This document shows, piece by piece, positions 1 to 64,000 of a stretch of 64,000 nucleotides of DNA; the stretch's first letter is position 1; each line of letters opens with the position of its first letter. Origin of the DNA: Micromonospora carbonacea (GTDB lineage: Bacteria > Actinomycetota > Actinomycetes > Mycobacteriales > Micromonosporaceae). Location: the NCBI RefSeq assembly GCF_014205165.1, contig NZ_JACHMZ010000001.1, positions 2,254,501 to 2,318,500 of the forward strand. Reading direction: 5' to 3'. A program made the position numbers and the translations under genes. The notes beneath the pieces are model-generated. The model was not told where the DNA came from. It saw only the letters and a list, made by a program, of their open reading frames with translations, and did no database searches.

Positions 1-952
1 CATGCCCGAGGCGGGCGTGCGCGCGGGCCACCACGGCATGCAGTGCGGCGCGTAGCGCCGGGGTCGCCTGTTCCTCGCACCCCGTGAGCGCGGTGACGGC
101 CATCCGAATCCCGGCCTCGGGATGATTGCAGTGGAGCGCCAGGTGGCCGATGTTGACGGCGAGCAGATACCCGCCGTAGCTCCGGTCGTCGGCTGCCTGC
201 GACAGCCGTAGGGCGCGCAAGTAACGACGCTGGGCCAGTCCGTGCGCGCCTGTGTCCACAGCCTGGTAGCCGCAGAGCTCGAAGAAGCCCGCCGCGAGCG
301 TGTGTAGGCGTCTACCGATCGACTCGGACGCGGGCGTGGCCGCGAGCAGCCGGTTGAGCTCGCCTTCGATGTACCGCTGTACCTGCGCGTGGACCCGGCC
401 GGCACCGTGGGTGTGATCCAACTGCCGGAACACCGTGAGCGCGGTCTCGGCCGATGCGAGTTCGTCCTCGGAGACGGGGCCCGCGGCGTCCCGTCGACCC
501 GGCGTGGGGCGGCTGGGGCCACGGTCGGCGTTCAGCCAGTCCAGTGCGGCCCGATCAAGTACGCCCGGTTGGAAGGGAACCCGCCTGACCAGGTCACCGG
601 GCTCGGTGGACCCGGGCGGAGCCGCGTTCGGCGGGATCACCGGGCTGACCGGATCGGCAGGTGAGGAGGCGGGCCTCATGTTTCGTTCGAGGCCCCGTTT
701 CGTCTCGAGCAACGGCAGCAGCCGCAGTAGAGCCCCGCCTGCGGCCAGTGCCGTGTCGCAGGCCTCGACGAACTGGCGGGACGGGAAGCGGTCCGCTGTT
801 TCTACCCGCCGAACCAGATCGGCGCTGAAGCGGATCTTCGCGCCGAGCCGCGCCTGGGAGAGATTCGCCTGTTCCCGTAGGCGCCGCAGCTCGGCACCGA
901 AGAAGTGACGCTCCGACGCGGACGGCTGGAGCGTCCTCGGGGCCTGGGCCAT
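1..952 (-). CDS. XRE-family transcriptional regulator, 3' end outside window
   Basis: The reverse strand is open from an ATG at 952 to the window edge with no stop, so the C-terminus is missing. The first ~75 residues contain a helix-turn-helix of the lambda-repressor/XRE type (LRRLREQANLSQARLGAKI, then SADLVRRVE). A long helical region follows with a TPR-like look (ALRLSQAADDRSYGGYLLAV), the usual build of actinomycete XRE regulators of about 400 residues. It is divergent from the FxLD lanthipeptide operon, so pathway control is likely but is inference. The intergenic region carries a perfect inverted repeat that could be its operator. Confidence 0.85.
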   Translation of the reverse strand, partial: MAQAPRTLQPSASERHFFGAELRRLREQANLSQARLGAKIRFSADLVRRVETADRFPSRQFVEACDTALAAGGALLRLLPLLETKRGLERNMRPASSPADPVSPVIPPNAAPPGSTEPGDLVRRVPFQPGVLDRAALDWLNADRGPSRPTPGRRDAAGPVSEDELASAETALTVFRQLDHTHGAGRVHAQVQRYIEGELNRLLAATPASESIGRRLHTLAAGFFELCGYQAVDTGAHGLAQRRYLRALRLSQAADDRSYGGYLLAVNIGHLALHCNHPEAGIRMAVTALTGCEEQATPALRAALHAVVARAHARLGH

Positions 953-1132
953 GACGCCGCCCTCCTCAGGATTCCACCGAACGGTATCGAGCAGCGTAGA
1001 CCCGTACGCCCGCCGGCACCGTCGTTCGCCGCCGCACACCAGCATGCGCCAGACGTGGGTTCGGCCGCGCGTGGCTCGCCGGGCTCACGCGCATGGCGGT
1101 CCCGCGTCGCGCCGCCGTGCCCGTATCCGGGT

Positions 1133-1157
1133 ATGCGGACACGTGGTTCGTCCGCAT
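1133..1157. promoter_or_regulatory. Inverted repeat in divergent promoter region, candidate operator
   Basis: Two perfect 8-bp arms (ATGCGGAC and GTCCGCAT) are separated by 9 bases in the 361-bp gap between the divergent XRE regulator and the lanthipeptide methyltransferase. Location and symmetry fit a regulator binding site; a transcript hairpin is the alternative. Nothing else recognisable lies in this gap. Confidence 0.4.
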
Positions 1158-1313
1158 GGCGTGCGTTCACCCGGCCGCTCGTCCGGGCCAGAGTGTGAGG
1201 AGCGACCGACGACGCACCCGGGTTCTCCGGCCCGGTGCAGCCGGCGGTCCGGTCCGCGACGCTGGTGCACCACGACGGAAGGTGCCCGGCACCCGAGAAG
1301 AAGGAAGTACCGA

Positions 1314-2543
1314 GTGATCCAGGTGGCTGACACGCATGACGGTGCCGACCGGGCGGCCGACCTGCGCGCCGTGCTGGTGGACGAGCTGCGCGGCCGAGGC
1401 AAGATCGCCACCGCAGCGGTGGAGGCGGCGTTCCGCCGGGTGCCACGTGAGCGGTTCATGCCCGACGGCACCGATCTCACCGTTGCCTACGGGGTCGACA
1501 ACTCGGTGGTCACCAAACGCGACGAGCACGGCGTGGCGATCTCCTCGGTGTCCGCCGCCTACATCCAGGCGCGGATGCTCGAACAGGCCGAGGTGCGGTC
1601 CGGCATGACGGTGCTGGAGGTCGGCTCGGGTGGCCTGAACGCCGCGTACCTCGCCGAGATCGTCGGTCCACAGGGACGGGTCGTCAGCGTCGACATCGAC
1701 CCGGAGGTCACCGCCCGCGCGACGACGCTGCTGGAACAGAACGGCTACGGCGACCGGGTCCGGGTCCTGGTCGCCGACGCCGAGCACGGTGTGCCGGGCG
1801 AGGGTCCCTTCGACGCCGTCATCGTCACGGTGGGCGCCTGGGACATCCCCCCGGCCCTGCTCGACCAACTGCGGAATCCGGGCGTGCTCGTCCTGCCGCT
1901 GATCATGAACGGTGTCACGAGGACGATCGGGTTCCGCCGGGCGTCCGAGCGCCTCTCCAGTACGTCGGCGGAGGTCGCCGGTTTCGTGCCGATGCAGGGC
2001 GACGGTCGGCACCCCGACCGGGTGTTCCTCCTGCCCGACGGCAACGGGCGTAACGTCCGGCTCTCGTTCGACTCCGGTGCCCCCCGTGAGATCAGCCGGC
2101 TCGACGGCGTCCTGGGGACGGAGCGCGTCGAGCGCTGGTCGAGCGTGACGATCGACAACGGCGTCTCGTTCGCCGACCTGCACCTGTGGTTCGCGTGGTT
2201 CCTCCCCGGCTTCTGCCGGATCGCCCCGGACGAGGGAACCGGCCTGGCCGCTGAGCGCCGCTGGTTCCCCTTCGGCGTCGTCTCCGGGGCGGGCTTCGCC
2301 TACCTGGCCGTGCGCCCGGCTGCCGAGGGCGAGGGGGCGGAGTTCGGCGCCCGCGCCTACGGCCCGGACGGACAGCGAGCCGCTGCCTCCATGGTCGAAC
2401 AGATCCAGGCCTGGGATCGCGACGGACGCCACACCGAACCGACCTTCCACTACTGGCCCGTCGGCAGCGACCCCTCGCTCATCCCCGCCGACGCCCCCGT
2501 CATGGACAAGACGCACGGCGTCGTCACGATCTCCTGGCCCTAG
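1314..2543 (+). CDS. FxLD-system PCMT-like methyltransferase (lanthipeptide tailoring)
   Basis: A protein of 409 residues starting at GTG 1314, chosen because AAGGA lies about 9 bases upstream and homology-like sequence begins just after it. The N-terminal half is a protein-L-isoaspartate O-methyltransferase fold: RVPRERFMP is the family's entry motif, VLEVGSGGLNAAYLAEI is the SAM-binding motif I and VVSVDIDP is motif II. The C-terminal ~190 residues are the extra domain seen in methyltransferases of FxLD lanthipeptide clusters. In studied clusters such enzymes methylate a core Asp of the cyclised peptide, leading to aspartimide or isoaspartate. It lies 40 bp upstream of the precursor gene and is probably the first gene of the operon. 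Confidence 0.88.
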   Translation: MIQVADTHDGADRAADLRAVLVDELRGRGKIATAAVEAAFRRVPRERFMPDGTDLTVAYGVDNSVVTKRDEHGVAISSVSAAYIQARMLEQAEVRSGMTVLEVGSGGLNAAYLAEIVGPQGRVVSVDIDPEVTARATTLLEQNGYGDRVRVLVADAEHGVPGEGPFDAVIVTVGAWDIPPALLDQLRNPGVLVLPLIMNGVTRTIGFRRASERLSSTSAEVAGFVPMQGDGRHPDRVFLLPDGNGRNVRLSFDSGAPREISRLDGVLGTERVERWSSVTIDNGVSFADLHLWFAWFLPGFCRIAPDEGTGLAAERRWFPFGVVSGAGFAYLAVRPAAEGEGAEFGARAYGPDGQRAAASMVEQIQAWDRDGRHTEPTFHYWPVGSDPSLIPADAPVMDKTHGVVTISWP

Positions 2544-2583
2544 ACCAGGTGGTACCACCCAACCCTTCCAGCTGAGGAGAGTG

Positions 2584-2784
2584 ATGTCGATGGCCCCGCC
2601 GACTGCGGTCCTCGACGCCCCCACCGCCGACGCCGACGTCGTCACCGACGACGACTTCGTGCTCGACCTGCGGGTCGTCGAGGCCACGACGCCGCTGGTC
2701 GTCATGGCGTGCAGCACCAGCGACGGCTGCGGAAGCACCTGCAGCACCAGCGCGTGCAACACCTCGTCGTACGACCCGGCCTGA
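2584..2784 (+). CDS. FxLD-family lanthipeptide precursor peptide
   Basis: A 66-residue peptide with GAGGAGA just upstream; ATG 2590 is an alternative start with better spacing. Residues 1-24 are an acidic leader; residues 25-28 read FVLD, the FxLD motif that class I dehydratases recognise, within FVLDLRVVE. The core from about residue 41 is rich in modifiable residues: Cys43, Cys49, Cys53 and Cys58 with many Ser/Thr between them, so up to four thioether rings are possible. Asp47-Gly48 sits inside the core, a favourable context for aspartimide formation by the methyltransferase encoded upstream. No leader peptidase gene is visible nearby. Confidence 0.92.
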   Translation: MSMAPPTAVLDAPTADADVVTDDDFVLDLRVVEATTPLVVMACSTSDGCGSTCSTSACNTSSYDPA

Positions 2785-2800
2785 CCGCGCCCACCTACCG

Positions 2801-2827
2801 CCGGAGCCCGCGCTTTGCGGGCTCCGG
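2801..2827 (+). terminator. Perfect hairpin between precursor and lanB, likely attenuator
   Basis: CCGGAGCCCGC and GCGGGCTCCGG form an 11-bp perfect stem with a 5-base GCTTT loop, 16 bp after the precursor stop. There is no T-run, so partial termination or 3'-end protection of the precursor mRNA is more likely than full termination. Such a structure would make more precursor than enzyme. Confidence 0.65.
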
Positions 2828-2866
2828 TGACCCTCTCCCCACCCCCCGCCCGCCAGGAGGCACCCC

Positions 2867-5800
2867 ATGCCGCCCGAGCACACCAGCTACCAGCCAACTG
2901 GCCCGGCACTGGTCCGGGCCAGCACCGATCCCGGCGACCTCGGCCCCGGACCGTCAGCCGACCTCATCGGCCCGGCAGCGCCCGCGCGTGAGGGCCTCGC
3001 CTGGCTGGCCAACCGGTGGACACGCCCTGACGTCCGGGACGCCATCTCGATGGCCAGCCCCGGCCTCGCTGCACGCGTCAGCCAACTCCTCACCCCCAGG
3101 GCCGCCGAAGCGACAGCCGCCGCCGTCCGCCGCGCGGTCCTCGCCACCGCCTCCTATCTGCTGCGATGGCAACGCCGAACGACGCCGTTCGGACTGTTCG
3201 CCGCCGTCACCACAGCGACCGTCGGTCCGGCGGCGGCAACGATCGGGGACAGGCACCGCGCTGCGGCACGGGTCGACGGGGAATGGCTGACGCACGTCGT
3301 CGACAGCCTCGAGTCCCGCCCCGATCTCCAACGACGGCTGACCGTGGTCGCCGACAGCGCAAGGTTCGTGCGCGACGGCCGCGTCATCGTCGCCGCCCGG
3401 CCGCTGCCGGGCCAGCGCTCGCCTGGACCACCCCGCGAAACCTCCACCACGAACAACCGGGCCGTACGACTGGCCCTTGCCCACGCGGCGCGGCCGATCC
3501 ACTTTCCTCAGCTCGCCGCGCGGATCGCGGACGAGATACCCCACGCGGCTCCCGCAACGATCGGGGCGATGCTGCACGGCCTCGTGGGCGGCGGCTTCCT
3601 CATCACCAGCCTCCGCCCGCCCATGACCGCCACGGACGGCCTGGCCCATGTCATCGACGTGCTGGATGCCGCAGGGGCCGCCGAGTTGAGCGCGGTGGCA
3701 CCGATCCTCGACCGGCTCAAGGCGATCGGTGAGCTGATCGCGCGACACAACGCGTTGGCAGATTCCCGCGAGGCGGCGCGGACCCGGGCCGCAGCGATCA
3801 GGGCCATGGCGACGCTGGCACCCGACGCCGAGCACCAGCTCGCCGTCGACCTGCGGCTCGACGCCAAGATCAGCATTCCGTCCCGGGTGCTCGACGAGGT
3901 GGCACTCGCCGCCGAACTGCTGCTCCGCCTGACCACTCAGCCGTTTGGATCCGTCGCCTGGCTGGACTACCACGCCCGGTTCCGTGACCGGTACGGCCCC
4001 GGAGCTCTGGTGCCGGTCCGCGACCTGGTCGCAGATTCCGGCCTCGGCTATCCCACCGGCTTTCTCGGCGCACCCCGAGCACGCCCGGCCTGGCGGATGC
4101 TGACCGAGCGTGATGTACGCCTGGCCGCGCTCATCCAGAAGGCGACCCTCGACGGCACCGACGAGATCCGCCTCACCGATGCCGACGTCGACGCACTCAC
4201 CGTAGGTAACCACGCCACCGCAGTCCCGCCCTGCCGGCTCGAACTGGGCTTCGCCGTGTACGCGGCCAGCGCCGAGAAGGTGGACCGCGGGGCCTACGAG
4301 CTGCGGATCACGGCCGCCCCCAGAACGCCGACCAGCATGGTCGGGCGGTTCGCCTACCTTCTCGACCCTGCCGAACAGGCGCAGATCGCCGCGTCCTACG
4401 CCCACCACGCCTCTGACGCGGACCCGACGCACCCGGTCCAGCTGTCGTTCCCACCCCGCCGCACGCACAACCAGAACGTCACCCGCGTCGGCACACTCCT
4501 GCCCGACGTGCTGTCCCTGTCCGAGCATCCCGACGGCCCGACGGTCACCGTGGACGACCTCGCCGTCACCGCCGACGCCGAACAGATGTACCTCGTCCAC
4601 TGGCCGACCGGTCGGCGCGTCGTCCCGCACATCCCGCATGCCCTGGACACCACCGTGCAGACCCCGCCCCTGGCGCGGTTCCTCGCCGAGGTCGCCGACG
4701 CCCGCAGCGTCGTCTTCGGTCCGCTCGACCACGGCGCAGCCGCCCGCAACCTGCCCTACCTTCCCCGTATCCGGTACGGCCGCATCATCCTGAGCCCGGC
4801 GCGCTGGCTGCTCGCCGGAACTGATCTCGCCTCGGGTGACCCGCGAGGCGACGAGCCGGCCGCGGGCCGGTGGGAAACGTCCCTCGCCGCCTGGCGGCAG
4901 CAGTGGCGGGTACCGGACCGGGTGGTGGCCTGCCACGGCGAGCTTCGCCTGCCCCTCGACCTCGGCCGACCGCTCGACCGTGCCCTCCTGCGAGCCCGGC
5001 TGATCCGTGCCGGTCGGCTCGAGCTACGAGAAGATGCCCCGCCCGACGGTTACGGATGGACCGCAGGCAGACCTGCGGAGTTTCTCACCTCGATGACCCT
5101 GACCACGGTCCCGAAGCGCACGCCGCCGGTCACCGCCCCACCCGGCGACACCTTCCGGCCCGGAGCGTCCACCATCGTCCACGCCCGGCTGGTCGGCAAC
5201 CCGGCCCGCACCGACCAGTTGCTCACCGCGCACCTGCCGAAGCTGGTCGACAACCTCATCGGCCTCGGTCTGCGGCGCTGGTGGTTCAGGCGGCACCGCG
5301 ACACCATCCGCGTCGAGGCCGACCAGCACCTGTCCCTGTTCCTTCGGTTCAGCGAACCAGGCGCGTACGGACCCGCCGCCGCCATCCTGGCGGAGTTCGC
5401 CAACGGGTTGGCGGCTCAGAGTCTGCCCGCCGAACTCGTCCTCGCCGCTTATCACCAGCATCCCGCCCGCTACGGCCACGGCCCCGCCCTCCTCGCCGCC
5501 GAGAAGGTCTTCGCCGCCGACACCGCCGCCGCCATCGCGCAACTTCGCACCGCCGACCTGGCCGGCATCCCGGCGCAGGCGCTCGCCGCCGCATCGATGG
5601 CGCGACTCGCCGCAGCCTTCGCCTCGCGCCCCCACCCGGGCTATCGGGCGCTGCTGGCCTGCCTCCGCGAAGCCACCGAACCAGCCGAGCGCACGCTCAC
5701 CGACCTGGCCCGTCGCCTGGCCGACCCCGCCGGCGACCATCAGAGCCTGCGAGCCCTGCCCGGCGGGGACGCCGTCGCGGACACCTGGCAGATCCGCGAT

Positions 5801-5983
5801 CTCGCGGTGCGCGCGTACCACGACTGCCTGCTGCCACAGCGCGACCCCGGGAGCGTGCTGCGGACCCTGCTGCACGAGCACCACATGCGTGCGGTCGGCG
5901 TCGATCCCGACTTCGAGCGCAGGACAAATCACGCCGCGCGAGCAGCCGCGATGCGCTGCCTGGCACAGGCAGGTCCGCGATGA
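2867..5983 (+). CDS. lanB: Class I lanthipeptide dehydratase LanB
   Basis: A 1038-residue protein, the usual full length for class I LanB, with AGGAGG placed well for ATG 2867. The first ~750 residues match the glutamylation domain: YLLRWQRRTTPFGLFAA is the characteristic stretch near residue 100. Residues ~760-1030 form the glutamate-elimination (SpaB-C-like) domain, with RRWWFRRHRD and the YGHGPALLAAEKVFAADT pattern. It dehydrates Ser/Thr of the FxLD precursor using glutamyl-tRNA. Its stop overlaps the start of lanC by 4 bp, so the two are probably translationally coupled. Confidence 0.93.
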   Translation: MPPEHTSYQPTGPALVRASTDPGDLGPGPSADLIGPAAPAREGLAWLANRWTRPDVRDAISMASPGLAARVSQLLTPRAAEATAAAVRRAVLATASYLLRWQRRTTPFGLFAAVTTATVGPAAATIGDRHRAAARVDGEWLTHVVDSLESRPDLQRRLTVVADSARFVRDGRVIVAARPLPGQRSPGPPRETSTTNNRAVRLALAHAARPIHFPQLAARIADEIPHAAPATIGAMLHGLVGGGFLITSLRPPMTATDGLAHVIDVLDAAGAAELSAVAPILDRLKAIGELIARHNALADSREAARTRAAAIRAMATLAPDAEHQLAVDLRLDAKISIPSRVLDEVALAAELLLRLTTQPFGSVAWLDYHARFRDRYGPGALVPVRDLVADSGLGYPTGFLGAPRARPAWRMLTERDVRLAALIQKATLDGTDEIRLTDADVDALTVGNHATAVPPCRLELGFAVYAASAEKVDRGAYELRITAAPRTPTSMVGRFAYLLDPAEQAQIAASYAHHASDADPTHPVQLSFPPRRTHNQNVTRVGTLLPDVLSLSEHPDGPTVTVDDLAVTADAEQMYLVHWPTGRRVVPHIPHALDTTVQTPPLARFLAEVADARSVVFGPLDHGAAARNLPYLPRIRYGRIILSPARWLLAGTDLASGDPRGDEPAAGRWETSLAAWRQQWRVPDRVVACHGELRLPLDLGRPLDRALLRARLIRAGRLELREDAPPDGYGWTAGRPAEFLTSMTLTTVPKRTPPVTAPPGDTFRPGASTIVHARLVGNPARTDQLLTAHLPKLVDNLIGLGLRRWWFRRHRDTIRVEADQHLSLFLRFSEPGAYGPAAAILAEFANGLAAQSLPAELVLAAYHQHPARYGHGPALLAAEKVFAADTAAAIAQLRTADLAGIPAQALAAASMARLAAAFASRPHPGYRALLACLREATEPAERTLTDLARRLADPAGDHQSLRALPGGDAVADTWQIRDLAVRAYHDCLLPQRDPGSVLRTLLHEHHMRAVGVDPDFERRTNHAARAAAMRCLAQAGPR

Positions 5984-7149
5984 CGGCCACCGCCGGGCCC
6001 ACCGGCACCCCCGTTTCCGGAGCGGGCCGACAGTCCCTCGCGACCGGCGCCGTCGGCCCCGCGCTCCTGGCCATCGAACGTGCCCTGAACGGTGCGGGGG
6101 ACTGGACCACCGCACACCACCTCGTCACCCGAGCCACGAGCAGCCCCATCGACGCCGGAAGGCACACCGGCCTCTACCACGGCGCACCCGCCGTCCTCTT
6201 CCTGCTCAACGCGGCGACCGCCGACGGCCGCGACCGTTACGCCGCCGCGCGTCAGAGCCTCACCCGCCACGTGCGGCGGCTCGTCCGCCAGCGGCTGACC
6301 GCAGCGGACGACCGCCTCCGACGTGGCCAGCCCAGCACGTTCGCCGAGTACGACATCTTCTACGGCCTCGTCGGCACCGGAGCCCTGCTGCTCCGCCACC
6401 TGCCCGACGCCGACGAACTCGGCGACCTCCTGACGTACATCACGCGACTGACCCGATCCTGCACCCACGACGGACAGCGACTACCCGGCTGGTGGGTCGG
6501 CCACGACCCCGACCCGACCCTGCCCACCCCCGGAGGCCACGCCAACTTCGGGATGGCCCACGGCGCAGCCGGCCTGCTCTCCCTGCTCGCCCTCGCCGAC
6601 AGGGCGGGCCACCGGGTTCGCGGCCAGACGGAGGCGATCGAGCGCCTGTGCGCCTGGTTCGACCGCTGGCGGCAGGACGACGTTGCCCAGGGATCGTGGT
6701 GGCCCCAGTGGCTCACCCGCGACCAACTCCGCACCGGCCGTCCCACCCAGGCGGGGCCGGGCAGGCCCTCGTGGTGCTACGGCGCGCCCGGGATCGCCCG
6801 TGCCCTCCAACTCGCCGCCATCGCCATGAACCATGCCGCCCGGCAGGCCGACGCCGAGGCCGTACTCGTGGCCTGCCTGAACGACCAGCAACTCGACCGG
6901 CTCACCGAACCCGGGGTCTGCCACGGTCTGGCCGGCCTCCACCACACCGTGCTCCGGGCTGCCGCCGACGCGAAGACCCCGGACATCGCCGCGCGGCTGC
7001 CCGCCCTCACCGAACGCCTCACCCGCCACGAACCCGACCCGGACGACGGCTTCCTGACCGGTCGCACCGGCCACCTCCTCGCGATGGAGACCGCCCGCGC
7101 CGCCGCGCCACCCAGGACCAGGTGGGACGCATGTCTGCTGATCGTCTGA
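5980..7149 (+). CDS. lanC: Lanthionine synthetase C-like cyclase LanC
   Basis: A 389-residue protein starting at ATG 5980, which overlaps the lanB stop as ATGA. The zinc-site residues of LanC cyclases are present: Cys in SWCYGAPGIA, and the Cys-His pair in GVCHGLAGLHH; GMAHGAAGLLSLL provides the conserved His earlier in the alpha-toroid. It would join Cys thiols to dehydrated residues of the precursor. Its 3' end overlaps the next gene by 19 bp, another sign of one operon. Confidence 0.9.
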   Translation: MTATAGPTGTPVSGAGRQSLATGAVGPALLAIERALNGAGDWTTAHHLVTRATSSPIDAGRHTGLYHGAPAVLFLLNAATADGRDRYAAARQSLTRHVRRLVRQRLTAADDRLRRGQPSTFAEYDIFYGLVGTGALLLRHLPDADELGDLLTYITRLTRSCTHDGQRLPGWWVGHDPDPTLPTPGGHANFGMAHGAAGLLSLLALADRAGHRVRGQTEAIERLCAWFDRWRQDDVAQGSWWPQWLTRDQLRTGRPTQAGPGRPSWCYGAPGIARALQLAAIAMNHAARQADAEAVLVACLNDQQLDRLTEPGVCHGLAGLHHTVLRAAADAKTPDIAARLPALTERLTRHEPDPDDGFLTGRTGHLLAMETARAAAPPRTRWDACLLIV

Positions 7150-8093
7150 CCACCGGAGCGCCCGCCGCGGTCGTCGCCCTCGTCGAAGCCGTCCTCGGCG
7201 GGGCCGCGCTGGAGACGACAGCCGCAGCCGCCGGTATCGCCCCGGACGAGCTCGACACCGCCGTTCAGACGTACCGGGCCGGGGGTATCGCCGCCCTGGA
7301 GATCCGCCACGACAACGCCTGGTTCCAGGCGCGCGTCCGGCCGATCGACTGGGCCACCGCCGAGGCCGTTTTCCGCACACGGATCGGCCCACAGCTCGAC
7401 CGGCTCGGTGATAACCGAGCATCCTGGTGGTTCCTACGCAAACACCCGAGCTGGCGGATCAGGATCCGCACGACCGACCATGGCGCAGTCGGTGCGCTCC
7501 TCGACGACCTCGCCGCCGTAGGAGTGATCGCGGGCTGGGACCCGGGCATCTACGAGCCCGAGACGGCCGCGTTCGGCGGGCTGTCCGCCACCGCGATCGT
7601 GCACGAACTGTTCTGCGCTGACAGTCGCGGCGTCCTCGCCTACGCCGGGCACGACCAACCACCGATCGGCCGTCGCGAACTGTCGCTACTGCTGCTGCGG
7701 ACGCTCCAGCACCACGCCGGCCTGGACTGGTTCGAAGCCGCAGACGTCTTCGACCGGGTAGCCCAGATGCGTCCCGCACCTGCGGCCACCGAGTCGTCAC
7801 GTGTCGCGGACCTCGCCGCGCGGATGCGACCCCTGCTCGCGCTTCCGGACGAGGCCCGCACGGCACTGTTCGCCCCCGACGGACCGCTCACCGACGCCTG
7901 CGACTGGGAAACAGCATTCGCGGACGCTGGCCGCAAGCTCGGCCTGGCTGCCGCCAGCGGACGCCTCGGCCGGGGCATCCGGGCGATCCTCGCCCAGATT
8001 GTGATCTTCCACTGGAACCGGCTCGCCCTGCCCGCCCACGCGCAGGGCATCCTCGCCCATGCGGCGACCACCGCCATCCTGCCCGGGAGCTGA
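7131..8093 (+). CDS. Thiopeptide-type bacteriocin biosynthesis protein (stand-alone SpaB-C domain)
   Basis: A 320-residue protein whose ATG lies inside the end of lanC. SWWFLRKHPSWRIRIRT and GIYEPETAAFGG are hallmarks of the stand-alone elimination-type domain family related to the C-terminus of LanB. The cluster's LanB already has its own elimination domain, so this is a second copy of the fold. In related clusters the protein is a dehydration partner or a structural accessory; which applies here cannot be told from sequence. Confidence 0.88.
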   Translation: MSADRLTTGAPAAVVALVEAVLGGAALETTAAAAGIAPDELDTAVQTYRAGGIAALEIRHDNAWFQARVRPIDWATAEAVFRTRIGPQLDRLGDNRASWWFLRKHPSWRIRIRTTDHGAVGALLDDLAAVGVIAGWDPGIYEPETAAFGGLSATAIVHELFCADSRGVLAYAGHDQPPIGRRELSLLLLRTLQHHAGLDWFEAADVFDRVAQMRPAPAATESSRVADLAARMRPLLALPDEARTALFAPDGPLTDACDWETAFADAGRKLGLAAASGRLGRGIRAILAQIVIFHWNRLALPAHAQGILAHAATTAILPGS

Positions 8094-8095
8094 TC

Positions 8096-9238
8096 GTGCA
8101 CCACGACACCGTCGCCGCCGCAGCGCGCCGCTTCCCGCTCCTCGGCCGCCCCCGCCCCGACTGCCCAGCCCTGCCCCTACGCATGAAGGAGATCACGGAC
8201 GCGGCGAACGCCGCACTACGGAAACCCGGTCACGGCATGGCCGACGCGGCGCACGTACTCAACAAGGCCGCCCTCATCGCCAGCGACGCCGGACTGCCGG
8301 ACCTCGCCAGACGAATCTGCTGGCAGCACATCGACGCCTACCTGCGACTAGCGCGTCCTCTCACCGTTCTGGAAGCCCGTTACATGCTCGAACCCGTCCT
8401 CAACCTGGCCCGCCTGCAGATCCGCGCAGAACAAGGCGCGCCAGCGCTGCGACTCATGGAGGCCATGCATGAAGCGGTCACCCGACACATCGACCTGGTT
8501 GTCGGCGCCCGCACCCTGCCCACCGCCAACCTCGTCGGTGATCGCGCCGAACGACGCATGCTCCGCCAGTGGGTCTGGCTTCAACTCATCGGCGAAGGCA
8601 CGCGCGTGCTGGCCTTGGACGGACGATGGGACGAGGCAGCCGAGCACGCGCGAAGTCACAACGGCATCGGTGCTCACCTGATGGAGGGCCGGCAGGCCGT
8701 CATCATCGCAGCGTGCCTTCAGGGCGACCCCGAGTACGGCCGTAGGGTCCTTACGGAAAGCGCGCTCACCCAACCGTGGGAGCAACAGGTCGCCGCCTGC
8801 CTCAGCCTCATGTGTGCAACGCAGGCCCGCCCCGCCATGCCCCAGCACCTCACCGTGCTGACGGAGCGGCTCGCCCTTCCCATCACGGCACCGAACTACG
8901 CGTCCTACCGCGCGCGGCTTGGACTCGCGGGAGCCATCCTGGCCAACGCGACCCAGCCCGAACTGGCGACCCGACTTCTGCACCACACCGCGCGACAGGC
9001 CATCGACACCGCCGACGGTTACGCCGCCCGCGACATCCTCGGCTTCCGCGAACCCCTGCAAGGCATCACCGCCGACCAGCACGCGGCCCTGCGCCACATC
9101 GCCACCACGGCGGGCCTCGGGCTCGGTGAACTACCGGAGGAAGTGGTACGCCACCTCGCCACCGCAGCAGATATGGCGGTGCAGGCGCTCGCGGCACCAG
9201 CAGCGGCTGCGCCGGCAGCGGGGCTGGGTAGAGCTTGA
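8096..9238 (+). CDS. Uncharacterised helical protein of the lanthipeptide cluster
   Basis: A 380-residue protein starting at GTG 8096, only 2 bp after the upstream stop. It is Ala/Leu/Arg-rich and predicted all-helical, with repeated helical pairs (ADAAHVLNKAALIASDAGLPDLARRICW, ARLGLAGAILANA) resembling TPR arrays of XRE regulators but without a DNA-binding N-terminus. No catalytic motif was seen. Its tight position in the operon suggests a role in production, regulation or self-protection; the function is unknown. Confidence 0.7.
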   Translation: MHHDTVAAAARRFPLLGRPRPDCPALPLRMKEITDAANAALRKPGHGMADAAHVLNKAALIASDAGLPDLARRICWQHIDAYLRLARPLTVLEARYMLEPVLNLARLQIRAEQGAPALRLMEAMHEAVTRHIDLVVGARTLPTANLVGDRAERRMLRQWVWLQLIGEGTRVLALDGRWDEAAEHARSHNGIGAHLMEGRQAVIIAACLQGDPEYGRRVLTESALTQPWEQQVAACLSLMCATQARPAMPQHLTVLTERLALPITAPNYASYRARLGLAGAILANATQPELATRLLHHTARQAIDTADGYAARDILGFREPLQGITADQHAALRHIATTAGLGLGELPEEVVRHLATAADMAVQALAAPAAAAPAAGLGRA

Positions 9239-9324
9239 GGCAGATGCCGCGCTACGCCCCTCCGCGCTGGCCGATTTGGACGCGCCGGTGTGGGACGAGA
9301 CCGACACGAACCTGCGTCGGTAAG

Positions 9325-10305
9325 ATGAAGATTACGGGTGTGCCCCTGGCTGGCATCGCCGAAGGGTGGCTGACCATCGAACCCCAGGAGCTCGTCGCCG
9401 TCCTACGAGGCGGCCAGGTCACCGTCGAACTGGTCGACCGGATGGAAGAGGGCCTTCCGCGACTACGCTTCCTGGAGGCGACCCGGGGCGGTGACCAAGC
9501 TCGGGCCCTCATCCACGCCGAACTCGGCATGGTGGTGGATGTCCTTGACCGATCCGCCTACACGGCTGTGGCAGGTCAGCGACTGTACGCCTTGGCGGCA
9601 GAACTCGGCCGGATGGCCGGCTGGGCATCGTTCGATGCTGGCCTGCACGCAGCGGCGCAGCGCTACTGGATCGCCGCACTACACGCCGCCGCCGACCGAC
9701 TGCTGGGAGCCAACATCCTCAAATCGATGAGCCTTCAGTGCTACGACTTTGGCCGTCCCCGAGAGGCGCTGGAGCTGGCGCGAAGCGCCCAGGAGGGCGC
9801 TAAAGGGGTGACCCCACGCGCCGCCGCGATGCTGGCGCTACGGGAGGCCAGGGCTCACGCAGCGATCGGCGACAGCAAGGCATGCGAACGCCTCCTCAAA
9901 CAAGCCGACGCCGAGTTTGATCGCGTAACGTCGACCGACACAGAGCCCGCCTTCCTCGGATACTTCGACGAATCCGAGTTCAACGCCCAGGTCGGAACCT
10001 GCTACCTGGATCTGGGGCGAACGAAAGAAGCCGACGCGTACCTCAGTCATGCGCTGCGGGTGGTCCCCGCCACCAAGGTGCGCGACCGGGCTACCTACGT
10101 GATCCGCCGCGCGTCGGCACAGGCGCAGCTCGGGGACGCCGACTACGCCGCGTCGCTTGTCGCGGAGGCGATACCGCTGATCCGTGAGGCGCCATCGGAA
10201 CGGAACATGCGCCGCGTCGTTCGAGTGCGGCAACGGCTCCCGTTCACCAAGGCCGACCCGCGCGCTCGCGCCCTCGATGACCAGCTCGCTACCCTGGGGG
10301 TCTGA
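9325..10305 (+). CDS. TPR-like protein, resembles C-terminal half of an XRE regulator
   Basis: A 326-residue protein; ATG 9325 was preferred over an upstream in-frame GTG because coding-like sequence starts there. Short N-terminal sequence IEPQELVAVLRGGQVTVELVDRMEEGLPRLRFLEA matches the linker that follows the helix-turn-helix in actinomycete XRE regulators, and the rest is TPR-like (YLDLGRTKEADAYLSHALRVVP). The DNA-binding domain itself is absent. It sits 2 bp before the SDR gene. It could sense a signal and act through the XRE protein at the start of the cluster; that is inference. Confidence 0.65.
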   Translation: MKITGVPLAGIAEGWLTIEPQELVAVLRGGQVTVELVDRMEEGLPRLRFLEATRGGDQARALIHAELGMVVDVLDRSAYTAVAGQRLYALAAELGRMAGWASFDAGLHAAAQRYWIAALHAAADRLLGANILKSMSLQCYDFGRPREALELARSAQEGAKGVTPRAAAMLALREARAHAAIGDSKACERLLKQADAEFDRVTSTDTEPAFLGYFDESEFNAQVGTCYLDLGRTKEADAYLSHALRVVPATKVRDRATYVIRRASAQAQLGDADYAASLVAEAIPLIREAPSERNMRRVVRVRQRLPFTKADPRARALDDQLATLGV

Positions 10306-10307
10306 TC

Positions 10308-11015
10308 ATGGCTGACGACATCAAGGTCGCCGTAGTGACCGGCGCCAACCGTGGGCTCGGCTCAGCCATCGCTCGTGGGCTGGCGGAGCAAGGTTTGCAT
10401 GTGGTGCTGGCCGGCCGGAACGAGTATTCCGTCGACCGCGTGGTGTCCGACCTGACGAAGCGCGGACTGTCCGCCAGCGGCCACCAACTCGACATCAACG
10501 ACCCGGCCAGCGTGGCTCGGGCCTTCGCCGACACTGCCAAGCGACACGGCCGGCTGGACGTGTTGGTGAACAACGCTGGCATCGCGATCGACCGCGGTCA
10601 GACCGCAGCGAGCCCCGACTTCGAGCGGGTCCGCAGCGCCTTAGACACCAACCTGCTGGGCGCCTGGCGCTGCTGCGCCGCCGCCGTGCCGGAGATGAAA
10701 AAGAACGGCTACGGCCGCATCGTCAACATCAGCAGCCACCTCGCTTCGCTCGCCACCATGGGCGACACGAACGTCTCCTACCGCGTGTCCAAGGCGGCCC
10801 TCAACGCGCTGACCCGGGTCCTCGCGGCCGAACTCGCCGGCACCGGCATCCTGGTCAACGCATGCTCACCGGGACGCATGAACACCAGGATGGCGTACGG
10901 CGAGACCGACCGGACGCCTGAGGAAGGTGCCGACACACCCGTGTGGCTCGCTACCCTGCCATCGGGCGGCCCGACCGGCGGCCTGTTCGCCAACCGCGTG
11001 CCGATCGACTGGTAG
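10308..11015 (+). CDS. SDR-family oxidoreductase of the lanthipeptide cluster
   Basis: A 235-residue classical short-chain dehydrogenase. TGANRGLGSAIA is the Rossmann glycine motif, LVNNAGIA the NNAG motif, and YRVSK supplies the catalytic Tyr and Lys, with Ser in NISSHLAS. It starts 2 bp after the TPR-like gene and probably ends the operon. A tailoring role such as reduction of dehydroalanine or the C-terminus is possible but inferred from context only. Confidence 0.85.
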   Translation: MADDIKVAVVTGANRGLGSAIARGLAEQGLHVVLAGRNEYSVDRVVSDLTKRGLSASGHQLDINDPASVARAFADTAKRHGRLDVLVNNAGIAIDRGQTAASPDFERVRSALDTNLLGAWRCCAAAVPEMKKNGYGRIVNISSHLASLATMGDTNVSYRVSKAALNALTRVLAAELAGTGILVNACSPGRMNTRMAYGETDRTPEEGADTPVWLATLPSGGPTGGLFANRVPIDW

Positions 11016-11080
11016 CTGCACGAACTCCTCACTTTTATCCAACGTCACCTCTCACCAACAGGAGCGGCTGAGCCCGGTTA

Positions 11081-11230
11081 CCAAGGCCCCCGCGCGTGCG
11101 GGGACGACACGAACAGGCCGAGCACGTGGTAGTAGCGCGGGGAAAGACCCCCGCGCATGCGGGGACGACTAGGCGGCCCCGATCATGTGCTGCCACACGG
11201 ACGGAAGACCCCCGCGCGTGCGGGGACGAC
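11081..11230 (-). CRISPR. Short type I-E-like CRISPR array, three repeats, no cas genes
   Basis: Three 28-bp repeats end at 11108, 11169 and 11230 with a strict 61-bp period and two 33-bp spacers. The conserved core on the + strand is CCCCCGCGCGTGCGGGGACG; it can form the hairpin typical of type I-E repeats. Read in the canonical I-E orientation the array lies on the reverse strand with the leader to the right. The leftmost repeat differs from the others at its outer end, as expected for the leader-distal repeat. No cas gene is in the window. Confidence 0.85.
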
Positions 11231-11422
11231 ACTTGCTTACCTGGGGCTTTATCGAGCGGGGAATGCGAAAAAGTTCGGTCGGCTCATCGGGTCGATTCGG
11301 GTTCGCGGGGCAGCCTCGCGATGGAGGTCGGTCGTTGCCTCATCCTACGGTCCCTTGGCCGTTGCGGGCGCGGGCAGAACCTGTGATGGCATGTACCGCA
11401 GGGGGCGGTTGCGTCCACGGAA

Positions 11423-12808
11423 GTGGTGTACGACTTGCCCGTGTTGGGCGTGTTGCGTAGATGAGAGACGGCCATCGCGTCGATCCTTCAAGACGACCAA
11501 GTCAGAGAAGGAAGAGAGAACGCGATGGCCGCTTCAGAGAGTGTGAACCCCGTTGACCTGCTGCGCGAGCAGATCGAGGGCGCGTCGCCGGACGTGTTGC
11601 AGGCGATGATCAAAACGTTCGCGCAGGCGGTGATGTCCGCCGAGGCCGACGCGATCTGCGGCGCCGGTTACGGACAGCGCAGCGACGAGCGGGTCAACTC
11701 CCGCAACGGCTACCGGCCTCGGGAGTGGGACACCCGGGCCGGCACGATCGACCTGGCGATCCCGAAGCTGCGGCAGGGCTCCTACTTCCCGGACTGGCTG
11801 CTGACGCACCGGCGGCGGGCCGAGCAGGCCCTGGTCTCAGTGGTCGCCACGAGCTATCTGCTCGGGGTGTCGACGCGGCGGGTGGAGAAGCTGGTCGAGC
11901 AGCTCGGGATCCGGCAGCTGTCGAAGTCGCAGGTCTCGGAGATGGCCGCCCACCTGGACGCCCAAGTCGAGGCGTTCCGCAACCGGCCCCTCGACGCCGC
12001 CCACTACACGTTCGTGTGGACCGACGCGTTGACGATGAAGGTCCGCGAGCACGGCCGCACCGTCAACGTCCACGCTCTGGTCGCCGTCGGGGTCAACGCC
12101 GACGGCCAACGTGAAGTCCTCGGCGTCGACGTCGCCTCGGACGAAGACGGGGCCGGATGGCTGGCATTCCTGCGGTCCCTGACGGCCCGCGGACTGTCCG
12201 GCGTCCAGCTCGTCATCTCCGACGCCCATCGCGGCCTCGTCGCAGCGATCGGCGCCGCGCTGCCCGGCGCCGCCTGGCAACGATGCCGCACCCACTACTT
12301 GCGCAACCTGCTCACGAAGGTCCCCAGATCGGCGCAGCCGTGGATCGCCACCCTCGTCCGCACGATCTTCGACCAGCCCGACGCCGACGCCGTCCACGCC
12401 CAGTTCCGGCGGGTCGTCGCCACGATCGAAGCGAAGTTCCCCGCTGCGGCCGAACACCTCGACGCCGCCCGCGACGACCTGCTCGCCTTCACCGGCTTCC
12501 CCCGCGAGATCTGGCGCCAGATCTGGTCCAACAATCCCCAGGAGCGGTTGAACAAGGAGATCCGCCGCCGCACCGACGTCGTCGGCATCTTTCCCAACCG
12601 GGCGGCGATCATCAGACTCGTCGGCGCGGTCCTGGCCGAGCAGACCGACGAGTGGACCGAAAGACGCCGCTACATGGGCCTGGAACTCCTCGCCAAAGCC
12701 CGCCTGATCACCGTCGACACCCGCCAACACGACACCGACCAGCCCAACGCAGCACCAATCGCCGCATAGCATCAGACCGGATCACGCGATGGCCGTCTCT
12801 TACACCAC
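11423..12808 (+). mobile_element. IS256-family insertion sequence with terminal inverted repeats
   Basis: The right end (12785-12808) is a 24-bp terminal repeat ending in TACACCAC. The left end has the same two blocks in inverted form, GTGGTGTA at 11423-11430 and GAGAGACGGCCATCGCG at 11463-11479, but separated by 32 extra bases. A full-length transposase gene lies between. No clear 8-9-bp target duplication was found at these borders, so the exact left limit is uncertain. Confidence 0.75.
11525..12769 (+). CDS. IS256-family transposase (mutator type)
   Basis: A 414-residue DDE transposase of normal length. The mutator signature is present: FVWTDALTMKVREHGR (first Asp), LQLVISDAHRGL-like GVQLVISDAHRGLVAAI (second Asp), WQRCRTHYLRNLLTKVP, and WSNNPQERLNKEIRRRTDVVGIFPN around the catalytic Glu. 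GGAAGAGAG upstream of ATG is an acceptable ribosome-binding site. The gene appears intact, so the element may be active. Confidence 0.95.
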   Translation: MAASESVNPVDLLREQIEGASPDVLQAMIKTFAQAVMSAEADAICGAGYGQRSDERVNSRNGYRPREWDTRAGTIDLAIPKLRQGSYFPDWLLTHRRRAEQALVSVVATSYLLGVSTRRVEKLVEQLGIRQLSKSQVSEMAAHLDAQVEAFRNRPLDAAHYTFVWTDALTMKVREHGRTVNVHALVAVGVNADGQREVLGVDVASDEDGAGWLAFLRSLTARGLSGVQLVISDAHRGLVAAIGAALPGAAWQRCRTHYLRNLLTKVPRSAQPWIATLVRTIFDQPDADAVHAQFRRVVATIEAKFPAAAEHLDAARDDLLAFTGFPREIWRQIWSNNPQERLNKEIRRRTDVVGIFPNRAAIIRLVGAVLAEQTDEWTERRRYMGLELLAKARLITVDTRQHDTDQPNAAPIAA

Positions 12809-13089
12809 CAGCGCGGACGTGACCGTTTGGCCTTCCCGGAACCGGCGCAGACCCCGCTTCATCAAAGCGGAGAACTCAACGTCAAGTGCAGGTGCAAACC
12901 TCCCCATGGCCTGCCTTGCAGGTGACCGGGCATCTGGTGGTGCTCGTCCGGAGGACGGCCCAGCCGCCCCGCGCGGCGTCTGTCGCTGGTCTGTGACCGC
13001 CGACGGGATGCCGTCCTCGCCTGGCGCGCTCGACTGCGTTCAGTGCGAAGAGTTGCGTTCATCGTAAAAGAGTGTGCAGAATGTAAGGC

Positions 13090-13527
13090 ATGAGTCAATG
13101 GGACATCTTCACGGACGTGGCCGCGATCCTGTGCCCGATCCCGCGACCCGAACCTGGCGAGGAAGACTTCGACGGCTTCCTCGCCGCGCGCGACCAAGCT
13201 GTCGAAGACCAGGAGCGCATCGTCGAAAACCTGCGGGCCGCGTGGGAGGGGGGCGACCAGGATCCGTTGATCGGGGCATTGGCCACCGCTCGCCGCGCGA
13301 AGGAGGAGGCGGAGCAGCGGATCCGCGAGTTGCTCGCCTATGGCCGCGAGTTCGTCCAACCCCGCCCCTACACGTTGGGCGACCTGGCCGCAGCCGCCGG
13401 CATGTCCATCTCCGGCGTGCGCACCGCCTACGGCCATCGCGACGTCGCCCAGGTGGCCGATGCCACCGGCGGCAAGCCCCGCGAGTGGCGAGCCCTCGAC
13501 TCCGATGACCGAAGGGCAACGGCATGA
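13090..13527 (+). CDS. Small hypothetical protein with possible winged or HTH segment
   Basis: A 145-residue acidic protein not recognised as a named family. The middle is a charged helix likely to form a coiled coil (RRAKEEAEQRIRELLAYG), followed by YTLGDLAAAAGMSISGVRTAYG, which reads like a helix-turn-helix. The start codon follows an AT-richer stretch (CGTAAAAGAG...GAATGTAAGG) that may be its promoter. Its stop overlaps the start of the next gene as ATGA. It may be the regulator half of a two-gene unit in this mobile region. Confidence 0.6.
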   Translation: MSQWDIFTDVAAILCPIPRPEPGEEDFDGFLAARDQAVEDQERIVENLRAAWEGGDQDPLIGALATARRAKEEAEQRIRELLAYGREFVQPRPYTLGDLAAAAGMSISGVRTAYGHRDVAQVADATGGKPREWRALDSDDRRATA

Positions 13528-13718
13528 GCGCAGCGACGTGCACCTGCCCGATCCGCTGGCGGTGCCTCTACGCCATCATCGAAGGCGTCCGCTACGAAGT
13601 AGTCCCGAGTCCCGTCGACACCGCAATCAGCCTGCTGTTTCGGGGCTGGTGCGCCGGCTGCGGTGTCGAGTTCACCCACCCGTTCCGCGTCAGTGCCGCC
13701 CGTGAGCGGGCGGCCTGA
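13524..13718 (+). CDS. Small cysteine-containing hypothetical protein
   Basis: A 64-residue protein overlapping the previous gene by 4 bp. Cysteines occur as CTCPIRWRC near the N-terminus and CAGC near residue 46, a pattern that could bind a metal. No family was recognised. The gene overlap supports it being real and co-expressed with the gene before it. Confidence 0.5.
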   Translation: MSAATCTCPIRWRCLYAIIEGVRYEVVPSPVDTAISLLFRGWCAGCGVEFTHPFRVSAARERAA

Positions 13719-14250
13719 CCAGGCCGCTTCTGGGCGTCGATCCTTCGCTGGCCAGACGAGCAAGTCGATCTCGCGGGTAGCCGACCGACGCCCCGAAGTT
13801 GCGAGGTCAGTTAGCCTGTTCGCCATCGTCGTCGAGAGAACCTTCCCTGCATCCCGAGTGAGCGGGGCGCGAGCCGACGCTCGAGCCCCGCTCCAGTCCA
13901 GAAGGGTGAGGTCGGCTGAGCGGGATGACGCCGATCAGGCCCAATCCAAGTTGGGTATCGGTTCGTGTCAATCCGCCGACGCGAACCCCTGTCGGCGGCG
14001 GCGGGCGGGTCACGATGGGGCTGGCGCTCATCGTACTCGTGCCGATAGTGCCCGGGCCCCGGGCGAGGGTCGGTGGAACCTGGCAACGCGCTGTCGGCTT
14101 CTCCCTCTTTTACCCCCCCGAAAACCCACGTTTGTGAGTGATAGGCGTTGACAAGAAGCGATCACAGCACGGGCGTGTCTGTGCAGCTCAGCGCCAACTT
14201 TCGACAGGCGGCGACGAGGTTCGGATCGCTACTTTCGGTAACCGCGGGTT
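13719..14250. other. Non-coding stretch without a recognisable gene
   Basis: About 530 bases between the small-gene pair and the tRNA-like fragment. The short open frames here have no family resemblance and no ribosome-binding sites. Composition is slightly less GC-rich near 14100-14160. It looks like decayed DNA. Confidence 0.5.
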
Positions 14251-14278
14251 CGGGGTTCGAGTCCTTGCCGGCGCTCCA
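14251..14278 (+). other. tRNA 3'-end-like fragment, possible attachment-site scar
   Basis: The sequence has a T-arm pattern, CGGGG, the loop TTCGAGT and CCTTG, followed by CCGGCGC and a terminal TCCA, like the acceptor end of a tRNA. GCGCC at 14191-14195 could pair with part of the acceptor strand, but no proper anticodon arm is visible. The best reading is the 3' part of a tRNA duplicated by an integrating element; chance resemblance cannot be excluded. Confidence 0.3.
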
Positions 14279-14373
14279 ATGATCAAGTGGACTCTTCGAG
14301 TTGTCGACGCAGGCGGGGTAGTTGTTTGATTGGAGCGTGGGATGACCGGCTTGCGTATCGAAGTGTTCGATGT

Positions 14374-14915
14374 TCAGTGTGTGGGCGGGAGCAGCCGCCG
14401 TAGGGTCGGGCCGAGGGCGGTGGCGAGGGTGTCGTCGTCGCTGGCGTGTCGGGCGAGTTTGACCACGCCCATTGTGGTGTATGCGGTGGGTCCGTGACTG
14501 GCTGCGGTGGTGATGTCTTGCCGGGGAATGTCCGCGAGTAGGTGCCGGATGAGCGCTTCTCCGCCTCAGTATGCTTCGGCGGGGACGGATAGTCTCCCGA
14601 GCCACGACAGGAGTATCCCCGCACGGTCGGCTGGTGTGGGTACGGCGGCGGTGAGGTGACCTTTCAGGGCGTCGCGTTGTGACGCAGACAGCGCGCCAGC
14701 CTGTTGGCCGTCGAGGCCCACCAGGATCGGTTGCAGCACTTCGGGGACCGCCCGTTAGATCAGGTACGGCCTGCCCGCGTTTCCGGCGGGCCGGAACTGC
14801 GGGTGTCCTTCGTGCAGGTTCAGTAGGTCGGTCAGTGGTGCCAGGAACAGCGGGATCTGGTCCGGAGCACCGTGAGTGGCGAGGAGCAGGTGCAACGTGG
14901 CGGGATTGCGGGTCG
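14374..14915 (-). pseudogene. Pseudogene of unknown family with two in-frame stops
   Basis: A continuous reverse-strand frame reads as ordinary protein from about 14915 to a stop at 14374-14376 but is broken by TAA at 14755-14757 and TGA at 14566-14568. Preserved pieces include LATHGAPDQIPLFLAPLTDL, LQPILVGLDGQQAG, ADRAGILLSWLGRLSVPAE and TMGVVKLARHASDDDTLATA. It has a helical look but no family was recognised. The N-terminal end runs into the CRISPR array at 14933. Confidence 0.6.
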
Positions 14916-14932
14916 TCGGCCACGGCTGCTCC

Positions 14933-15142
14933 GGATCACCCCCGCATGCGCGGGGAGCAGGGCTAGGTCTTCGTCGCGACGCGCGGCAACCGGGGATCAT
15001 CCCCGCGTGCGCGGGGAGCGGCGCCCGTGGGAGGGCGCGCCCCGGCTCGCGGACGGATCCCCCGGCATGGGCGGGGAGCAGGCGGCGGCCACGACTAGGG
15101 CGACGCACGCCCAGCGGATCCCCCGGCATGGGCGGGGAGCAG
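14933..15142 (-). CRISPR. Second short type I-E-like CRISPR array, four degenerate repeats
   Basis: Four repeats of 27-28 bp start at 14933, 14994, 15054 and 15116 with a period of 60-61 bp. The first two carry the core CCCCGC(A/G)TGCGCGGGGAGC; the last two share CCCCGGCATGGGCGGGGAGC. Canonical orientation is the reverse strand with the leader to the right. The bases just after the right-hand repeat (ACT..TTGACCTGGGA) resemble those after the first array. There is no cas gene in the window. Confidence 0.82.
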
Positions 15143-15269
15143 ACTCCTTGACCTGGGATGCTAAAGATCGACTGCACTGTTCTGTTCACTTTGGCTGACA
15201 GTCCGTTCATGTGGCGTCTTGCTTCTGCTGATGGACTGCAGTTGATGCAGAGAGCATGGTAGCCAACGC

Positions 15270-16122
15270 TTACCCCGGCGGTGGTGTCGTGGCGACTGAG
15301 CTGCCGATCCGGTGGGCGGCGTGTTCGATGTCGCTCTCCCGGGTTTCACGGCCGAGGCTGAGGCGGATGGTAGCTCGCGCGTCGGAATCGGGCAGGCCGA
15401 TGGCGGTGAGGACGTGGGACGGTTTGGCGTGCCCGCTGGCGCAAGCTGATCCATTGGAGATGGCGAGGTCGGGTAGGGCGTCGATGAGATCGGCGGCGTC
15501 GATGCCGGGGATGGTGAGGCTGAGGTTGCCGGGTAGTCGGTGTTCGGGGCTGCCGTTGATGTGAGCGTGTGGAAGGGCGGCGAGTAGTCGGTCGGCGAGG
15601 CTGTCACGTAGCTGCGCGATGCGTGGGGTTTCGTGTTCGCGTTCGGTGGCGAGGATGCGTAGGGCTTCGGCGAGGGCGATGGTGCCGGGGAGATTGATGG
15701 TGCCGGCCCTGAAGCCGTGCTCCTGGCTGCCGGCGTATTGGGGCCGTAAGGGCGTTCCGCGGCGGATGTAGAGGGCGCCGATGCCTTTGGGGCCGTAGAT
15801 TTTGTGTGCGGAGATGGTGAGCAGGTCGACGCCGAGCCGGCTGACGTCGATGTCGAGTGCGCCGATGGCTTGGGCGGCGTCGGTGTGTAGTAGCACGTTG
15901 TGGCGGCGGGTGATGGCGGCTATGTCGGCGATTGGTTGGATGGTGCCGATTTCATTGTTGGCGTACATCACTGACACCAGAACGGTGTGCGGGGTGATGG
16001 CTACGGCGACGTCGGCTGGGTTCACGCGCCCATGGTGATCCACTGGGACGGTGGTGACGGAGTATCCCGCGCGGCTGAGGTGGTCGCAGGTGGCCAGAAC
16101 CGACTGGTGCTCGATGGGGGTG
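15270..16122 (-). pseudogene. Cysteine desulfurase (NifS/IscS-like), 5' end lost at IS3
   Basis: About 282 of the usual ~385 residues remain, reading from the IS3 border to a stop at 15270. ISAHKIYGPKG carries the PLP-binding Lys and NGSACASGHAKPSHVL the catalytic Cys; IEHQSVLATCDHL is the PLP-stacking His region. The first ~100 residues, including the glycine-rich PLP phosphate site, are missing, so the protein cannot be functional as it stands. The family supplies persulfide sulfur for cofactors, tRNA thiolation or DNA phosphorothioation. Its neighbours suggest the last possibility. Confidence 0.85.
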
Positions 16123-16154
16123 GGGTCTGCTGCACCGATAGGTGACAGTTTCAG

Positions 16155-17018
16155 TCACGCGGCCTGACTGGCCGGTGGGGTCATGATGGTCTCGTACTCG
16201 ATAGGGGTCAACCGGGACAGGGATCGTTGGCGTCGTCGGCGATGGTAGGTCCGTTCGATCCAGGTCACGATCGCGGTCCTGAGCTGCTGCCGGGTCGTCC
16301 AGGTTCGGCGGTCGAGGACGTTGTTCTGCAGCAGGCCGAAGAACGATTCCATGGCGGCGTTGTCGCCGGCGGCGCCGACTCTGCCCATCGACCCGGTCAC
16401 GTCGTGCTGGTTTAGGGCGTGGACGAATTTTCGGCTGCGAAATTGCGACCCGCGGTCGGTGTGCAGCACGCAGCCGGCCACGTCACCACGGCGGGCTGCG
16501 GCGTTGTGCAACGCGGTGACGGCCAGGCGGGACTTCATCCGTGAGTCGATGGAGTAGCCGACGATCCGGTTCGACCACACGTCCTTGATCGCGCACAGGT
16601 AGAGCTTGCCCTCACCCGTGCGGTGCTCGGTGATGTCGGCCAGCCACAACCGGTTCGGGCCGTCGGCGGTGAAGTCTCGCTTGACGAGGTCGTCGTGAAC
16701 CGGTGGACCGGCCTTGCCACCCTTGCCGGGCTTCCTGCGCTTGCTGAAGGCGCTCCACCAGCCGTTGTCCGAGCAGATCTTCCATCCGGTGCGCTCTGCC
16801 ATCGGCTCTCCGGCGGCGCGGGCCTCATCGATCAGGAACCGGTAGCCGAACTCCGGGTCATCGCGGTGGGCGTCGACCAGGGCATTCGCGCGGTAAGCAG
16901 CGACGAGTTCGGCGTCGCGGACAGGCCGGGCGAGCCACCGGTAGTAGGGCTGACGAGCGATGTTCAGCACCCGGCACGTCACCGCGACGGGGATCCCGTC
17001 GGCGGCCAGCTCGCTCAC
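16155..17018 (-). CDS. IS3-family transposase orfB
   Basis: A 287-residue integrase-core protein with the DDE residues in WLADITEH, LHTDRGSQF and AMESFFGLLQ, plus the N-terminal HTH_21-like part (YRANALVDAHRDDPEFGYR). Its start overlaps the orfA stop as ATGA; in this family the two frames are usually joined by programmed frameshifting or coupling. It appears intact. Confidence 0.93.
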   Translation of the reverse strand: MSELAADGIPVAVTCRVLNIARQPYYRWLARPVRDAELVAAYRANALVDAHRDDPEFGYRFLIDEARAAGEPMAERTGWKICSDNGWWSAFSKRRKPGKGGKAGPPVHDDLVKRDFTADGPNRLWLADITEHRTGEGKLYLCAIKDVWSNRIVGYSIDSRMKSRLAVTALHNAAARRGDVAGCVLHTDRGSQFRSRKFVHALNQHDVTGSMGRVGAAGDNAAMESFFGLLQNNVLDRRTWTTRQQLRTAIVTWIERTYHRRRRQRSLSRLTPIEYETIMTPPASQAA

Positions 17019-17347
17019 GAGCGGGTAGAGCCTTTTCCCGGCAGATGCGCCTGCGACAAGTACGCCGCGGCCCGCCGCAGGACCTCGTTCTCCTGCTCCA
17101 ACAACCGGATCCGCTTGCGGGCCTCGCGCAGCTCGGCTGACTCGCCACCGGTCGTGCCGGGCTTCGCGCCAGCATCAACGTCGGCTTGGCGCAGCCACTT
17201 GAACAACGTCATCGGGTGGACCCCGAAGTCCTTCGCGATCTGCTCGACCGTCACACCTGGCTCGCGGTCGCGGGCCACCCGCACGACGTCATCACGGAAC
17301 TCACGAGGGTAAGGCTTGGGCACAGCGACATCCTTCCAGCCCGCCAC
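17015..17347 (-). CDS. IS3-family transposase orfA
   Basis: Up to 110 residues, with GTG 17347 or GTG 17323 as start. PYPREFRDDVVRVARDRE and VEQIAKDFGVHPMTLFKWLRQ form the helix-turn-helix that binds the element's ends; RKRIRLLEQENEVLRRAAAY is the leucine-zipper segment used to pair with OrfAB. It is part of the same IS3 element. Confidence 0.92.
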   Translation of the reverse strand: MAGWKDVAVPKPYPREFRDDVVRVARDREPGVTVEQIAKDFGVHPMTLFKWLRQADVDAGAKPGTTGGESAELREARKRIRLLEQENEVLRRAAAYLSQAHLPGKGSTRS

Positions 17348-17393
17348 CAGGGCAAGCCATCTCAGATGTCACCTACCGGTGCAGCAGACCCTC

Positions 17394-17678
17394 GCGAGCA
17401 TCGACGACATCTACTACGGCCTAGCGCTACTACGCTCCGGCATGGCCCACGGCTGCATGATCGTCTCCGAGGCGATCGGGCAGGACGCCATCGAAGGACG
17501 CCTGCCCGGCGGCCCCGACTTCCGGCTTGTCGCCTTCGCCGAAGACTTCAACCCGATGCTCGAACTAGTCACCGGCGTGTTCGCCCGCAAAGGCGAACGA
17601 CAGCAGTACGCACCCACGCATCCCCTCAACATGCTGTGGCACGCCTTCGCCGAAGAGACCCGATCAGCAAACTCGTGA
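17394..17678 (+). pseudogene. C-terminal gene fragment of unknown family, 5' end lost at IS3
   Basis: From the IS3 border to a stop at 17678 a frame reads SIDDIYYGLALLRSGMAHG, then DFRLVAFAEDFNPMLELVTG and THPLNMLWHAFAEETRS. There is no start codon or upstream signal outside the IS. The family was not recognised. It lies 18 bp before the nuclease-methyltransferase fusion and was probably translated with it. It is divergent from the truncated cysteine desulfurase, so the IS event removed the shared 5' region of both. Confidence 0.55.
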
Positions 17679-17696
17679 CCCCGCAGGAGAACTCAC

Positions 17697-19037
17697 GTGC
17701 GCCTGGCATCAATCAACCTGAACAAGCGTCTCGGCAACCCCGCCGCCCGTGCCGAACTCACGGCCTGGCTATACCACCACCGTGTTGACGTGCTCATCGC
17801 CCAGGAACCGTGGAAGCCAATCCACCGGACACCGATCGATCTCGCCGGCTTCCGACCGGTCGCCGGAGACGGAGACCTGTTCTGCTGGATCGCCGAACGC
17901 TTCGCCACCCCACCTACCTCCCGGCCCGACCGCTTCGCCCAACGCCTCGAACTAGCCTGGCTCGTTATCTACAACACCTACCTCGATAGCGGGTCGACCA
18001 CCACCCGTAGCAGTCAGCTCGACCAGCTACAGAAGATCATCACTGCCGAACAAGGACGCCCCACGATCGCCTGCGGCGACTTCAACATCGCCCCACGCCC
18101 GATAGACGGACTCCACAACGGCCAGGCCAGCACCTTCAACAACAGCACGGACCGGGCACCACTGTCCGCGCTGCTGGCAGACCTCAACCTCGTCGACAGC
18201 ACCGCGACAGACCCGCCCCAATTCACCATCGAACGACAACACGCCGGGGCACCTAGCCAGTTCCGCTGCGACCTGGCCCTAGTCCCCGCTCACCTACACC
18301 CGGCAATCACCGTGCGCTACGACCACACCACCCGCAAGGGCGAGCAGTCATTCACCGACCACTCGGGCATCCTCATCGACGCTCCGGTCACTCTCCCCCC
18401 AGCCACCGACGAAGAGCAGGAAACCCTGTTCGCACTGCTACCAGAACCCATCGACGAATCGTTGTACACGCGCAGCGACTACCAACCCCACAAGACCGCC
18501 ATGACACGCGCCCACCCGTCCCCCTTCGCCCGCACAGTCGTCGACGTCATCGCACCTCAGTTGGGCATCGCCACCATCCTTGACCACGGCTGCGGGCGTG
18601 GTAGCGACGTCCACCACTACCGGGCTTCGGGACTGGACGCCGACGGGTGGGACCCCCACCCCGGCTTCGGTCAGGCCATCGAACCCGAACGCCGGTACGA
18701 CCTGGTCACGAACATCTTCGTACTCAACGTCCTACCCGACCCCTGGCAACGCATCCAGGCGATCCAACATGCCGCCCGATTCGTGCGCCCAGGAGGCCAC
18801 CTGTTCGTCGTCACCCGCTCGCCAGCCGACATCGATCCTCGGGCCATCTCGGCGAACTGGCGAACGCATCACGACGGATACTGGTCCAGTGAGGCCAAAG
18901 GCACGTTCCAGAAGGGCATACCAACTGAGGAGATCATCGCCCTCGGGCACCAGGCCGGACTGCGACCCACCACGCAGCAAATTCCGCTGAAGACCTCACC
19001 CACCGCCGGTCAAGCGTTGCTGGTCAAGCCCACGTGA
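17697..19037 (+). CDS. EEP-family nuclease fused to a SAM-dependent methyltransferase
   Basis: A 446-residue protein starting at GTG with GCAGGAG about 8 bases upstream. Residues 1-225 fit the endonuclease/exonuclease/phosphatase fold: SINLNKRLGN, DVLIAQEPW (metal Glu), ACGDFNIAPRP, and FTDHSGILID (the Asp-His pair near the domain end). Residues ~275-446 are a class I methyltransferase: ILDHGCGRGSDVHHYRASGL (motif I) and VLNVLPDPWQRI, strongly recalling the putative methyltransferases found with DNA phosphorothioation genes. The combination is unusual. The gene looks intact although its neighbours are broken. Confidence 0.75.
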   Translation: MRLASINLNKRLGNPAARAELTAWLYHHRVDVLIAQEPWKPIHRTPIDLAGFRPVAGDGDLFCWIAERFATPPTSRPDRFAQRLELAWLVIYNTYLDSGSTTTRSSQLDQLQKIITAEQGRPTIACGDFNIAPRPIDGLHNGQASTFNNSTDRAPLSALLADLNLVDSTATDPPQFTIERQHAGAPSQFRCDLALVPAHLHPAITVRYDHTTRKGEQSFTDHSGILIDAPVTLPPATDEEQETLFALLPEPIDESLYTRSDYQPHKTAMTRAHPSPFARTVVDVIAPQLGIATILDHGCGRGSDVHHYRASGLDADGWDPHPGFGQAIEPERRYDLVTNIFVLNVLPDPWQRIQAIQHAARFVRPGGHLFVVTRSPADIDPRAISANWRTHHDGYWSSEAKGTFQKGIPTEEIIALGHQAGLRPTTQQIPLKTSPTAGQALLVKPT

Positions 19038-19360
19038 GCTACCTGACCGTCTGCGGGCGTGTTACCTGACCACACGATCCGACGGGAGAACCCTCCACGC
19101 TCGGACACCTTCGCCATACGTAACTTCTCTAGCTGGTCTCGATCAACGCCAAGATCACTCGCCAGTGCCAGCAGGACTTCCAAAACGTCTGCCAACTCAT
19201 GGGGGTCCTCCGAGTCCAAGAACTCATCGACCTCTTCGACCAGCTTGTCCCGCAACAAGCCACGGTATTCATCAGCGCCAGCGACCCTGGTTACCGGCTC
19301 CGCCCCCCGCTCGCGGACGATCTCCGGAATCTTGTCCCGGACCAGCTTGGCATGACTCAT
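19010..19360 (-). CDS. MazG-like nucleoside triphosphate pyrophosphohydrolase
   Basis: A 116-residue protein beginning KLVRDKIPEIVRERG, the opening of a small phosphoribosyl-ATP pyrophosphatase-like family. DKLVEEVDEFLDSEDPHELADVLEVLLAL carries the metal-binding EExxE...ExxD pattern of the all-alpha NTP pyrophosphatase superfamily. It converges with the fusion gene, overlapping it by 28 bp at the 3' ends. Such enzymes are frequent in defence and modification islands, but a housekeeping role in nucleotide clean-up is equally possible. Confidence 0.8.
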   Translation of the reverse strand: MSHAKLVRDKIPEIVRERGAEPVTRVAGADEYRGLLRDKLVEEVDEFLDSEDPHELADVLEVLLALASDLGVDRDQLEKLRMAKVSERGGFSRRIVWSGNTPADGQVAHVGLTSNA

Positions 19361-19665
19361 CGACCCCAGCCCCCAGCGCTATGACAGGCCCTCATGTCCC
19401 GACACCGTCCGCGAGTTGGGCCACCGGGCGAGAGTCTAGGTAGCCGGGCGGCAGTTCAACGGCCAGACACGCCCGCTCAAGCGGACATGCAGCGCGTGAA
19501 ACCCAACGCACTTTGAGTAGCTCCACCCGTCGCACCCGAGTCATTGTCAACGCCGGCTGACCTTTGACCTGGGGGGAATGTGGCGTTTTCGGCCCTGTCC
19601 CACATTCGGTGGTGACCGAGGGTGGTCGATGTCGTTGAGACCGTGCGTGCAAGATCGATGATCTT
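19361..19665. other. Gene-free stretch ahead of an ISL3 remnant
   Basis: About 300 bases without a convincing gene. TTGACAATGACTCGGG on the reverse strand near 19535-19550 could be a promoter for a 50-residue reading frame, but nothing supports that peptide. The sequence CCTGTCCCACATTC near 19593 may mark the left end of the ISL3 element whose transposase start follows. Confidence 0.4.
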
Positions 19666-19756
19666 ATGAAGATGGTGTTCTCGGGGTTGTCCCCGCTGGT
19701 GATCGATGACGCCACGGACGAGGGCGAGCGGATTCTGGTGCGGGCTCGGACCCCTG
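19666..19756 (+). pseudogene. ISL3-family transposase, first ~30 codons only
   Basis: ATG 19666 begins MVFSGLSPLVIDDATDEGE after two residues, then RILVRARTPE, the standard N-terminus of ISL3 transposases. The frame is cut at 19757 by the IS5-type element, and no continuation was recognised on the far side at 20697, so the rest has been deleted. Confidence 0.65.
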
Positions 19757-20696
19757 AGAGAGCGTTTCGCATGTCTGTCAGTCGGGTGTGTTGAAGGTGC
19801 GGCGTTGTTGGCGGGTGGCGGGTCCGCTTCGGGTGAGGCGGCCGAGCATGCCGGCGATGGCGGCCCAGCGGATCATGGCTTCCGAGGTGGCCGGTTGGGT
19901 TTCGTAGTCGCGGGCCAGCCGGCGGTGCGCGGTCAGCCAGGCCAGGGTCCGCTCCACCACCCAGCGGCGGCGGTGCACCACGAACCCTTGCTGGTCGGCG
20001 GGCTTCCGCACGATCTCCACGGTGGTGCGCAGCATGTCACGCGCCCAGTCGACCAGACGCCCGGCGAACCCGGAGTCGGCGAACACATGCCGGATCGGCG
20101 TCGCCGCGTACGTGGCGAGCAGGGCGCCCTTCGCGCCGTCACGGTCCTGCCAGGACGCGGCCAGGACCCAGACGGTGACCAGCAGTCCGAGCGTGTCGGT
20201 GACGATGAACCGCTTCCGGCCGTTGGCCTTCTTTCCGCCGTCGTAGCCACGGGTGTCGGAGTGCACGGTGTCCGCGGCCCTGACCGACTGGGAGTCGATG
20301 ATCCCGGCGGTGGGCTCGGGCTGCCGGTCGTGGGCCAGACGGACCTCCTCATGCAGTTCGGTGAGGATCCGATCCGTCACACCCCGCCGGATCCACCGCT
20401 GGAAGTGGGAGTACACCGTCTGCCAGGGCGGGAAGTCCACCGGCAGGTACCGCCACGCGCAACCGGTCCGCACCACGTACAGGATGCCGTCGACGATCGC
20501 CCGACGAGGATGCTTCTCCGGTCTGCCCATCCACTGCGGCGGCGGCAGCATCGGCTCGACGAACTCCCACTCCGCATCGGTCAGGTCAGACGGGTACCGC
20601 CGCACACGATCCATACCCGACTGCCGATCGAACCCAGCCCATCGATCGCACCCACTGTGCGACACACCCGACCAGCACACATCCCAAACGCTCTCT
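19757..20696 (-). mobile_element. IS5-family insertion sequence
   Basis: Terminal inverted repeats begin AGAGAGCGTTT at 19757 and end AAACGCTCTCT at 20696, with further matches inside (GTCGGGTGTGT). A complete transposase gene lies on the reverse strand between them. It interrupts the ISL3 transposase fragment. Confidence 0.85.
19778..20614 (-). CDS. IS5-family transposase
   Basis: A 278-residue protein from ATG 20614 (an in-frame start at 20680 would add 22 residues unlike the family). YPSDLTDAEWEFVEPMLPP and GCAWRYLPVDFPPWQTVYSHF are the DUF4096 start region; GIIDSQSVRA and VFADSGFAGR supply the two Asp, and RRRWVVERTLAWLTAHRRLARDYE the Glu with the Y-2-R-3-E-6-R signature. It appears intact. 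Confidence 0.93.
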   Translation of the reverse strand: MDRVRRYPSDLTDAEWEFVEPMLPPPQWMGRPEKHPRRAIVDGILYVVRTGCAWRYLPVDFPPWQTVYSHFQRWIRRGVTDRILTELHEEVRLAHDRQPEPTAGIIDSQSVRAADTVHSDTRGYDGGKKANGRKRFIVTDTLGLLVTVWVLAASWQDRDGAKGALLATYAATPIRHVFADSGFAGRLVDWARDMLRTTVEIVRKPADQQGFVVHRRRWVVERTLAWLTAHRRLARDYETQPATSEAMIRWAAIAGMLGRLTRSGPATRQQRRTFNTPD

Positions 20697-21049
20697 AAGG
20701 CTCGACACCCTTCGCGTCAACACCCTTACTGGGTGTAACGGTACGTAATGTGAGTGGCGCTCATATGCGGCATGTGGTCTGGATTCTGCTGCCGGTGAGT
20801 GATCGCCTGGCCTGGCAGCTCTCGGCCGAAGAAGAAGCCCGGTGCTGTGAAGGGCGAGGAGGGTGAGAGCGACTCGTGGCTGAACAACCAAGATCGACGG
20901 GCCAGGGCTGTCTCGGTTGGCCATGGCGTCACGCGGCCAAGTCCTGTTCGCTGGCGTGGTCTTCCAGTGGATCGTTCCGGTGCCGCACCAACGTGAGGCG
21001 GAAGGCTTGCGATACCCTGCGCCGACAACTGCTTCGGAAAGCGGCGCAC
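20697..21049. other. Gene-free stretch between IS5 and the lipoprotein gene
   Basis: No convincing gene. Open frames on both strands lack family resemblance. Nothing else recognisable was seen. Confidence 0.5.
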
Positions 21050-21700
21050 ATGATGGGAAGACCGTCGATCGACGGCGCACGTCACACTGCGAGACTCGGC
21101 CTCCTCGTCGCGGTGGCCCTGCTGGGCACAGTCGGGTGTTCGCGCTCTGCGGACACTGTCGAGTCGCGGACCTCTACCCAGCCTTCGCCCAGCTTCAGTC
21201 CTGCGGCGATGCGACTCGACAAGCCGGAGAAGCTGCTCGGACGCTGGAACGAATCAGTCGATCGACGACTGATCGGGCTGGCCGAGAAGAACATGGGCTT
21301 CTTCAAGAGCTTCGTCCAGGGAGAGCCGACCAGTGCAGTAGGCACCGCCTACGTGGTGGCGAAGGAGCGTCGATCTCCCGAACGCGGGATCTATCGCGAT
21401 GACGACCGGTTCATCCTTCTCAGTGGGGTGTCCGGAACCGTCACCGCTCCGGATGCCGTGTTGGATGCGGTGTTCGCCGGACTGACGGCTGTCGACGAGG
21501 TGAAGCCTGTCTCGTCGGGTCCGCTCGGAGGGAAGGCCCGGTGCGGCGTCGGCCGGAGCGAGGACGTCCGCATCGATGTCTGTGTCTGGGCATCCGCACA
21601 GACCCTCGGCATGATCCATTTCGGTGGTCTCACCCAAGCCGACGACCCAGGGGAGAAGTTCAGGCAGATCCGCTCACAGACGGAGCACTCAGCAGGGTAG
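21050..21700 (+). CDS. Predicted lipoprotein of unknown function
   Basis: A 216-residue protein (ATG 21050 or 21053). A positively charged start is followed by LGLLVAVALLGTVGC, a type II signal peptide with lipobox LGTVGC, so the mature protein would be lipid-anchored outside the membrane. A Ser/Thr/Pro linker precedes a compact domain (KPEKLLGRWNESVDRRLIGL ... FILLSGVSGTVTAPDAVLDA) containing two further Cys. It looks like an actinomycete-specific hypothetical; no enzyme motif was seen. Confidence 0.75.
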   Translation: MMGRPSIDGARHTARLGLLVAVALLGTVGCSRSADTVESRTSTQPSPSFSPAAMRLDKPEKLLGRWNESVDRRLIGLAEKNMGFFKSFVQGEPTSAVGTAYVVAKERRSPERGIYRDDDRFILLSGVSGTVTAPDAVLDAVFAGLTAVDEVKPVSSGPLGGKARCGVGRSEDVRIDVCVWASAQTLGMIHFGGLTQADDPGEKFRQIRSQTEHSAG

Positions 21701-22644
21701 AACGTCGGGGGCCTTTCGAATGCAGAGCAGTCACTGATAGCCGACGCCGATGGGTGCAAGGTGCGGGCCGACTTCGCCCTCGCCATTCCCCAGTCGGCGT
21801 GGTCGTGCCGAGCTCACACCCCAACGAGGCGCTGCACGTATACAACGGCGCCAGGCCCGGGGCGATGCTCTATGACGTCGTGGAGGGTCACCACAAAACC
21901 GATTCACCTCCGGTCACCAAACCCGATCCGATTCGGCAATCCGTGTCGGATCCTCTGCCGGGCCCGCCGCCGCAGCCGTGCAGGGCGGCGGAGACTGGAG
22001 CATGGCCGACCACCGGCCTGCGCCACCCCCTCCCCACGCCACGGGCGCTCGCTGCTCTACAGCCTCCTCCCCGGCAGGATGCCAAGTCAGGAGGTGTCCG
22101 GTCTCAGGGGGTCACTTCACAGCGCTCGCTGTCCTGCTCGCCGATGAAGGACCCAGCACAGAGCTGGACGGTGTGCTGAGTCGCTTGGGCGACCCCGATT
22201 ATTCGTCCTATGTCGACTGGGCTCGACCGTACGTAGCCACAGCCGAGCCTTAGTGACGGGGGCAGGGGCGCGGCTCGCCGGCCGCGCCCCGGCGCCATGG
22301 TGACCGTCATCCAATTGCCGGGAGGACGGTTCGCAGAGTAAGAAGCCTGCCTGGTACCACAGGCTTCTGGGGCAGGCGGGGTTGACCGCAGACAAGTTTT
22401 CCTCTTGGCAGGGACGGGAGGGGCCGGTCCCGGCGGCGGAGTAGGCGCGGTGGGACCTGGCGGCAATCTGTCGGTCCCCCTACGGGGGGAACCTCAGCCG
22501 GGGAGCGTCGGGACACCGAGGTCCTGGATGAGCGGGCGATCGTGGCGAGGGTTGGGGATCGGCCTGGTTGGCTGGAGCCAGGCTGTGTCTGGTTTCATCC
22601 TGTGTCGCGCTGACACATCACCGGTCGGGCGTCAGGATGTGGGC
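21701..22644. other. Long region with gene fragments only
   Basis: No intact gene was seen in about 940 bases. Two pieces read like protein remnants: SSHPNEALHVYNGARPGAML with YDVVEGHHKTD in the + frame near 21810-21905, and GGHFTALAVLLADEGPSTEL with SYVDWARPYVATAEP ending at a stop near 22253. They do not join into one frame. Both are probably tails of decayed genes; the families were not recognised. Confidence 0.45.
22265..22290 (+). terminator. GC-rich hairpin, candidate terminator
   Basis: A perfect 10-bp stem (GGGGCGCGGC / GCCGCGCCCC) with a 6-base loop, 12 bp after the stop of the second gene fragment. It has no T-run, as is common in high-GC actinomycetes. Confidence 0.5.
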
Positions 22645-23553
22645 ATGAGTCCGTCGCAGCCCGTCGTCGATCCCGGACCCGAGCCGGACGCGACCGTGGG
22701 CGGGCCGGTGAATACCGCTGGCGCGCGGTCCAGGCCCCCATCGCCGGACACCACCGCGTCCTCCCCGGATTACCGCTACCTGCTCGACAACGCCCGGGTG
22801 GAGGCGGGCGAGCGGTTCACCTGGCTGGCCGAACTGTTCGACGGCGTCACGCGTGGACACTTCGACCGGCTCGGAGTGATGGCGGGCTGGCGCTGCTGGG
22901 AAGTCGGTGCCGGAGGCCCCAGCATTCCCGAGGCACTCGCCACGGCCGTCGGACCAACGGGTCACGTGCTGGCCACGGACATTAATCCGGCCTGGTTGGA
23001 CCCGCGCGGCGGGTACGAGGTGCTCCGGCACGACGTCGTCGGGGACCCGCCGCCGCAGCCAGGCACGTTCGACCTGGTGCATGCGCGGCTCGTGCTCGTT
23101 CACGTGCCCGACCGTGCCCGGGCGTTGGCGACGATGGTGGCGGCGCTGCGGCCCGGCGGTTGGCTGTTGGTGGAGGATGCCGACACCGAGTTGCAGCCGT
23201 TGGCCTGCCTCGATGAGGTCGGCCCGGCGCAGCGGCGCGCCAACCGGCTGCGGCACGCCGTCCGGGAGTTGATGACCCGCCGCGGCGCCGATCTACGCTA
23301 CGGCCGTACGCTGCCGCGGGCGATGCGCGCGGCGGGCCTGGTCGATGTCACGGCGGCCGGCTGCTTCCCGGTCGGCGGGGTAGCCTGCGACCGGCTGGAG
23401 ACCGCGACGGTGCGCATGGTCCGTGCCGAGTTGCTCGCCGCAGGGCTGGCCAGCGACGTCGAGATCGACGCGCACCTGGCCGCCGTCGATGCCGGCGAAC
23501 TCGACCTCACCCTCGCGCCGCTGATCTCGGCATGGGGACGCCGCCCAGGCTAA
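22645..23553 (+). CDS. Class I SAM-dependent methyltransferase
   Basis: A 302-residue protein from ATG 22645; the frame is open further upstream but without coding character. WRCWEVGAGGPSIPEALA is motif I, HVLATDINPAWL motif II, FDLVHARLVLVHVPD the post-II region and ALRPGGWLLVEDAD motif III. This build is typical of small-molecule methyltransferases in actinomycetes. It stands alone, so the substrate cannot be inferred. Confidence 0.85.
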   Translation: MSPSQPVVDPGPEPDATVGGPVNTAGARSRPPSPDTTASSPDYRYLLDNARVEAGERFTWLAELFDGVTRGHFDRLGVMAGWRCWEVGAGGPSIPEALATAVGPTGHVLATDINPAWLDPRGGYEVLRHDVVGDPPPQPGTFDLVHARLVLVHVPDRARALATMVAALRPGGWLLVEDADTELQPLACLDEVGPAQRRANRLRHAVRELMTRRGADLRYGRTLPRAMRAAGLVDVTAAGCFPVGGVACDRLETATVRMVRAELLAAGLASDVEIDAHLAAVDAGELDLTLAPLISAWGRRPG

Positions 23554-24056
23554 GTAGTCTGCCTGAAGTCCTGCAGGTAACTGGGTGGCAGCACGCAGCG
23601 GCCGACCTGTCGGCCACCACACCGCAGTGATCACACCTCCAGGCGGGACTAGTGCTCCAGCCGTAGCTGGCGGATTCGGTGTCAGCCACCACCAGCCGCT
23701 CGACCCATGCCCCGACCACGATGAGCACCAGCCCGAGGACGACCCGAGCGAACCGGCCGGCGGGCGAGTTGAAGCACCTCAGGACGGGCACGGCCGCCTC
23801 CAGCGCGAATAGGAATAACTGGCACAAATATTCGTCAGCGTCTCGCCGAAGCCGCCGCCGGGCCCGCGCTTCACCACCCTTGCGTGGCGGCGGGGCCAAG
23901 CGCGTCGGGCAGCTCGTCGCGCCCCCACGGCCAGCAACTCCTCGGCGCCGGGCATGTGCCGCATGCTGATTGCCGGGGTTCGGCAGGACCTGTCGTTCGA
24001 TCTCGGCCGGGTGCCGCCCTGGATGGTGGACGGGCGTGGGCTTAACGATGTGGGGC
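23554..24056. other. Gap with a short DUF2892-like remnant
   Basis: No intact gene. On the reverse strand near 23670-23785 the frame reads FNSPAGRFARVVLGLVLIVV followed by GAWVERLVV, resembling the first membrane helix of small YgaP/DUF2892 proteins, but the sequence after it does not continue the family, which suggests a frameshifted remnant. The rest shows nothing recognisable. Confidence 0.35.
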
Positions 24057-24960
<904 letters not shown>

Positions 24961-24983
<23 letters not shown>

Positions 24984-25749
24984 GACCTGGCGTGACGACC
25001 GCCGCGCGCTGATTGGCTGGGCCGTCGGCGTGGCCCTCTTCACCGTCGTCTACACCTCCTTCTACAGCCAGTTCCAGGGAGCGGCGGAGCTCAAGCAGGA
25101 CGCCCTGCCGCAGGAGATGCTCGACTTCCTCGGCATCGCCGACATGCTCTCGCCGGCCGGCTACCTGCAGGCGACGGTCTTCAGCCTGATCGGGCCGCTG
25201 CTGGTCCTCATGTGCGCGATCACGCTGACCGCACGCACGATCGCCCGGCCGGAGGAGGACGGCGGCATGGAACTGCTGTTGGCCACCCCGTTGTCGCGTA
25301 CCGCCTTCGCCGGACAGCGCCTCGCGGCCACCGGCAGCGCCATCACGCTGGTCGCGGCCGTCCCGCTGATCCTCCTGATGATCATCGTCCCCCGCGTGGG
25401 CATGGACATCGCACTGTCCCACGTCGCGGCCGCCGGAGTCGGCCTGATCGCCCTGGTCTGGTGCTTCACCGGCGTCGCCTTCCTCGCTGGCGCGGCCACC
25501 GGAAAGCGTGGCACCGTCCTGGCGGTCACCGGTGTGCTCGGCGTGGCCACCTACCTGGCCAACGCCATCGGCGGCATGTCCGACGGCTGGCAGTGGATGC
25601 GCTGGCTCTCACCGTTCCACTACTTCATCGGCACGGACCCGCTGCACACCGGCTGGCATCCGGGCCACCTGCTCATCCTCGCGGGCGTCGGTGCCCTGAC
25701 CGCAGCTGTCGGGATGGTCCTGTTCGACCGCCGTGACGTCGGTGTCTGA
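24961..25749 (+). CDS. ABC-2 type transporter permease
   Basis: A 262-residue membrane protein that overlaps the ATPase gene by 23 bp. About six hydrophobic helices are visible, starting LIGWAVGVALFTVVYTSFY, then SLIGPLLVLMCAITL and ITLVAAVPLILLMIIV, ending LLILAGVGALTAAVGMVLF. ARPEEDGGMELLLATPLSR is the conserved cytoplasmic loop seen in this exporter type. It forms the channel of the exporter. Confidence 0.9.
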
Positions 25750-26875
25750 AGCCCACCGTGCGGGTGGCCGACCGCCGTGGGGCGGCCACCGTCGCACGCC
25801 GCCGGAACAGCCCGGAAACGATGACACCTGGCTGACCCGAAGCTGCCGAGACCTCCTGCGTGCCACGGCCGGCGAACAGCGAAGCGAGGCCGCCGCCCGG
25901 CTCGGCGCCCGCGCCGCTGACGAGGATCTGCAACCGCGTGACCTCGTCAACGGCGTCTTCGCTGCGGCCGGCCGCTCGTGGAGCACGCCCCTCGAACCCA
26001 CCGACACCGCCGCCGCCGTCCACACCCGCTCCGCGGCGTTGCTGGAATCCGCCCATTCGGTGCTGGTGGCAGCCATGGACGGCTACCTTCGGCAAGCCAG
26101 GGCCGAACTGGTTCGACACCGCGCCGAACGAACCGCATTCGTCAACGACCTGCTCGCCGGCCGAGCCGAGCCCGGCAGGCTGGCCGAACGCGCCCACCGC
26201 TACGGCATCCGCCTGTCGGCCACCCACACCGTCCTGGTCGCCCGCGCGCCCCGCCTCACCGCCGACATCGTCCACCGCGTCGACGCGGCGCTCGCCGCCC
26301 GCTTCGGCGAAGGAAACACCCTCACCACCCTGCGCGACGGCGGCCTGGTCTGCATCAGCGCCGGAGGCCTGCGCGGCATCGGGGCGGAACTGGCGCACCT
26401 GCTCCTGGCCGAACTCGGCCCGGACGGCTGGCAGGTGGCCGTCGGTCGCGCCCACCCCGGTGTGCACGGCCTCGTCGACTCGCTCGACGAGGCCCGCAAC
26501 GCCCTCGACCACGCCGGCAAGCTCGGCTTCACCGCACCCGTGCTCCACGCCGCCGACCTGCTGGTCTTTCCCGTCCTGCTGCGCGACCGCGACGCCATCA
26601 CCGACCTGGTCACCACCGTTCTTGGCCCGCTCACCACCGCCCGCGGGGGAGCCCAGCCCTACCTGGACACCCTCACCGTGCTCTTCGACAACCAGGGCAA
26701 CCACACCGCTACCGCCCGGCAGATGCACCTGTCCGTACGCGCGGTCACCTACCGCCTCGACCGCATCCACCACCTGACCGGCTACCAACCCAACGAACCC
26801 ACCCAACGATTCACCCTTCACGCCGCCGTACTCGGCGCCCGACTGCTCGGCTGGCCAGAGGTCAACGGCCTCTAA
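25733..26875 (+). CDS. PucR-family helix-turn-helix regulator
   Basis: A 380-residue protein from GTG 25733, which overlaps the permease end by 17 bp. The C-terminus has the PucR/CdaR helix-turn-helix (TLTVLFDNQGNHTATARQMH then LSVRAVTYRLDRIHHLTGY). The middle is a GGDEF-like CdaR sensor segment (VAVGRAHPGVHGLVDSLDEA). Gene coupling suggests it regulates the upstream exporter pair. Confidence 0.87.
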   Translation: MTSVSEAHRAGGRPPWGGHRRTPPEQPGNDDTWLTRSCRDLLRATAGEQRSEAAARLGARAADEDLQPRDLVNGVFAAAGRSWSTPLEPTDTAAAVHTRSAALLESAHSVLVAAMDGYLRQARAELVRHRAERTAFVNDLLAGRAEPGRLAERAHRYGIRLSATHTVLVARAPRLTADIVHRVDAALAARFGEGNTLTTLRDGGLVCISAGGLRGIGAELAHLLLAELGPDGWQVAVGRAHPGVHGLVDSLDEARNALDHAGKLGFTAPVLHAADLLVFPVLLRDRDAITDLVTTVLGPLTTARGGAQPYLDTLTVLFDNQGNHTATARQMHLSVRAVTYRLDRIHHLTGYQPNEPTQRFTLHAAVLGARLLGWPEVNGL

Positions 26876-26949
26876 CTCGTACTGGGACAGTAGAGATTTG
26901 CTGATCTAGGCGGCGCGTAGCCGGGGACCGTTGGGGGACCGGCGTGTCT

Positions 26950-27345
26950 TCAAGTGAGCGCCGTTCCCGCGTCGGTGATCGACTGCCGGTCGGGGCGCAG
27001 GTACCGCTGTGGCGTGGCCAGCGACCGTGGCCGGCGATCCTGCGCACTACGCGCACCGGGCACCCCGGCGTCGGCATCCACGACAGCCCGGTGTGTCGCA
27101 GGTCGTGCCGGCGCAGGTGTTCGTGGCCCAGCTTCGTCACCACCTCATCCCAGTGCGTCGCGCCCCGAGCACGGCGCTGCTGATCCGTCCACCGCGCGGC
27201 CCGCCAAACAGTCGAGATCGCGGCGCGGTGACCGAGTCCAGGCGGCGGGCCACGACCGGTCGCACCTCTTCGATCAGCGGGACCACGCGGGCGCGCTTCT
27301 CCTTGGTGCCCTTGGCGGTCATCTTCAGTTCGTGACGCCATGCAG
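26950..27345 (-). pseudogene. Tyrosine integrase C-terminal fragment with two frameshifts
   Basis: Three frames must be joined: TAKGTKEKRARVVPLIEEVR with SRLFGGPRGGRISSAVL, then GHEHLRRHDLRHTGLSWM with VRVVRRIAGHG, then SLATPQRYLRPDRQSITDAG ending at the stop 26950-26952. The catalytic HxxR (HDLRHT), GHG and final Tyr (QRYL) are recognisable. The N-terminal half is missing. It marks a former integration event next to the NhaA-SDR block. Confidence 0.75.
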
Positions 27346-27355
27346 GTGTCCGTTG

Positions 27356-29245
27356 CTAGGCGTCGGCGTTGAGGCCGCGCTCGTCGCGTCGCAGGGCCGA
27401 GTTTCTTGCTGCTGCCACCGCCGCGTTCACCGAGTCGGCATCGATCGACCCTTCGTAGCGCACGTTGTCGATGAAGTACGTCGGCGCCTGGTGCAGGTGC
27501 ATAGCTTCCGCGTCGACGAGGTCTTCGTCGACTCGCTGGGCCCTAGTCGCGTCGCCCCAGTCGCGTTCGAACCGCCGCAGGTTCAACCCGGCGCTTGCGG
27601 CCGCTCGGCGGATCTGTCGTTCGTTCTCGATCGGTGCCTCGCGGATGAGTTCGTCGCGCATCTCCCAGAATCGTCCCTGGAGGGCCGCGGCCTCGTTGGC
27701 GATGGCGGCGGAACGACCGAGCGGCTGCTCGAGCGGGAGATGGCGGAACGCGTACGCGACTTCGCTGCCGAAGCGGCCTTCCATTTCACGACGCATCTCT
27801 CCCGCGGCAGGCGAGTACGGCGTGGCGTAGTTGCCGTACTCGACAACTGTCACGACGGCGCTGCTCAGGTCGCCCAGCACGGGATCGCGAGCGGGGTCGA
27901 GCGCCCGCACGAGGCGGCTGCGGTGCGGCGATCGTCGCCGCTCGCGTGCGCTCATGACGGCGAAGGCGACGGTGCCGAGCGTAGCGGCAAGCACGGTGGC
28001 AGCGATCACGCCGATCTGTCCGCGACTGACATCGACAGGATCGTCGAACGCCAGTTCCGTGACGAAGAGCGAGATGGTGAAGCCCATCCCGGCGAGCATG
28101 CTCACGCCGATGACGTGGGGCATGCGTACCGCTGGTCCGAGCGCGTCGGGTCGAACCCGGGTGACGATCCAGGTCGACACCGAGATGGCGATGATCTTGC
28201 CGACGACCAGCCCGACGATGATGCCCCACGTGAGCCGCGAGGTGAATGCATCGACCAGCGACTCCCGGGTGACTCTCACGCCGGCGTTGGCGAGAGCGAA
28301 GATCGGCAGAATGAGCCAGGTGACATACGGCGTCAGCGCGCGGTGGGCGCGTTCGTTGATGGAGACCGCTCGCGCGAGCGAGTTGTTGGCCGTGCGGGCG
28401 TAGCTGGCGGTCGGCGACATGTGGAAGGCACGGACGTGATCCTGAGCCCTGCGCAGGTCGTCGGATCGCGTGGGGAAGATCGGCAGCAACAACGCGATCG
28501 CGACGCCCGCCAGGGTGGCGTGTACGCCCGAGAGGAAGAAGCCCGCCCAGACGACGATCGAGGGCAGGAGGTACAGCCCCCCGCGCCACACTCCGACGAA
28601 ACGCATCACCGCGATCATCGTGAGACCGCCCACCGCGATGAGCAGCGGCAACGGGCTGAAGTGGTCGGTGTAGGCGAACGCGATGACCCCGAGCGCACCG
28701 ACGTCGTCGGCGACGGCGAGCGTGACGAGGAAGATCCGCAGCTGGGGCGGCATCACTCGTCCGATGAGGGCGAGTATGCCCAGCACGAAGGCCGTGTCCG
28801 TGGAGACCACGATCCCCCAGCCGCCAACCGTGTCGGTGCCCGAGGTGACGCCGACGTAGATCAGCGCCGGGATGACGAGGCCGGCGACTGCGGCGATGAC
28901 AGGGACGCTCGCCTTCCGCCAGTCACGCAACTCACCCAGCTCGAGTTCGCGGCGGACCTCGAGCGTGACGTGGGCGAAGAACACGGCCATGACCGCGTCG
29001 TTGACCCAGTGCCGTAGGTCGAGCTCGAACCTGGAGCCCCCGAGCTCCAGGCCGAGAGGGAGATGCCAGAAGGACCCGTAGCTGTCTCCCGGAAGATTCG
29101 CCCAGATCAGCGCGACGACGGTGCCGGCGATCAGGACGACGGCACCGCGCAGGGCCTCTGGGCTGCGCAGCAGGCGGGAGATGGGGCCGCGGCGAGCCGC
29201 GCCGGGGGAGTCGATCGCAGCGGCACTACTGGCCACGTTCGTCAC
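27356..29245 (-). CDS. nhaA: NhaA Na+/H+ antiporter with C-terminal thioredoxin-like domain
   Basis: A 629-residue protein from GTG 29245. Residues 1-~435 are a full NhaA with its ion-binding Asp pair (LAVADDVGALGVIAFAYT) and about 12 membrane helices. Residues ~455-629 are a DsbA/thioredoxin-like domain, known in actinobacterial NhaA proteins. In most such domains the active site reads C-P-Y-C; here it is TPYS (residues 475-478), so the redox cysteines are gone and the domain must be structural or regulatory. Its start overlaps the stop of the upstream SDR gene. It is the last gene of a four-gene operon. Confidence 0.92.
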   Translation of the reverse strand: MTNVASSAAAIDSPGAARRGPISRLLRSPEALRGAVVLIAGTVVALIWANLPGDSYGSFWHLPLGLELGGSRFELDLRHWVNDAVMAVFFAHVTLEVRRELELGELRDWRKASVPVIAAVAGLVIPALIYVGVTSGTDTVGGWGIVVSTDTAFVLGILALIGRVMPPQLRIFLVTLAVADDVGALGVIAFAYTDHFSPLPLLIAVGGLTMIAVMRFVGVWRGGLYLLPSIVVWAGFFLSGVHATLAGVAIALLLPIFPTRSDDLRRAQDHVRAFHMSPTASYARTANNSLARAVSINERAHRALTPYVTWLILPIFALANAGVRVTRESLVDAFTSRLTWGIIVGLVVGKIIAISVSTWIVTRVRPDALGPAVRMPHVIGVSMLAGMGFTISLFVTELAFDDPVDVSRGQIGVIAATVLAATLGTVAFAVMSARERRRSPHRSRLVRALDPARDPVLGDLSSAVVTVVEYGNYATPYSPAAGEMRREMEGRFGSEVAYAFRHLPLEQPLGRSAAIANEAAALQGRFWEMRDELIREAPIENERQIRRAAASAGLNLRRFERDWGDATRAQRVDEDLVDAEAMHLHQAPTYFIDNVRYEGSIDADSVNAAVAAARNSALRRDERGLNADA

Positions 29246-30012
29246 GCCGTCTCAGTGGGTAGGAGGAGGACTTCGGCGAGGTTCACGCTCCTCGGCAGCG
29301 CCGCCGCGAGCGTGACCACCGCGGCGATCGCGTCTGGCTTCACCGCGGAGGCGGCCCGTTCGTGCTGCTGGTCATGCTCGGGCGCTGACGCGTTGCGATG
29401 CTCGTCGGACTGGCCGACCGCGAAAGCCGGCTCGACGATGTGGACGCGCGTGCCCTGCGGCCCGTACTCGTGGCGGAGCGCGCGTGCGAGTTGCTTGATG
29501 GCCGCCGACAGTGCGTTGAACACCGCGAAACGAGGCGCGCGAACGTCGGTGCTGACGGCGCCGATCAACACGATGTCGGCGGGTGCCCCACGGTCGGCGC
29601 TGTCGAGGAGCGGCTCGGCGAACGTCTGGGATGCGTGCAGCAGCCCGCGGAGGTTCACGTCGATCATCTCGGCCCAGTCTGCCGGGACGCCTTCGCCGAA
29701 GGCGGAGCCGGTGATCACACCCGAGGACACGACCAGAAGGTCGACGTGGCCGAACCGCGTGATCGCGGCCGCTCGGGCGTCGTCGACCTCGATCTGAGAG
29801 GTGACGTCCGCGATGGTGGACAGCACCCGGTCGCTCCCGCCGAGCTCGCGGTGGAGGGCGTCGAGGCGGTTGGCGTCTCGGCCGACCATGACGATGCTGG
29901 CGCCTGCCTGGACCAGGTCGCGGCAGATCGCTCGCCCGATCCATCCGGTCGCGCCGAACACGACTGCCACCCGACCACTAAGGACGCCCGTGGTCGCGCT
30001 GTGCTCGCTCAT
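29242..30012 (-). CDS. SDR-like protein lacking the catalytic Tyr and Lys
   Basis: A 256-residue Rossmann protein with VVFGATGWIGRAICRDL as nucleotide-binding motif and VADVT-like ADVTS. At the place of the YxxxK active site the sequence is FAVFNALSAAIK: Tyr is Phe165 and Lys is Ser169, and NNAG is SSG. It therefore probably binds NAD(P) but cannot use the classical SDR mechanism. It overlaps its neighbours by 4 bp on both sides, so it belongs to the NhaA operon. Confidence 0.85.
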   Translation of the reverse strand: MSEHSATTGVLSGRVAVVFGATGWIGRAICRDLVQAGASIVMVGRDANRLDALHRELGGSDRVLSTIADVTSQIEVDDARAAAITRFGHVDLLVVSSGVITGSAFGEGVPADWAEMIDVNLRGLLHASQTFAEPLLDSADRGAPADIVLIGAVSTDVRAPRFAVFNALSAAIKQLARALRHEYGPQGTRVHIVEPAFAVGQSDEHRNASAPEHDQQHERAASAVKPDAIAAVVTLAAALPRSVNLAEVLLLPTETA

Positions 30013-30842
30013 CCTTCGCGTCCCGCAGCCGCGAAGCGCAGAAGCCGGTCCCAGTAGAGGGCGGTGAGCTGCTTCCGGTTCGAGGGATCGGTGGCGTCCG
30101 CGCTCGACGACACGACGTGGTCGTCTTCGAGGTAGGAGCCGGACCGCACGTCGGCGACGGCGGCATGGAGGACGCGGGCTGCGCCCCGCGCGGGAGGACC
30201 GCCGATCCGACCCATCATCGCGGCACTGAGCGGGGTGTCGTTGAGCCCGGGGCAGAGGGCGACGACACTGACCGGCATCGACCGGAGTTCTTCCGCGAGC
30301 AGAGACGACCAGGTCACCATCGCGAGCTTCGCTCGCGCGTACGCGGCCACCGGCGAGTAACCGTGCTCCAGGTCGATGTCGTCGAAGTGGAACCGCTCGA
30401 GGCGGTGCGCGGACGACCCCACGTTCACGATTCGTGCGCCCTCAGCCAACGAAGGAACGAGCAGCCGAGTCAGCAGCGCTGGCGCGAGTGCGTTGACCTG
30501 CAGCGTCCGCTCGAATCCATCCATGGTGACGACCCGCTGCGCCGCGCCCGGGACCCCGGCATCGTTGATCAACAGATCGATCGTCGAGACGAGCGACCTG
30601 ATCGAGCGGGCAGCCTCGACGACGTCGGAGAGGTGGGTGAAGTCGGCACCGACGTAGTGGACCTCGGCGGGCCCGGCCCCACGGATCTGCGTGAGAACGC
30701 GCCGTGCCCCTTCTTCCGGCTCGGGCCCGAGCACGATGAGCGTCTCGGAGATCGCCGCCAGCCGGTGGGCGGTCGCTTCGCCGATGCCGCTCGTGGCGCC
30801 GGTGAGCACCACCGTGCCGAACCGCTGCCCGGCAGTCTTCAC
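30009..30842 (-). CDS. SDR-family oxidoreductase
   Basis: A 277-residue protein from GTG 30842, chosen because it overlaps the stop of the upstream SDR gene as GTGA. VVLTGATSGIGEATAHRL is the cofactor motif, LINDAGVPG the NAG motif, VNVGSSAHRL carries Ser and YARAK the Tyr/Lys pair, so it should be active. It resembles the retinol-dehydrogenase-like group of SDRs. The substrate is unknown. It is the third cistron upstream of nhaA. Confidence 0.87.
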   Translation of the reverse strand: MKTAGQRFGTVVLTGATSGIGEATAHRLAAISETLIVLGPEPEEGARRVLTQIRGAGPAEVHYVGADFTHLSDVVEAARSIRSLVSTIDLLINDAGVPGAAQRVVTMDGFERTLQVNALAPALLTRLLVPSLAEGARIVNVGSSAHRLERFHFDDIDLEHGYSPVAAYARAKLAMVTWSSLLAEELRSMPVSVVALCPGLNDTPLSAAMMGRIGGPPARGAARVLHAAVADVRSGSYLEDDHVVSSSADATDPSNRKQLTALYWDRLLRFAAAGREG

Positions 30843-31645
30843 AGCGCGTAGCCCCCGGCGACCAGGATGTCCTGCCCGGTGATCCACGCGGACTCGTCCG
30901 AGGCGAGGAACGCGATGACCTTGCCGATGTCCTCCGGCTCGCCCACACGGCCGAGCGCGGTCTTGGCGGCGAGGCCGTCGATGATCTGCGGGTGCTTCTC
31001 GAACGCGTCGTCGCCGATGCGAGTGCGAGTCGGCCCCGGGGCGATCGAGTTGACGCGGATGCCCCGAGGGCTCAGCTCCTTCGCGAGGAACCTGGTGGCG
31101 ACCACCAGGCCGCCCTTCATCGCCGCGTATCCCGAGTAGCCGGCCTCGGTGTCACCGGGCCGTACGGAGCTGCTCGAGGTGTTGATGATCGAGCCGCCGT
31201 CGTGGATCAGCGGCAGGAGCGCCTGGGTGAGGAAGTACGGCCCGCGTAGGAGCACCCGGTAATACTGGTCGAACGCCTCCTCGCTCATGTCCTCGAACCC
31301 GCGGCCGCCTCCGAAGCCGGCGTTGTTGACAAGCGCGTGGATCTTGTCGGTGCCCCACTCCTCGCCGAGGACGCGACAGAGCTCGCTCTTGAACGCGGGG
31401 AAGGTGTCGCTCTGCCCGACGTCCAGAGGCAACGAGACTCCGTGGCCGCCGTTCTCTCGAATTATCGCGACGGTTTCCTCCGCGCCGTCGGGCCGGGAGT
31501 TGTAGGTGACGATCACCCCCATCCCGCGTGCGGCGATCTCGACCGCGGCGCTGCGTCCGATGCCGGCGCTCGCGCCGGTCACCACGGTTACTGCCTGGCT
31601 GGGTGTCTGGGTGTTCACCCCTCCAGACAACCTCGACGGCCTCAC
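30839..31645 (-). CDS. SDR-family oxidoreductase, FabG-like
   Basis: Up to 268 residues from GTG 31645 (GTG near 31618 is an alternative start). VVTGASAGIGRSAAVEIA, ALVNNAGFGGG, INTSSSSVRPGD and YAAMK are all classical and intact, and ARPS-like C-terminal text ITGQDILVAGGYAL fits FabG-type enzymes. It is the first gene of an operon with two more SDR genes and nhaA. Confidence 0.88.
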   Translation of the reverse strand: MRPSRLSGGVNTQTPSQAVTVVTGASAGIGRSAAVEIAARGMGVIVTYNSRPDGAEETVAIIRENGGHGVSLPLDVGQSDTFPAFKSELCRVLGEEWGTDKIHALVNNAGFGGGRGFEDMSEEAFDQYYRVLLRGPYFLTQALLPLIHDGGSIINTSSSSVRPGDTEAGYSGYAAMKGGLVVATRFLAKELSPRGIRVNSIAPGPTRTRIGDDAFEKHPQIIDGLAAKTALGRVGEPEDIGKVIAFLASDESAWITGQDILVAGGYAL

Positions 31646-31917
31646 GGTGTGTTAGAGCAATCCCCGCGACTTCTTGCCTGATCCTCGCTTCGTCGCCAGG
31701 ATCCAGGCCGATCAGGCGGCGCTCCCCATGCGGCGCGAGCAGCGGAGTCAGCCTGTAGAGGTCCGGGGACCGGCGCATCTTCGAGGTGAGGGCGGGGTCG
31801 GTGCTGGCCTTCCACGTCTTGGGCACCGCTGGCAGCGGACATTCGGGCAGCGTGACCGGCTGACCGCAGGATTGCCGGAGACCTCCCGTCAGCCGACCGG
31901 TCGTCTCGATGCGGTCG

Positions 31918-32808
31918 TCACGGTGTGCACCCTGGAACAGCGACCTGCACTGCCAGCATGCGGGCCTCGCGTGCCGACCTGCGAGCGTTCTCGTGAAAGT
32001 CGGGTGCTGCGCAGGCGAACAAGGTCGTCCCTGCGGCACCGCCGAGGGCGCACGCGTAGACCGGCGAGCCGGGCCTGATCTCGTCGGTGATCGTTCCGCC
32101 CTCGACCACCCGTACCAGCCGGCTGCCGACCGCATCGGCGATCCACAGCCCGCCCGTCGCGTCGAGGCAGGCACCGTCGCCGGCGACCCGTAGCTCGGTC
32201 AGCACCTGATCGACCCGGTGGCCGATCGGAAGGGGCCCGAATGTTGCCCACGGTCGCCGGCCGCTGAGGTCCCCGTCGTCGGAGATATCGAAGGCGGTGA
32301 CCCGGTTGCCGAACGTCTCCACCACGAGCAGCACGTTGTCGGGGGTGATGACGCTGCCGTTGGGAAACCACAGGTCGTCGGCCACCTGCGTGATGTGGCC
32401 GTCGGGATCCACGCGGTGCAGCCCGGCTGGTCGTATCGGATCACCGGCCATGAGATCGAAGCCGAGGTTGCCGACGAACCCGCGGCCGTGGCTGTCCACG
32501 ACCATGTCGTTGGCGTGCCCGGTGGCGTGCCCGGCCAGATCGGCATGTACGACCAGCGTTCCGTCGGGCTCCTTGCGGAGCACCTTGCGGTCGCGCATCG
32601 ATACGATCAGCATGCGCCCGTCGGGGAGCCAGCCCAGTCCGGAGGGTTGCCCTGGCACGTCGGCCTCGGCCCGCAGGTCAGCGCCGTCCTCCCGGATGGA
32701 CCAGACCTGGGGGCCGTAGAAGTCGGCGAACCAGAGCCGCTGATCGCGCCAACGTGGTGCCTCCAGGAAGTGGAAACCCTCGGCCACCGTGGTCGCTTTC
32801 GTGGTCAT
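31918..32808 (-). CDS. SMP-30/gluconolactonase-family beta-propeller hydrolase
   Basis: A 296-residue protein from ATG 32808, with AGGAGG ideally placed. EGFHFLEAPRWRDQRLWFAD contains the metal Glu, GHANDMVVDSHGRGFVGNLG the Asn-Asp metal site and GACLDATGGLWIAD the later Asp of the six-bladed propeller. Such enzymes hydrolyse sugar lactones or similar esters. It ends 270 bp before the SDR operon on the same strand and is probably separate from it. Confidence 0.88.
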   Translation of the reverse strand: MTTKATTVAEGFHFLEAPRWRDQRLWFADFYGPQVWSIREDGADLRAEADVPGQPSGLGWLPDGRMLIVSMRDRKVLRKEPDGTLVVHADLAGHATGHANDMVVDSHGRGFVGNLGFDLMAGDPIRPAGLHRVDPDGHITQVADDLWFPNGSVITPDNVLLVVETFGNRVTAFDISDDGDLSGRRPWATFGPLPIGHRVDQVLTELRVAGDGACLDATGGLWIADAVGSRLVRVVEGGTITDEIRPGSPVYACALGGAAGTTLFACAAPDFHENARRSAREARMLAVQVAVPGCTP

Positions 32809-33280
32809 GATCGCCCTCCTGGGCCCTCGCCTGGCAGGTCGACCGGGCGACCAGCCTGCCACCGCAGCAGAGTAGCCATGGAATGCGTGAACAAGGCATG
32901 GCCTTCGTCTGCCGCGGCGCTGCACGCGGCAGTCGCCAGCCCGACGGTCGCGCCGACTTCCTCGCCGCGTACGTCTCGATCGACGGCGTGCCTCGACCCG
33001 GCGTCAGCGGGCACCTCGCTCCGGCAACTTCGCTGAGGCTTTTCACCGGGTTACGGCTGGGTTGTCCGCCTGTCCCGGACCGCGCACCGAACCGCCCCGC
33101 TTTGATCTCAGGCGAGTGCCCAAGACCGGCCGGATCGCAGCCGCACCAGCGGCCCGGGGCGCCCATCAGCGCCGGGTCCGAGTCGGGATGGATCCTCGTG
33201 ATCGAAGTCAGATGACCGATGTGCCGTCGGCGGGAGCCGCCGAGAGTTGATCGCAGATCCACGAACCAGGAGGTGTCACC
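32809..33280. other. Gene-free stretch
   Basis: About 470 bases between the SMP-30 gene and a methyltransferase-like fragment. It should hold the SMP-30 promoter. Short open frames on both strands show no family resemblance. Confidence 0.45.
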
Positions 33281-33607
33281 GTGACCGTTGGACACGGTTC
33301 GTCAGGCCACGATGACCGCCCAGTCGGGCAGGCGGTCGCCAGTGCGAGCGTCGCCGGTGGGTTGCCGTGGGCGGCTTTCACCGCCGGTCGGCGGCGTGAG
33401 CTGCTTGGCGTAGTCGAGGAAGTGCTCACGCCGGGCATGTTCGTCGCTTTCGCCTTCACCGCCAGCCGCTGGATGCCATCGATCGTCCGGCTGAGGCTCC
33501 GCTGGAGCCGATTCTGGACGACGGCGCGGAAGACCCCTGTGGCGAGAGAGCCGCTTACGGGCTGCGGCGGCCTGCAGCGGATCCGGCCCGGATCGGGCGC
33601 ACCATAG
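33281..33607 (+). pseudogene. Fragment resembling the C-terminus of a lipid methyltransferase
   Basis: A 108-codon frame. VAGGLPWAAFTAGRRRELLG, VVEEVLTPGMFVAFAFTASR and WMPSIVRLRLR resemble the post-SAM part of phospholipid N-methyltransferase-like proteins (GLPW is the catalytic-loop equivalent). The SAM-binding half is absent and the end is scrambled. It is probably a decayed gene. Confidence 0.4.
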
Positions 33608-33885
33608 GGGCGCCTGACCTCACCACCCGCCGCCAGGCGAGCGGGACTCCGGATGCGGGTCGACGAGGCATCGAAGCGGCGACGTCTGCGGCTCCCCGCC
33701 AGGGCATGTGGCGGTCGGGGCCTCCTGCCCGCGCGGTGCAGCTGGTGTGGGCGATGCCGAGACTCCGGCTTTCGAGCTGTCACCCGGTGAAGAGATCCAC
33801 CCGGCGTCCGTCATTCCGGGTGTGGTGGCCGTGGTCCGCACCCGGTCCAGCCACAGGAGACTGTTCGGGCTGAAGGATGGTGCAG

Positions 33886-34638
33886 ATGTCGTTGCGGGTG
33901 ATCGGGGTCGGGTTCGGCAGGACCGGTACCGAGTCGTTGAAGGCCGCTCTCGAGATGTTGGGCTTCGGCCCCTGCTATCACATGCTCGAGATCGCCGGCC
34001 AACCCGAACGGGCGAAGGCCTGGGTCGACCTCGGTGACCCCGTCCGGCCCGCCTGGGACGCCATCTTCGCGGGATACCGGGCAACCGTGGACTGGCCCGG
34101 CGCCGCCTATTGGCGGGATCTTGTCGACGCCTATCCGGAAGCCAAGATCATATTGACCGTACGTGATCCGGAGAGATGGTATGACAGTGCGACGAAGACC
34201 GTCTTCGCTGCCTGGCGTTTCCTTCGCTCACCGTTCGCCTCGGTCCTCCTCGGCGCCATGGCCCTGCGCAACCCGGCCTACCGGTACTTTCCGGCGGAGC
34301 TGAATCGCGTGATCGCAGACCGTGTCTTCGGTGGAAGCCGGTTCGACCGGGACCACGCGCTGGCGACCTTCGACTCACACATCAGCGAGGTCCGGCGGAC
34401 CGTTCCCAGCGAGCGTCTTCTCGTGTTCGATGTCGCGGAGGGATGGCACCCGCTGTGCTCGTTCCTGGAGGTTGGCGTCCCAGCCGCGGACTTTCCTCGG
34501 AAGAACGACAAGAACTCCTTCTCGCGGCGTCGCCTGACCGATACGTTCCGTGCCGTAGGAACTGCATTGTCCGGCCTGGCCTTCGCCGCACATCGAGTTC
34601 GTTCGCGTCGCCCGGCACCCGGGACGCGGAGGAACTGA
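33886..34638 (+). CDS. Sulfotransferase family protein
   Basis: A 250-residue protein; ATG 33886 is preferred because GAAGG lies 9 bases upstream. GVGFGRTGTESLKAALEMLG is the 5'-phosphosulfate loop for PAPS, and ILTVRDPERWYDSA the 3'-phosphate site. PCYHM matches the family's common NAD/PAPS-dependent sulfotransferase group (Sulfotransfer_4-like). The C-terminal tail is basic. No neighbour suggests a substrate. Confidence 0.87.
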   Translation: MSLRVIGVGFGRTGTESLKAALEMLGFGPCYHMLEIAGQPERAKAWVDLGDPVRPAWDAIFAGYRATVDWPGAAYWRDLVDAYPEAKIILTVRDPERWYDSATKTVFAAWRFLRSPFASVLLGAMALRNPAYRYFPAELNRVIADRVFGGSRFDRDHALATFDSHISEVRRTVPSERLLVFDVAEGWHPLCSFLEVGVPAADFPRKNDKNSFSRRRLTDTFRAVGTALSGLAFAAHRVRSRRPAPGTRRN

Positions 34639-34775
34639 CGGCCCGTGTGGCCCCGACAGGCCCTGGCAGGGGCCCCGGAACCTGAACACTCACCGCCGCG
34701 CTGTCCGCGCGAGGCCCTGTTGCGGACACGCGTCATCGAACCACGACGTCGCACGCCGCCTGCCCAAGACCCCGC

Positions 34776-35546
34776 CTAATGCGCAGGGGGCGCGGCGTAG
34801 ACGGCGGTCGGAAAGCGGGCCGCGAACGCCGTGAAGGTGTCCCGTTCCTGGCGCCGGGCGGTGCGGAACTCGTCGGTGCCGGTCGGTCCGAATCCGATTT
34901 CCAGGTCTGTCGCGAGCTTGGGGAAGACGGCGTCGGCGAAGTCGTCGACGCTCGCGCCGTGCGGGTCGTTGAGGCCGGACAGCGTGGTGGCTACGGCTGG
35001 CGGGATGAGTTCGGTCACGCGGACCGCCGTGTCGCGCAGGGCGAACCGCAGGTTGACGGTGTAGCTGTGCAGGGCGGCCTTGGCCGCGCTGTAGAGCGGC
35101 GCGAAGGGCTGCGGGACGAACGCGCCGCCCGAGGTGACGTTGACGATCGTCGCTGGTCGGCCGTGGGCCAGCAGAACCGGAATGAGAAGGTCGTTGAGGT
35201 GGACCGGGCCGCCGAGGAGGATTTCCACCTCGCGGGCCCGCTCCGTCCATGGGGCGGTGTCGGCGGCCAAGGCTACGCGGCGCTGGATGCCGGCGTTGTT
35301 GACCACGATGTCGAGGTCGGGCATGACCTGCACGACATGTTCGGCCAGCTCGGTCCGTGACGCCGGGTCGGCGATGTCGCTGACGACGGTCTCCATTCCG
35401 GGGTTGTCCCGGGCGGCCCGCCTGAGAGTGGCGGCGTGTCGGCCGGTCACCATCACCCGTGCTCCGGTTCGTGCGTAGCGCTGGGCCAGCGCCAGCCCGA
35501 TTCCCCGGCTTCCGCCGGTGACGAGGACGTTCGATCGTGTTTCCAT
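34776..35546 (-). CDS. SDR-family oxidoreductase (DltE-like)
   Basis: A 256-residue classical SDR: VTGGSRGIGLALAQRYA, IVVNNAGIQR, NVTSGGAFVPQPFAP and YSAAK are intact. The overall sequence recalls the DltE group. The start codon lies inside a 16-bp palindrome that is repeated upstream of the divergent MarR gene, so repression by MarR is likely. Translation may be leaderless or start very close to the promoter. Confidence 0.9.
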   Translation of the reverse strand: METRSNVLVTGGSRGIGLALAQRYARTGARVMVTGRHAATLRRAARDNPGMETVVSDIADPASRTELAEHVVQVMPDLDIVVNNAGIQRRVALAADTAPWTERAREVEILLGGPVHLNDLLIPVLLAHGRPATIVNVTSGGAFVPQPFAPLYSAAKAALHSYTVNLRFALRDTAVRVTELIPPAVATTLSGLNDPHGASVDDFADAVFPKLATDLEIGFGPTGTDEFRTARRQERDTFTAFAARFPTAVYAAPPAH

Positions 35547-35583
35547 GTAAACAGGCTACGCCGTTGGTGTTTCCATGTAAACA
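35538..35583. promoter_or_regulatory. Two identical 16-bp palindromic operators, MarR/SDR intergenic region
   Basis: TGTTTCCATGTAAACA occurs at 35538-35553 and again at 35568-35583, centres 30 bp apart (three helical turns). Each is an imperfect palindrome (14 of 16 positions symmetric). The first covers the ATG of the SDR gene; the second lies 17 bp upstream of the MarR ATG. Size and place are right for a MarR dimer that represses both genes. Confidence 0.75.
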
Positions 35584-35600
35584 AGGGCTAGGGTCACCTC

Positions 35601-36047
35601 ATGACCGATCTGCTGACCGCTGACGAGCTGCGCCGATGGGAGTTGTGGAAGCGCGCGACGGACGAGGTCTGGGCCGGCGTCGGCCAGGAGATAGCCGACG
35701 CGACCGGGTTGTCCACGGCCGACTTCGCCGTGCTCACCCGTACGGTCGAGGCTGCGGTGCCACCGCGTCAGCAGGCTCTGGCCGACCAGCTTGGGTGGTC
35801 CCGTAGCCGGCTGTCGCGGCAGTTGTCCCGCATGGCGGAGCGGGGTCTGGTCATCCGGACCGCGACGCCGACGTCGTCCACGGTGGAGGCGACCGACCGG
35901 GGCCGGGCGGCGGCGGCATCGGCTCGGCGCGCTCATGCTGCCGCGGTCCGGGCGGTGCTGCTCGCCCGCGCGCCGAGCGACGGACAGTTCTGGCACGAAA
36001 TTGAACGCCTTGCCGGAGCCCGGCCGGGCAGCGAGCAGCCGTCCTAA
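35601..36047 (+). CDS. MarR-family transcriptional regulator
   Basis: A 148-residue winged-helix regulator. RQQALADQLGWSRSRLSRQLSRMAERGLV is the recognition helix region and STVEATDRGRAAAASARRAH the wing and dimer helix. It is divergent from the DltE-like SDR with twin operators between them, so it probably represses itself and the SDR and responds to a small toxic molecule. Confidence 0.9.
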   Translation: MTDLLTADELRRWELWKRATDEVWAGVGQEIADATGLSTADFAVLTRTVEAAVPPRQQALADQLGWSRSRLSRQLSRMAERGLVIRTATPTSSTVEATDRGRAAAASARRAHAAAVRAVLLARAPSDGQFWHEIERLAGARPGSEQPS

Positions 36048-36469
36048 TCGGGACGCCCGGTCCAGCCGTCCAGGAGGGCGTCTTCGGCATGGAGCGTGTC
36101 GAGGTACTCCCGCACGGCATGGATCCGACCGTCGCGGATCTCGAAGAGGAGATGGAACCGGTTGTTGTAGATCCTGCCGGAGGCGGTCCGGGCGAAGTTC
36201 TCCATCTCGACCGCGACCCGGTCGCCTTCGGCGGTCATGCCGGTGATCGTCGTGCGGACTCCGTTCGGGAGGCGGGGCGCGAGCTTTTCGCGCAGCATCG
36301 CCTGATGCTCGGTCAGGGATCGCTGCCCGGCGATCGGAAACTGCTCCGGTATTCCGGCGACCCACCAGGTGGCATCGTCGGCGAACAGCGCGTCGGCCTC
36401 GGCACGTTCACCCCGGGAAACATGATCGTAGTATCGCTGGACGATGGCCTTGTTCTCGTCGATCCCCAT
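36044..36469 (-). CDS. SnoaL/NTF2-like protein
   Basis: A 141-residue protein from ATG 36469. IVQRYYDHVSRGERAEADAL, FADDATWWVAG and NNRFHLLFEIRDGRIHAVRE are the hallmarks of the SnoaL-like cone fold. Members bind or isomerise small hydrophobic molecules. It starts 7 bp after the alpha/beta-hydrolase gene and is in its operon. Its 3' end overlaps the convergent marR gene by 4 bp. Confidence 0.85.
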   Translation of the reverse strand: MGIDENKAIVQRYYDHVSRGERAEADALFADDATWWVAGIPEQFPIAGQRSLTEHQAMLREKLAPRLPNGVRTTITGMTAEGDRVAVEMENFARTASGRIYNNRFHLLFEIRDGRIHAVREYLDTLHAEDALLDGWTGRPD

Positions 36470-36476
36470 CGCGTCC

Positions 36477-37385
36477 CTACCGCAGCGTGGCGTCGAAGTG
36501 GGCGGCGACCGCGTCGGCGGCCAGGCCGGTCGGGCCGGGCTGGTCGTACCAGTCGAACTGAGGCACGCCGGGAATCCAGATCTGTTCGACCGGATGCGGC
36601 ACCTTCGCGATGAACTCGCGGACACTGCTCGGGCTGACCGCCGCGTCGCTGCTGATGACGAGCAGCGGTGCGGTCAGGTGGGGTGCGGCGTCTTGGGCGT
36701 CGAACGTGAGCCAGGACGTCCAGGAGGCTGGATTGAACAGGTTGTCCCAGGCCGGGACGAGTCCCCGTTGCGGGTTCGTGTAGTAGTCGGCTCCTGCAAC
36801 GGTGCTCTCTGGGGTGGCGGGCACTGCGGTGACCAGCGTCTCCTGGCCCGTACGGTCATATGCCTCCCGGGCGTCGTGGGCCAGCCGCTCGATCGCGGCG
36901 ACGCCGGCTTCGCCTCCGACCTCGGCGACGACGGTCGGGTGGCTCGGCAGCCCGGGGGCGACGAGGGCGACCGATCGGATCGTGTCGCTCAAGGCTGCTG
37001 CCCGCGCCAGATAGCCGCTGCCGGCGCACACGCCGAGACCGCCGACCCCACGTGCGATCACCTCGGGTCGACCAGCGAGGAAGGCGGCGGCCGCAACGAT
37101 GTCGTCGGCCTTGCTGAACGGGTCCTCCATCCGCATCGGGCGCCCCGAGCTCTGCCCCCAGCCGCGGAAGTCGAACGCGAGAGCGGCGAAGCCGCGCCTG
37201 GCCATGAGCTCGGCGTAGACCGACGGCACCTGTTCCTTGACGGTCCGCCAGGGGCCGGCGATCACCAGTCCGGGGGACGGGTCGCCGTGACCGGGGAGGT
37301 AGAGGGACCCGGCGAGGGTCTCCCCGGCCGAGTCGAAGGTCACCCGGTGCGCCTGGATGCCGGCATCGGTGCTGCTTGCAGTCAT
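36477..37385 (-). CDS. Alpha/beta hydrolase with Cys at the nucleophile elbow
   Basis: A 302-residue protein from ATG 37385. FDFRGWGQSSG is the typical early strand-loop; the nucleophile elbow reads GVCAGSGY, a GxCxG form as in dienelactone hydrolase-type enzymes, with a later Asp (ISSDAAV). The expected catalytic His near the C-terminus is in HPVEQIW or missing from the usual place, so activity is uncertain. It is co-transcribed with the SnoaL-like gene and divergent from a TetR gene with an inverted repeat between. Confidence 0.83.
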   Translation of the reverse strand: MTASSTDAGIQAHRVTFDSAGETLAGSLYLPGHGDPSPGLVIAGPWRTVKEQVPSVYAELMARRGFAALAFDFRGWGQSSGRPMRMEDPFSKADDIVAAAAFLAGRPEVIARGVGGLGVCAGSGYLARAAALSDTIRSVALVAPGLPSHPTVVAEVGGEAGVAAIERLAHDAREAYDRTGQETLVTAVPATPESTVAGADYYTNPQRGLVPAWDNLFNPASWTSWLTFDAQDAAPHLTAPLLVISSDAAVSPSSVREFIAKVPHPVEQIWIPGVPQFDWYDQPGPTGLAADAVAAHFDATLR

Positions 37386-37408
37386 GACTTCAGAATAAGA
37401 AAATGGTG

Positions 37409-37425
37409 TTCTCTTGTCTAGAGAA
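37409..37425. promoter_or_regulatory. Inverted repeat, candidate TetR operator
   Basis: TTCTCTTGTCTAGAGAA has two perfect 5-bp arms around a 7-base spacer, in the 70-bp gap between the divergent hydrolase and tetR genes. The region is AT-richer than its surroundings and must contain both promoters. Confidence 0.5.
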
Positions 37426-37455
37426 TGTCGTTCCGTTATCCCGTACGATGGTGGG

Positions 37456-38172
37456 ATGGCATCGACGTTCCAGCGAGCCCGGACGGCCGAGCAGCGGGCC
37501 GAACGCGCCACGGCCATCCTCCGCGCCGCCCGTGATCTGCTGGATGAGCTGCCTTTGGAGGCGGTCACCCTCAACGCGATCGCCGGGCGGGCCGGCTTCG
37601 CGGCCTCGAACGTGCTGCGGTACTACGACTCCCGTGAGGCGGTGCTGCTCGCCCTCGTCGCCGCCGAGACTGAGACCTGGCTGACGGACCTGCTCGCTGA
37701 ACCGCCGGTCTCGGGCCAGAACGCCGACCGTTGCCGAGCCGTCGCCGCCACCGTGGCCGCAACGATGGAGCGGCATCCACACTTCTGCGAGCTGATCAGC
37801 GTGCAGGCTGCCGTCCTCGAACGCAACGTCCGGGTCGAGACCACCGCGGCGTTCAAGGCGACGACATCCGAGCAGCTCGGCCGGGCCGGCGACTGGCTGC
37901 TCGGCGCGCTGCCCGAGCTGGCACCTCTCGGCCGCCCCGCCGTGCTGCAGTTCACCGCCCGCTGCATCGTGATCGCCGGCGCCCTCTGGGCTCACTCCCG
38001 CTCCAACACCAGAGTTGCGGAGCACCTCGGCGACACCGAATCGGCGGGCAACGACCGGACGTCCGCCGTCGCCGACATCCGGGACACCCTGGCGCTGTTG
38101 TTCCTGGGCGCGACGAGACACGAACGTCGGCCGGGCGGATCGGCGCGGCCCACGGCGCACCGCATCCGCTAG
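37456..38172 (+). CDS. TetR-family transcriptional regulator
   Basis: A 238-residue regulator from ATG 37456. AILRAARDLLDELPLEAVTL, NAIAGRAGFAASNVLRYYDS is the helix-turn-helix; the C-terminal domain matches the TetR_C_17-like group. It is divergent from the alpha/beta hydrolase operon, which it probably represses. Confidence 0.9.
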   Translation: MASTFQRARTAEQRAERATAILRAARDLLDELPLEAVTLNAIAGRAGFAASNVLRYYDSREAVLLALVAAETETWLTDLLAEPPVSGQNADRCRAVAATVAATMERHPHFCELISVQAAVLERNVRVETTAAFKATTSEQLGRAGDWLLGALPELAPLGRPAVLQFTARCIVIAGALWAHSRSNTRVAEHLGDTESAGNDRTSAVADIRDTLALLFLGATRHERRPGGSARPTAHRIR

Positions 38173-38229
38173 TGCCTCGTCCTGAACGTTGATCGGGTGA
38201 TGCGTCGGTTCTGAGGATGGATCGGGCAG

Positions 38230-38458
38230 GCTGCCTCCACGCGCCCAGGGTGGGAGGTGATGGCCGGTGGGCAGATGGCTGGAGGTGGCCGAGGCGTTCG
38301 GGGACGTCTGGTGCTTGGACGGGCTTGGCGAGGTAGTAGGTGGCGGTGACCTCCTCGCTGGCGTGCCCGAGCTGGGCCGCGGCGTTCTTGGTGTTGGGTT
38401 CTTCCTTGATGACGGTGTTCGCGGTCTTGCGGAAGGTGTGCGGTGAGTCGCATCGACA
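38230..38458 (-). pseudogene. Tyrosine integrase C-terminal fragment
   Basis: The reverse strand reads DSPHTFRKTANTVIKEE, then NAAAQLGHASEEVTATYYLA and PVQAPDVPERLGHL, with the catalytic HxxR (HTFR), LGH and Tyr of phage-type integrases. No upstream half and no clear stop exist. It is the second integrase scar in the window. Confidence 0.7.
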
Positions 38459-38466
38459 CGGAGCGG

Positions 38467-39246
38467 CTAACCTCGCACATGCAGGCCGAACCCCCTGCGG
38501 CCAGGAGCTTCCAGGCCCTCCTTCAACCGTAGTGACGGGATCTCGTAGTCACCGAAGTTCTGCCGCCGGAACGCGATGGGCGCGGTTGTCTCCAGCGTCA
38601 GCAATCGCTCCCTCCACCTTTTCGCGGCGTCCTCGAACTCGCCATCGGACATCCTGTCGGCGCCGAACGACACGAACGGCGGCAGCACCTCCATGCCCGG
38701 GTAGTAGAGGATCCCGTGGTGGATCGGGAACAGCAGGTCCTCGATCGGGCCGTTGATCCCGCGATCGGTGTAGTGCGACTGCGGGCCGCCAACGGTCACC
38801 GAGAGCATCGCCCGCCGCCCGAGCAGCATTCCCTCGCCGAAACGCTCGCCGTAGCGGGTCTCGTCGTGCACCCCCACGCCGTACGCGAAGTGGAAGGAGA
38901 ACACTCGGTCCACCCAGCCCTTGAGGATGGCCGGCATCGTGTACCACCACAGCGGGAACTGGAGGATCACCGTGTCGGCCCAGAGCAGCTTCTCCTGTTC
39001 GCCCGTCACGTCGGGGGTGAGCGCGCCGGCGTCGTACGCCCCGCCCGAACTCGGTATCACCCGCAGCGGGCTCGTGGCGTACCCGCCGAAGTCGGCTGCG
39101 TCCACGACCGCTTTCCAGTTCATCGCGTACAGGTCACTCACCCGCACCTCGTGGCCGGCGGCCGCAAGGGTGGACACCGCGACATCCTTCAGCGAGCCGT
39201 TCAGCGAACGCGGCTCCGGATGGGCGTACACGATGAGCGTCTTCAT
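38467..39246 (-). CDS. NAD(P)H quinone reductase, flavodoxin-like fold
   Basis: A 259-residue protein from ATG 39246. LIVYAHPEPRSLNGSLKDVA is the FMN/FAD phosphate loop, LQFPLWWYTMPAILKGWVDR the conserved active-site strand, and TVGGPQSHYTDRGING the second cofactor loop of NQO1/MdaB-like enzymes. It would reduce quinones by two electrons. It is divergent from an XRE regulator, a common arrangement for redox-stress pairs. Confidence 0.92.
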   Translation of the reverse strand: MKTLIVYAHPEPRSLNGSLKDVAVSTLAAAGHEVRVSDLYAMNWKAVVDAADFGGYATSPLRVIPSSGGAYDAGALTPDVTGEQEKLLWADTVILQFPLWWYTMPAILKGWVDRVFSFHFAYGVGVHDETRYGERFGEGMLLGRRAMLSVTVGGPQSHYTDRGINGPIEDLLFPIHHGILYYPGMEVLPPFVSFGADRMSDGEFEDAAKRWRERLLTLETTAPIAFRRQNFGDYEIPSLRLKEGLEAPGRRGFGLHVRG

Positions 39247-39390
39247 GGCTGGTCCCTCCGACGACGTGTGTCGCCACCCATGCTCGACGGCCGGGACTCC
39301 GCCGTTCAGGGACGCGAGTTCCGTCGGACGGGACATCCTGGTAATGGCAGGACCACCCGCACCCGCGCCGCCGGAGCGATACTTGCGGCC

Positions 39391-40239
39391 ATGGACGATC
39401 TCGCGGGCTTCCTGCGTACCCGGCGCTCCCGGGTCGACCCGTCCGCCGCCGGCATCCCGACCGACAGCCGACGCCGCGTCGAGGGGCTGCGGCGCGAAGA
39501 GGTCGCCCATCTGTCCGGGGTCAGCGTCGACTACTACGTACGCCTGGAACAGGGCCGCGCCACCCAGCCATCGGAACAGGTCCTCGACGCGCTCGCCCGC
39601 GTTCTCGGACTCGACGAGACCGAACGCGGTCACCTGCACCGGCTCGCCCGGCAACCCCGCCGTCGCACCAGGTCGCCCACCGGTCGCCCACGGGCGGAGC
39701 TGCTGCGCGTACTCGATCTGATCATCGACGTCCCCGCCCTGATCATGGACCACCGGATGGACGTCGTCGCCGGCAACCGCCTCGCCGGACTCCTCTACGG
39801 CCGAAACCCGACAGGCCTGAACACCGCCCGGCACATCTTCCTCGAGGAAGCGGAGCGCGGCCTCTACGCGGACTGGGAAAAATGCACCCTCGACGTGGTC
39901 GGGCACCTTCGCCTGGCTGCTGGAAAACACCCCGACGATCCCCGCCTGGCCTCACTCGTCGGCGAGCTGTCCATGGGCAGCGAGCGCTTCCGCCGGCTCT
40001 GGGCCCGGGCGGACGTGCGCGCCCGCACACACGGACGCAAGGCCTACCGGCATCCGCTGGTCGGACTGCTGGAACTGCACCAGGAGAACTTCGCCCTACC
40101 CGATGAGTCGGGCATGGAGCTGATAGTCCTGTCGGCGCCACCGGAAAGCCCCGCCGAAGACGGCCTCCGCCTGCTGGCCTCGCTCAATGACGGCGGGACC
40201 CTCCCGGAGAGGGGACTGCGGGTCACGAATTCGACGTGA
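39391..40239 (+). CDS. XRE-family regulator with MmyB-like ligand domain
   Basis: A 282-residue protein from ATG 39391. DFLRTRR-type start (DLAGFLRTRRSRVDP), RVEGLRREEVAHLSGVSVDYYVRLEQGR is the helix-turn-helix, and the C-terminal ~170 residues are the MmyB-like PAS-type ligand domain (MDHRMDVVAGNRLAGLLYG). Such regulators bind fatty acids or similar ligands. It is divergent from the quinone reductase gene and likely controls it. Confidence 0.9.
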   Translation: MDDLAGFLRTRRSRVDPSAAGIPTDSRRRVEGLRREEVAHLSGVSVDYYVRLEQGRATQPSEQVLDALARVLGLDETERGHLHRLARQPRRRTRSPTGRPRAELLRVLDLIIDVPALIMDHRMDVVAGNRLAGLLYGRNPTGLNTARHIFLEEAERGLYADWEKCTLDVVGHLRLAAGKHPDDPRLASLVGELSMGSERFRRLWARADVRARTHGRKAYRHPLVGLLELHQENFALPDESGMELIVLSAPPESPAEDGLRLLASLNDGGTLPERGLRVTNST

Positions 40240-40492
40240 GCCGCGCGCTCAACTGCCGCTGACATTGCGTCTTGCTGCCACTGCTGGCGAGGTCACGCCC
40301 TTCATGGGCTGGCTCACCGGTCGCCCAGGAACTGACCGGACGGTGACGACAGTCGGGGCGGCGACGGGTCGCCTGCTGCAACGCCGCTGCCCTGTTCCGC
40401 TCGACGTCGCCGGCCCTGAGGGAACAGGCCCAGTGGGCGGGGGATGAGTCACGAGGCGCTGCGGAACCGGCCCGCGTCGCGGGCTCGAATCG

Positions 40493-42673
40493 TCATTCGT
40501 CAGCGACGAGGAGTGTGATGTAGCCGGTGGAGTAGACGGAATCTGCCGCGTTCGGTCCGAGCGTGACGCGTCCTGCCGGCACCTCTTTGGCGAATACGAC
40601 GAAGTGGCGTTGGTCCTTGTCGTTGGTGGGGATGGTCATGCTGGTGCGCTTGAAGCCCTTCTGGTTGACCCACGCCGGCCACCAGTTGTCCACCTCTGGC
40701 GCCCCGCGTCTGTCGAAGGCGACGTAGACGGTGGCGTCGTGTGCGACGTTGAAGACGAGGTAGTCCGCGGGGGAGGTCAGTCGCTTGTCGTCGCTGGCCC
40801 CGGGGATGAGCACTGCTCCGGCGAGCGGGGCGGGGAGGCTGGTGAAGACGGGCGGCCGGTCGATGAGGTGTTTGGTTCCTACCGCGGCGGTGCGGACCGT
40901 GGACAGTTTCGACGGTCGCTGTACCTGGACGTCATCCAGTTTGAGGGTTGGCCGGCCGCCCGGGGCGCTGGTTCGGGGCGCCGCGCTGGGCTTCTGGGGT
41001 CGTTTGCTCGGGGTGCTGGGTTGGGGCGTCGGGCTGGGCGTCGGCGCCTGGCCGCTCGGGGTGGTGTCCGGCGTCGCGCCGGGCGCCTGCGCCTGGTCGC
41101 TCGGGACGACGGTCCCGGACGTTGCGCCGGACACCTCTGGCCGGTCGCTCGGGTCGCCGGCCCCGGACGCGAGTGCTACGCCCAGCAGGGCGAGGACCAC
41201 GGCCGGCGCGACGACGACGCGCGCGATCGCGAGCCGTGACCATCGCCGCCGCGTCGGGGGCGGCACGCTCGCCGGGTGGGTGTCTCCGGCAGGGCCGCTG
41301 ACCGGCTGGACCGCCGACCGTGCCCGGTGCTTCGCGCCACGCTTCGCCTTGGGGGCCGGCGTGCCCGCGCCCGCGCCCGTGCCCGCCATTGCACCCGGGC
41401 CCGCCACTGCGCCCGTGTCAGCGTCAGTGTCCGCGGGCTCGGCCGATCCGGGTGCTGCCGTTCGACCGGTGTCGGCGGGCGGGTCGCTGTCGTGTCCGGC
41501 CGCAGTGCCTGCGGCGCCGGTGGGGTTGCGGGGGTTGGCTGTGGGGCGTCGGGGTGGTGGGGTGTTCCGGGCTGTGTGGGTGTCGGAGCTGAGGATGGCG
41601 GCGCCGAGGGCGACGGCGTGTTTCGGATGGGTGTTGGTCATGATCGGTCGCCGGAGTGTGTCTCGCAGCAGTTGGGTGACCAGGGGGATCTGGGATGACC
41701 CGCCGACCAGGAGCACGGCGGTGAGGTCTTGCAGGGTGACGCCGGCGGCGGTGAGGGTGCGCCGGAAGGTCTCCATGGTGGTTTCGACGGGTGGCGTGAT
41801 CATCTGCTCGAACGTTTCCCGGGTCACGGTCACGTGCCGGGGGGCGCCGGGCAGGGGCACGGTGATGTCTGTCTTCTCGCGGGTGGACAGTGTTTCCTTG
41901 GCGTGCATGCAGTCGCGTTGGAGGGTGGCCAGGATCGCGGCGGTGCCGGGATCGGTGGGGTCCAGCGCGGTGATCGCGCCGCCGAGTTGGCGGTCGACGT
42001 GGTCCATGAGTGCCTGGTCGAAGTCGGCGCCGCCGAGCCACTCGATGCCTTCGGGGGTGCCGATGATCTCCAGTCCGTCGCGGCCGTTGCGGACCACGGC
42101 GCTGTCGAAGGTGCCTCCGCCGAGGTCGTAGACGGCGAGCAGGCCGTCGGGGGGCAGCGGCTGGGTGGAGCAGTAGTAGGTGGCGGCGGCGACCGGCTCG
42201 GTGACGGTGATGACGGTCGGGCCGTCGGTGTCGGCTTCCGGCTCGGTCTGTGGGCGGGGTAGGCCGGCCAGGTGTGGGATGGCGGCGAACTGTTCGCGTC
42301 GGTAGGGGCCCCACACGGCGGGATGGGTCAGCACGATCCGGTCGGGCGGGGCGCCCTGGGCCTGGGTGACGGTGTCGACCACGGTCCGGAGCAGGGCGGC
42401 CATCAGGGCGGTGGGGGAGTATGGTGCTCCATCCAGGATCACCGGGGTGGGGTCGCCGAGGCGGCGCTTGAACTCCCGTGCCGCCCGGTCGGGGTTCTGC
42501 AGGCCGAGGCGGTCGGCCGCTTCACCGGTCAGCAGGGTGCCCTGCTCGTCGAGGTAGGCGACTGACGGGGTGATGATCGACTGTCCGGCCAGTGGCACCA
42601 TGTCCAGGGCCCAGGCGGAGGCGGTCGCTGCGGCGGTGAAGCTGGTACCCAGGTCGATACCCACTCCATACAT
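40493..42673 (-). CDS. Membrane-anchored Hsp70-like protein with exported domain
   Basis: A 726-residue protein from ATG 42673; an upstream in-frame region lacks coding character. Residues 1-365 are an Hsp70 actin-like ATPase (VGIDLGTSFTAAA, VYDLGGGTFDSAV, LLVGGSSQIPLV). The peptide-binding domain is replaced by a ~110-residue Ala/Pro/Thr linker, a basic stretch (RRRWSR), a membrane helix at about 481-503 and a Pro/Ser-rich spacer. The last ~140 residues form a beta-rich domain predicted outside (VNQKGFKRTSMTIPTNDKDQ). Such proteins occur near IniA-like GTPases in actinobacteria. It is divergent from the response regulator gene. Confidence 0.88.
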   Translation of the reverse strand: MYGVGIDLGTSFTAAATASAWALDMVPLAGQSIITPSVAYLDEQGTLLTGEAADRLGLQNPDRAAREFKRRLGDPTPVILDGAPYSPTALMAALLRTVVDTVTQAQGAPPDRIVLTHPAVWGPYRREQFAAIPHLAGLPRPQTEPEADTDGPTVITVTEPVAAATYYCSTQPLPPDGLLAVYDLGGGTFDSAVVRNGRDGLEIIGTPEGIEWLGGADFDQALMDHVDRQLGGAITALDPTDPGTAAILATLQRDCMHAKETLSTREKTDITVPLPGAPRHVTVTRETFEQMITPPVETTMETFRRTLTAAGVTLQDLTAVLLVGGSSQIPLVTQLLRDTLRRPIMTNTHPKHAVALGAAILSSDTHTARNTPPPRRPTANPRNPTGAAGTAAGHDSDPPADTGRTAAPGSAEPADTDADTGAVAGPGAMAGTGAGAGTPAPKAKRGAKHRARSAVQPVSGPAGDTHPASVPPPTRRRWSRLAIARVVVAPAVVLALLGVALASGAGDPSDRPEVSGATSGTVVPSDQAQAPGATPDTTPSGQAPTPSPTPQPSTPSKRPQKPSAAPRTSAPGGRPTLKLDDVQVQRPSKLSTVRTAAVGTKHLIDRPPVFTSLPAPLAGAVLIPGASDDKRLTSPADYLVFNVAHDATVYVAFDRRGAPEVDNWWPAWVNQKGFKRTSMTIPTNDKDQRHFVVFAKEVPAGRVTLGPNAADSVYSTGYITLLVADE

Positions 42674-42802
42674 ACCAGTTTTCCCCTCGCCAGGCTTGCC
42701 GCAGTTACCATTCACAACGTCGTGGCTGGTCAACAGCGCATCACGATACGCCGCCGTAATCTGGGCGACAAGATCGTCGGTATTCGCATCGGGAGGCGAG
42801 CC

Positions 42803-43468
42803 ATGGACGTTGCGGTGGCCGACGACGGCGCGCTGTTCCGGGAGGGGCTGCAACTGCTGCTGTCCGCAGCCGGGCACCGGGTCGTCGGCGGCGTGGAGGA
42901 CGGCGACCGACTGCTCGATCTGCTGGCCCACACTCCCGTGGACGTGGCCATCATGGACATCCGGATGCCACCAGGCGCCGACGGCGGACTACAGACCGCC
43001 CAGCGGGTGCGGGCGGAGCATCCGGACGTCGGGCTGCTGCTGCTGTCCCAGCACGCCGAGGCGCACTACCTGTTCCGGCTGCTGGAGATCGGCACCGACC
43101 GGATCGGATACCGGCTCAAGGACCAGGTGGCCGGGGTGGCCGTGCTCGCCGACACGCTGGTACGCATCGCCGCCGGCGAGCTCGTGATCGAGCCGGCGCT
43201 GGCCGCCAACCTGGTGGACCGGCCGAGCCCTCCGGTGCGCAGCGTGCTGGCCGATCTCACCGAGCAGGAACGCACCGTGCTGCGACTCATGGCGGAAGGG
43301 CGGTCGAATTCCGGCATCGCGATAGAGTTGTTCCTGTCGGTCAAGACGGTCGAGAAGCGGATCGCGAGCATATTCACCAAGCTGGACCTGCCGGCCGAGT
43401 CGGCCGCGCACCACCGGCGGGTCCTGGCGGTGCTCGCGTACCTGCGCTCGAGCCAGATGGCGGACTAG
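42803..43468 (+). CDS. LuxR/NarL-family response regulator
   Basis: A 221-residue protein from ATG 42803. The receiver has acidic Asp7/Asp8, the phosphoacceptor Asp52 (AIMDIRMPP) and a Lys in YRLKDQ. LTEQERTVLRLMAEGRSNSG with IAIELFLSVKTVEKRI is the LuxR helix-turn-helix. It starts divergently from the Hsp70-like gene. A partner could be the sensor kinase at 45.9 kb; the gene directly after it encodes a kinase-like protein without a phosphorylatable His. Confidence 0.92.
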   Translation: MDVAVADDGALFREGLQLLLSAAGHRVVGGVEDGDRLLDLLAHTPVDVAIMDIRMPPGADGGLQTAQRVRAEHPDVGLLLLSQHAEAHYLFRLLEIGTDRIGYRLKDQVAGVAVLADTLVRIAAGELVIEPALAANLVDRPSPPVRSVLADLTEQERTVLRLMAEGRSNSGIAIELFLSVKTVEKRIASIFTKLDLPAESAAHHRRVLAVLAYLRSSQMAD

Positions 43469-43472
43469 CGCG

Positions 43473-45833
43473 GTGCCCCGGGACACGGGCGGCGAGCCGG
43501 CGCACCCGTCCCGCCCGGCGGGGCCGTTCAGCGTCCTGGCCCGGCTGGCGTCCTCGGGTGCGCTGCCCGCGCCGGCGGGGCCGCAGGACCCACTGGGTGG
43601 GTACCGGCCGATCCTGCGCACGCTGCTGCGCGAGGTTGCCCGGGCCCACGCGGTGCGCTACGCGGCGCTGTGGCTGCCGGCGGAAACGCCACCGGGCACC
43701 GGCGCTCCGTCATGGACGTCCGCGATCACGTGGCGTTCCCGGGGCTGGGTGACGGACGCGTTGCCGGACCTGGTGGCCGACCCGGACCTGCTGCTGGGCT
43801 GCTCCGGTGTGGTCGCGGCCGCGGACGTGACCGACGGCGGCGCCCGGCGCGGGGTGGTGGTGCTGGCGCACCCGGAGAATCCCCGGCGCCCGCTGGCCGT
43901 GACGGCGCTGCTGGGCGAGATGGCGGTCTGCGTCGGCCTGCTGCTGCGCCAGGCGGGCCACCGCGCGTCCTGCGCCGCCGCACGGGCCCGGGCCGATGCG
44001 GCGGCACGACGGGTCGGCGCGACCCAGGCGGAGTTGCTGACGGTGCAGGCGGTGGAGCGCGACCGGCTCGCCACCGCGGTCACCGCGACGCCCGGCCGGC
44101 AACTGCGGGCGATCCTGGACCGCACCGCGGACCTGGAACGGGCGCTGCGCGCCGGCTCACCGCAGGCCACGGTGATCACAGGCGGCATTCGGGCCGGGCT
44201 GGGCGAGATGATCGAGCAGTTCCGCGCCGTCGTCCGTGGGGTGTACCCGCAGGTGCTGCGGGGCGCCGGTGTGCGCGCGGCGCTGGAGGAGGTCACCGCC
44301 GCGCTGCCGGTGCCAGTGGTGCTCCGCGGCGAACTGGGCCGGCGTCAGGGCTGGGAGGTCGAGTCCGGGCTGTTCCAGGCCGGCGTGTCCGCGGCGGCGG
44401 CGCTGGGCGCCAGCGGTGGCGAGCAGCCGGTGCACCTGGAACTGGGCCGGTCCGACGGCGTGCTGACGATCCGCGCGCAGCGGGCCGGCGCCGACCCGGC
44501 CCGGGTCGGCGCGGCGCTGCGGGACGACTCCCGGCGGCTGGCCGCGCTGGGCGGTCGGCTGCGGGTGGACCGGGCCGGTCGGGGAGCGGCGACCGTGGTG
44601 GACATCCTGCTGCCGGAGCGGCTCGGCGGCGACCGGCCGGTGCCCGCGCAGACCGCCGGGCCGGAGCCGGCCGGGCCGGGGCCGGGCGAGGCCACCGCCG
44701 GCGCACCCGAGCTACCGACAGGTGTCACCGCGCGCCGGCTGCTGACCCTGCTCGTGACCAGCCGGGAGGCACCTGCGGACAGCCCGTCGATACGGCTCGC
44801 GGTCGACCGGCAGGACGGCCGGAGCCGGGTGGCGGTGGTCGGGGTGTCCGCACCCGAGCTGGTGTCGGTGCTGTGCGGGTCGGGCGGTGCCGCCCGCTGG
44901 GATCCACCGGTCGGGGCGGCCCCGCCGACCGGCTACCAGTACCAGCCGTACCCGCGGGTCACGTTGGACCCGGCTCCCGGGGCGGCGCCGTGGCGGCCGG
45001 TCCGGCTGCCCGACCGGTCCGGCACCGCCTGGCCGGGAACACCGGCCGGGGTGGACCGGGTCCTCGTCGAGCGACCCGTGGACGCGCTGCGCGGGATGCG
45101 GCTGCTGCACCACCGCGACCGGGTCGACGCCGACCTCGCGGCCCGGCTGCGCCGCTGGTCGGGCACCGTCGACGGGCCCCCCGACGCGGTCGTGCTGGTG
45201 CTGTCCGGGCCGGCCAGCACGGCGGAGTCGGAGTTTCTGACCGTCCTGCGGTCGCCGGGCGGAGACGGGTTCTGCCCGGTGGTGATCTGCGCGCCGCGCG
45301 CGGGCACCGCCGCGACGGCCGGATCACAGCAGCAGCTGGGGTCGATGTGCGACGCGGTCGTGGACTGGCGTGCGGCCCCGGGCGGCGGTGCCGCGGTCGA
45401 GGCGGCGCTGCGCGCCCGGGTGCGCGCCTGGGCGGGGGTGACGGCCGCCCGGTGGGCGCTGCGCGCACTGGCGGCCTGCCTGGCCGCGAGGCAGTTGGAC
45501 GACAGGTTCGCCCGGGCGGTGGAGGCGGCCGTCGCGGGCGCGTACGAGGTGGCCGAGCTGGACCTGTTGCAGGCGTTGCAGGGCCGGCGGATCCGGCTGC
45601 CGCGCGGGCACGACGACGCGCTGCGCCTGCTCGGCGCGCACGGTCCCGAGGCACGGTCCCGGCTCGGCCTGGCCGGCGACGCCGACTCGGACCAGGTGGC
45701 CCGGGCCGCGAGCCGGGCGCTGCTGTTCTGGCGTACCCAGTCCATGACGCCGGACGCGGGACCGGCCGGGCGTGGTGCGTGCGCGCTGCTGGTCCGGACG
45801 TGCGAGCGCCTGCTCACCGGCGGCGCCGACTGA
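43473..45833 (+). CDS. Fusion of degenerate histidine-kinase-like and GTPase-like halves
   Basis: A 786-residue protein from GTG 43473, 4 bp after the response regulator. Residues ~50-390 resemble a NarX-type sensor kinase: a GAF-like part, then VERDRLATAVTATPGRQLRA where active kinases have ERDLHDG..Q, so the His is missing; the ATPase region is also eroded. Residues ~430-786 have the layout of IniA/dynamin-like GTPases (RVAVVGVSAPELVSVLCG, then PDAVVLVLSGPASTAESEF), but the P-loop GxxxxGKS is absent. Both halves look catalytically dead. Context with Hsp70 suggests a scaffold or sensor at the membrane. Confidence 0.7.
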   Translation: MPRDTGGEPAHPSRPAGPFSVLARLASSGALPAPAGPQDPLGGYRPILRTLLREVARAHAVRYAALWLPAETPPGTGAPSWTSAITWRSRGWVTDALPDLVADPDLLLGCSGVVAAADVTDGGARRGVVVLAHPENPRRPLAVTALLGEMAVCVGLLLRQAGHRASCAAARARADAAARRVGATQAELLTVQAVERDRLATAVTATPGRQLRAILDRTADLERALRAGSPQATVITGGIRAGLGEMIEQFRAVVRGVYPQVLRGAGVRAALEEVTAALPVPVVLRGELGRRQGWEVESGLFQAGVSAAAALGASGGEQPVHLELGRSDGVLTIRAQRAGADPARVGAALRDDSRRLAALGGRLRVDRAGRGAATVVDILLPERLGGDRPVPAQTAGPEPAGPGPGEATAGAPELPTGVTARRLLTLLVTSREAPADSPSIRLAVDRQDGRSRVAVVGVSAPELVSVLCGSGGAARWDPPVGAAPPTGYQYQPYPRVTLDPAPGAAPWRPVRLPDRSGTAWPGTPAGVDRVLVERPVDALRGMRLLHHRDRVDADLAARLRRWSGTVDGPPDAVVLVLSGPASTAESEFLTVLRSPGGDGFCPVVICAPRAGTAATAGSQQQLGSMCDAVVDWRAAPGGGAAVEAALRARVRAWAGVTAARWALRALAACLAARQLDDRFARAVEAAVAGAYEVAELDLLQALQGRRIRLPRGHDDALRLLGAHGPEARSRLGLAGDADSDQVARAASRALLFWRTQSMTPDAGPAGRGACALLVRTCERLLTGGAD

Positions 45834-45884
45834 CCGGCGCGAGGCACGCACGGGCGGGTGGCCCGGCGGTGCCGGCGGGGTGGC

Positions 45885-46976
45885 TCAGCTCGCCACGAAC
45901 CCGCTGACCAGCGTGCCGGCGGTCGGGCTGGACCGCACCGTCAGCGTGCCGTCGACCGTGGCCAGCCGGGCGGCGAGCTGACGCAGCGGCATCCGCCCGC
46001 CGGTGTCGAAGCCCGGCCCGGTGTCGGCCACCCTGAAGCTCAGGCCCCGGCAGGTGACGCGTAGCGACAGCGTGACCGCGGCGCCCGGGGCGTGCTTGTG
46101 CGCGTTGCTGACCGCCTCCAGGCAGGTCAGGTAGACGGCGGTCTCCACCTCGGGCGGGTACCGGCGGCCGGCCAGTTGCGCGTCGACGTTCAGGGTGACC
46201 GTGTCGAGAGCGCCCAGCCGGGCGGTCAACGCGGTCACCAGGCCGTGGTCGGCCAACGGCGCCAGCAGGCCGGTCGCGGTGGTGTGCAGCACCTCCTCGG
46301 TGCTGGCCAGCAACTCCCGCAGCCGGTCGAGGTGCCGGCCCGCCTCCGCGGCGTCGCCGGCGTCCAGCTGATGTTCCACCATGGCCAGCGACATCTGCAA
46401 CGCGACCATGTGGTGCTGGGCGCCGTCGTGCAGGTCGCGCTCCAGCTGGTGCCGCTGGTGCTCCATCTCGCCGGCGGCCCGCTGCCGGGCGTCGGCCAGC
46501 AGCAGGTCGCTCTGGCCGATCAGCCTCTCGGCGTCGGCGGCGATCAGCTGGGCCTGGATGTCGCTGACCAGCAGGCGGGTCACCGCGTACAGCTCGGGCC
46601 ATCGGAGCAGCCGCTCGGCCGCCGCCGGCGGCTCGACCACGAGGTCGGCCAGGACCTGCTCGCCGTCGCACAGCCGGACCGGCGTCGCCCGGCTCACGGG
46701 CACCGCCTCGACGCCGGTGGCGGCCCACCGGTGCTCCTGCACGGTGTGCCCGGCCGTCGCGTCCGCGTCGTGGCCCGCCGGCCGGGGCAGCCACAGCCCG
46801 ATGGTGACCCTGGCGGCCTCCAGGCACCCACCCAGCGCCCGGGCCAGGGCCTCGGCCTGCGCTCCCGGCAGCGGCCGCCCCGGCAGGCTGTGCACCGCGT
46901 CGACCACCCGCGCCACCTGGTCCGACGGGCCCGGCGTCGGGGGCGGTCCGTCGGTTCGCTGCGTCGAGCGGCGCAT
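45885..46976 (-). CDS. Sensor histidine kinase, HisKA_3 type
   Basis: A 363-residue protein from ATG 46976. HQLERDLHDGAQHHMVALQM carries the phosphoacceptor His183; EAVSNAHKHAPGAAV is the N-box and VADTGPGFDTGG the G1 box. An N-terminal GAF-like region without membrane helices suggests a cytoplasmic sensor. It pairs in type with the NarL-type regulator at 42.8 kb. It is in tandem with the downstream-facing ECF sigma gene. Confidence 0.9.
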   Translation of the reverse strand: MRRSTQRTDGPPPTPGPSDQVARVVDAVHSLPGRPLPGAQAEALARALGGCLEAARVTIGLWLPRPAGHDADATAGHTVQEHRWAATGVEAVPVSRATPVRLCDGEQVLADLVVEPPAAAERLLRWPELYAVTRLLVSDIQAQLIAADAERLIGQSDLLLADARQRAAGEMEHQRHQLERDLHDGAQHHMVALQMSLAMVEHQLDAGDAAEAGRHLDRLRELLASTEEVLHTTATGLLAPLADHGLVTALTARLGALDTVTLNVDAQLAGRRYPPEVETAVYLTCLEAVSNAHKHAPGAAVTLSLRVTCRGLSFRVADTGPGFDTGGRMPLRQLAARLATVDGTLTVRSSPTAGTLVSGFVAS

Positions 46977-47062
46977 GCCGCTACTGTAGGCGGCTCCGGC
47001 CGGGCCGGCCCGACCGGAGCCGTGGGCCGCGACGGGCCCCCGCCACGGTCGCCTCCAACGGC

Positions 47063-47611
47063 TCACGCGGCGCAGAGCAGGTGGTTGGTCGTCGCCTTGC
47101 GGGCCGCCCGCAGCGCGTAGTGCACCCGGCTCTTGACCGTGCCGACCGGCACCCCGAGCGTCTCGCTGATCTCGGCGGCGGTCCGGTCGTTCAGGTATGT
47201 CTCCACCAGCGCGGCCCGGTGCTCCGGCCACAGCCTGTGCAGCACCTGCTCGACCAGCAGGGAGTCCACCACGCCGGCCATCGGGTCCGCCGTGGCCACC
47301 TCGGCGGCGTTCTCGATGTCCACCTCGGTCGGCCGGGCCTTCCTCATGCGGTACCCGTCCATCACCAGGTTGTGCACCACCCGGCGCAGCCAGCCCAGCA
47401 CCGATCCGTGGTCGCCGGTGAGCCGGTCCAGGTGCTTCCATGCCCGCAGGAACGCCTCCTGCACCGCGTCCTCGGCGCGTCCGGTGTCGCCGTCGGTCAG
47501 CCGCTGCGCGTACCGCAGCAGCGGTTGCTGGTAGGTGTCCATCAGCTCACGCAGGCGGGAGTCGCTCTCCGGCGCGCTGCGGTGTCGGTTGCGCTGCACT
47601 CGTTCGGCCAT
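47063..47611 (-). CDS. ECF RNA polymerase sigma factor (SigE-like)
   Basis: A 182-residue sigma factor. YAQRLTDGDTGRAEDAVQEAFLRAW is region 2, LGWLRRVVHNLVMDGYRMRKARP follows, and ETYLNDRTAAEISETLGVPVGTVKSRVHYALRAAR is region 4. No anti-sigma gene follows; the sensor kinase gene is 86 bp downstream on the same strand. It is divergent from the glycosyltransferase gene and may control the secretion locus. Confidence 0.92.
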   Translation of the reverse strand: MAERVQRNRHRSAPESDSRLRELMDTYQQPLLRYAQRLTDGDTGRAEDAVQEAFLRAWKHLDRLTGDHGSVLGWLRRVVHNLVMDGYRMRKARPTEVDIENAAEVATADPMAGVVDSLLVEQVLHRLWPEHRAALVETYLNDRTAAEISETLGVPVGTVKSRVHYALRAARKATTNHLLCAA

Positions 47612-47903
47612 GCCCTGACACTGCCGGCGTGGGCCGGTCGCCCGACATGGTGCGGCCCCGCGGGTTGGGGAGGGTTATCCCTACGCCCGGCGCTGGCACC
47701 CGCGCCGCCGCCACCCCGCCGTTGGTCCGTGCGGCGACCGGTGAACCCGGCGGTGCCCCGATCCCGTGCCCCATGTGGACGACCTCGCGGCCCGGTGGCG
47801 GAGGGCAGGCGACGACGTCGTCCGGCACTGCCGCGACGGCCGGGACCGAGGCCGGGCGGCGGCCCGAGTGGTGGCGCCGTGGCGCCCGACCGAAGAGGTG
47901 GGT

Positions 47904-49319
47904 ATGCAGGAGACGGACTTTCCGGCGGTGGGCATCGGGATCACGACGCACAACCGGGGCGTCGTGTTCCGCACCGCGTTGGAGGCGATCCGCAAGCACG
48001 CGCCCAGCGGGGCCGCGATCGTCGTGGTCGACGACGCCAGCGACGAGCCGGTGGAGGAGGCGACGTTCCGCTTCGACCGCAACGTCGGCATCGCGCGCGC
48101 CAAGAACAAGTGCCTGGAACTGCTGGTCGAGCGGGGCTGCACGCACCTGTTCCTGTTCGACGACGACTGCTGGCCGGTCGCGGACGGCTGGGAACGGCCC
48201 TACGTCGACAGCCCCGAGCCGCATCTGATGTACATGTTCACCGACACCGCGCGGGGCCGGCTGACCGACGCGACGGAGATCTACCGGGACGAGCGGCACC
48301 GGGCGTACACCCATCCCCGCGGCTGCATGCTCTACTTCGAGCGGCGGGTGCTGGACCGGGTGGGCGGATACGACACCCGGTTCGGCCGGTGGGGATACGA
48401 GCACGTGGACCTGTCCCACCGGATCTACAACGCCGGCCTGACCTCGTTCCGGTTCGCCGACGTGGTCGGCAGCGGAGACCTCATCTTCAGTTGCGACGAG
48501 CGCACCCACGTCGGCTCCAGCGTGTCCGACATCGAGCGCTTCCACCTGGTGCGTAACCTCAGGACCCGGTCGGAGGCGAGCTGCACCTCGTCGGAGTACC
48601 GCGAGTTCCGCACCGTTCCCGTTGCCGCGGCGACGGCGCAGAACGTGGTGCTGACCACGTACCTCACCGTGCAGCCCGACCCGCAGCGCGGCGTCACCTG
48701 GACACCGGACTACGCCGACCTGGCCGAGTTGCGCCGCTCCGTCGAGCGGCACGGGCGGCGGCTGGTGGTGCTGCACGACTGCCTCGACGAGCCGGACACC
48801 GACCTGGTCACGCACGTCCGGGTGACGCCGGGCGGGGACCTCAGCTCGCCGTACTTCCACCGCTGGCTGTGCTGGTGGCGGTACCTGCGCGAGCACCCCG
48901 AGATCGACCAGGTGTGGTGCGTCGACGGTACCGACGTGGAGATGCTGCGCGATCCGTTCCCGGAGATGGACGACCGGCTGTACGTGGGCGACGAGCCTGC
49001 GCCGCTGTGCATCCCGTGGATGGTGTACCACCACGGGGGCAGCGCCACGCTGTTGCAGTTCCTGTCCGACAACCGGGCCGCCCCGCTGCTCAACTGCGGG
49101 CTCACGGGCGGCCGGCGGGACACGGTGCTGGAGTTCTGCCGGGACGTGTTCGACTTCTGCGTCACCAACGCGAGGGAGGCCGGCCCGCTCGACATGGGGC
49201 CGTTCAACTACGTGGCCCGCACCTGGTACGCGGGAATGATCGTGCACGGCCGCCAGGTCAGCACGGAGTTCCGTAAGGACGACCGGACCAGCACCGAGTC
49301 GTGGTGGCGGCACAAGTAG
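47904..49319 (+). CDS. Two-domain glycosyltransferase (GT2-like N-terminus)
   Basis: A 471-residue protein; ATG 47904 was chosen for its GAAGAGGTGGG site, although the frame is open 138 bases upstream. Residues 1-~215 are GT-A: GIGITTHNRGVVFRTALEAI, VVVDDASDEP, NVGIARAKNKCLELL, FLFDDDCWPV (metal-binding Asp), and GGYDTRFGRWGYEHVDLSHR. Residues ~235-471 look like a second nucleotide-sugar-type domain (VVLTTYLTVQPDPQRG ... VWCVDGTDVEMLRDPF, another DxD-like DGTD). It lacks membrane segments. It stands at the head of the secretion locus. Confidence 0.85.
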   Translation: MQETDFPAVGIGITTHNRGVVFRTALEAIRKHAPSGAAIVVVDDASDEPVEEATFRFDRNVGIARAKNKCLELLVERGCTHLFLFDDDCWPVADGWERPYVDSPEPHLMYMFTDTARGRLTDATEIYRDERHRAYTHPRGCMLYFERRVLDRVGGYDTRFGRWGYEHVDLSHRIYNAGLTSFRFADVVGSGDLIFSCDERTHVGSSVSDIERFHLVRNLRTRSEASCTSSEYREFRTVPVAAATAQNVVLTTYLTVQPDPQRGVTWTPDYADLAELRRSVERHGRRLVVLHDCLDEPDTDLVTHVRVTPGGDLSSPYFHRWLCWWRYLREHPEIDQVWCVDGTDVEMLRDPFPEMDDRLYVGDEPAPLCIPWMVYHHGGSATLLQFLSDNRAAPLLNCGLTGGRRDTVLEFCRDVFDFCVTNAREAGPLDMGPFNYVARTWYAGMIVHGRQVSTEFRKDDRTSTESWWRHK

Positions 49320-49404
49320 GCGAACGCGGGCCGCGACACACGTGAACTCCGCAGGCCGCTCCCGCCGTGCCAGAGATGAACCCTGCACCGGGTGAAGGAG
49401 GGCG

Positions 49405-50676
49405 GTGACCGTGGACGTGGACACGGACCTGGATGTGGCGGCGGAAACGACCCGGGCCGCCGATCGTGACGAGAGCATGCACGCGTTGCTGCTGCGGTTG
49501 GCCGGCTCGCTGCCGGACCGGGTGCTGACCGACGCGAAGGACGCGCTGGCCGCCGGCCGGCGGCTGGACGTCGTACAGGCGCTCGCCTTCGAGGCGGTGT
49601 CCCAGCCGCTGCAACTGGACGCCGACGAGATCTCGGCGATGCGCGAGGAACTGGCCCTCGGCGGCGGGGACCTCGACCTCGGCCTGGCGCTGGAGGAACT
49701 GCGCGGGGACCGCCCGCAGGCACCCTGGCAGTTCCTGTCCGACCTGCCGACCACGCAGGAGGAGCTGGCGTCGATGGTGCTCCCGCAGGACCGCAGCGCC
49801 GATCCGGTCGACGTCCTCGACCCGGTCGACCAGGCGCTGGTGGCCGCGGCGTCGGCGATCCCGGCGGTTCGCGCCGTGTGGCGGGCGTGGCGGATGCCGC
49901 ACACCGCACGTCCCTGGCAGGACCCGGTGCGGGTGGCCGTGGTCAGCGTCGACGACACGACGGGCGGACTCCCCGCGCTCGGCGTACGCCTGCGCCGCAG
50001 CATGGTCGAGGCCGGAGACGCCGAGGCGCAGGTCGAGGTCTGCTGGCGGGGGGCCGGGGGAGCGCCGTTCTACCAGACGCTGGCCCGCTCGTCCGGCTCG
50101 CTGCTGTGGGCGGCGCGGCCGGCCGTGCCGGTGGCCACCGCCCGGCTCTTCGACGGCGTCGATCCGGTGCGCGGCCCGTGGTTCGCCAGCAACCGGCCGG
50201 TGGTCTCCGATCCCGCGCGACGCGACGAGCTGCTCGCCGCGCTGCGCGGCGGGGTGGTCGTCGCGTGGAGCAGCGCCGCCATGGCCGACATCCTGTCCCC
50301 GGACCGTGGCGACGTGGTGCCGATGCACCTGCGCACCGACGGGACCTGGCTGTGGAGCGAGGCGGTCGGGTACTACCTGGAGAACTACGGCCTGGCCCCG
50401 GATCCGGAGCTGGTCACGCACCTGACCGGGGCCGAGCGTGCCGAGCCCCTGGACGAGATCTCCGTGCACCGTGCCCTGGTGCACCTGTGCCGGCCCGACG
50501 CCGAGGCGGTCCTCTGGCCGGCGTCCGGTGCCGACGCCGACCCGGCGTCGCCGGCCGAACCCTCCTCGCCCGACGTCCCGTCGTCCGACGGCGTGCCGCC
50601 GGCCCACCCGGAGCTGCCGGGCGTGCCGCCCGAGGCACGGCACGACCACGCGACGCCGCGGCCGGTGTCGCCGTGA
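49405..50676 (+). CDS. Uncharacterised protein of the type VII-like locus
   Basis: A 423-residue protein from GTG 49405. The N-terminal 80 residues are helical (LLLRLAGSLPDRVLTDAKDA). The middle is alpha/beta. Residues ~300-345 carry VPMHLRTDGTWLWSEAVGYY, followed by LENYGLAPDPELVTHL, a motif that recurs in actinomycete secretion and contact-system proteins. The last 60 residues are Pro/Ala-rich. Its stop overlaps the next start as GTGA. The function is unknown. Confidence 0.75.
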   Translation: MTVDVDTDLDVAAETTRAADRDESMHALLLRLAGSLPDRVLTDAKDALAAGRRLDVVQALAFEAVSQPLQLDADEISAMREELALGGGDLDLGLALEELRGDRPQAPWQFLSDLPTTQEELASMVLPQDRSADPVDVLDPVDQALVAAASAIPAVRAVWRAWRMPHTARPWQDPVRVAVVSVDDTTGGLPALGVRLRRSMVEAGDAEAQVEVCWRGAGGAPFYQTLARSSGSLLWAARPAVPVATARLFDGVDPVRGPWFASNRPVVSDPARRDELLAALRGGVVVAWSSAAMADILSPDRGDVVPMHLRTDGTWLWSEAVGYYLENYGLAPDPELVTHLTGAERAEPLDEISVHRALVHLCRPDAEAVLWPASGADADPASPAEPSSPDVPSSDGVPPAHPELPGVPPEARHDHATPRPVSP

Positions 50677-52556
50677 CCGACATGCTCGTCCTACGGCAGC
50701 GGGCATCCCTGCCGTCGTCCTGGAAACTGCCGCAGCCGGCCGGGGGCGTACCGGCCGGACACCAGGTGGCGCGCTACCTGCGCCAGGCGTCGAAGGCCGT
50801 GGGCGCCGCGGTGGCGCGCATCCTGCCGGGCGCCGGTCCGCGGGTGCCGGCGCTCGATCCGGGGCCGTGGGAGGCCCAGGGATCGGTCACCCCCGGCCCG
50901 GCGGGCTGGTTCGCGCTCGCGGTCGAGGCCGGCCCGTCCGGCTTCCAGCTGGGCGGCCGGTCGTTGGCCGGCACCGACCTGGCCCAGGCGATCTGGCACT
51001 GCCCCCGGTGGCGGGGCCGGCCGGTGCTGCTGGTCACCCAGCCCTCCGCGCCGGCCGACGGGGCCGGGCCGTTGCTGCACCAGCTCGCGGTCGACCTGGG
51101 GACACCGGTCTACGCCTCGGACGCCGCCATCCGCTTCACCTTCGGGCGCGCCTCCACGAGTGGGCTGTTCTGGCGCTGGCGCCCGGACGGCGGGGACGAA
51201 CCGGAGCCGGCTGGTCCCCTGCTGCCCCCACTCGGGCCGGTACGCGTACGTCAGCGCGCGTCCGGCCGTGACCGGAACCGCCAGCCGTCGTCGCCGGTGT
51301 CGTCGCCCCCGCCCGGGTCGGCACCGCCGCCGGTGATCGCCGGTCCGGGAACCGCCCCGTCGCCCGCCGATCCGACGGCGGCGACGTCGCGCCCTGCGGC
51401 ACCGGAGTCTGTGCGGGGGGTGTCTGCGGAAGCGGGGCCGGGCGTGCTCGGGCTGGCCGTTCCGGTGCTCGAGGTGCCCCGGCCCGACCTCAGCATCCGG
51501 CGCATGGTCCTGCCCGAGTTCCAGCCGCCCCGGCTGGAGCTGGACACCTGCCGGCCGCCGGCCGTGGCCACCGCTGCCGTCCCCTCGACTGAAGCGGTGG
51601 CCACGCTCGCCGCGGCTGCCCCGGCGACCGGCCCGGCCGCGGCCGATGCCCCGGCGACCGGCCCGGCCGTAGCCGGTGCCCCGGTAGGCGGCCCGGCCGC
51701 CACCGGTGCGCCCGGGAACGGCGCGGACGTCGGCCCACCGCCGACGCCGCGCGCCGCGCGGCCCGGGGCGGCCTGGTTCGGGATCCGGGCGCGCACCGGC
51801 GAGGCGGACCGGGAGCGGCTGCGCACCGCGCTGGGCTGGAAGTTCCAGGCGCACTCCCGGACGGTGACCCGGGCGCTGTCGCTGCACCCCGGGCTGCGCA
51901 GCGCGGTCGGCGAGCACGACACGATGGCCGGACTCGTCGCGGTGCTGGCCCTGCTCGACGCAGTGGGCGAGCGGGTCAACGACGCGCTGCGCGGCGGGGG
52001 GACGCCCGACGAGGACGTCCGGTTGCTGGCCCGGTGCGCCTGCGCGGGGCTGAGACAACTGCCGGCGATAGGCGGTCCCGTCTTCGCCGCGGCACCCGCC
52101 GGGCTGGCGGTGGCCGGCCGGTACGGCCCCGGAGAACTGCTGGTGGAGCCGGCGTTCACCACGGTGTCGGTGAACGCCGGCGCGGAGGGCGGCGCGGGCC
52201 GCTACGCGATCTGGTCGGCGACCGCGCGGCGGCTGGATCACCTGGGTGTCCCGGGCGGGCCGGATGCCGGGGCCGGGCGGGCCATGTTCGCCGCCGGCAC
52301 CCGCTTCGCGGTGCTCGACGCCGGCGAGGGGCCGGACGGCGTGCCGTGCGTACTGCTGCGGGAGATCGTCTTCGGGAGTCACGAACGTGGGCTCGACGAG
52401 CGGGTGGCCGGCAAGCTGCGAGACGCGCTCGCCGCACGGTCGCAACGCGCGACGCCCCCGCCGCTGCCGTGGCCGCTGGGCCTCGCGGCCGACGGCCGCC
52501 CGTTCGCGCTCCAGCCCCGACCGGCCGGCGACAGCCATGAAGGAGCAGATTCGTGA
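50673..52556 (+). CDS. Large protein with ADP-ribosyltransferase-like C-terminal domain
   Basis: A 627-residue protein from GTG 50673. Residues ~60-180 are an alpha/beta domain (RPVLLVTQPSAPADGAGPLL, LAVDLGTPVYASDAA) like those in secreted actinomycete toxins. A ~170-residue Pro/Ala/Thr linker with short ATGPAA/ADAPATGPA-type repeats follows. Residues ~430-590 show the mono-ADP-ribosyltransferase pattern: GELLVEPAFTTVSVNAG in place of the STS motif, RYAIWSATARRLDHLG and GTRFAVLDAG. The E-x-E catalytic site reads AGAGRAMF, so activity is doubtful. It overlaps both neighbours as GTGA. Confidence 0.65.
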   Translation: MTDMLVLRQRASLPSSWKLPQPAGGVPAGHQVARYLRQASKAVGAAVARILPGAGPRVPALDPGPWEAQGSVTPGPAGWFALAVEAGPSGFQLGGRSLAGTDLAQAIWHCPRWRGRPVLLVTQPSAPADGAGPLLHQLAVDLGTPVYASDAAIRFTFGRASTSGLFWRWRPDGGDEPEPAGPLLPPLGPVRVRQRASGRDRNRQPSSPVSSPPPGSAPPPVIAGPGTAPSPADPTAATSRPAAPESVRGVSAEAGPGVLGLAVPVLEVPRPDLSIRRMVLPEFQPPRLELDTCRPPAVATAAVPSTEAVATLAAAAPATGPAAADAPATGPAVAGAPVGGPAATGAPGNGADVGPPPTPRAARPGAAWFGIRARTGEADRERLRTALGWKFQAHSRTVTRALSLHPGLRSAVGEHDTMAGLVAVLALLDAVGERVNDALRGGGTPDEDVRLLARCACAGLRQLPAIGGPVFAAAPAGLAVAGRYGPGELLVEPAFTTVSVNAGAEGGAGRYAIWSATARRLDHLGVPGGPDAGAGRAMFAAGTRFAVLDAGEGPDGVPCVLLREIVFGSHERGLDERVAGKLRDALAARSQRATPPPLPWPLGLAADGRPFALQPRPAGDSHEGADS

Positions 52557-55500
52557 CCACCAGCGTCCTGTCGGTGTCGGCCAGGGACACCGGATGCCTC
52601 ACCGACATCACCCGGGCACTGGACTCGGCGGCACCCGGTGACACCGTCGCGGTACGCCCCGGCGTGTACCGCGAGGCGCCGCTGTTCCGCCAGAACGTCG
52701 TCCTGGTCGCCGAGGACGGCCCGGGCACCGTCACCATCGAGGTGCCCGCGGGCGCGGCCATCCTGGTCGCCGGCGGCGAGGTCCTGATCCAGGACATCGC
52801 CATCCGCGGCGGCGACGAGCGGATCCCGCTGCTCCAGGTGGCCGCCGGCCGGGTTCGCCTGGAGGCCTGCACCATCGACGCCACGGCGCCGGCCGCGGTC
52901 CACGTGCGCGGCGGCTCCGTGCAGATGCGCGCCGGCGCGATCAGCAACCCCGGCGGCGCGGGCATCGTCCACGAGGCCGGCGCGGGCGAGTACACCCGCG
53001 TGCGCGTGCACGACATCGCCAGGTACGCGATCCTGACGTCCGGACCGAGCGCCCCGGTGTTCCGCGACTGCACGTTCACCGGGATCGCGGAGGCGGCCCT
53101 GCTGGCGGTGGGCGTCAGCACCCCGCGGCTGGAGAACTGCCACATCGACGAGGTCGGCCAGTACGCCGTCGTGGCGCAGCAGGCGGCCCGGCCGCACCTG
53201 GCCGGCACCACCGTGCTCGGCGGCGAGGTCGGGCTCCTCGCCAGCGACGACGCGGCCCCGGCGCTGGACGGCTGCGAGATCCGGGACACCCGGGTGCACG
53301 CCGTGGTGACCATGGCGCAGGCGGCGCCCACGCTCTCCGACACGGTCATCACCCGGGCCCGCGGCCACGGCCTCGACTGCCGGGGCACCTCCCGGCCGAG
53401 GCTGACCGACTGCGAGGTGCGCGACTGCGGCGCGGCCGGGGTGGTGGTCGGCGACGCGGCGGCGCCGCACCTGACCGGCGGGACGGTGGCGGGCTGCGCC
53501 GACGCGGGCGTGTTCCTGACCGGCCGGTCGACGGCGCGGCTGGACGGGGTGGGGATACGCGACGTTCCCATCGGCGTGGCGATCGAGCAGGACGCCGATC
53601 CGCACCTGCACAACCTGTCCATCGAGGGCGTCCGGTACGGCCTGCACGCGACCGGCGGCGCCGGCCGGTTCTCCAGCGGGCAGGTCACCGGGGCGCGGGC
53701 CGCCGGGGCGAAGCTCGCCGACGACGCGACCGCCGTGCTGTCCAACTCCCGGTTCACCGGCTGCCGGGTCGGTGTGGAGGTGGCCGGAAACGCCCGCCCC
53801 ACCCTGTCCTCGATGGCCGTGGAGGATTCGGCCGGTGCCGGCCTGCTGACCGGCGGCCCCAGCGTGGTCACCGTGTCCCGCAGCCGGATCAGCGGCAGCC
53901 GCGGCCCCGGGATCCGGGCCGGCGCCGGCAGCAGCGTCACCGCGTCGGACTGCGAGATCGTGGGTAACCAGGGCCCGGGCGTCCTCGTGGAGACCAACGC
54001 GCCGGTGCGACTGCGCGGCGGGGTGGTGCGCGGCAACGGTGGCGTCGCCGTGGACGCGCCGAGCCCGACCGCGGCGGTCGAGCTGTCCGACGTGGACACC
54101 GGTCACAACGGGCGGCCGGTCTCCCTCCCGCCGCCCGCGGCCGGGCGGCGGGACGCGCCGGCGGCCGACGCGGCCCCGGGAGCCGCGCCCGCCCCGACCG
54201 GAGGCGCCAGCCCGGGCGTCACCCCGGCCGGCGAGCCCTCCGACACCCGCCCGCGGGGCCCCGCGCCGTCCGGCGTCGAGCCGTTCGGTTCCCTGGCGCC
54301 CGCCGACGGCGGTCCCGGTGCCGGTGGGCCCGGCGACGGTCCGCCGAGTGTCGGGGCGTCGGGCCGTGCCACGGGCGGCGGCCGGGCCGAGGACGGGCCG
54401 GTGGCCGCGCTGCTGCGCGAACTGGACGGGCTGGTCGGCCTGGCCGGGGTCAAGCACGAGGTGTCCACCCTGGTCGGGCTCAACCAGATCGCCAAGCGTC
54501 GCCGGGAGGCCGGGCTGCACGTGCCGCCCATGTCCCGGCACCTGGTCTTCGCCGGGCCCCCCGGCACGGGCAAGACCACGGTGGCCCGCATCTTCGCCCG
54601 GATCCTGGCCGCCCTCGGGGTGCTCGCCAGCGGGCAACTGGTCGAGGTGTCCCGCAGCGACCTGGTCGCCGAGCACGTCGGTGGCACCGCCGTGAAGACC
54701 ACGGCCCGGTTCGAGGAGGCCCTGGGCGGGGTGCTGTTCATCGACGAGGCGTACACGCTCTCGTCCGGCGGGGGCGGCGGCGGCCACGACTTCGGCCGGG
54801 AGGCCATCGACACCCTGGTCAAGCTGATGGAGGACCACCGGGACGAGGTGGTCGTGGTGGTCGCCGGCTACAGCCCGAACATGCGGACCTTCCTGGCCGC
54901 CAATCCGGGCCTGGAGTCCCGCTTCGCCCGCACCGTCCAGTTCGACAGCTATTCCGACGACGACCTGGCCGAGATCGTCGAGCGGCTCTGCCGCGCCCAC
55001 CACTACGCGCTGGAGTACGAGACGCGGCAGGCCCTGGTGCGGCACTTCAGCGAGATGGCCCGCACCGAGACCTTCGGCAACGCCCGCGTGGCGCGGCAGG
55101 TCTTCGAGGACATGCTGGGGCGTCAGGCGTACCGGCTGTCGAGCAACCCGCAGGCCAGCGACCTCGAACTGGCCCGGCTGCTGCCGGAGGACCTGGGCGG
55201 ACAGGCGGCCGGGCCGGCGGAGCCGGCCGGCGTGGCGCAGGTCGTCCAGGACCTGCTCGGCAGGCTGAACTCGATGGTCGGCCTGGACGCGGTCAAGCGC
55301 GAGGTGACCGACGTGATCGACCTGATCGCCTCCACCGAGGCCCGGACCCGGGCCGGTCTGCCCACCCCGACGGTATCCCGGCACCTGGTCTTCGCCGGGC
55401 CGCCCGGCACCGGCAAGACCAGCGTGGCCCGGCTGTACGGCCAGCTGCTCAACGCGATGGGCGTGCTGCGCACCGGTCAGCTCGTCGAGGTCTCCCGGGC

Positions 55501-56047
55501 CGACCTGGTCGGCGAGTACGTCGGGCACACCGCCGTCAAGACCACCGACGTGTTCAACCGGGCGCGCGGCGGCGTGCTGTTCGTCGACGAGGCGTACGCG
55601 CTGACCGGCCAGGGCAACGACTTCGGCCGGGAAGCCATCGACACACTGGTGAAGCTGATGGAGGACCACCGGGACGACATCGTGGTGATCGCGGCCGGCT
55701 ACACGGGGGACATGCGCCGGTTCCTGGCCAACAACGCGGGCCTGGCCTCCCGGTTCAGCCGGCAGATCCCGTTCGAGTCGTACACCTCGTCGGAACTGGT
55801 GTCGATCCTGCAGGCGCTGGCCCGCGACGGCGGCTTCGACTTCAGCAACGACAGCATTCCCCTGCTGTACGCGCACTTCGAGAGCCTGACCCGGGACGAG
55901 ACCTTCGGCAACGGCCGGTACGCCCGCCAGTTGCTCGAACGCACCATGACCAAGCAGGCCAACCGGTTGCGCGGGGCCGCCGCGCCGACCGTGGAGGAGA
56001 TGCGCCAGTTGCGCGCGGCCGACGTGCGGGCGGCCATCGCGGCCTGA
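52553..56047 (+). CDS. Beta-helix protein fused to two CbxX/EccA-type AAA+ ATPases
   Basis: A 1164-residue protein from GTG 52553 with AAGGAG upstream. Residues ~10-520 are a right-handed parallel beta-helix: about twenty repeats of the kind ...PVFRDCTFTGIAEAALLAVG and APALDGCEIRDTRVHAVVTM. A Pro/Gly/Ala linker (520-615) leads to two AAA+ modules: Walker A GPPGTGKTTVA (~667) with B GVLFIDEAYTL (~727), and GPPGTGKTSVA (~947) with B GVLFVDEAYAL (~1005). The AAA parts match CbxX/EccA of type VII secretion, where they release or recycle secreted complexes. EccA normally has TPR repeats, so the beta-helix is a replacement. Confidence 0.9.
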   Translation: MTTSVLSVSARDTGCLTDITRALDSAAPGDTVAVRPGVYREAPLFRQNVVLVAEDGPGTVTIEVPAGAAILVAGGEVLIQDIAIRGGDERIPLLQVAAGRVRLEACTIDATAPAAVHVRGGSVQMRAGAISNPGGAGIVHEAGAGEYTRVRVHDIARYAILTSGPSAPVFRDCTFTGIAEAALLAVGVSTPRLENCHIDEVGQYAVVAQQAARPHLAGTTVLGGEVGLLASDDAAPALDGCEIRDTRVHAVVTMAQAAPTLSDTVITRARGHGLDCRGTSRPRLTDCEVRDCGAAGVVVGDAAAPHLTGGTVAGCADAGVFLTGRSTARLDGVGIRDVPIGVAIEQDADPHLHNLSIEGVRYGLHATGGAGRFSSGQVTGARAAGAKLADDATAVLSNSRFTGCRVGVEVAGNARPTLSSMAVEDSAGAGLLTGGPSVVTVSRSRISGSRGPGIRAGAGSSVTASDCEIVGNQGPGVLVETNAPVRLRGGVVRGNGGVAVDAPSPTAAVELSDVDTGHNGRPVSLPPPAAGRRDAPAADAAPGAAPAPTGGASPGVTPAGEPSDTRPRGPAPSGVEPFGSLAPADGGPGAGGPGDGPPSVGASGRATGGGRAEDGPVAALLRELDGLVGLAGVKHEVSTLVGLNQIAKRRREAGLHVPPMSRHLVFAGPPGTGKTTVARIFARILAALGVLASGQLVEVSRSDLVAEHVGGTAVKTTARFEEALGGVLFIDEAYTLSSGGGGGGHDFGREAIDTLVKLMEDHRDEVVVVVAGYSPNMRTFLAANPGLESRFARTVQFDSYSDDDLAEIVERLCRAHHYALEYETRQALVRHFSEMARTETFGNARVARQVFEDMLGRQAYRLSSNPQASDLELARLLPEDLGGQAAGPAEPAGVAQVVQDLLGRLNSMVGLDAVKREVTDVIDLIASTEARTRAGLPTPTVSRHLVFAGPPGTGKTSVARLYGQLLNAMGVLRTGQLVEVSRADLVGEYVGHTAVKTTDVFNRARGGVLFVDEAYALTGQGNDFGREAIDTLVKLMEDHRDDIVVIAAGYTGDMRRFLANNAGLASRFSRQIPFESYTSSELVSILQALARDGGFDFSNDSIPLLYAHFESLTRDETFGNGRYARQLLERTMTKQANRLRGAAAPTVEEMRQLRAADVRAAIAA

Positions 56048-56082
56048 CCCCTGTCCTGGATACGGAAGAAAGGTGCTTGAGA

Positions 56083-56589
56083 ATGCCGGCAGTGAGTATG
56101 CGGGGTGCCTGGCGGATCAGGGTGGTGAGCAAGGAGTCCCTCTTCGCGCAGCGGATCGTGTTCTCCGGTGACGTGCAGAAGATGCTCAACCTGGACGTCG
56201 GGACCTCGGCGTCAGCGAGTGGGAGGCGGTGGGCGCTCCGGTTCGAGCACGACCGCGGTGACGGCGTCTGGCGGCCGAACGTCTCGGTGGAGGCGGGCGC
56301 CATCGTCCGGCACGGCAACGAGCTCCAGCGGCTGATAGCGACGAAGGACGTGTTCTGGAGCGGTGACCGTGAACACGACGACCTGAAGGTGCTGCTGACC
56401 CGCCCCGCGCCCGCGGGTTCCCCGGAGGAGGCGGCGGGCGGCTCGCCCTTCGCCGTCGACGTCGACCTGCCCGAGCTGCCGCCATCGCCGATGCTCCCAT
56501 CGGTGGACGGTCTCGAGGCGCCGCAGGAGCGGCAGCGTTCGTACGGTGGCCAGGGGGCGGGGGTTCCCCTGCGGAGAGGGCCGTGGTGA
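56083..56589 (+). CDS. Small hypothetical protein of the type VII-like locus
   Basis: A 168-residue protein from ATG 56083 with GAAAGG upstream, 35 bp after the AAA gene. The first ~110 residues look like a compact beta-rich domain (AWRIRVVSKESLFAQRIVFS, RWALRFEHDRGDGVWRPNVS); the tail is Pro/Glu-rich and disordered. No family was recognised, and it is not a WXG100 protein. It may be an operon-specific accessory protein. Confidence 0.7.
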   Translation: MPAVSMRGAWRIRVVSKESLFAQRIVFSGDVQKMLNLDVGTSASASGRRWALRFEHDRGDGVWRPNVSVEAGAIVRHGNELQRLIATKDVFWSGDREHDDLKVLLTRPAPAGSPEEAAGGSPFAVDVDLPELPPSPMLPSVDGLEAPQERQRSYGGQGAGVPLRRGPW

Positions 56590-56629
56590 TTCTTGAGACG
56601 CCATACGCAGACTCGACGGAGGGACCGCG

Positions 56630-57634
56630 ATGACCCGTACCCCTGAAGGCCCCGTCACCCGGCGCGCCCTGCTGCGCGGCGCGGCCGCCGCCGGCGTCGC
56701 CGCCGCGGGCGGCGCGCTCACCGCCGCGCCCACACCGGCGCTCGCCGCACCCGGCGGGTTCCCCACCTACCAGTACGTCCGCGACGCCTTCGCCGGTCCA
56801 CTGCGCTACAACCCCACCGGCGAGTTCATCTTCCCCTGCGTCCGTGGCGTCTACGACAAACTCGACAGCTACCTCGGCCGCTACTACCTCTACTACGCGC
56901 CCCACGACGCGCCCGGCGGAATCTGCCTCGCCTACGCCGACCGGCTCGAAGGCCCCTACACCGAATACCCCGGCAACCCCATCGTCGACCGAGTTCTCCC
57001 CACCACGACCGTCAGCCACGTGTCGTCACCCCACGTCGTCTGGGACGCGCCCACCCGGCAGTTCTACCTCTATTTCCACGGCGAGAACTTCACCACCCGC
57101 GTGGCCCGCTCCACCGACGGCATCCGGTTCACCGACGAGACGCCCATCCTCTCCACCAGGCTCGTGCCCAACACGACCGAGACCTCCTACGCGCGGGTCT
57201 TCGAGCACTCGGTGGCCGGCAGGAACAACCGCTACGTCATGGTGTTCATGGGCCTGCACACCATCGGGCCCGGCGCTCGCAAGATCTTCTGGGGCTGGTC
57301 GCCCAACGGCTGGAGCGGCTGGCAGTTCGACCCGAACCCGCTGGTCTCACCCTCCGGCGACGGACTCACCGACATCTCCGCGCCGCACCTGCTGAAACGC
57401 AACGGCACGGCGTACCTCGCCTACCACGGCAACAGCGGCAACATGTACCTCACCGAGGTCGGCGTCAACTTCGACCGGGAGGTCCACCTCGGGGTGTTCC
57501 ACCGGCCGATCGCGTCGGACGACGGCCGCGTCGCGGCCCCCGCATTCGGCACCGACGGCGGCGTCCAGTACATGCTCTACGAGGCCGGACCCCGCCTCAA
57601 CGCCAGAATCCGCATCGCCCGCGCAGCCGGGTAG
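56630..57634 (+). CDS. Tat-exported GH43-like five-bladed beta-propeller protein
   Basis: A 334-residue protein with GGAGGGA upstream. VTRRALLRGAAAAGVAAAGG is a twin-arginine signal with a likely cut after TPALA. The mature part has repeated propeller strands (YYLYYAPHDAPGGICLAYAD, SSPHVVWDAPTRQFYLYFHG, ISAPHLLKRNGTAYLAYHG) of the glycosidase GH43/GH32-related superfamily. The canonical catalytic Asp/Glu set could not be placed with certainty. Lying 41 bp after the operon, it could bind or trim the glycan made by the nearby glycosyltransferases. Confidence 0.82.
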   Translation: MTRTPEGPVTRRALLRGAAAAGVAAAGGALTAAPTPALAAPGGFPTYQYVRDAFAGPLRYNPTGEFIFPCVRGVYDKLDSYLGRYYLYYAPHDAPGGICLAYADRLEGPYTEYPGNPIVDRVLPTTTVSHVSSPHVVWDAPTRQFYLYFHGENFTTRVARSTDGIRFTDETPILSTRLVPNTTETSYARVFEHSVAGRNNRYVMVFMGLHTIGPGARKIFWGWSPNGWSGWQFDPNPLVSPSGDGLTDISAPHLLKRNGTAYLAYHGNSGNMYLTEVGVNFDREVHLGVFHRPIASDDGRVAAPAFGTDGGVQYMLYEAGPRLNARIRIARAAG

Positions 57635-57683
57635 CGCCGGCCGGCGCATCGCCGGCGGCTGCGGCTTGTCCGTGCGCCCGGCC

Positions 57684-57768
57684 GCCGCGGGGGGACGCCC
57701 CGCGGCGACCGGGCGTGTGCGCCTGTCCGCCTGCCGGCCGCCGCCGGGGAGGGCGTCGCGCGACGCCC
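57684..57768 (+). terminator. Two GC-rich hairpins between beta-propeller gene and eccC
   Basis: GCCGCGGGG/CCCCGCGGC with a 5-base loop at 57684-57706, and the perfect palindrome GGGCGTCGCGCGACGCCC at 57751-57768. They fill most of the 192-bp gap and probably end transcription from upstream, so eccC would need its own promoter. Confidence 0.5.
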
Positions 57769-57826
57769 CCGGTGCGGAAAGTTGTCGATTCCGGGCACCG
57801 GTCAACTCTTTCCGGCCCGTAGCCGT

Positions 57827-60800
57827 GTGACGGATGTGAGCACCAGACCTTTCCGGCGGCCGGCGCGCCGCAACGGACCCGAACTGCCACACGGCGAGAT
57901 CACCCTGCAGGAGCCGCCGGTCGTTCCGGAGGTGCAGCCTGCGGGATTCCGCTCGCTCGGGATGATCCTGCCGAGCCTGCTGATGACCGGCGGGTTCATG
58001 TTCATGATGATGAGCAACTCGCTCAAGGGCCCGATGGGCATGGTCATGCTGGTCATGATGGGCGGCGGCATGGCGGGCATGGCCGTGTTCCAGATGACGA
58101 TGGCCAACGGCAACCGCAAGCAGCAGATCAACGGCGACCGGCGCGACTACTTCCGCTACCTGTCCCAGACCAGGGCGCGGGTCCGCCAGTACGCCGCGGA
58201 GCAGCAGAGCGCGCTGGCCTGGCGGCACCCCGACCCGGAGTCGCTGTGGTCGCTGGCGATGACCAGCCGGCTGTGGGAGCGCCGGCCGACGCATCCGGAC
58301 TTCGGCGAGATCCGGGTCGGCACCGGCGCCCAGCGGCTCGCGGTGCGGATCACCCCGCTGGACACCAAGCCGGTGGAGGACCTGGAACCGGTGTGCGCGA
58401 AGGCGTTGCGCCGGTTCATCAGGGCCTACACGACGGTGCCCGACCAGCCCGTCGCGCTGTGCCTGCCCGGCTTCGCGCACGTGCGGATCAGCGGCGACCG
58501 GGACGTGGCGCGGGGCATGGTGCGCGCCATGCTCGCCCAGTTGGTCACCTTCCACGCCCCGGACGAGCTGCGGCTGGCGCTGTGCATCGGCGTCGAGCAG
58601 GCCGAGCAGTGGGAGTGGGCCAAGTGGCTGCCGCACGCCAAGCACGCCACCGACGTCGACGTGGCCGGGCCGGTACGGCTGTTCGGCGCCACCCTCGAAG
58701 AGGTGGAGCGGCTGCTGGGCGCGGAGTTCGCGGCCCGCTCCCGGTACGAGGACGACGCCCAGCCCTCCCGCGAGGAACCGTTCGTCGTGGTGGTCTGCGA
58801 CGGCGGCGTCATCCCGGCGGGCGCCCGGCTGACCGTCTCCGGGTACCGCAACGCCGTCCTCGTCGACTTCGACGGCCGTGGCCTCGCCGACGGGGACAAC
58901 GTGCTCAACCTGGAGGTGTCCGCCACCGACGTGGACATGATCGAGAAGGACCACGTGGGCCGGGAGGTGCGCACGCGGCTCGCCGCACCAGACCACCTGG
59001 ACGTGCCCCGGCTGCGGGCGGTGGCCCGGATCATGGCCCGGCACGCCACCAGGGTCACCGGCGAGCAGCCGGCCAGCGGACTCAGCGCCGTCCTCGACCT
59101 GCCCGACCTGCTGGACATCCCCGACCTGGACACCTTCGACCCGCGCGCCCGGTGGGAGGCCCGCACGCCCGCCGACCGGCTGCGGGTGCCCATCGGGGTG
59201 GCCGCCGACGGCTCCCCGATCGAGCTGGACATCAAGGAATCAGCCGAGGGCGGGATGGGGCCGCACGGCATGCTCATCGGCGCCACCGGGTCGGGCAAGA
59301 GCGAGCTGCTGCGCACCCTGGTGCTGGCCCTGGCCGCCACGCACTCCTCGGAGACCCTCAACTTCGTGCTGGTGGACTTCAAGGGCGGCGCCACCTTCGT
59401 CGGGCTGGACCGGCTGCCGCACGTCTCCGCGCTCATCACCAACCTGGCCGACGAGGCCGCGCTGGTCGACCGGATGCAGACCACCCTCCAGGGGGAGCTG
59501 GTGCGCCGGCAGGAGCTGCTCCGCCGGGCCGGCAGCTTCACCTCGGTGCGCGACTACGAGAAGGCCCGCGCCCAGGGCGCCGAGCTCGAACCGCTGCCCA
59601 CCCTGTTCGTGGTGGTGGACGAGTTCAGCGAGCTGATCGCGGCCAACCCCGAGTTCATCCAGCTGTTCGTGATGATCGGTCGGCTCGGCCGCTCGCTCGC
59701 GGTGCACCTGCTGCTGGCCTCGCAGCGCCTGGAGGACGGGCGTATCCACCAGCTCGAAGGGCACCTGTCGTACCGCATCGGGCTGCGCACGTTCTCCGCG
59801 ATGGAGTCGCGGGCGGTCATCGGCGTGCCCGACGCGTACGAGCTGCCGGGTGATCCGGGCAACGGATACCTGCGTTCCAGCGTCACCAGCATCACCCGGT
59901 TCAAGGCCGCGTACGTGTCCGGCCCGCACCGGGTGCGCAGCACCGGACTGCGCCGCGAGGTGATCGCCAGCCAGGTGGTCCCGTTCACCGCCGCGGCCGC
60001 CGCGCCCGCCGTCCCGGCGCCGCTCCCGCCGGCGGAACCGACGCCGCAGGAGCCGGCCGACACCGGCACGACCGTGCTGCACGCGCTGGTGGACCGGCTG
60101 GTCGACCAGGGTCCGCCGGCACACCAGGTGTGGATGGCGCCGCTGGAGGACGCGCCCACCCTGGACGACGTGCTGCCGCCGCTGTTGCCCGACCCCGAGC
60201 ACGGGCTGCGTCCCATCGACGCCGGCCGGCACGGGCACCTGCAGGTGCCGGTCGGCCTCATCGACAAGCCGTTCGAGCAGCTGCGTGACCTGCTCGTGGT
60301 GGACCTGGCCGGGGTCGGCGGGCACGTGGGCGTGGCCGGCGGGCCGCAGAGCGGCAAGAGCACGCTGCTGCGGTCGCTGGTGTGCGGGCTGGCCCTCACC
60401 CACTCGCCGCGGCAGGTGCAGTTCTACTGCCTCGACTTCGGCGGCGGCGCGCTGGCCGGGCTGGCCGGCCTGCCCCACATCGGCGGGGTCGCCGGCCGGC
60501 ACGAGCCGGAGCGGGTGGGCCGCACGGTGGCCGAGGTCCGCTCGATCCTCGTCGAGCGGGAACGGCGCTGCGCGGAGCTGGGCATCCACGGCCGGGACGC
60601 CTACCTGCAGGCGCAGGCCGACGGCCGCATCACCGAGGACCGGTTCGGCGACGTGTTCCTGGTCGTGGACGGGTGGTTCGTGCTGCGCCAGGAGTTCGAG
60701 CCGGCCGAGGAGACGGCCCGGGACATCGCCGCCCGGGGCCTGAACTACGGGGTCCACATGATGATCTCCATGGGCCGCTGGTCGGAGCTGCACATGTCGA

Positions 60801-61810
60801 TGCGGGACAAGGTCGGCACGCGCCTCGAACTGCGCCTGGGCGACCCGGTGGAGTCCGGGATCGACCTGCGTGCGGCGGCCCAGGTGCCCCGCCGGCCGGG
60901 GCACGGGCTGACCGACGCCAAGCTGCACTTCCTCGGCGCGTTGCCGCGCATCGACGGCGTCCAGTCGGCCGAGGGGCTCGCCGCGGCCACCGAGCACCTG
61001 GTGTCCGCGGTGGCGGACAGCTGGCCCGGGGAACGCGCCGCCGCCGTGCGCACCCTGCCGGCCTCGCTGCCGATGGCCGAGCTGCCGGCGCCGCAGGAAG
61101 CCCGCATCGCGCTCGGCGTGGACGAGGACCAGCTCGCGCCGGTGTGGCACGACTTCCGGGCGATGCCGCACCTGACCGTGCTGGGGGACACCGAGAGCGG
61201 GAAGACGAACCTGCTGCGCCTCGTCGCCCACGCGATCGTCACCAGCCACACCCCGGCCCAGGCGCGCATCATGGCCGTCGACTACCGGCGGCAGCTCTTC
61301 GACGACGTGCCGGCCGCCTACCGGCTCGGCTACTCGGTCTCGCCGGACAGCACCCGGGACACCGCCGCCGAGGCGCTCGCCGGCCTCCGGCCGCGGGTTC
61401 CCGGCCCCGACATCACCCCGGAGCAGCTACGTGCCCGCGACTGGTGGACCGGCCCCGCGCTGTACGTCCTGGTCGACGACTACGAGCTGCTCGCCGGGCA
61501 CGACAACCCGCTGGCCAACCTGATCCCGTTGCTGCCCCAGGGCGGCGACATCGGCCTGCACGTGGTCGTCGCGCGGGCCGCGGCCGGAGCGATGCGGCTG
61601 TCGATGGACCCGCTGCTGCGCCGCATCCAGGAACTGAACACTCCGGACGTGGCGCTGTCCTGCCCGCCGACGGAAGGCCCGCTGCTGGGCAACACCAAGC
61701 CCCGTCCGCTGCCCCCGGGCCGGGCGTTGCTGTGCACCCGGCGCGGCAGCCGGCTGATCCAGACGGCGCTGGCACCCGCGCCGGAGGTGTCCACCGAGGC
61801 CGGCCGATGA
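57827..61810 (+). CDS. eccC: Type VII secretion ATPase EccC, single-chain form
   Basis: About 1327 residues from GTG 57827 (GTG 57836 also possible). RRPARRNGPELPHGEITLQEPP is the family's opening, two membrane helices follow (~43-62 and ~66-87). Three FtsK/SpoIIIE domains have Walker A motifs GATGSGKS (~485), GGPQSGKS (~838) and GDTESGKT (~1119). Walker B is intact in domain 1 (LFVVVDEFSEL) and altered in domain 2 (FLVVDGWFVL) and 3 (VLVDDYELL), as is usual for EccC. It powers substrate export across the inner membrane. Its stop overlaps the next start as ATGA. Confidence 0.95.
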   Translation: MTDVSTRPFRRPARRNGPELPHGEITLQEPPVVPEVQPAGFRSLGMILPSLLMTGGFMFMMMSNSLKGPMGMVMLVMMGGGMAGMAVFQMTMANGNRKQQINGDRRDYFRYLSQTRARVRQYAAEQQSALAWRHPDPESLWSLAMTSRLWERRPTHPDFGEIRVGTGAQRLAVRITPLDTKPVEDLEPVCAKALRRFIRAYTTVPDQPVALCLPGFAHVRISGDRDVARGMVRAMLAQLVTFHAPDELRLALCIGVEQAEQWEWAKWLPHAKHATDVDVAGPVRLFGATLEEVERLLGAEFAARSRYEDDAQPSREEPFVVVVCDGGVIPAGARLTVSGYRNAVLVDFDGRGLADGDNVLNLEVSATDVDMIEKDHVGREVRTRLAAPDHLDVPRLRAVARIMARHATRVTGEQPASGLSAVLDLPDLLDIPDLDTFDPRARWEARTPADRLRVPIGVAADGSPIELDIKESAEGGMGPHGMLIGATGSGKSELLRTLVLALAATHSSETLNFVLVDFKGGATFVGLDRLPHVSALITNLADEAALVDRMQTTLQGELVRRQELLRRAGSFTSVRDYEKARAQGAELEPLPTLFVVVDEFSELIAANPEFIQLFVMIGRLGRSLAVHLLLASQRLEDGRIHQLEGHLSYRIGLRTFSAMESRAVIGVPDAYELPGDPGNGYLRSSVTSITRFKAAYVSGPHRVRSTGLRREVIASQVVPFTAAAAAPAVPAPLPPAEPTPQEPADTGTTVLHALVDRLVDQGPPAHQVWMAPLEDAPTLDDVLPPLLPDPEHGLRPIDAGRHGHLQVPVGLIDKPFEQLRDLLVVDLAGVGGHVGVAGGPQSGKSTLLRSLVCGLALTHSPRQVQFYCLDFGGGALAGLAGLPHIGGVAGRHEPERVGRTVAEVRSILVERERRCAELGIHGRDAYLQAQADGRITEDRFGDVFLVVDGWFVLRQEFEPAEETARDIAARGLNYGVHMMISMGRWSELHMSMRDKVGTRLELRLGDPVESGIDLRAAAQVPRRPGHGLTDAKLHFLGALPRIDGVQSAEGLAAATEHLVSAVADSWPGERAAAVRTLPASLPMAELPAPQEARIALGVDEDQLAPVWHDFRAMPHLTVLGDTESGKTNLLRLVAHAIVTSHTPAQARIMAVDYRRQLFDDVPAAYRLGYSVSPDSTRDTAAEALAGLRPRVPGPDITPEQLRARDWWTGPALYVLVDDYELLAGHDNPLANLIPLLPQGGDIGLHVVVARAAAGAMRLSMDPLLRRIQELNTPDVALSCPPTEGPLLGNTKPRPLPPGRALLCTRRGSRLIQTALAPAPEVSTEAGR

Positions 61811-63753
61811 CCCGCACCGCCGCCCGCCCGCCCCGTACGCCCACCCCGTCGGCCCGCACCGCCGAACCGGCGGCGGCCGAGGAACTGGCCCGGCGGCTGC
61901 GGGCCCTGGCCTGCCTGCCCGGACCGTCGGCGACGCCGACCGCCTGGCCCTGCGACACCGGGCTGCTGGACTGGCTGCGCCGGATGACCTACCCCGACCT
62001 CTACACCTGGGCGGCCGAGGAGAACCTGGCGCGCCGCTGGATCGGCGGCGACGTCTTCGGCTCCCGCCTCCTGCCGCGGGCACCGGGGTTCCTCGCCGGC
62101 GTCGACGTGCGCCGGCTCGCCCCGCACCTGGTCGCGCCGCTGTTGCGGCGGGTGAGCATGACCCGTCCGGCCCCGACCGCCGCCGACCTGACGCCCGCGG
62201 CCCTGGCCGCCGACGGGGGCCCGGTCAGCACGTTCCGGCGCGACGGTGCCGCCCGGCTCTGGGGCCAACCGGAGCACGCGCCGCCGCTGCCCGACACCAC
62301 CACCATCCCGCACGTCGTGCACGGCATCTGGCTCGGCCGTCCGCTGCCGGAGTCGAACGGCTTCTGGGTCAACTACGGCGCGGCGGCCGACAGCTACGCC
62401 GGCCAGGTCGACTTCGTGCTGTGGACGGACATCCCACGGTCCCGTTTCGACGCGGCCCGCGCCACCCCGCCCGCCCCGGCCGGCCACCCCGATCCCCTGG
62501 CCCCGACGCGCGCCCTGCTCGCCTGGGCCGGCACCCACGGCATCCACCTGGTGAGCGTGGCCGAGCTGTTCCACGCGAACGCGCCGATGACCCTGCACAC
62601 CCCGTACGCGCTGGAGCTGAACCGCAGGCTGCCGCAGGGCTTCGCGGCGGCCAGCGACCACCTGCGGGTCGAGGTGGTGCACCGGTTCGGCGGCCTGTAC
62701 GCCGACGGTGACCTGCGCTTCCTGCCCGACGCCGCGCCCCCGCCGGCCGAGCGGGCCGACCGCCCGGAGGGGCCGGGTGCCGAAGGTGTGCCGGGCGGCG
62801 GCTACCGGCTGTTCCGCGGCCGGTGGGACGGGCCGCCGGCGGCCGACGGACCGGCCCGGCTGCCGGACCTGTTCGACCGGGTCGCCGCGTCGGCGCACGG
62901 GTTCACGCTGCACGCGCTCACCGACGAGATCGTCCTCAACGACGTCATCCTGGCCCCGGCGGGGCACCCCGCGCTGGCACTGTGGTTGGAGGGCGCGCGG
63001 TACAACTACCTGCGCGACCCGCGCGACCTCTACGCCGCCGACACCCCCGAGCCGGCCGACCCGGACCCGCCCACCTCGGACCCGCGAGCCGGGTCCGGCC
63101 CGCCGGTCGCGGGGGCGTCGGGGTGGCATGGGGAACCGGCCTCCTGGACCTGGGCGGTCACCGCGATGCGCACCGGGCGGGTGCACCACTGGCTGCTGGC
63201 CCGGCTGGGCATCGGCGTGGCCGATCTGGTCAGGCCGGCACCGGCGGTACGCGGGCACAGCGAGCTGAGCTGGCTGCCGCCGGTCGACGGCCAGCCGCCG
63301 GTCGCCTGCCCCGACCCGGACCCGCTGCCGACCCTGGTCGCCTGCGTGGACCTGCTGCGCTGGCAGCACCTGTCGCGCGCGGGGGACCTGTGCCTCACCG
63401 CGGTCGCTCCGCTGGTGCGCGGGCTGCCCGAACCGGACACCGCGTGGACCGCGCTGCTGCTCGCGTTCGGGCACCTCTCCACCGACCTCGGCCCGGTCAC
63501 GTCGGTCACCGACCGGCGACGCAACCAGGACCAGACCCTCGACGTGGTGACCCTGCCGCCCGAGGCCGAGGCGCTGCTGGACCGTTCCGCCACACCGGTG
63601 ACCTGGTTCGGTTCCGTCCGCTCCGGCGACGACCCCGAAGCCGCAGCGGAGGCCGCCGGCCGGGAGCACTGGTTCCTGGGCGAGCGCACGGTCCCGGCCC
63701 GGCTCCTGCCCGCCGCCCCGCACGGACACCCGGGACGGGCAAGAAAGCCGTGA
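61807..63753 (+). CDS. DXD-type glycosyltransferase coupled to eccC
   Basis: A 648-residue protein whose ATG overlaps the EccC stop. The core reads IPHVVHGIWLGRPLPESNGF (start of the sugar-binding region), VDFVLWTDIPRSRFDA, AASDHLRVEVVHRFGGLYADG with the DXD metal site Asp300-Gly-Asp302, then DEIVLNDVI. This is the GT32/TcdA-TcdB-like 'sugar-binding region containing DXD motif' family, which includes bacterial toxins. The N-terminal ~160 residues are helical. There is no signal peptide. It may modify the secretion machinery or its substrates, or itself be exported. Confidence 0.87.
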   Translation: MTRTAARPPRTPTPSARTAEPAAAEELARRLRALACLPGPSATPTAWPCDTGLLDWLRRMTYPDLYTWAAEENLARRWIGGDVFGSRLLPRAPGFLAGVDVRRLAPHLVAPLLRRVSMTRPAPTAADLTPAALAADGGPVSTFRRDGAARLWGQPEHAPPLPDTTTIPHVVHGIWLGRPLPESNGFWVNYGAAADSYAGQVDFVLWTDIPRSRFDAARATPPAPAGHPDPLAPTRALLAWAGTHGIHLVSVAELFHANAPMTLHTPYALELNRRLPQGFAAASDHLRVEVVHRFGGLYADGDLRFLPDAAPPPAERADRPEGPGAEGVPGGGYRLFRGRWDGPPAADGPARLPDLFDRVAASAHGFTLHALTDEIVLNDVILAPAGHPALALWLEGARYNYLRDPRDLYAADTPEPADPDPPTSDPRAGSGPPVAGASGWHGEPASWTWAVTAMRTGRVHHWLLARLGIGVADLVRPAPAVRGHSELSWLPPVDGQPPVACPDPDPLPTLVACVDLLRWQHLSRAGDLCLTAVAPLVRGLPEPDTAWTALLLAFGHLSTDLGPVTSVTDRRRNQDQTLDVVTLPPEAEALLDRSATPVTWFGSVRSGDDPEAAAEAAGREHWFLGERTVPARLLPAAPHGHPGRARKP

Positions 63754-63784
63754 ACTCCCGTGACCGCGCGCACGTGTTCGGAAT

Positions 63785-64000
63785 ATGAGCGCCGAGCGCG
63801 GGGAACTGTGCCGACTGCTGGTGGTCGGGCCGACCAGCCAGGTCGACGTGAGTCTGCCCACCCACATTCCGTTGGCCGACATGATGCCGGCCCTGCTGGG
63901 CGCGCTGGGACCGGACCTCGCCGATCGTGGTCTGGAGCACAGCGGCTGGATCGTGCAACGGCTGGGTGGACCGGTCTTCGACGAGTCCCGCACCGTCGCC
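63785..64000 (+). CDS. eccD: Type VII secretion protein EccD, N-terminal part (runs off window)
   Basis: 72 codons are visible from ATG 63785 to the window end. CRLLVVGPTSQVDVSLPTHI, PLADMMPALLGALGPDLADR then SGWIVQRLGGPVFDESRTVA match the ubiquitin-like (YukD) domain that begins EccD, the eleven-helix membrane channel of type VII systems. Membrane helices would lie beyond the window. Confidence 0.88.
   Translation, partial: MSAERGELCRLLVVGPTSQVDVSLPTHIPLADMMPALLGALGPDLADRGLEHSGWIVQRLGGPVFDESRTVA

Follow-up and report, generated by a model that had tools for sequence, protein, structure and literature searches.

A conserved type VII secretion island in Micromonospora with two glycosyltransferase genes and a giant toxin-like gene

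Introduction

Why would a type VII secretion system (T7SS) locus carry glycosyltransferases of its own, and on what might these enzymes act? The question is raised by a 64,000-nt window of Micromonospora carbonacea (GCF_014205165.1, NZ_JACHMZ010000001.1, positions 2,254,501-2,318,500 of the forward strand), which an initial annotation had interpreted as a distinct actinomycete secretion or surface-display system that may glycosylate its cargo. We investigated the gene content, conservation and likely function of this locus, located at approximately 2.3 Mb in the genome. All coordinates below are those of the window, continued past its end at 64000, and gene starts are from our own gene calling and may be off. 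Giant multi-toxins, T7SS toxin glycosyltransferases and EccA proteins with a beta-helix are all already in print; our literature search turned up no T7SS locus described as encoding glycosyltransferases of its own.

Results

The type VII secretion core

EccC, EccD and an EccA-type ATPase had been recognised from the outset, and profile searches confirmed each of them. EccC (57962-61810, + strand), comprising EccCa and EccCb, scored 942 bits with TIGR03924 and 851 bits with TIGR03925, each over the cut-off, and EccD (63785-65164, + strand) matched PF19053 (5e-46) and YukD (1.6e-18); the ATPase likewise passed its cut-off (see below). Extension past the window, as had been proposed for EccB, EccE, mycosin and WXG100 genes, yielded EccB (65187-66497; PF05108, 4e-69) and two WXG100 genes, g46 (66618-66935) and g47 (67004-67291), matching PF06013 at 4.4e-06 (27.3 bits, at the cut-off) and 2.5e-12. 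The statement that no WXG100 gene was visible is correct inside the window, because this ends before the pair. To judge by family membership, EccC, EccD, EccB and the WXG100 proteins form the core of a type VII secretion machine, and the distinct secretion system of the initial annotation stands as a variant built on this core. Nothing was found in favour of surface display, the conserved product being a giant toxin-like protein.

Conservation of the island

We compared loci with a standalone DXD glycosyltransferase (GT-type loci, n=9: our own, G036 and seven more), scoring presence and absence by tblastn on DNA. EccC loci were drawn from the best-scoring EccC places only, and ten control loci were picked from the matches listed, mostly in complete genomes, rather than at random. 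Both glycosyltransferases, g37, the ADP-ribosyltransferase-like (ART-like) gene, the beta-helix-AAA gene and EccC were found together in 9/9 GT-type loci, which form one EccC clade (support 100/100), and the same gene order recurred in all eight further loci fetched with a standalone DXD enzyme of the Micromonospora type, loci that share common descent. The block is kept, with gaps, in G036 and the seven further loci. On the 18.9 kb contig of G145, the DXD enzyme and four WXG100-like genes are followed by other genes in place of EccD. A further EccC, in G035 (60-62%), is accompanied by neither a mycosin nor a giant within the 30 kb examined, with a contig end close by, and was left out of the counts. 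We conclude from gene content and order that a conserved island of approximately 65 kb, spanning about 40493 to 107301, is present in Micromonospora and near relatives.

The co-occurrence suggested initially thus holds in every GT-type locus; the set is not universal for EccC loci. The grouping had been said to be accidental if its genes occurred mostly without EccC and EccD, or if EccC loci of relatives lacked them. Our counts speak mainly for the grouping. Against it, beta-helix-AAA genes were found in 4/10 sister-clade and 3/10 control loci, the GT2 enzyme in two of 101 family genomes (E<=1e-20), and six of six Frankia contigs with relatives of the DXD enzyme had no match to the island T7SS proteins in the flanks examined.

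Neither mycosin nor EccE is encoded at the locus. TIGR03921 gave no match of any strength in the window and the next 48 kb, and the four places in the genome over its cut-off all lie outside this range; a TIGR03923 search of the same genome found EccE over the cut-off at 6.65 Mb and weakly at 6.46 Mb. The island contained no mycosin in any of the nine GT-type loci; one was identified approximately 7 kb or less from EccC in nine of the ten sister loci, and seven of the ten controls also have one. The glycosyltransferase does not strictly replace mycosin in all loci: L057 and L059 contain both, and the controls G034, G060 and G004 contain neither mycosin nor the DXD enzyme in the 40 kb examined of each. 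ESX-4-type systems, described in PMC4791881 as EccC, EccD, EccB, MycP and two WXG proteins, have EccC, EccD, EccB and the WXG100 pair in common with the island, which in contrast has no mycosin and adds a beta-helix EccA-type ATPase, two glycosyltransferases, an ART-like protein and the giant gene.

The giant gene

Downstream of the WXG100 pair lie g48 (67494-67865), the Gly-rich g49 (67868-70999), YbaB (71068-71490), g51 (71487-71828) and the giant gene (71953-107301). The latter is 11,782 codons long (the longest alternative frame in this DNA has 1,992), shows coding-type third-position GC in every window along its length, and encodes four cysteines. Its N-terminus has no Pfam match of its own; hhalign, with two small sets of 4 and 10 sequences, pairs it with the heads of further giants (probability 99.1, E 5e-19), one of which, that of the G098 giant, matches PF25547 WXG100_2; on this alignment, the giant has a WXG100-like N-terminal head. 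Toxin-type features include a PF15644 domain (6.3e-10), two HExxH-bearing stretches that are 89% alike, neither with a Pfam or PDB match, and a papain-like Cys motif at residue 996, a motif only, with no Pfam match.

Giant-type genes accompany EccC, EccD, EccB and WXG100 in 12 loci of the EccC subclade (among the matches listed, in 101 genomes), the smallest being a 1,492-aa frame in G059. G059 has a lower GC content. An exclusive link between giants and this EccC clade was rejected, long open reading frames being found also in three of ten EccC loci of other clades (3,632, 3,671 and 2,511 aa, the third truncated where the stretch ends). PMC3482391 describes an actinobacterial giant multi-toxin of 13,652 aa, SACTE_5178, and its table ties several giant-type toxin domain families to T7SS (WXG). 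The Micromonospora giant likewise has thousands of residues and several toxin-type domains; it differs from the SACTE_5178 type in its domain set, and in being surrounded by a complete, conserved export locus that includes a block of regulators and glycosyltransferases.

Candidate cytosolic helpers

The N-terminal domain of the EccA family is of TPR type. In the EccA-type ATPase g39 (52553-56047, + strand), a right-handed beta-helix (Beta_helix, 9.6e-36) takes its place, followed by two AAA domains (AAA, AAA_lid_6). The protein scores 493 bits with the EccA model TIGR03922 (cut-off 467) and higher, 520 bits, with the SpoVK model (cut-off 423). The same architecture was found in 9/9 relatives scanned from other loci, and the gene is present in all nine GT-type loci. 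The beta-helix seen initially is therefore real, but is not a novel departure from ESX loci, as an EccA with such an N-terminus is mentioned in PMC10659427, which presents AAA chaperones related to EccA as acting narrowly on dedicated targets, in the case of SpoVK on a glycosyltransferase. With the EccA/SpoVK/CbbX clade of that paper, g39 shares AAA and lid domains over both the EccA and the SpoVK cut-offs, and the beta-helix; it differs in its constant linkage to two glycosyltransferases in this lineage.

The coupling of an ART-like gene to the ATPase gene was also upheld: g38 (50673-52556, + strand) has 4-base overlaps on both sides, with g37 upstream and g39 downstream. Its ART-like nature comes from a weak model (pLDDT 49), for which all 13 Foldseek rows at E<=0.001 were XopAI (1.6e-05), an ADP-ribosyltransferase toxin/immunity pair (6.4e-05) or ExoS (2.3e-04); XopAI and ExoS we take to be of ADP-ribosyltransferase type. 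Across 17 sequences, with catalytic residues assigned by eye, Glu 564 is invariant and Ser 499 nearly so, and no conserved Arg was seen at the first strand. The neighbouring g37 (49405-50676, + strand) has no family match in Pfam or NCBIfam, and its confident AF2 model (pLDDT 82) no Foldseek match at E<=0.001; in other genomes, its profile relatives are found close to giants or T7SS genes.

The two glycosyltransferases

Both glycosyltransferases of the initial annotation are present. The GT2-type enzyme g36 (47904-49319, + strand) matches Glyco_transf_7C (2.9e-07) and Glycos_transf_2 (7.7e-05, just under its cut-off), and is conserved in all GT-type loci. The DXD (GT-A type) enzyme g43 (61807-63753, + strand) has conserved active-site motifs and a PF12919 match of 0.0044, below the cut-off, with relatives matching Gly_transf_sug at 1.8e-13; standalone copies occur in 8 of 151 genomes of the genus. 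NG86 dN/dS for both enzymes was 0.35-0.40 in two pairs (g43 alone, 0.36 and 0.38), compared with 0.26-0.35 for EccC/EccD, 0.50-0.67 for g33, g37, g38 and g40, and 0.58 for EccB. We rejected a simple assignment of g43 to the TcdA/TcdB family, since PF12919 is weak and the profile against PDB sequences covers the DXD stretch alone.

The first alternative to a role in cargo modification is that the two enzymes synthesise or trim a glycan of the envelope, for wall passage of the giant or for self-protection. This we consider somewhat doubtful. It fits the weak relationship of g36 to exopolysaccharide, mycofactocin and rhamnosyl-transferase models, the activation of a peptidoglycan glycosyltransferase by the related AAA protein SpoVK (PMC10659427), and the Frankia relatives without T7SS matches. 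However, Pfam searches of the block found no sugar nucleotide, flippase or polymerase gene (g37, g38, g40, g48 and g51 being without assignment), and the DXD enzyme lies directly behind EccC in 9/9 loci.

A second alternative, which we think unlikely, is that the T7SS exports the DXD enzyme as a toxin in its own right, a Tox-Glycosyltransferase domain that has become detached and glycosylates targets in other cells. Relatives of its domain are located inside the giant frames of several genomes, its profile distantly resembles SetA, TcdB-type and related toxins in the stretch around the DXD motif (E 0.002 to 0.6), and the table of PMC3482391 ties Tox-Glycosyltransferase (PF04488) to T7SS (WXG) in actinobacteria. 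The GT-A type active-site motifs are alike and the same domain family occurs within giants, but g43 is a separate gene with a normal cysteine content, overlapping the 3' end of eccC by 4 bases as a cytosolic partner might, and is followed by EccD rather than an immunity gene. Searches of Pfam and NCBIfam found no WXG100 or similar head on it. Cysteines number 52 in 7,422 aa of glycosyltransferase-domain stretches from 14 standalone proteins (<1000 aa; one, L069 of 522 aa, aligned over 140 residues only), against one in 3,535 aa from ten giant-type frames. Since the domains embedded in giants are cysteine-poor and the standalone ones are not, the DXD enzyme is probably cytosolic. The two island enzymes have 7.7 and 27.6 cysteines per 1000 residues (the latter in g36), compared with 0-1 for the WXG100 genes, g48, g49 and the giant.

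An accidental neighbourhood of regulators, glycosyltransferases and T7SS genes is highly improbable: some members do occur alone elsewhere, but the identical order in the eight further loci largely refutes it, their common descent notwithstanding.

The DXD enzyme may have had another ancestral job, given the Frankia contigs and its Kineosporia relatives, which are triple-glycosyltransferase proteins (18 cysteines in 4,310 aa of domain stretches in three of them). Within actinobacterial giants, this domain family serves as a toxin domain. No standalone copy was found in the ten sister loci, though giants are present there (G098 has the domain inside its giant); thus giant export does not generally require the enzyme. 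The Asn/Ser/Thr content of g49 showed no clear difference between loci with and without the glycosyltransferases.

Proposed mechanism

Glycosylation of cargo by the island enzymes is possible, and is the reading built into our model: a variant T7SS dedicated to exporting its own giant, with cytosolic glycosyltransferases acting on the cargo. To the model as a whole we give an even chance. The system would export the nearly cysteine-free, toxin-like giant with its WXG100-like head, together with the WXG100 partners and the Gly-rich protein, through a membrane machine that, as family membership shows, is formed by EccC, EccD and EccB. The beta-helix EccA-type ATPase, the HSP70-like protein g31 and the ART-like protein, to judge by their families, gene overlap and conservation, may be cytosolic helpers that prepare or deliver the cargo. 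Both glycosyltransferases would stay in the cytosol, consistent with the cysteines they contain and with the absence of any recognised export head, and would most likely sugar at least one exported island protein before or during handover to EccC. As no mycosin is present at the locus, one encoded elsewhere in the genome would act in trans, or none would be needed. Judged by domain types, the probable targets of the giant are competing or neighbouring cells, on which its protease- and deamidase-like domains would act.

In a more specific form, which is tentative and doubtful as it stands, the DXD enzyme and its GT2 partner would decorate the WXG100 proteins or the giant before export, as a T7SS analogue of the glycosylating accessory Sec pathway. 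The accessory Sec system has built-in glycosyltransferases for serine-rich adhesins, and there too cytosolic glycosyltransferases are encoded beside an export machine devoted to a single very large protein; the machine and enzymes of the island are unrelated to it, and the cargo acceptor here is putative.

Should the enzymes modify cargo, we would know of no earlier T7SS that brings a glycosylation step of its own, and these soil bacteria belong to a genus amenable to genetics. Should they not, the island remains a well-defined conserved unit in which a single T7SS is linked to a single giant toxin-like product, of up to 11,782 residues, and to a complete complement of candidate helpers. How so large a chain crosses the membrane, and what beta-helix EccA-type chaperones recognise, become testable questions with this island.

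Other genes of the island

The pseudo-histidine-kinase-like g33 (43473-45833, + strand), previously termed an inert kinase-GTPase hybrid, has Thr at the position expected for the acceptor His of the H-box, and no G....GK[ST] P-loop, in 8/8 orthologs. The inert half of that description stands, and the GTPase fold is putative. Parts of g33 separately resemble sensor kinases and other proteins, its C-terminal part is without assignment, and the whole has no Pfam or NCBIfam match. It is flanked by the LuxR-type response regulator g32 (42803-43468, + strand; Response_reg, GerE), present in seven of eight other loci (the eighth, G145, is cut by the contig end), and by the sensor histidine kinase g34 (45885-46916, - strand; HisKA_3, HATPase_c) and the ECF-type sigma factor g35 (47063-47599, - strand; Sigma70_r2/r4).

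The interleaved Tat-exported propeller of the initial annotation corresponds to g41 (56630-57634, + strand), a Tat-type (by eye) gene that is weakly GH43-like in Pfam. It is strain-specific, tblastn finding it in none of the eight other loci, and we do not consider it part of the system. The small cysteine-free g40 (56122-56589, + strand) has no tblastn match in G110 and G036, and orthologs of 71-76% in six of seven further loci (the set without G036). The WXG100 proteins of the GT-type lineage contain a Thr run ahead of an acidic tail, a candidate glycosylation site. At the edge of the block, g31 (40493-42601, - strand) encodes an HSP70-like ATPase domain (Pfam HSP70, 2.4e-38) with a C-terminal extension; it was not found in the short stretch upstream of g32 in G228 and G196, and has orthologs in the corresponding position in G036, G233, G243, G110 and G168, and a relative in Kineosporia L066.

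Extent and gene order of the island

We identified a type VII-like secretion island that spans positions 40493-107301, the window's numbering being continued beyond 64000. The locus that the initial annotation had placed at 42674..64000 is a real, conserved unit, with a border that was drawn too tight. The window comes from a complete genome of 7.53 Mb (G000:C1:2254501-2318500), which the names of near-identical proteins suggest to be that of a Micromonospora. Genes within and beyond the window were called by a codon-position script. The island begins at 40493 with an HSP70-like gene (g31) on the minus strand, followed by a response regulator (g32), the pseudo-kinase g33, and a histidine kinase (g34) and an ECF sigma factor (g35), both on the minus strand. 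All subsequent genes are on the plus strand: a GT2 enzyme (g36), g37, an ADP-ribosyltransferase (ART)-like gene (g38), a beta-helix-AAA gene (g39), g40, a Tat protein (g41), EccC, a DXD glycosyltransferase (g43), EccD, EccB, two WXG100 genes, g48, a glycine-rich gene (g49), YbaB, g51 and a giant toxin-like gene. Overlaps of 4 bases connect g37, g38 and g39, EccC and g43, and YbaB and g51. The core is an ordinary type VII secretion system (T7SS) with an extraordinary cargo of known kind.

Distribution and conservation of the glycosyltransferase block

Six of 101 family genomes matched the DXD enzyme. Two of them, our genome (G000) and G036, encode it as a full-length standalone protein; the remaining four have partial matches embedded in frames that measure 2,699 to 17,469 codons. 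Within the genus, 12 of 151 genomes contained matches, eight standalone (our genome counted) and four inside long frames. Adding the loci of the seven other standalone cases to those of G000 and G036 gave nine GT-type loci for comparison. All nine contained the GT2 enzyme, g37, g38, the beta-helix-AAA gene, EccC and the DXD enzyme in identical order, and the proposed co-occurrence of beta-helix-AAA, DXD and ART-like genes with EccC held in each (9/9). Genes g32-g35, EccD, EccB, the WXG100 pair, g48, g49, YbaB, g51 and the giant were present in eight loci; the exception, G145, is an 18.9-kb contig that starts in g36 and, beyond the DXD enzyme and the WXG100-like copies of this locus, has other genes. 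The HSP70-like gene was found in six of the nine, with no match in the short upstream part examined of G228 and G196, and g40 in seven (absent from G036 and G110). The Tat-exported propeller, previously counted as part of the system, does not belong to it, as g41 occurs in 1/9 loci.

DXD relatives were also seen elsewhere. Two Kineosporia loci (L065, L066) encode proteins of roughly 1,900 residues, each containing three DXD domains; in L066, one such protein adjoins relatives of g31, g32, g33 and g34 and part of an AAA gene. In Frankia canadensis (L058), some 6 kb separate the DXD relative from a gene for pyruvate:ferredoxin oxidoreductase (POR_N, 7.4e-78), and the flanks examined gave no T7SS match.

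EccC matches were identified in all 101 family genomes. Among the matches listed, 12 genomes had an EccC of at least 61% identity, the next being at most 56%, and in all 12 loci a giant-type gene and WXG100 genes accompanied EccC, EccD and EccB. The smallest giant-type frame, in G059, measures 1,492 aa, and several are truncated where the stretch ends. Three of ten control EccC loci from other clades, which were not a random pick, had a frame of 2,500 aa or longer. The nine GT-type EccC sequences resolve as one clade (support 100/100), sister to the ten other members of the subclade (97/96). Among family loci, the beta-helix-AAA gene was found in both GT-type loci, 4/10 of the others in the subclade and 3/10 controls; a beta-helix with two AAA domains was present in all nine proteins scanned by Pfam (seven non-GT-type, and L057 and L059).

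Mycosin and EccE

Searches beyond the window, which the initial annotation had called for, recovered EccB and two WXG100 genes; EccE lies away from the island in our genome, and no mycosin was found inside the island in any of the nine GT-type loci. Using mycosins from our genome and the sister loci as queries, we found that nine of the ten sister loci have a mycosin no more than about 7 kb from EccC, mostly adjoining it (7 kb away in G075); the tenth, G059, had none in its contig, which ends 3.9 kb after EccC. Mycosin was present in 7/10 control loci, and the controls G034, G060 and G004 contained neither mycosin nor DXD enzyme. In G098, mycosin and EccC share a 4-base overlap, like that between the DXD enzyme and EccC in G000. 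Four places in our genome exceeded the mycosin cut-off, none of them near the island. Mycosin matches beyond the giant were found in the stretches of G036 (two, one adjoining another EccC) and G110 (one). Outside the GT-type clade, L057 and L059 contain both mycosin and DXD enzyme.

Probable site of glycosyltransferase action

Locus proteins expected to be extracellular are nearly cysteine-free, whereas the glycosyltransferases are not. Glycosyltransferase-domain stretches contained 52 cysteines in 7,422 residues across 14 proteins of less than 1000 aa, 18 in 4,310 across three Kineosporia proteins with three such domains each, and 1 in 3,535 across ten giant-type frames. Because cysteine is ordinary in the standalone enzymes and nearly absent from the giants, both glycosyltransferases are probably cytosolic, although the small g40 and YbaB are also cysteine-free, so this sign is not exclusive. 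By NG86 dN/dS, both are under constraint similar to that of the machine genes: two pairs gave 0.35-0.40 for the glycosyltransferases, with EccC and EccD at 0.26-0.35 and EccB at 0.58. The active-site motifs IWLG, ASDxLR and GG.Y.DGD are retained in the aligned standalone DXD set. The enzymes may glycosylate the cargo, which is the most interesting of the possible readings.

Earlier reports describe giant actinobacterial multi-toxins, together with papain-like toxins and a Tox-Glycosyltransferase linked to T7SS (PMC3482391), a beta-helix form of EccA and the action of SpoVK on a glycosyltransferase (PMC10659427), the composition of ESX-4 (PMC4791881), and T7SS clusters in Micromonospora lupini, one with EccE and mycosins (PMC4182475). 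No title or abstract found described glycosyltransferases encoded within a T7SS locus, most subscription papers lying outside the search scope. The built-in, probably cytosolic glycosyltransferase pair, together with the missing mycosin, sets this locus apart as a variant.

Helper and small proteins

Of the inert kinase-GTPase hybrid first proposed, the inert kinase part was confirmed, g33 being a conserved pseudo-kinase. The g38 model was poor (pLDDT 49); its 13 matches at E<=0.001 were all of ADP-ribosyltransferase type, and no conserved catalytic Arg was seen. g37 gave a confident model with no Foldseek match at E<=0.001, and has relatives elsewhere in the neighbourhood of giants or of T7SS genes.

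One to four extra WXG100-like genes (seven sequences) follow the DXD enzyme in four GT-type loci. WXG100 paralogs of the GT-type lineage (66618-66935, and the G233, G228, G196 and G145 loci) carry a TTTTEDD stretch. Glycine-rich proteins of the g49 type are positioned before giants; g49 (67868-70999) and its relatives share a variable C-terminal motif, RxTWLxEDExVWGTDPDxAPxVxGR, in the seven sequences compared, including Actinokineospora L070; the motif may be an export or docking signal.

The giant gene

The giant (71953-107301) is a single frame of 11,782 codons; the other frames of this DNA stay open for at most 1,992 codons, and base shuffles gave at most 579 (n=50, one frame). Each 500-codon window showed coding-like codon-position GC, although the third-position value fell to 0.79-0.82 at residues 1000-4000. 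The protein contains four cysteines, a papain-fold toxin domain around residue 9629 (PF15644, 6.3e-10) and a papain-like motif, seen as a motif only, at residue 996. By hhalign, its N-terminus matches the head regions of other giants (99.1%). Residues 1437-3722 form four consecutive units, each of about 400-640 residues; these repeats look OTU-like by eye, with the cysteine lost, and had no Pfam match.

HExxH occurs at residues 3961 and 8357, in two copies with 89% identity across 241 residues. Two large blocks, at about 1200-4020 and 8120-11782, have no counterpart in the G036 giant (5,717 aa), and both copies sit at the edges of these blocks. Because of this bordering, the giant seems to grow by in-frame blocks, and the 89%-identical stretches suggest in-frame recombination at shared cassettes as a route. 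In G233 (L101-L103), three separate frames of 1,960, 4,116 and 2,257 aa make up the giant gene, owing either to a sequencing error or to decay of the copy.

Elsewhere in the window, positions 14000-22000 form a lower-GC stretch (0.64-0.66) with ORFs that by eye resemble transposases.
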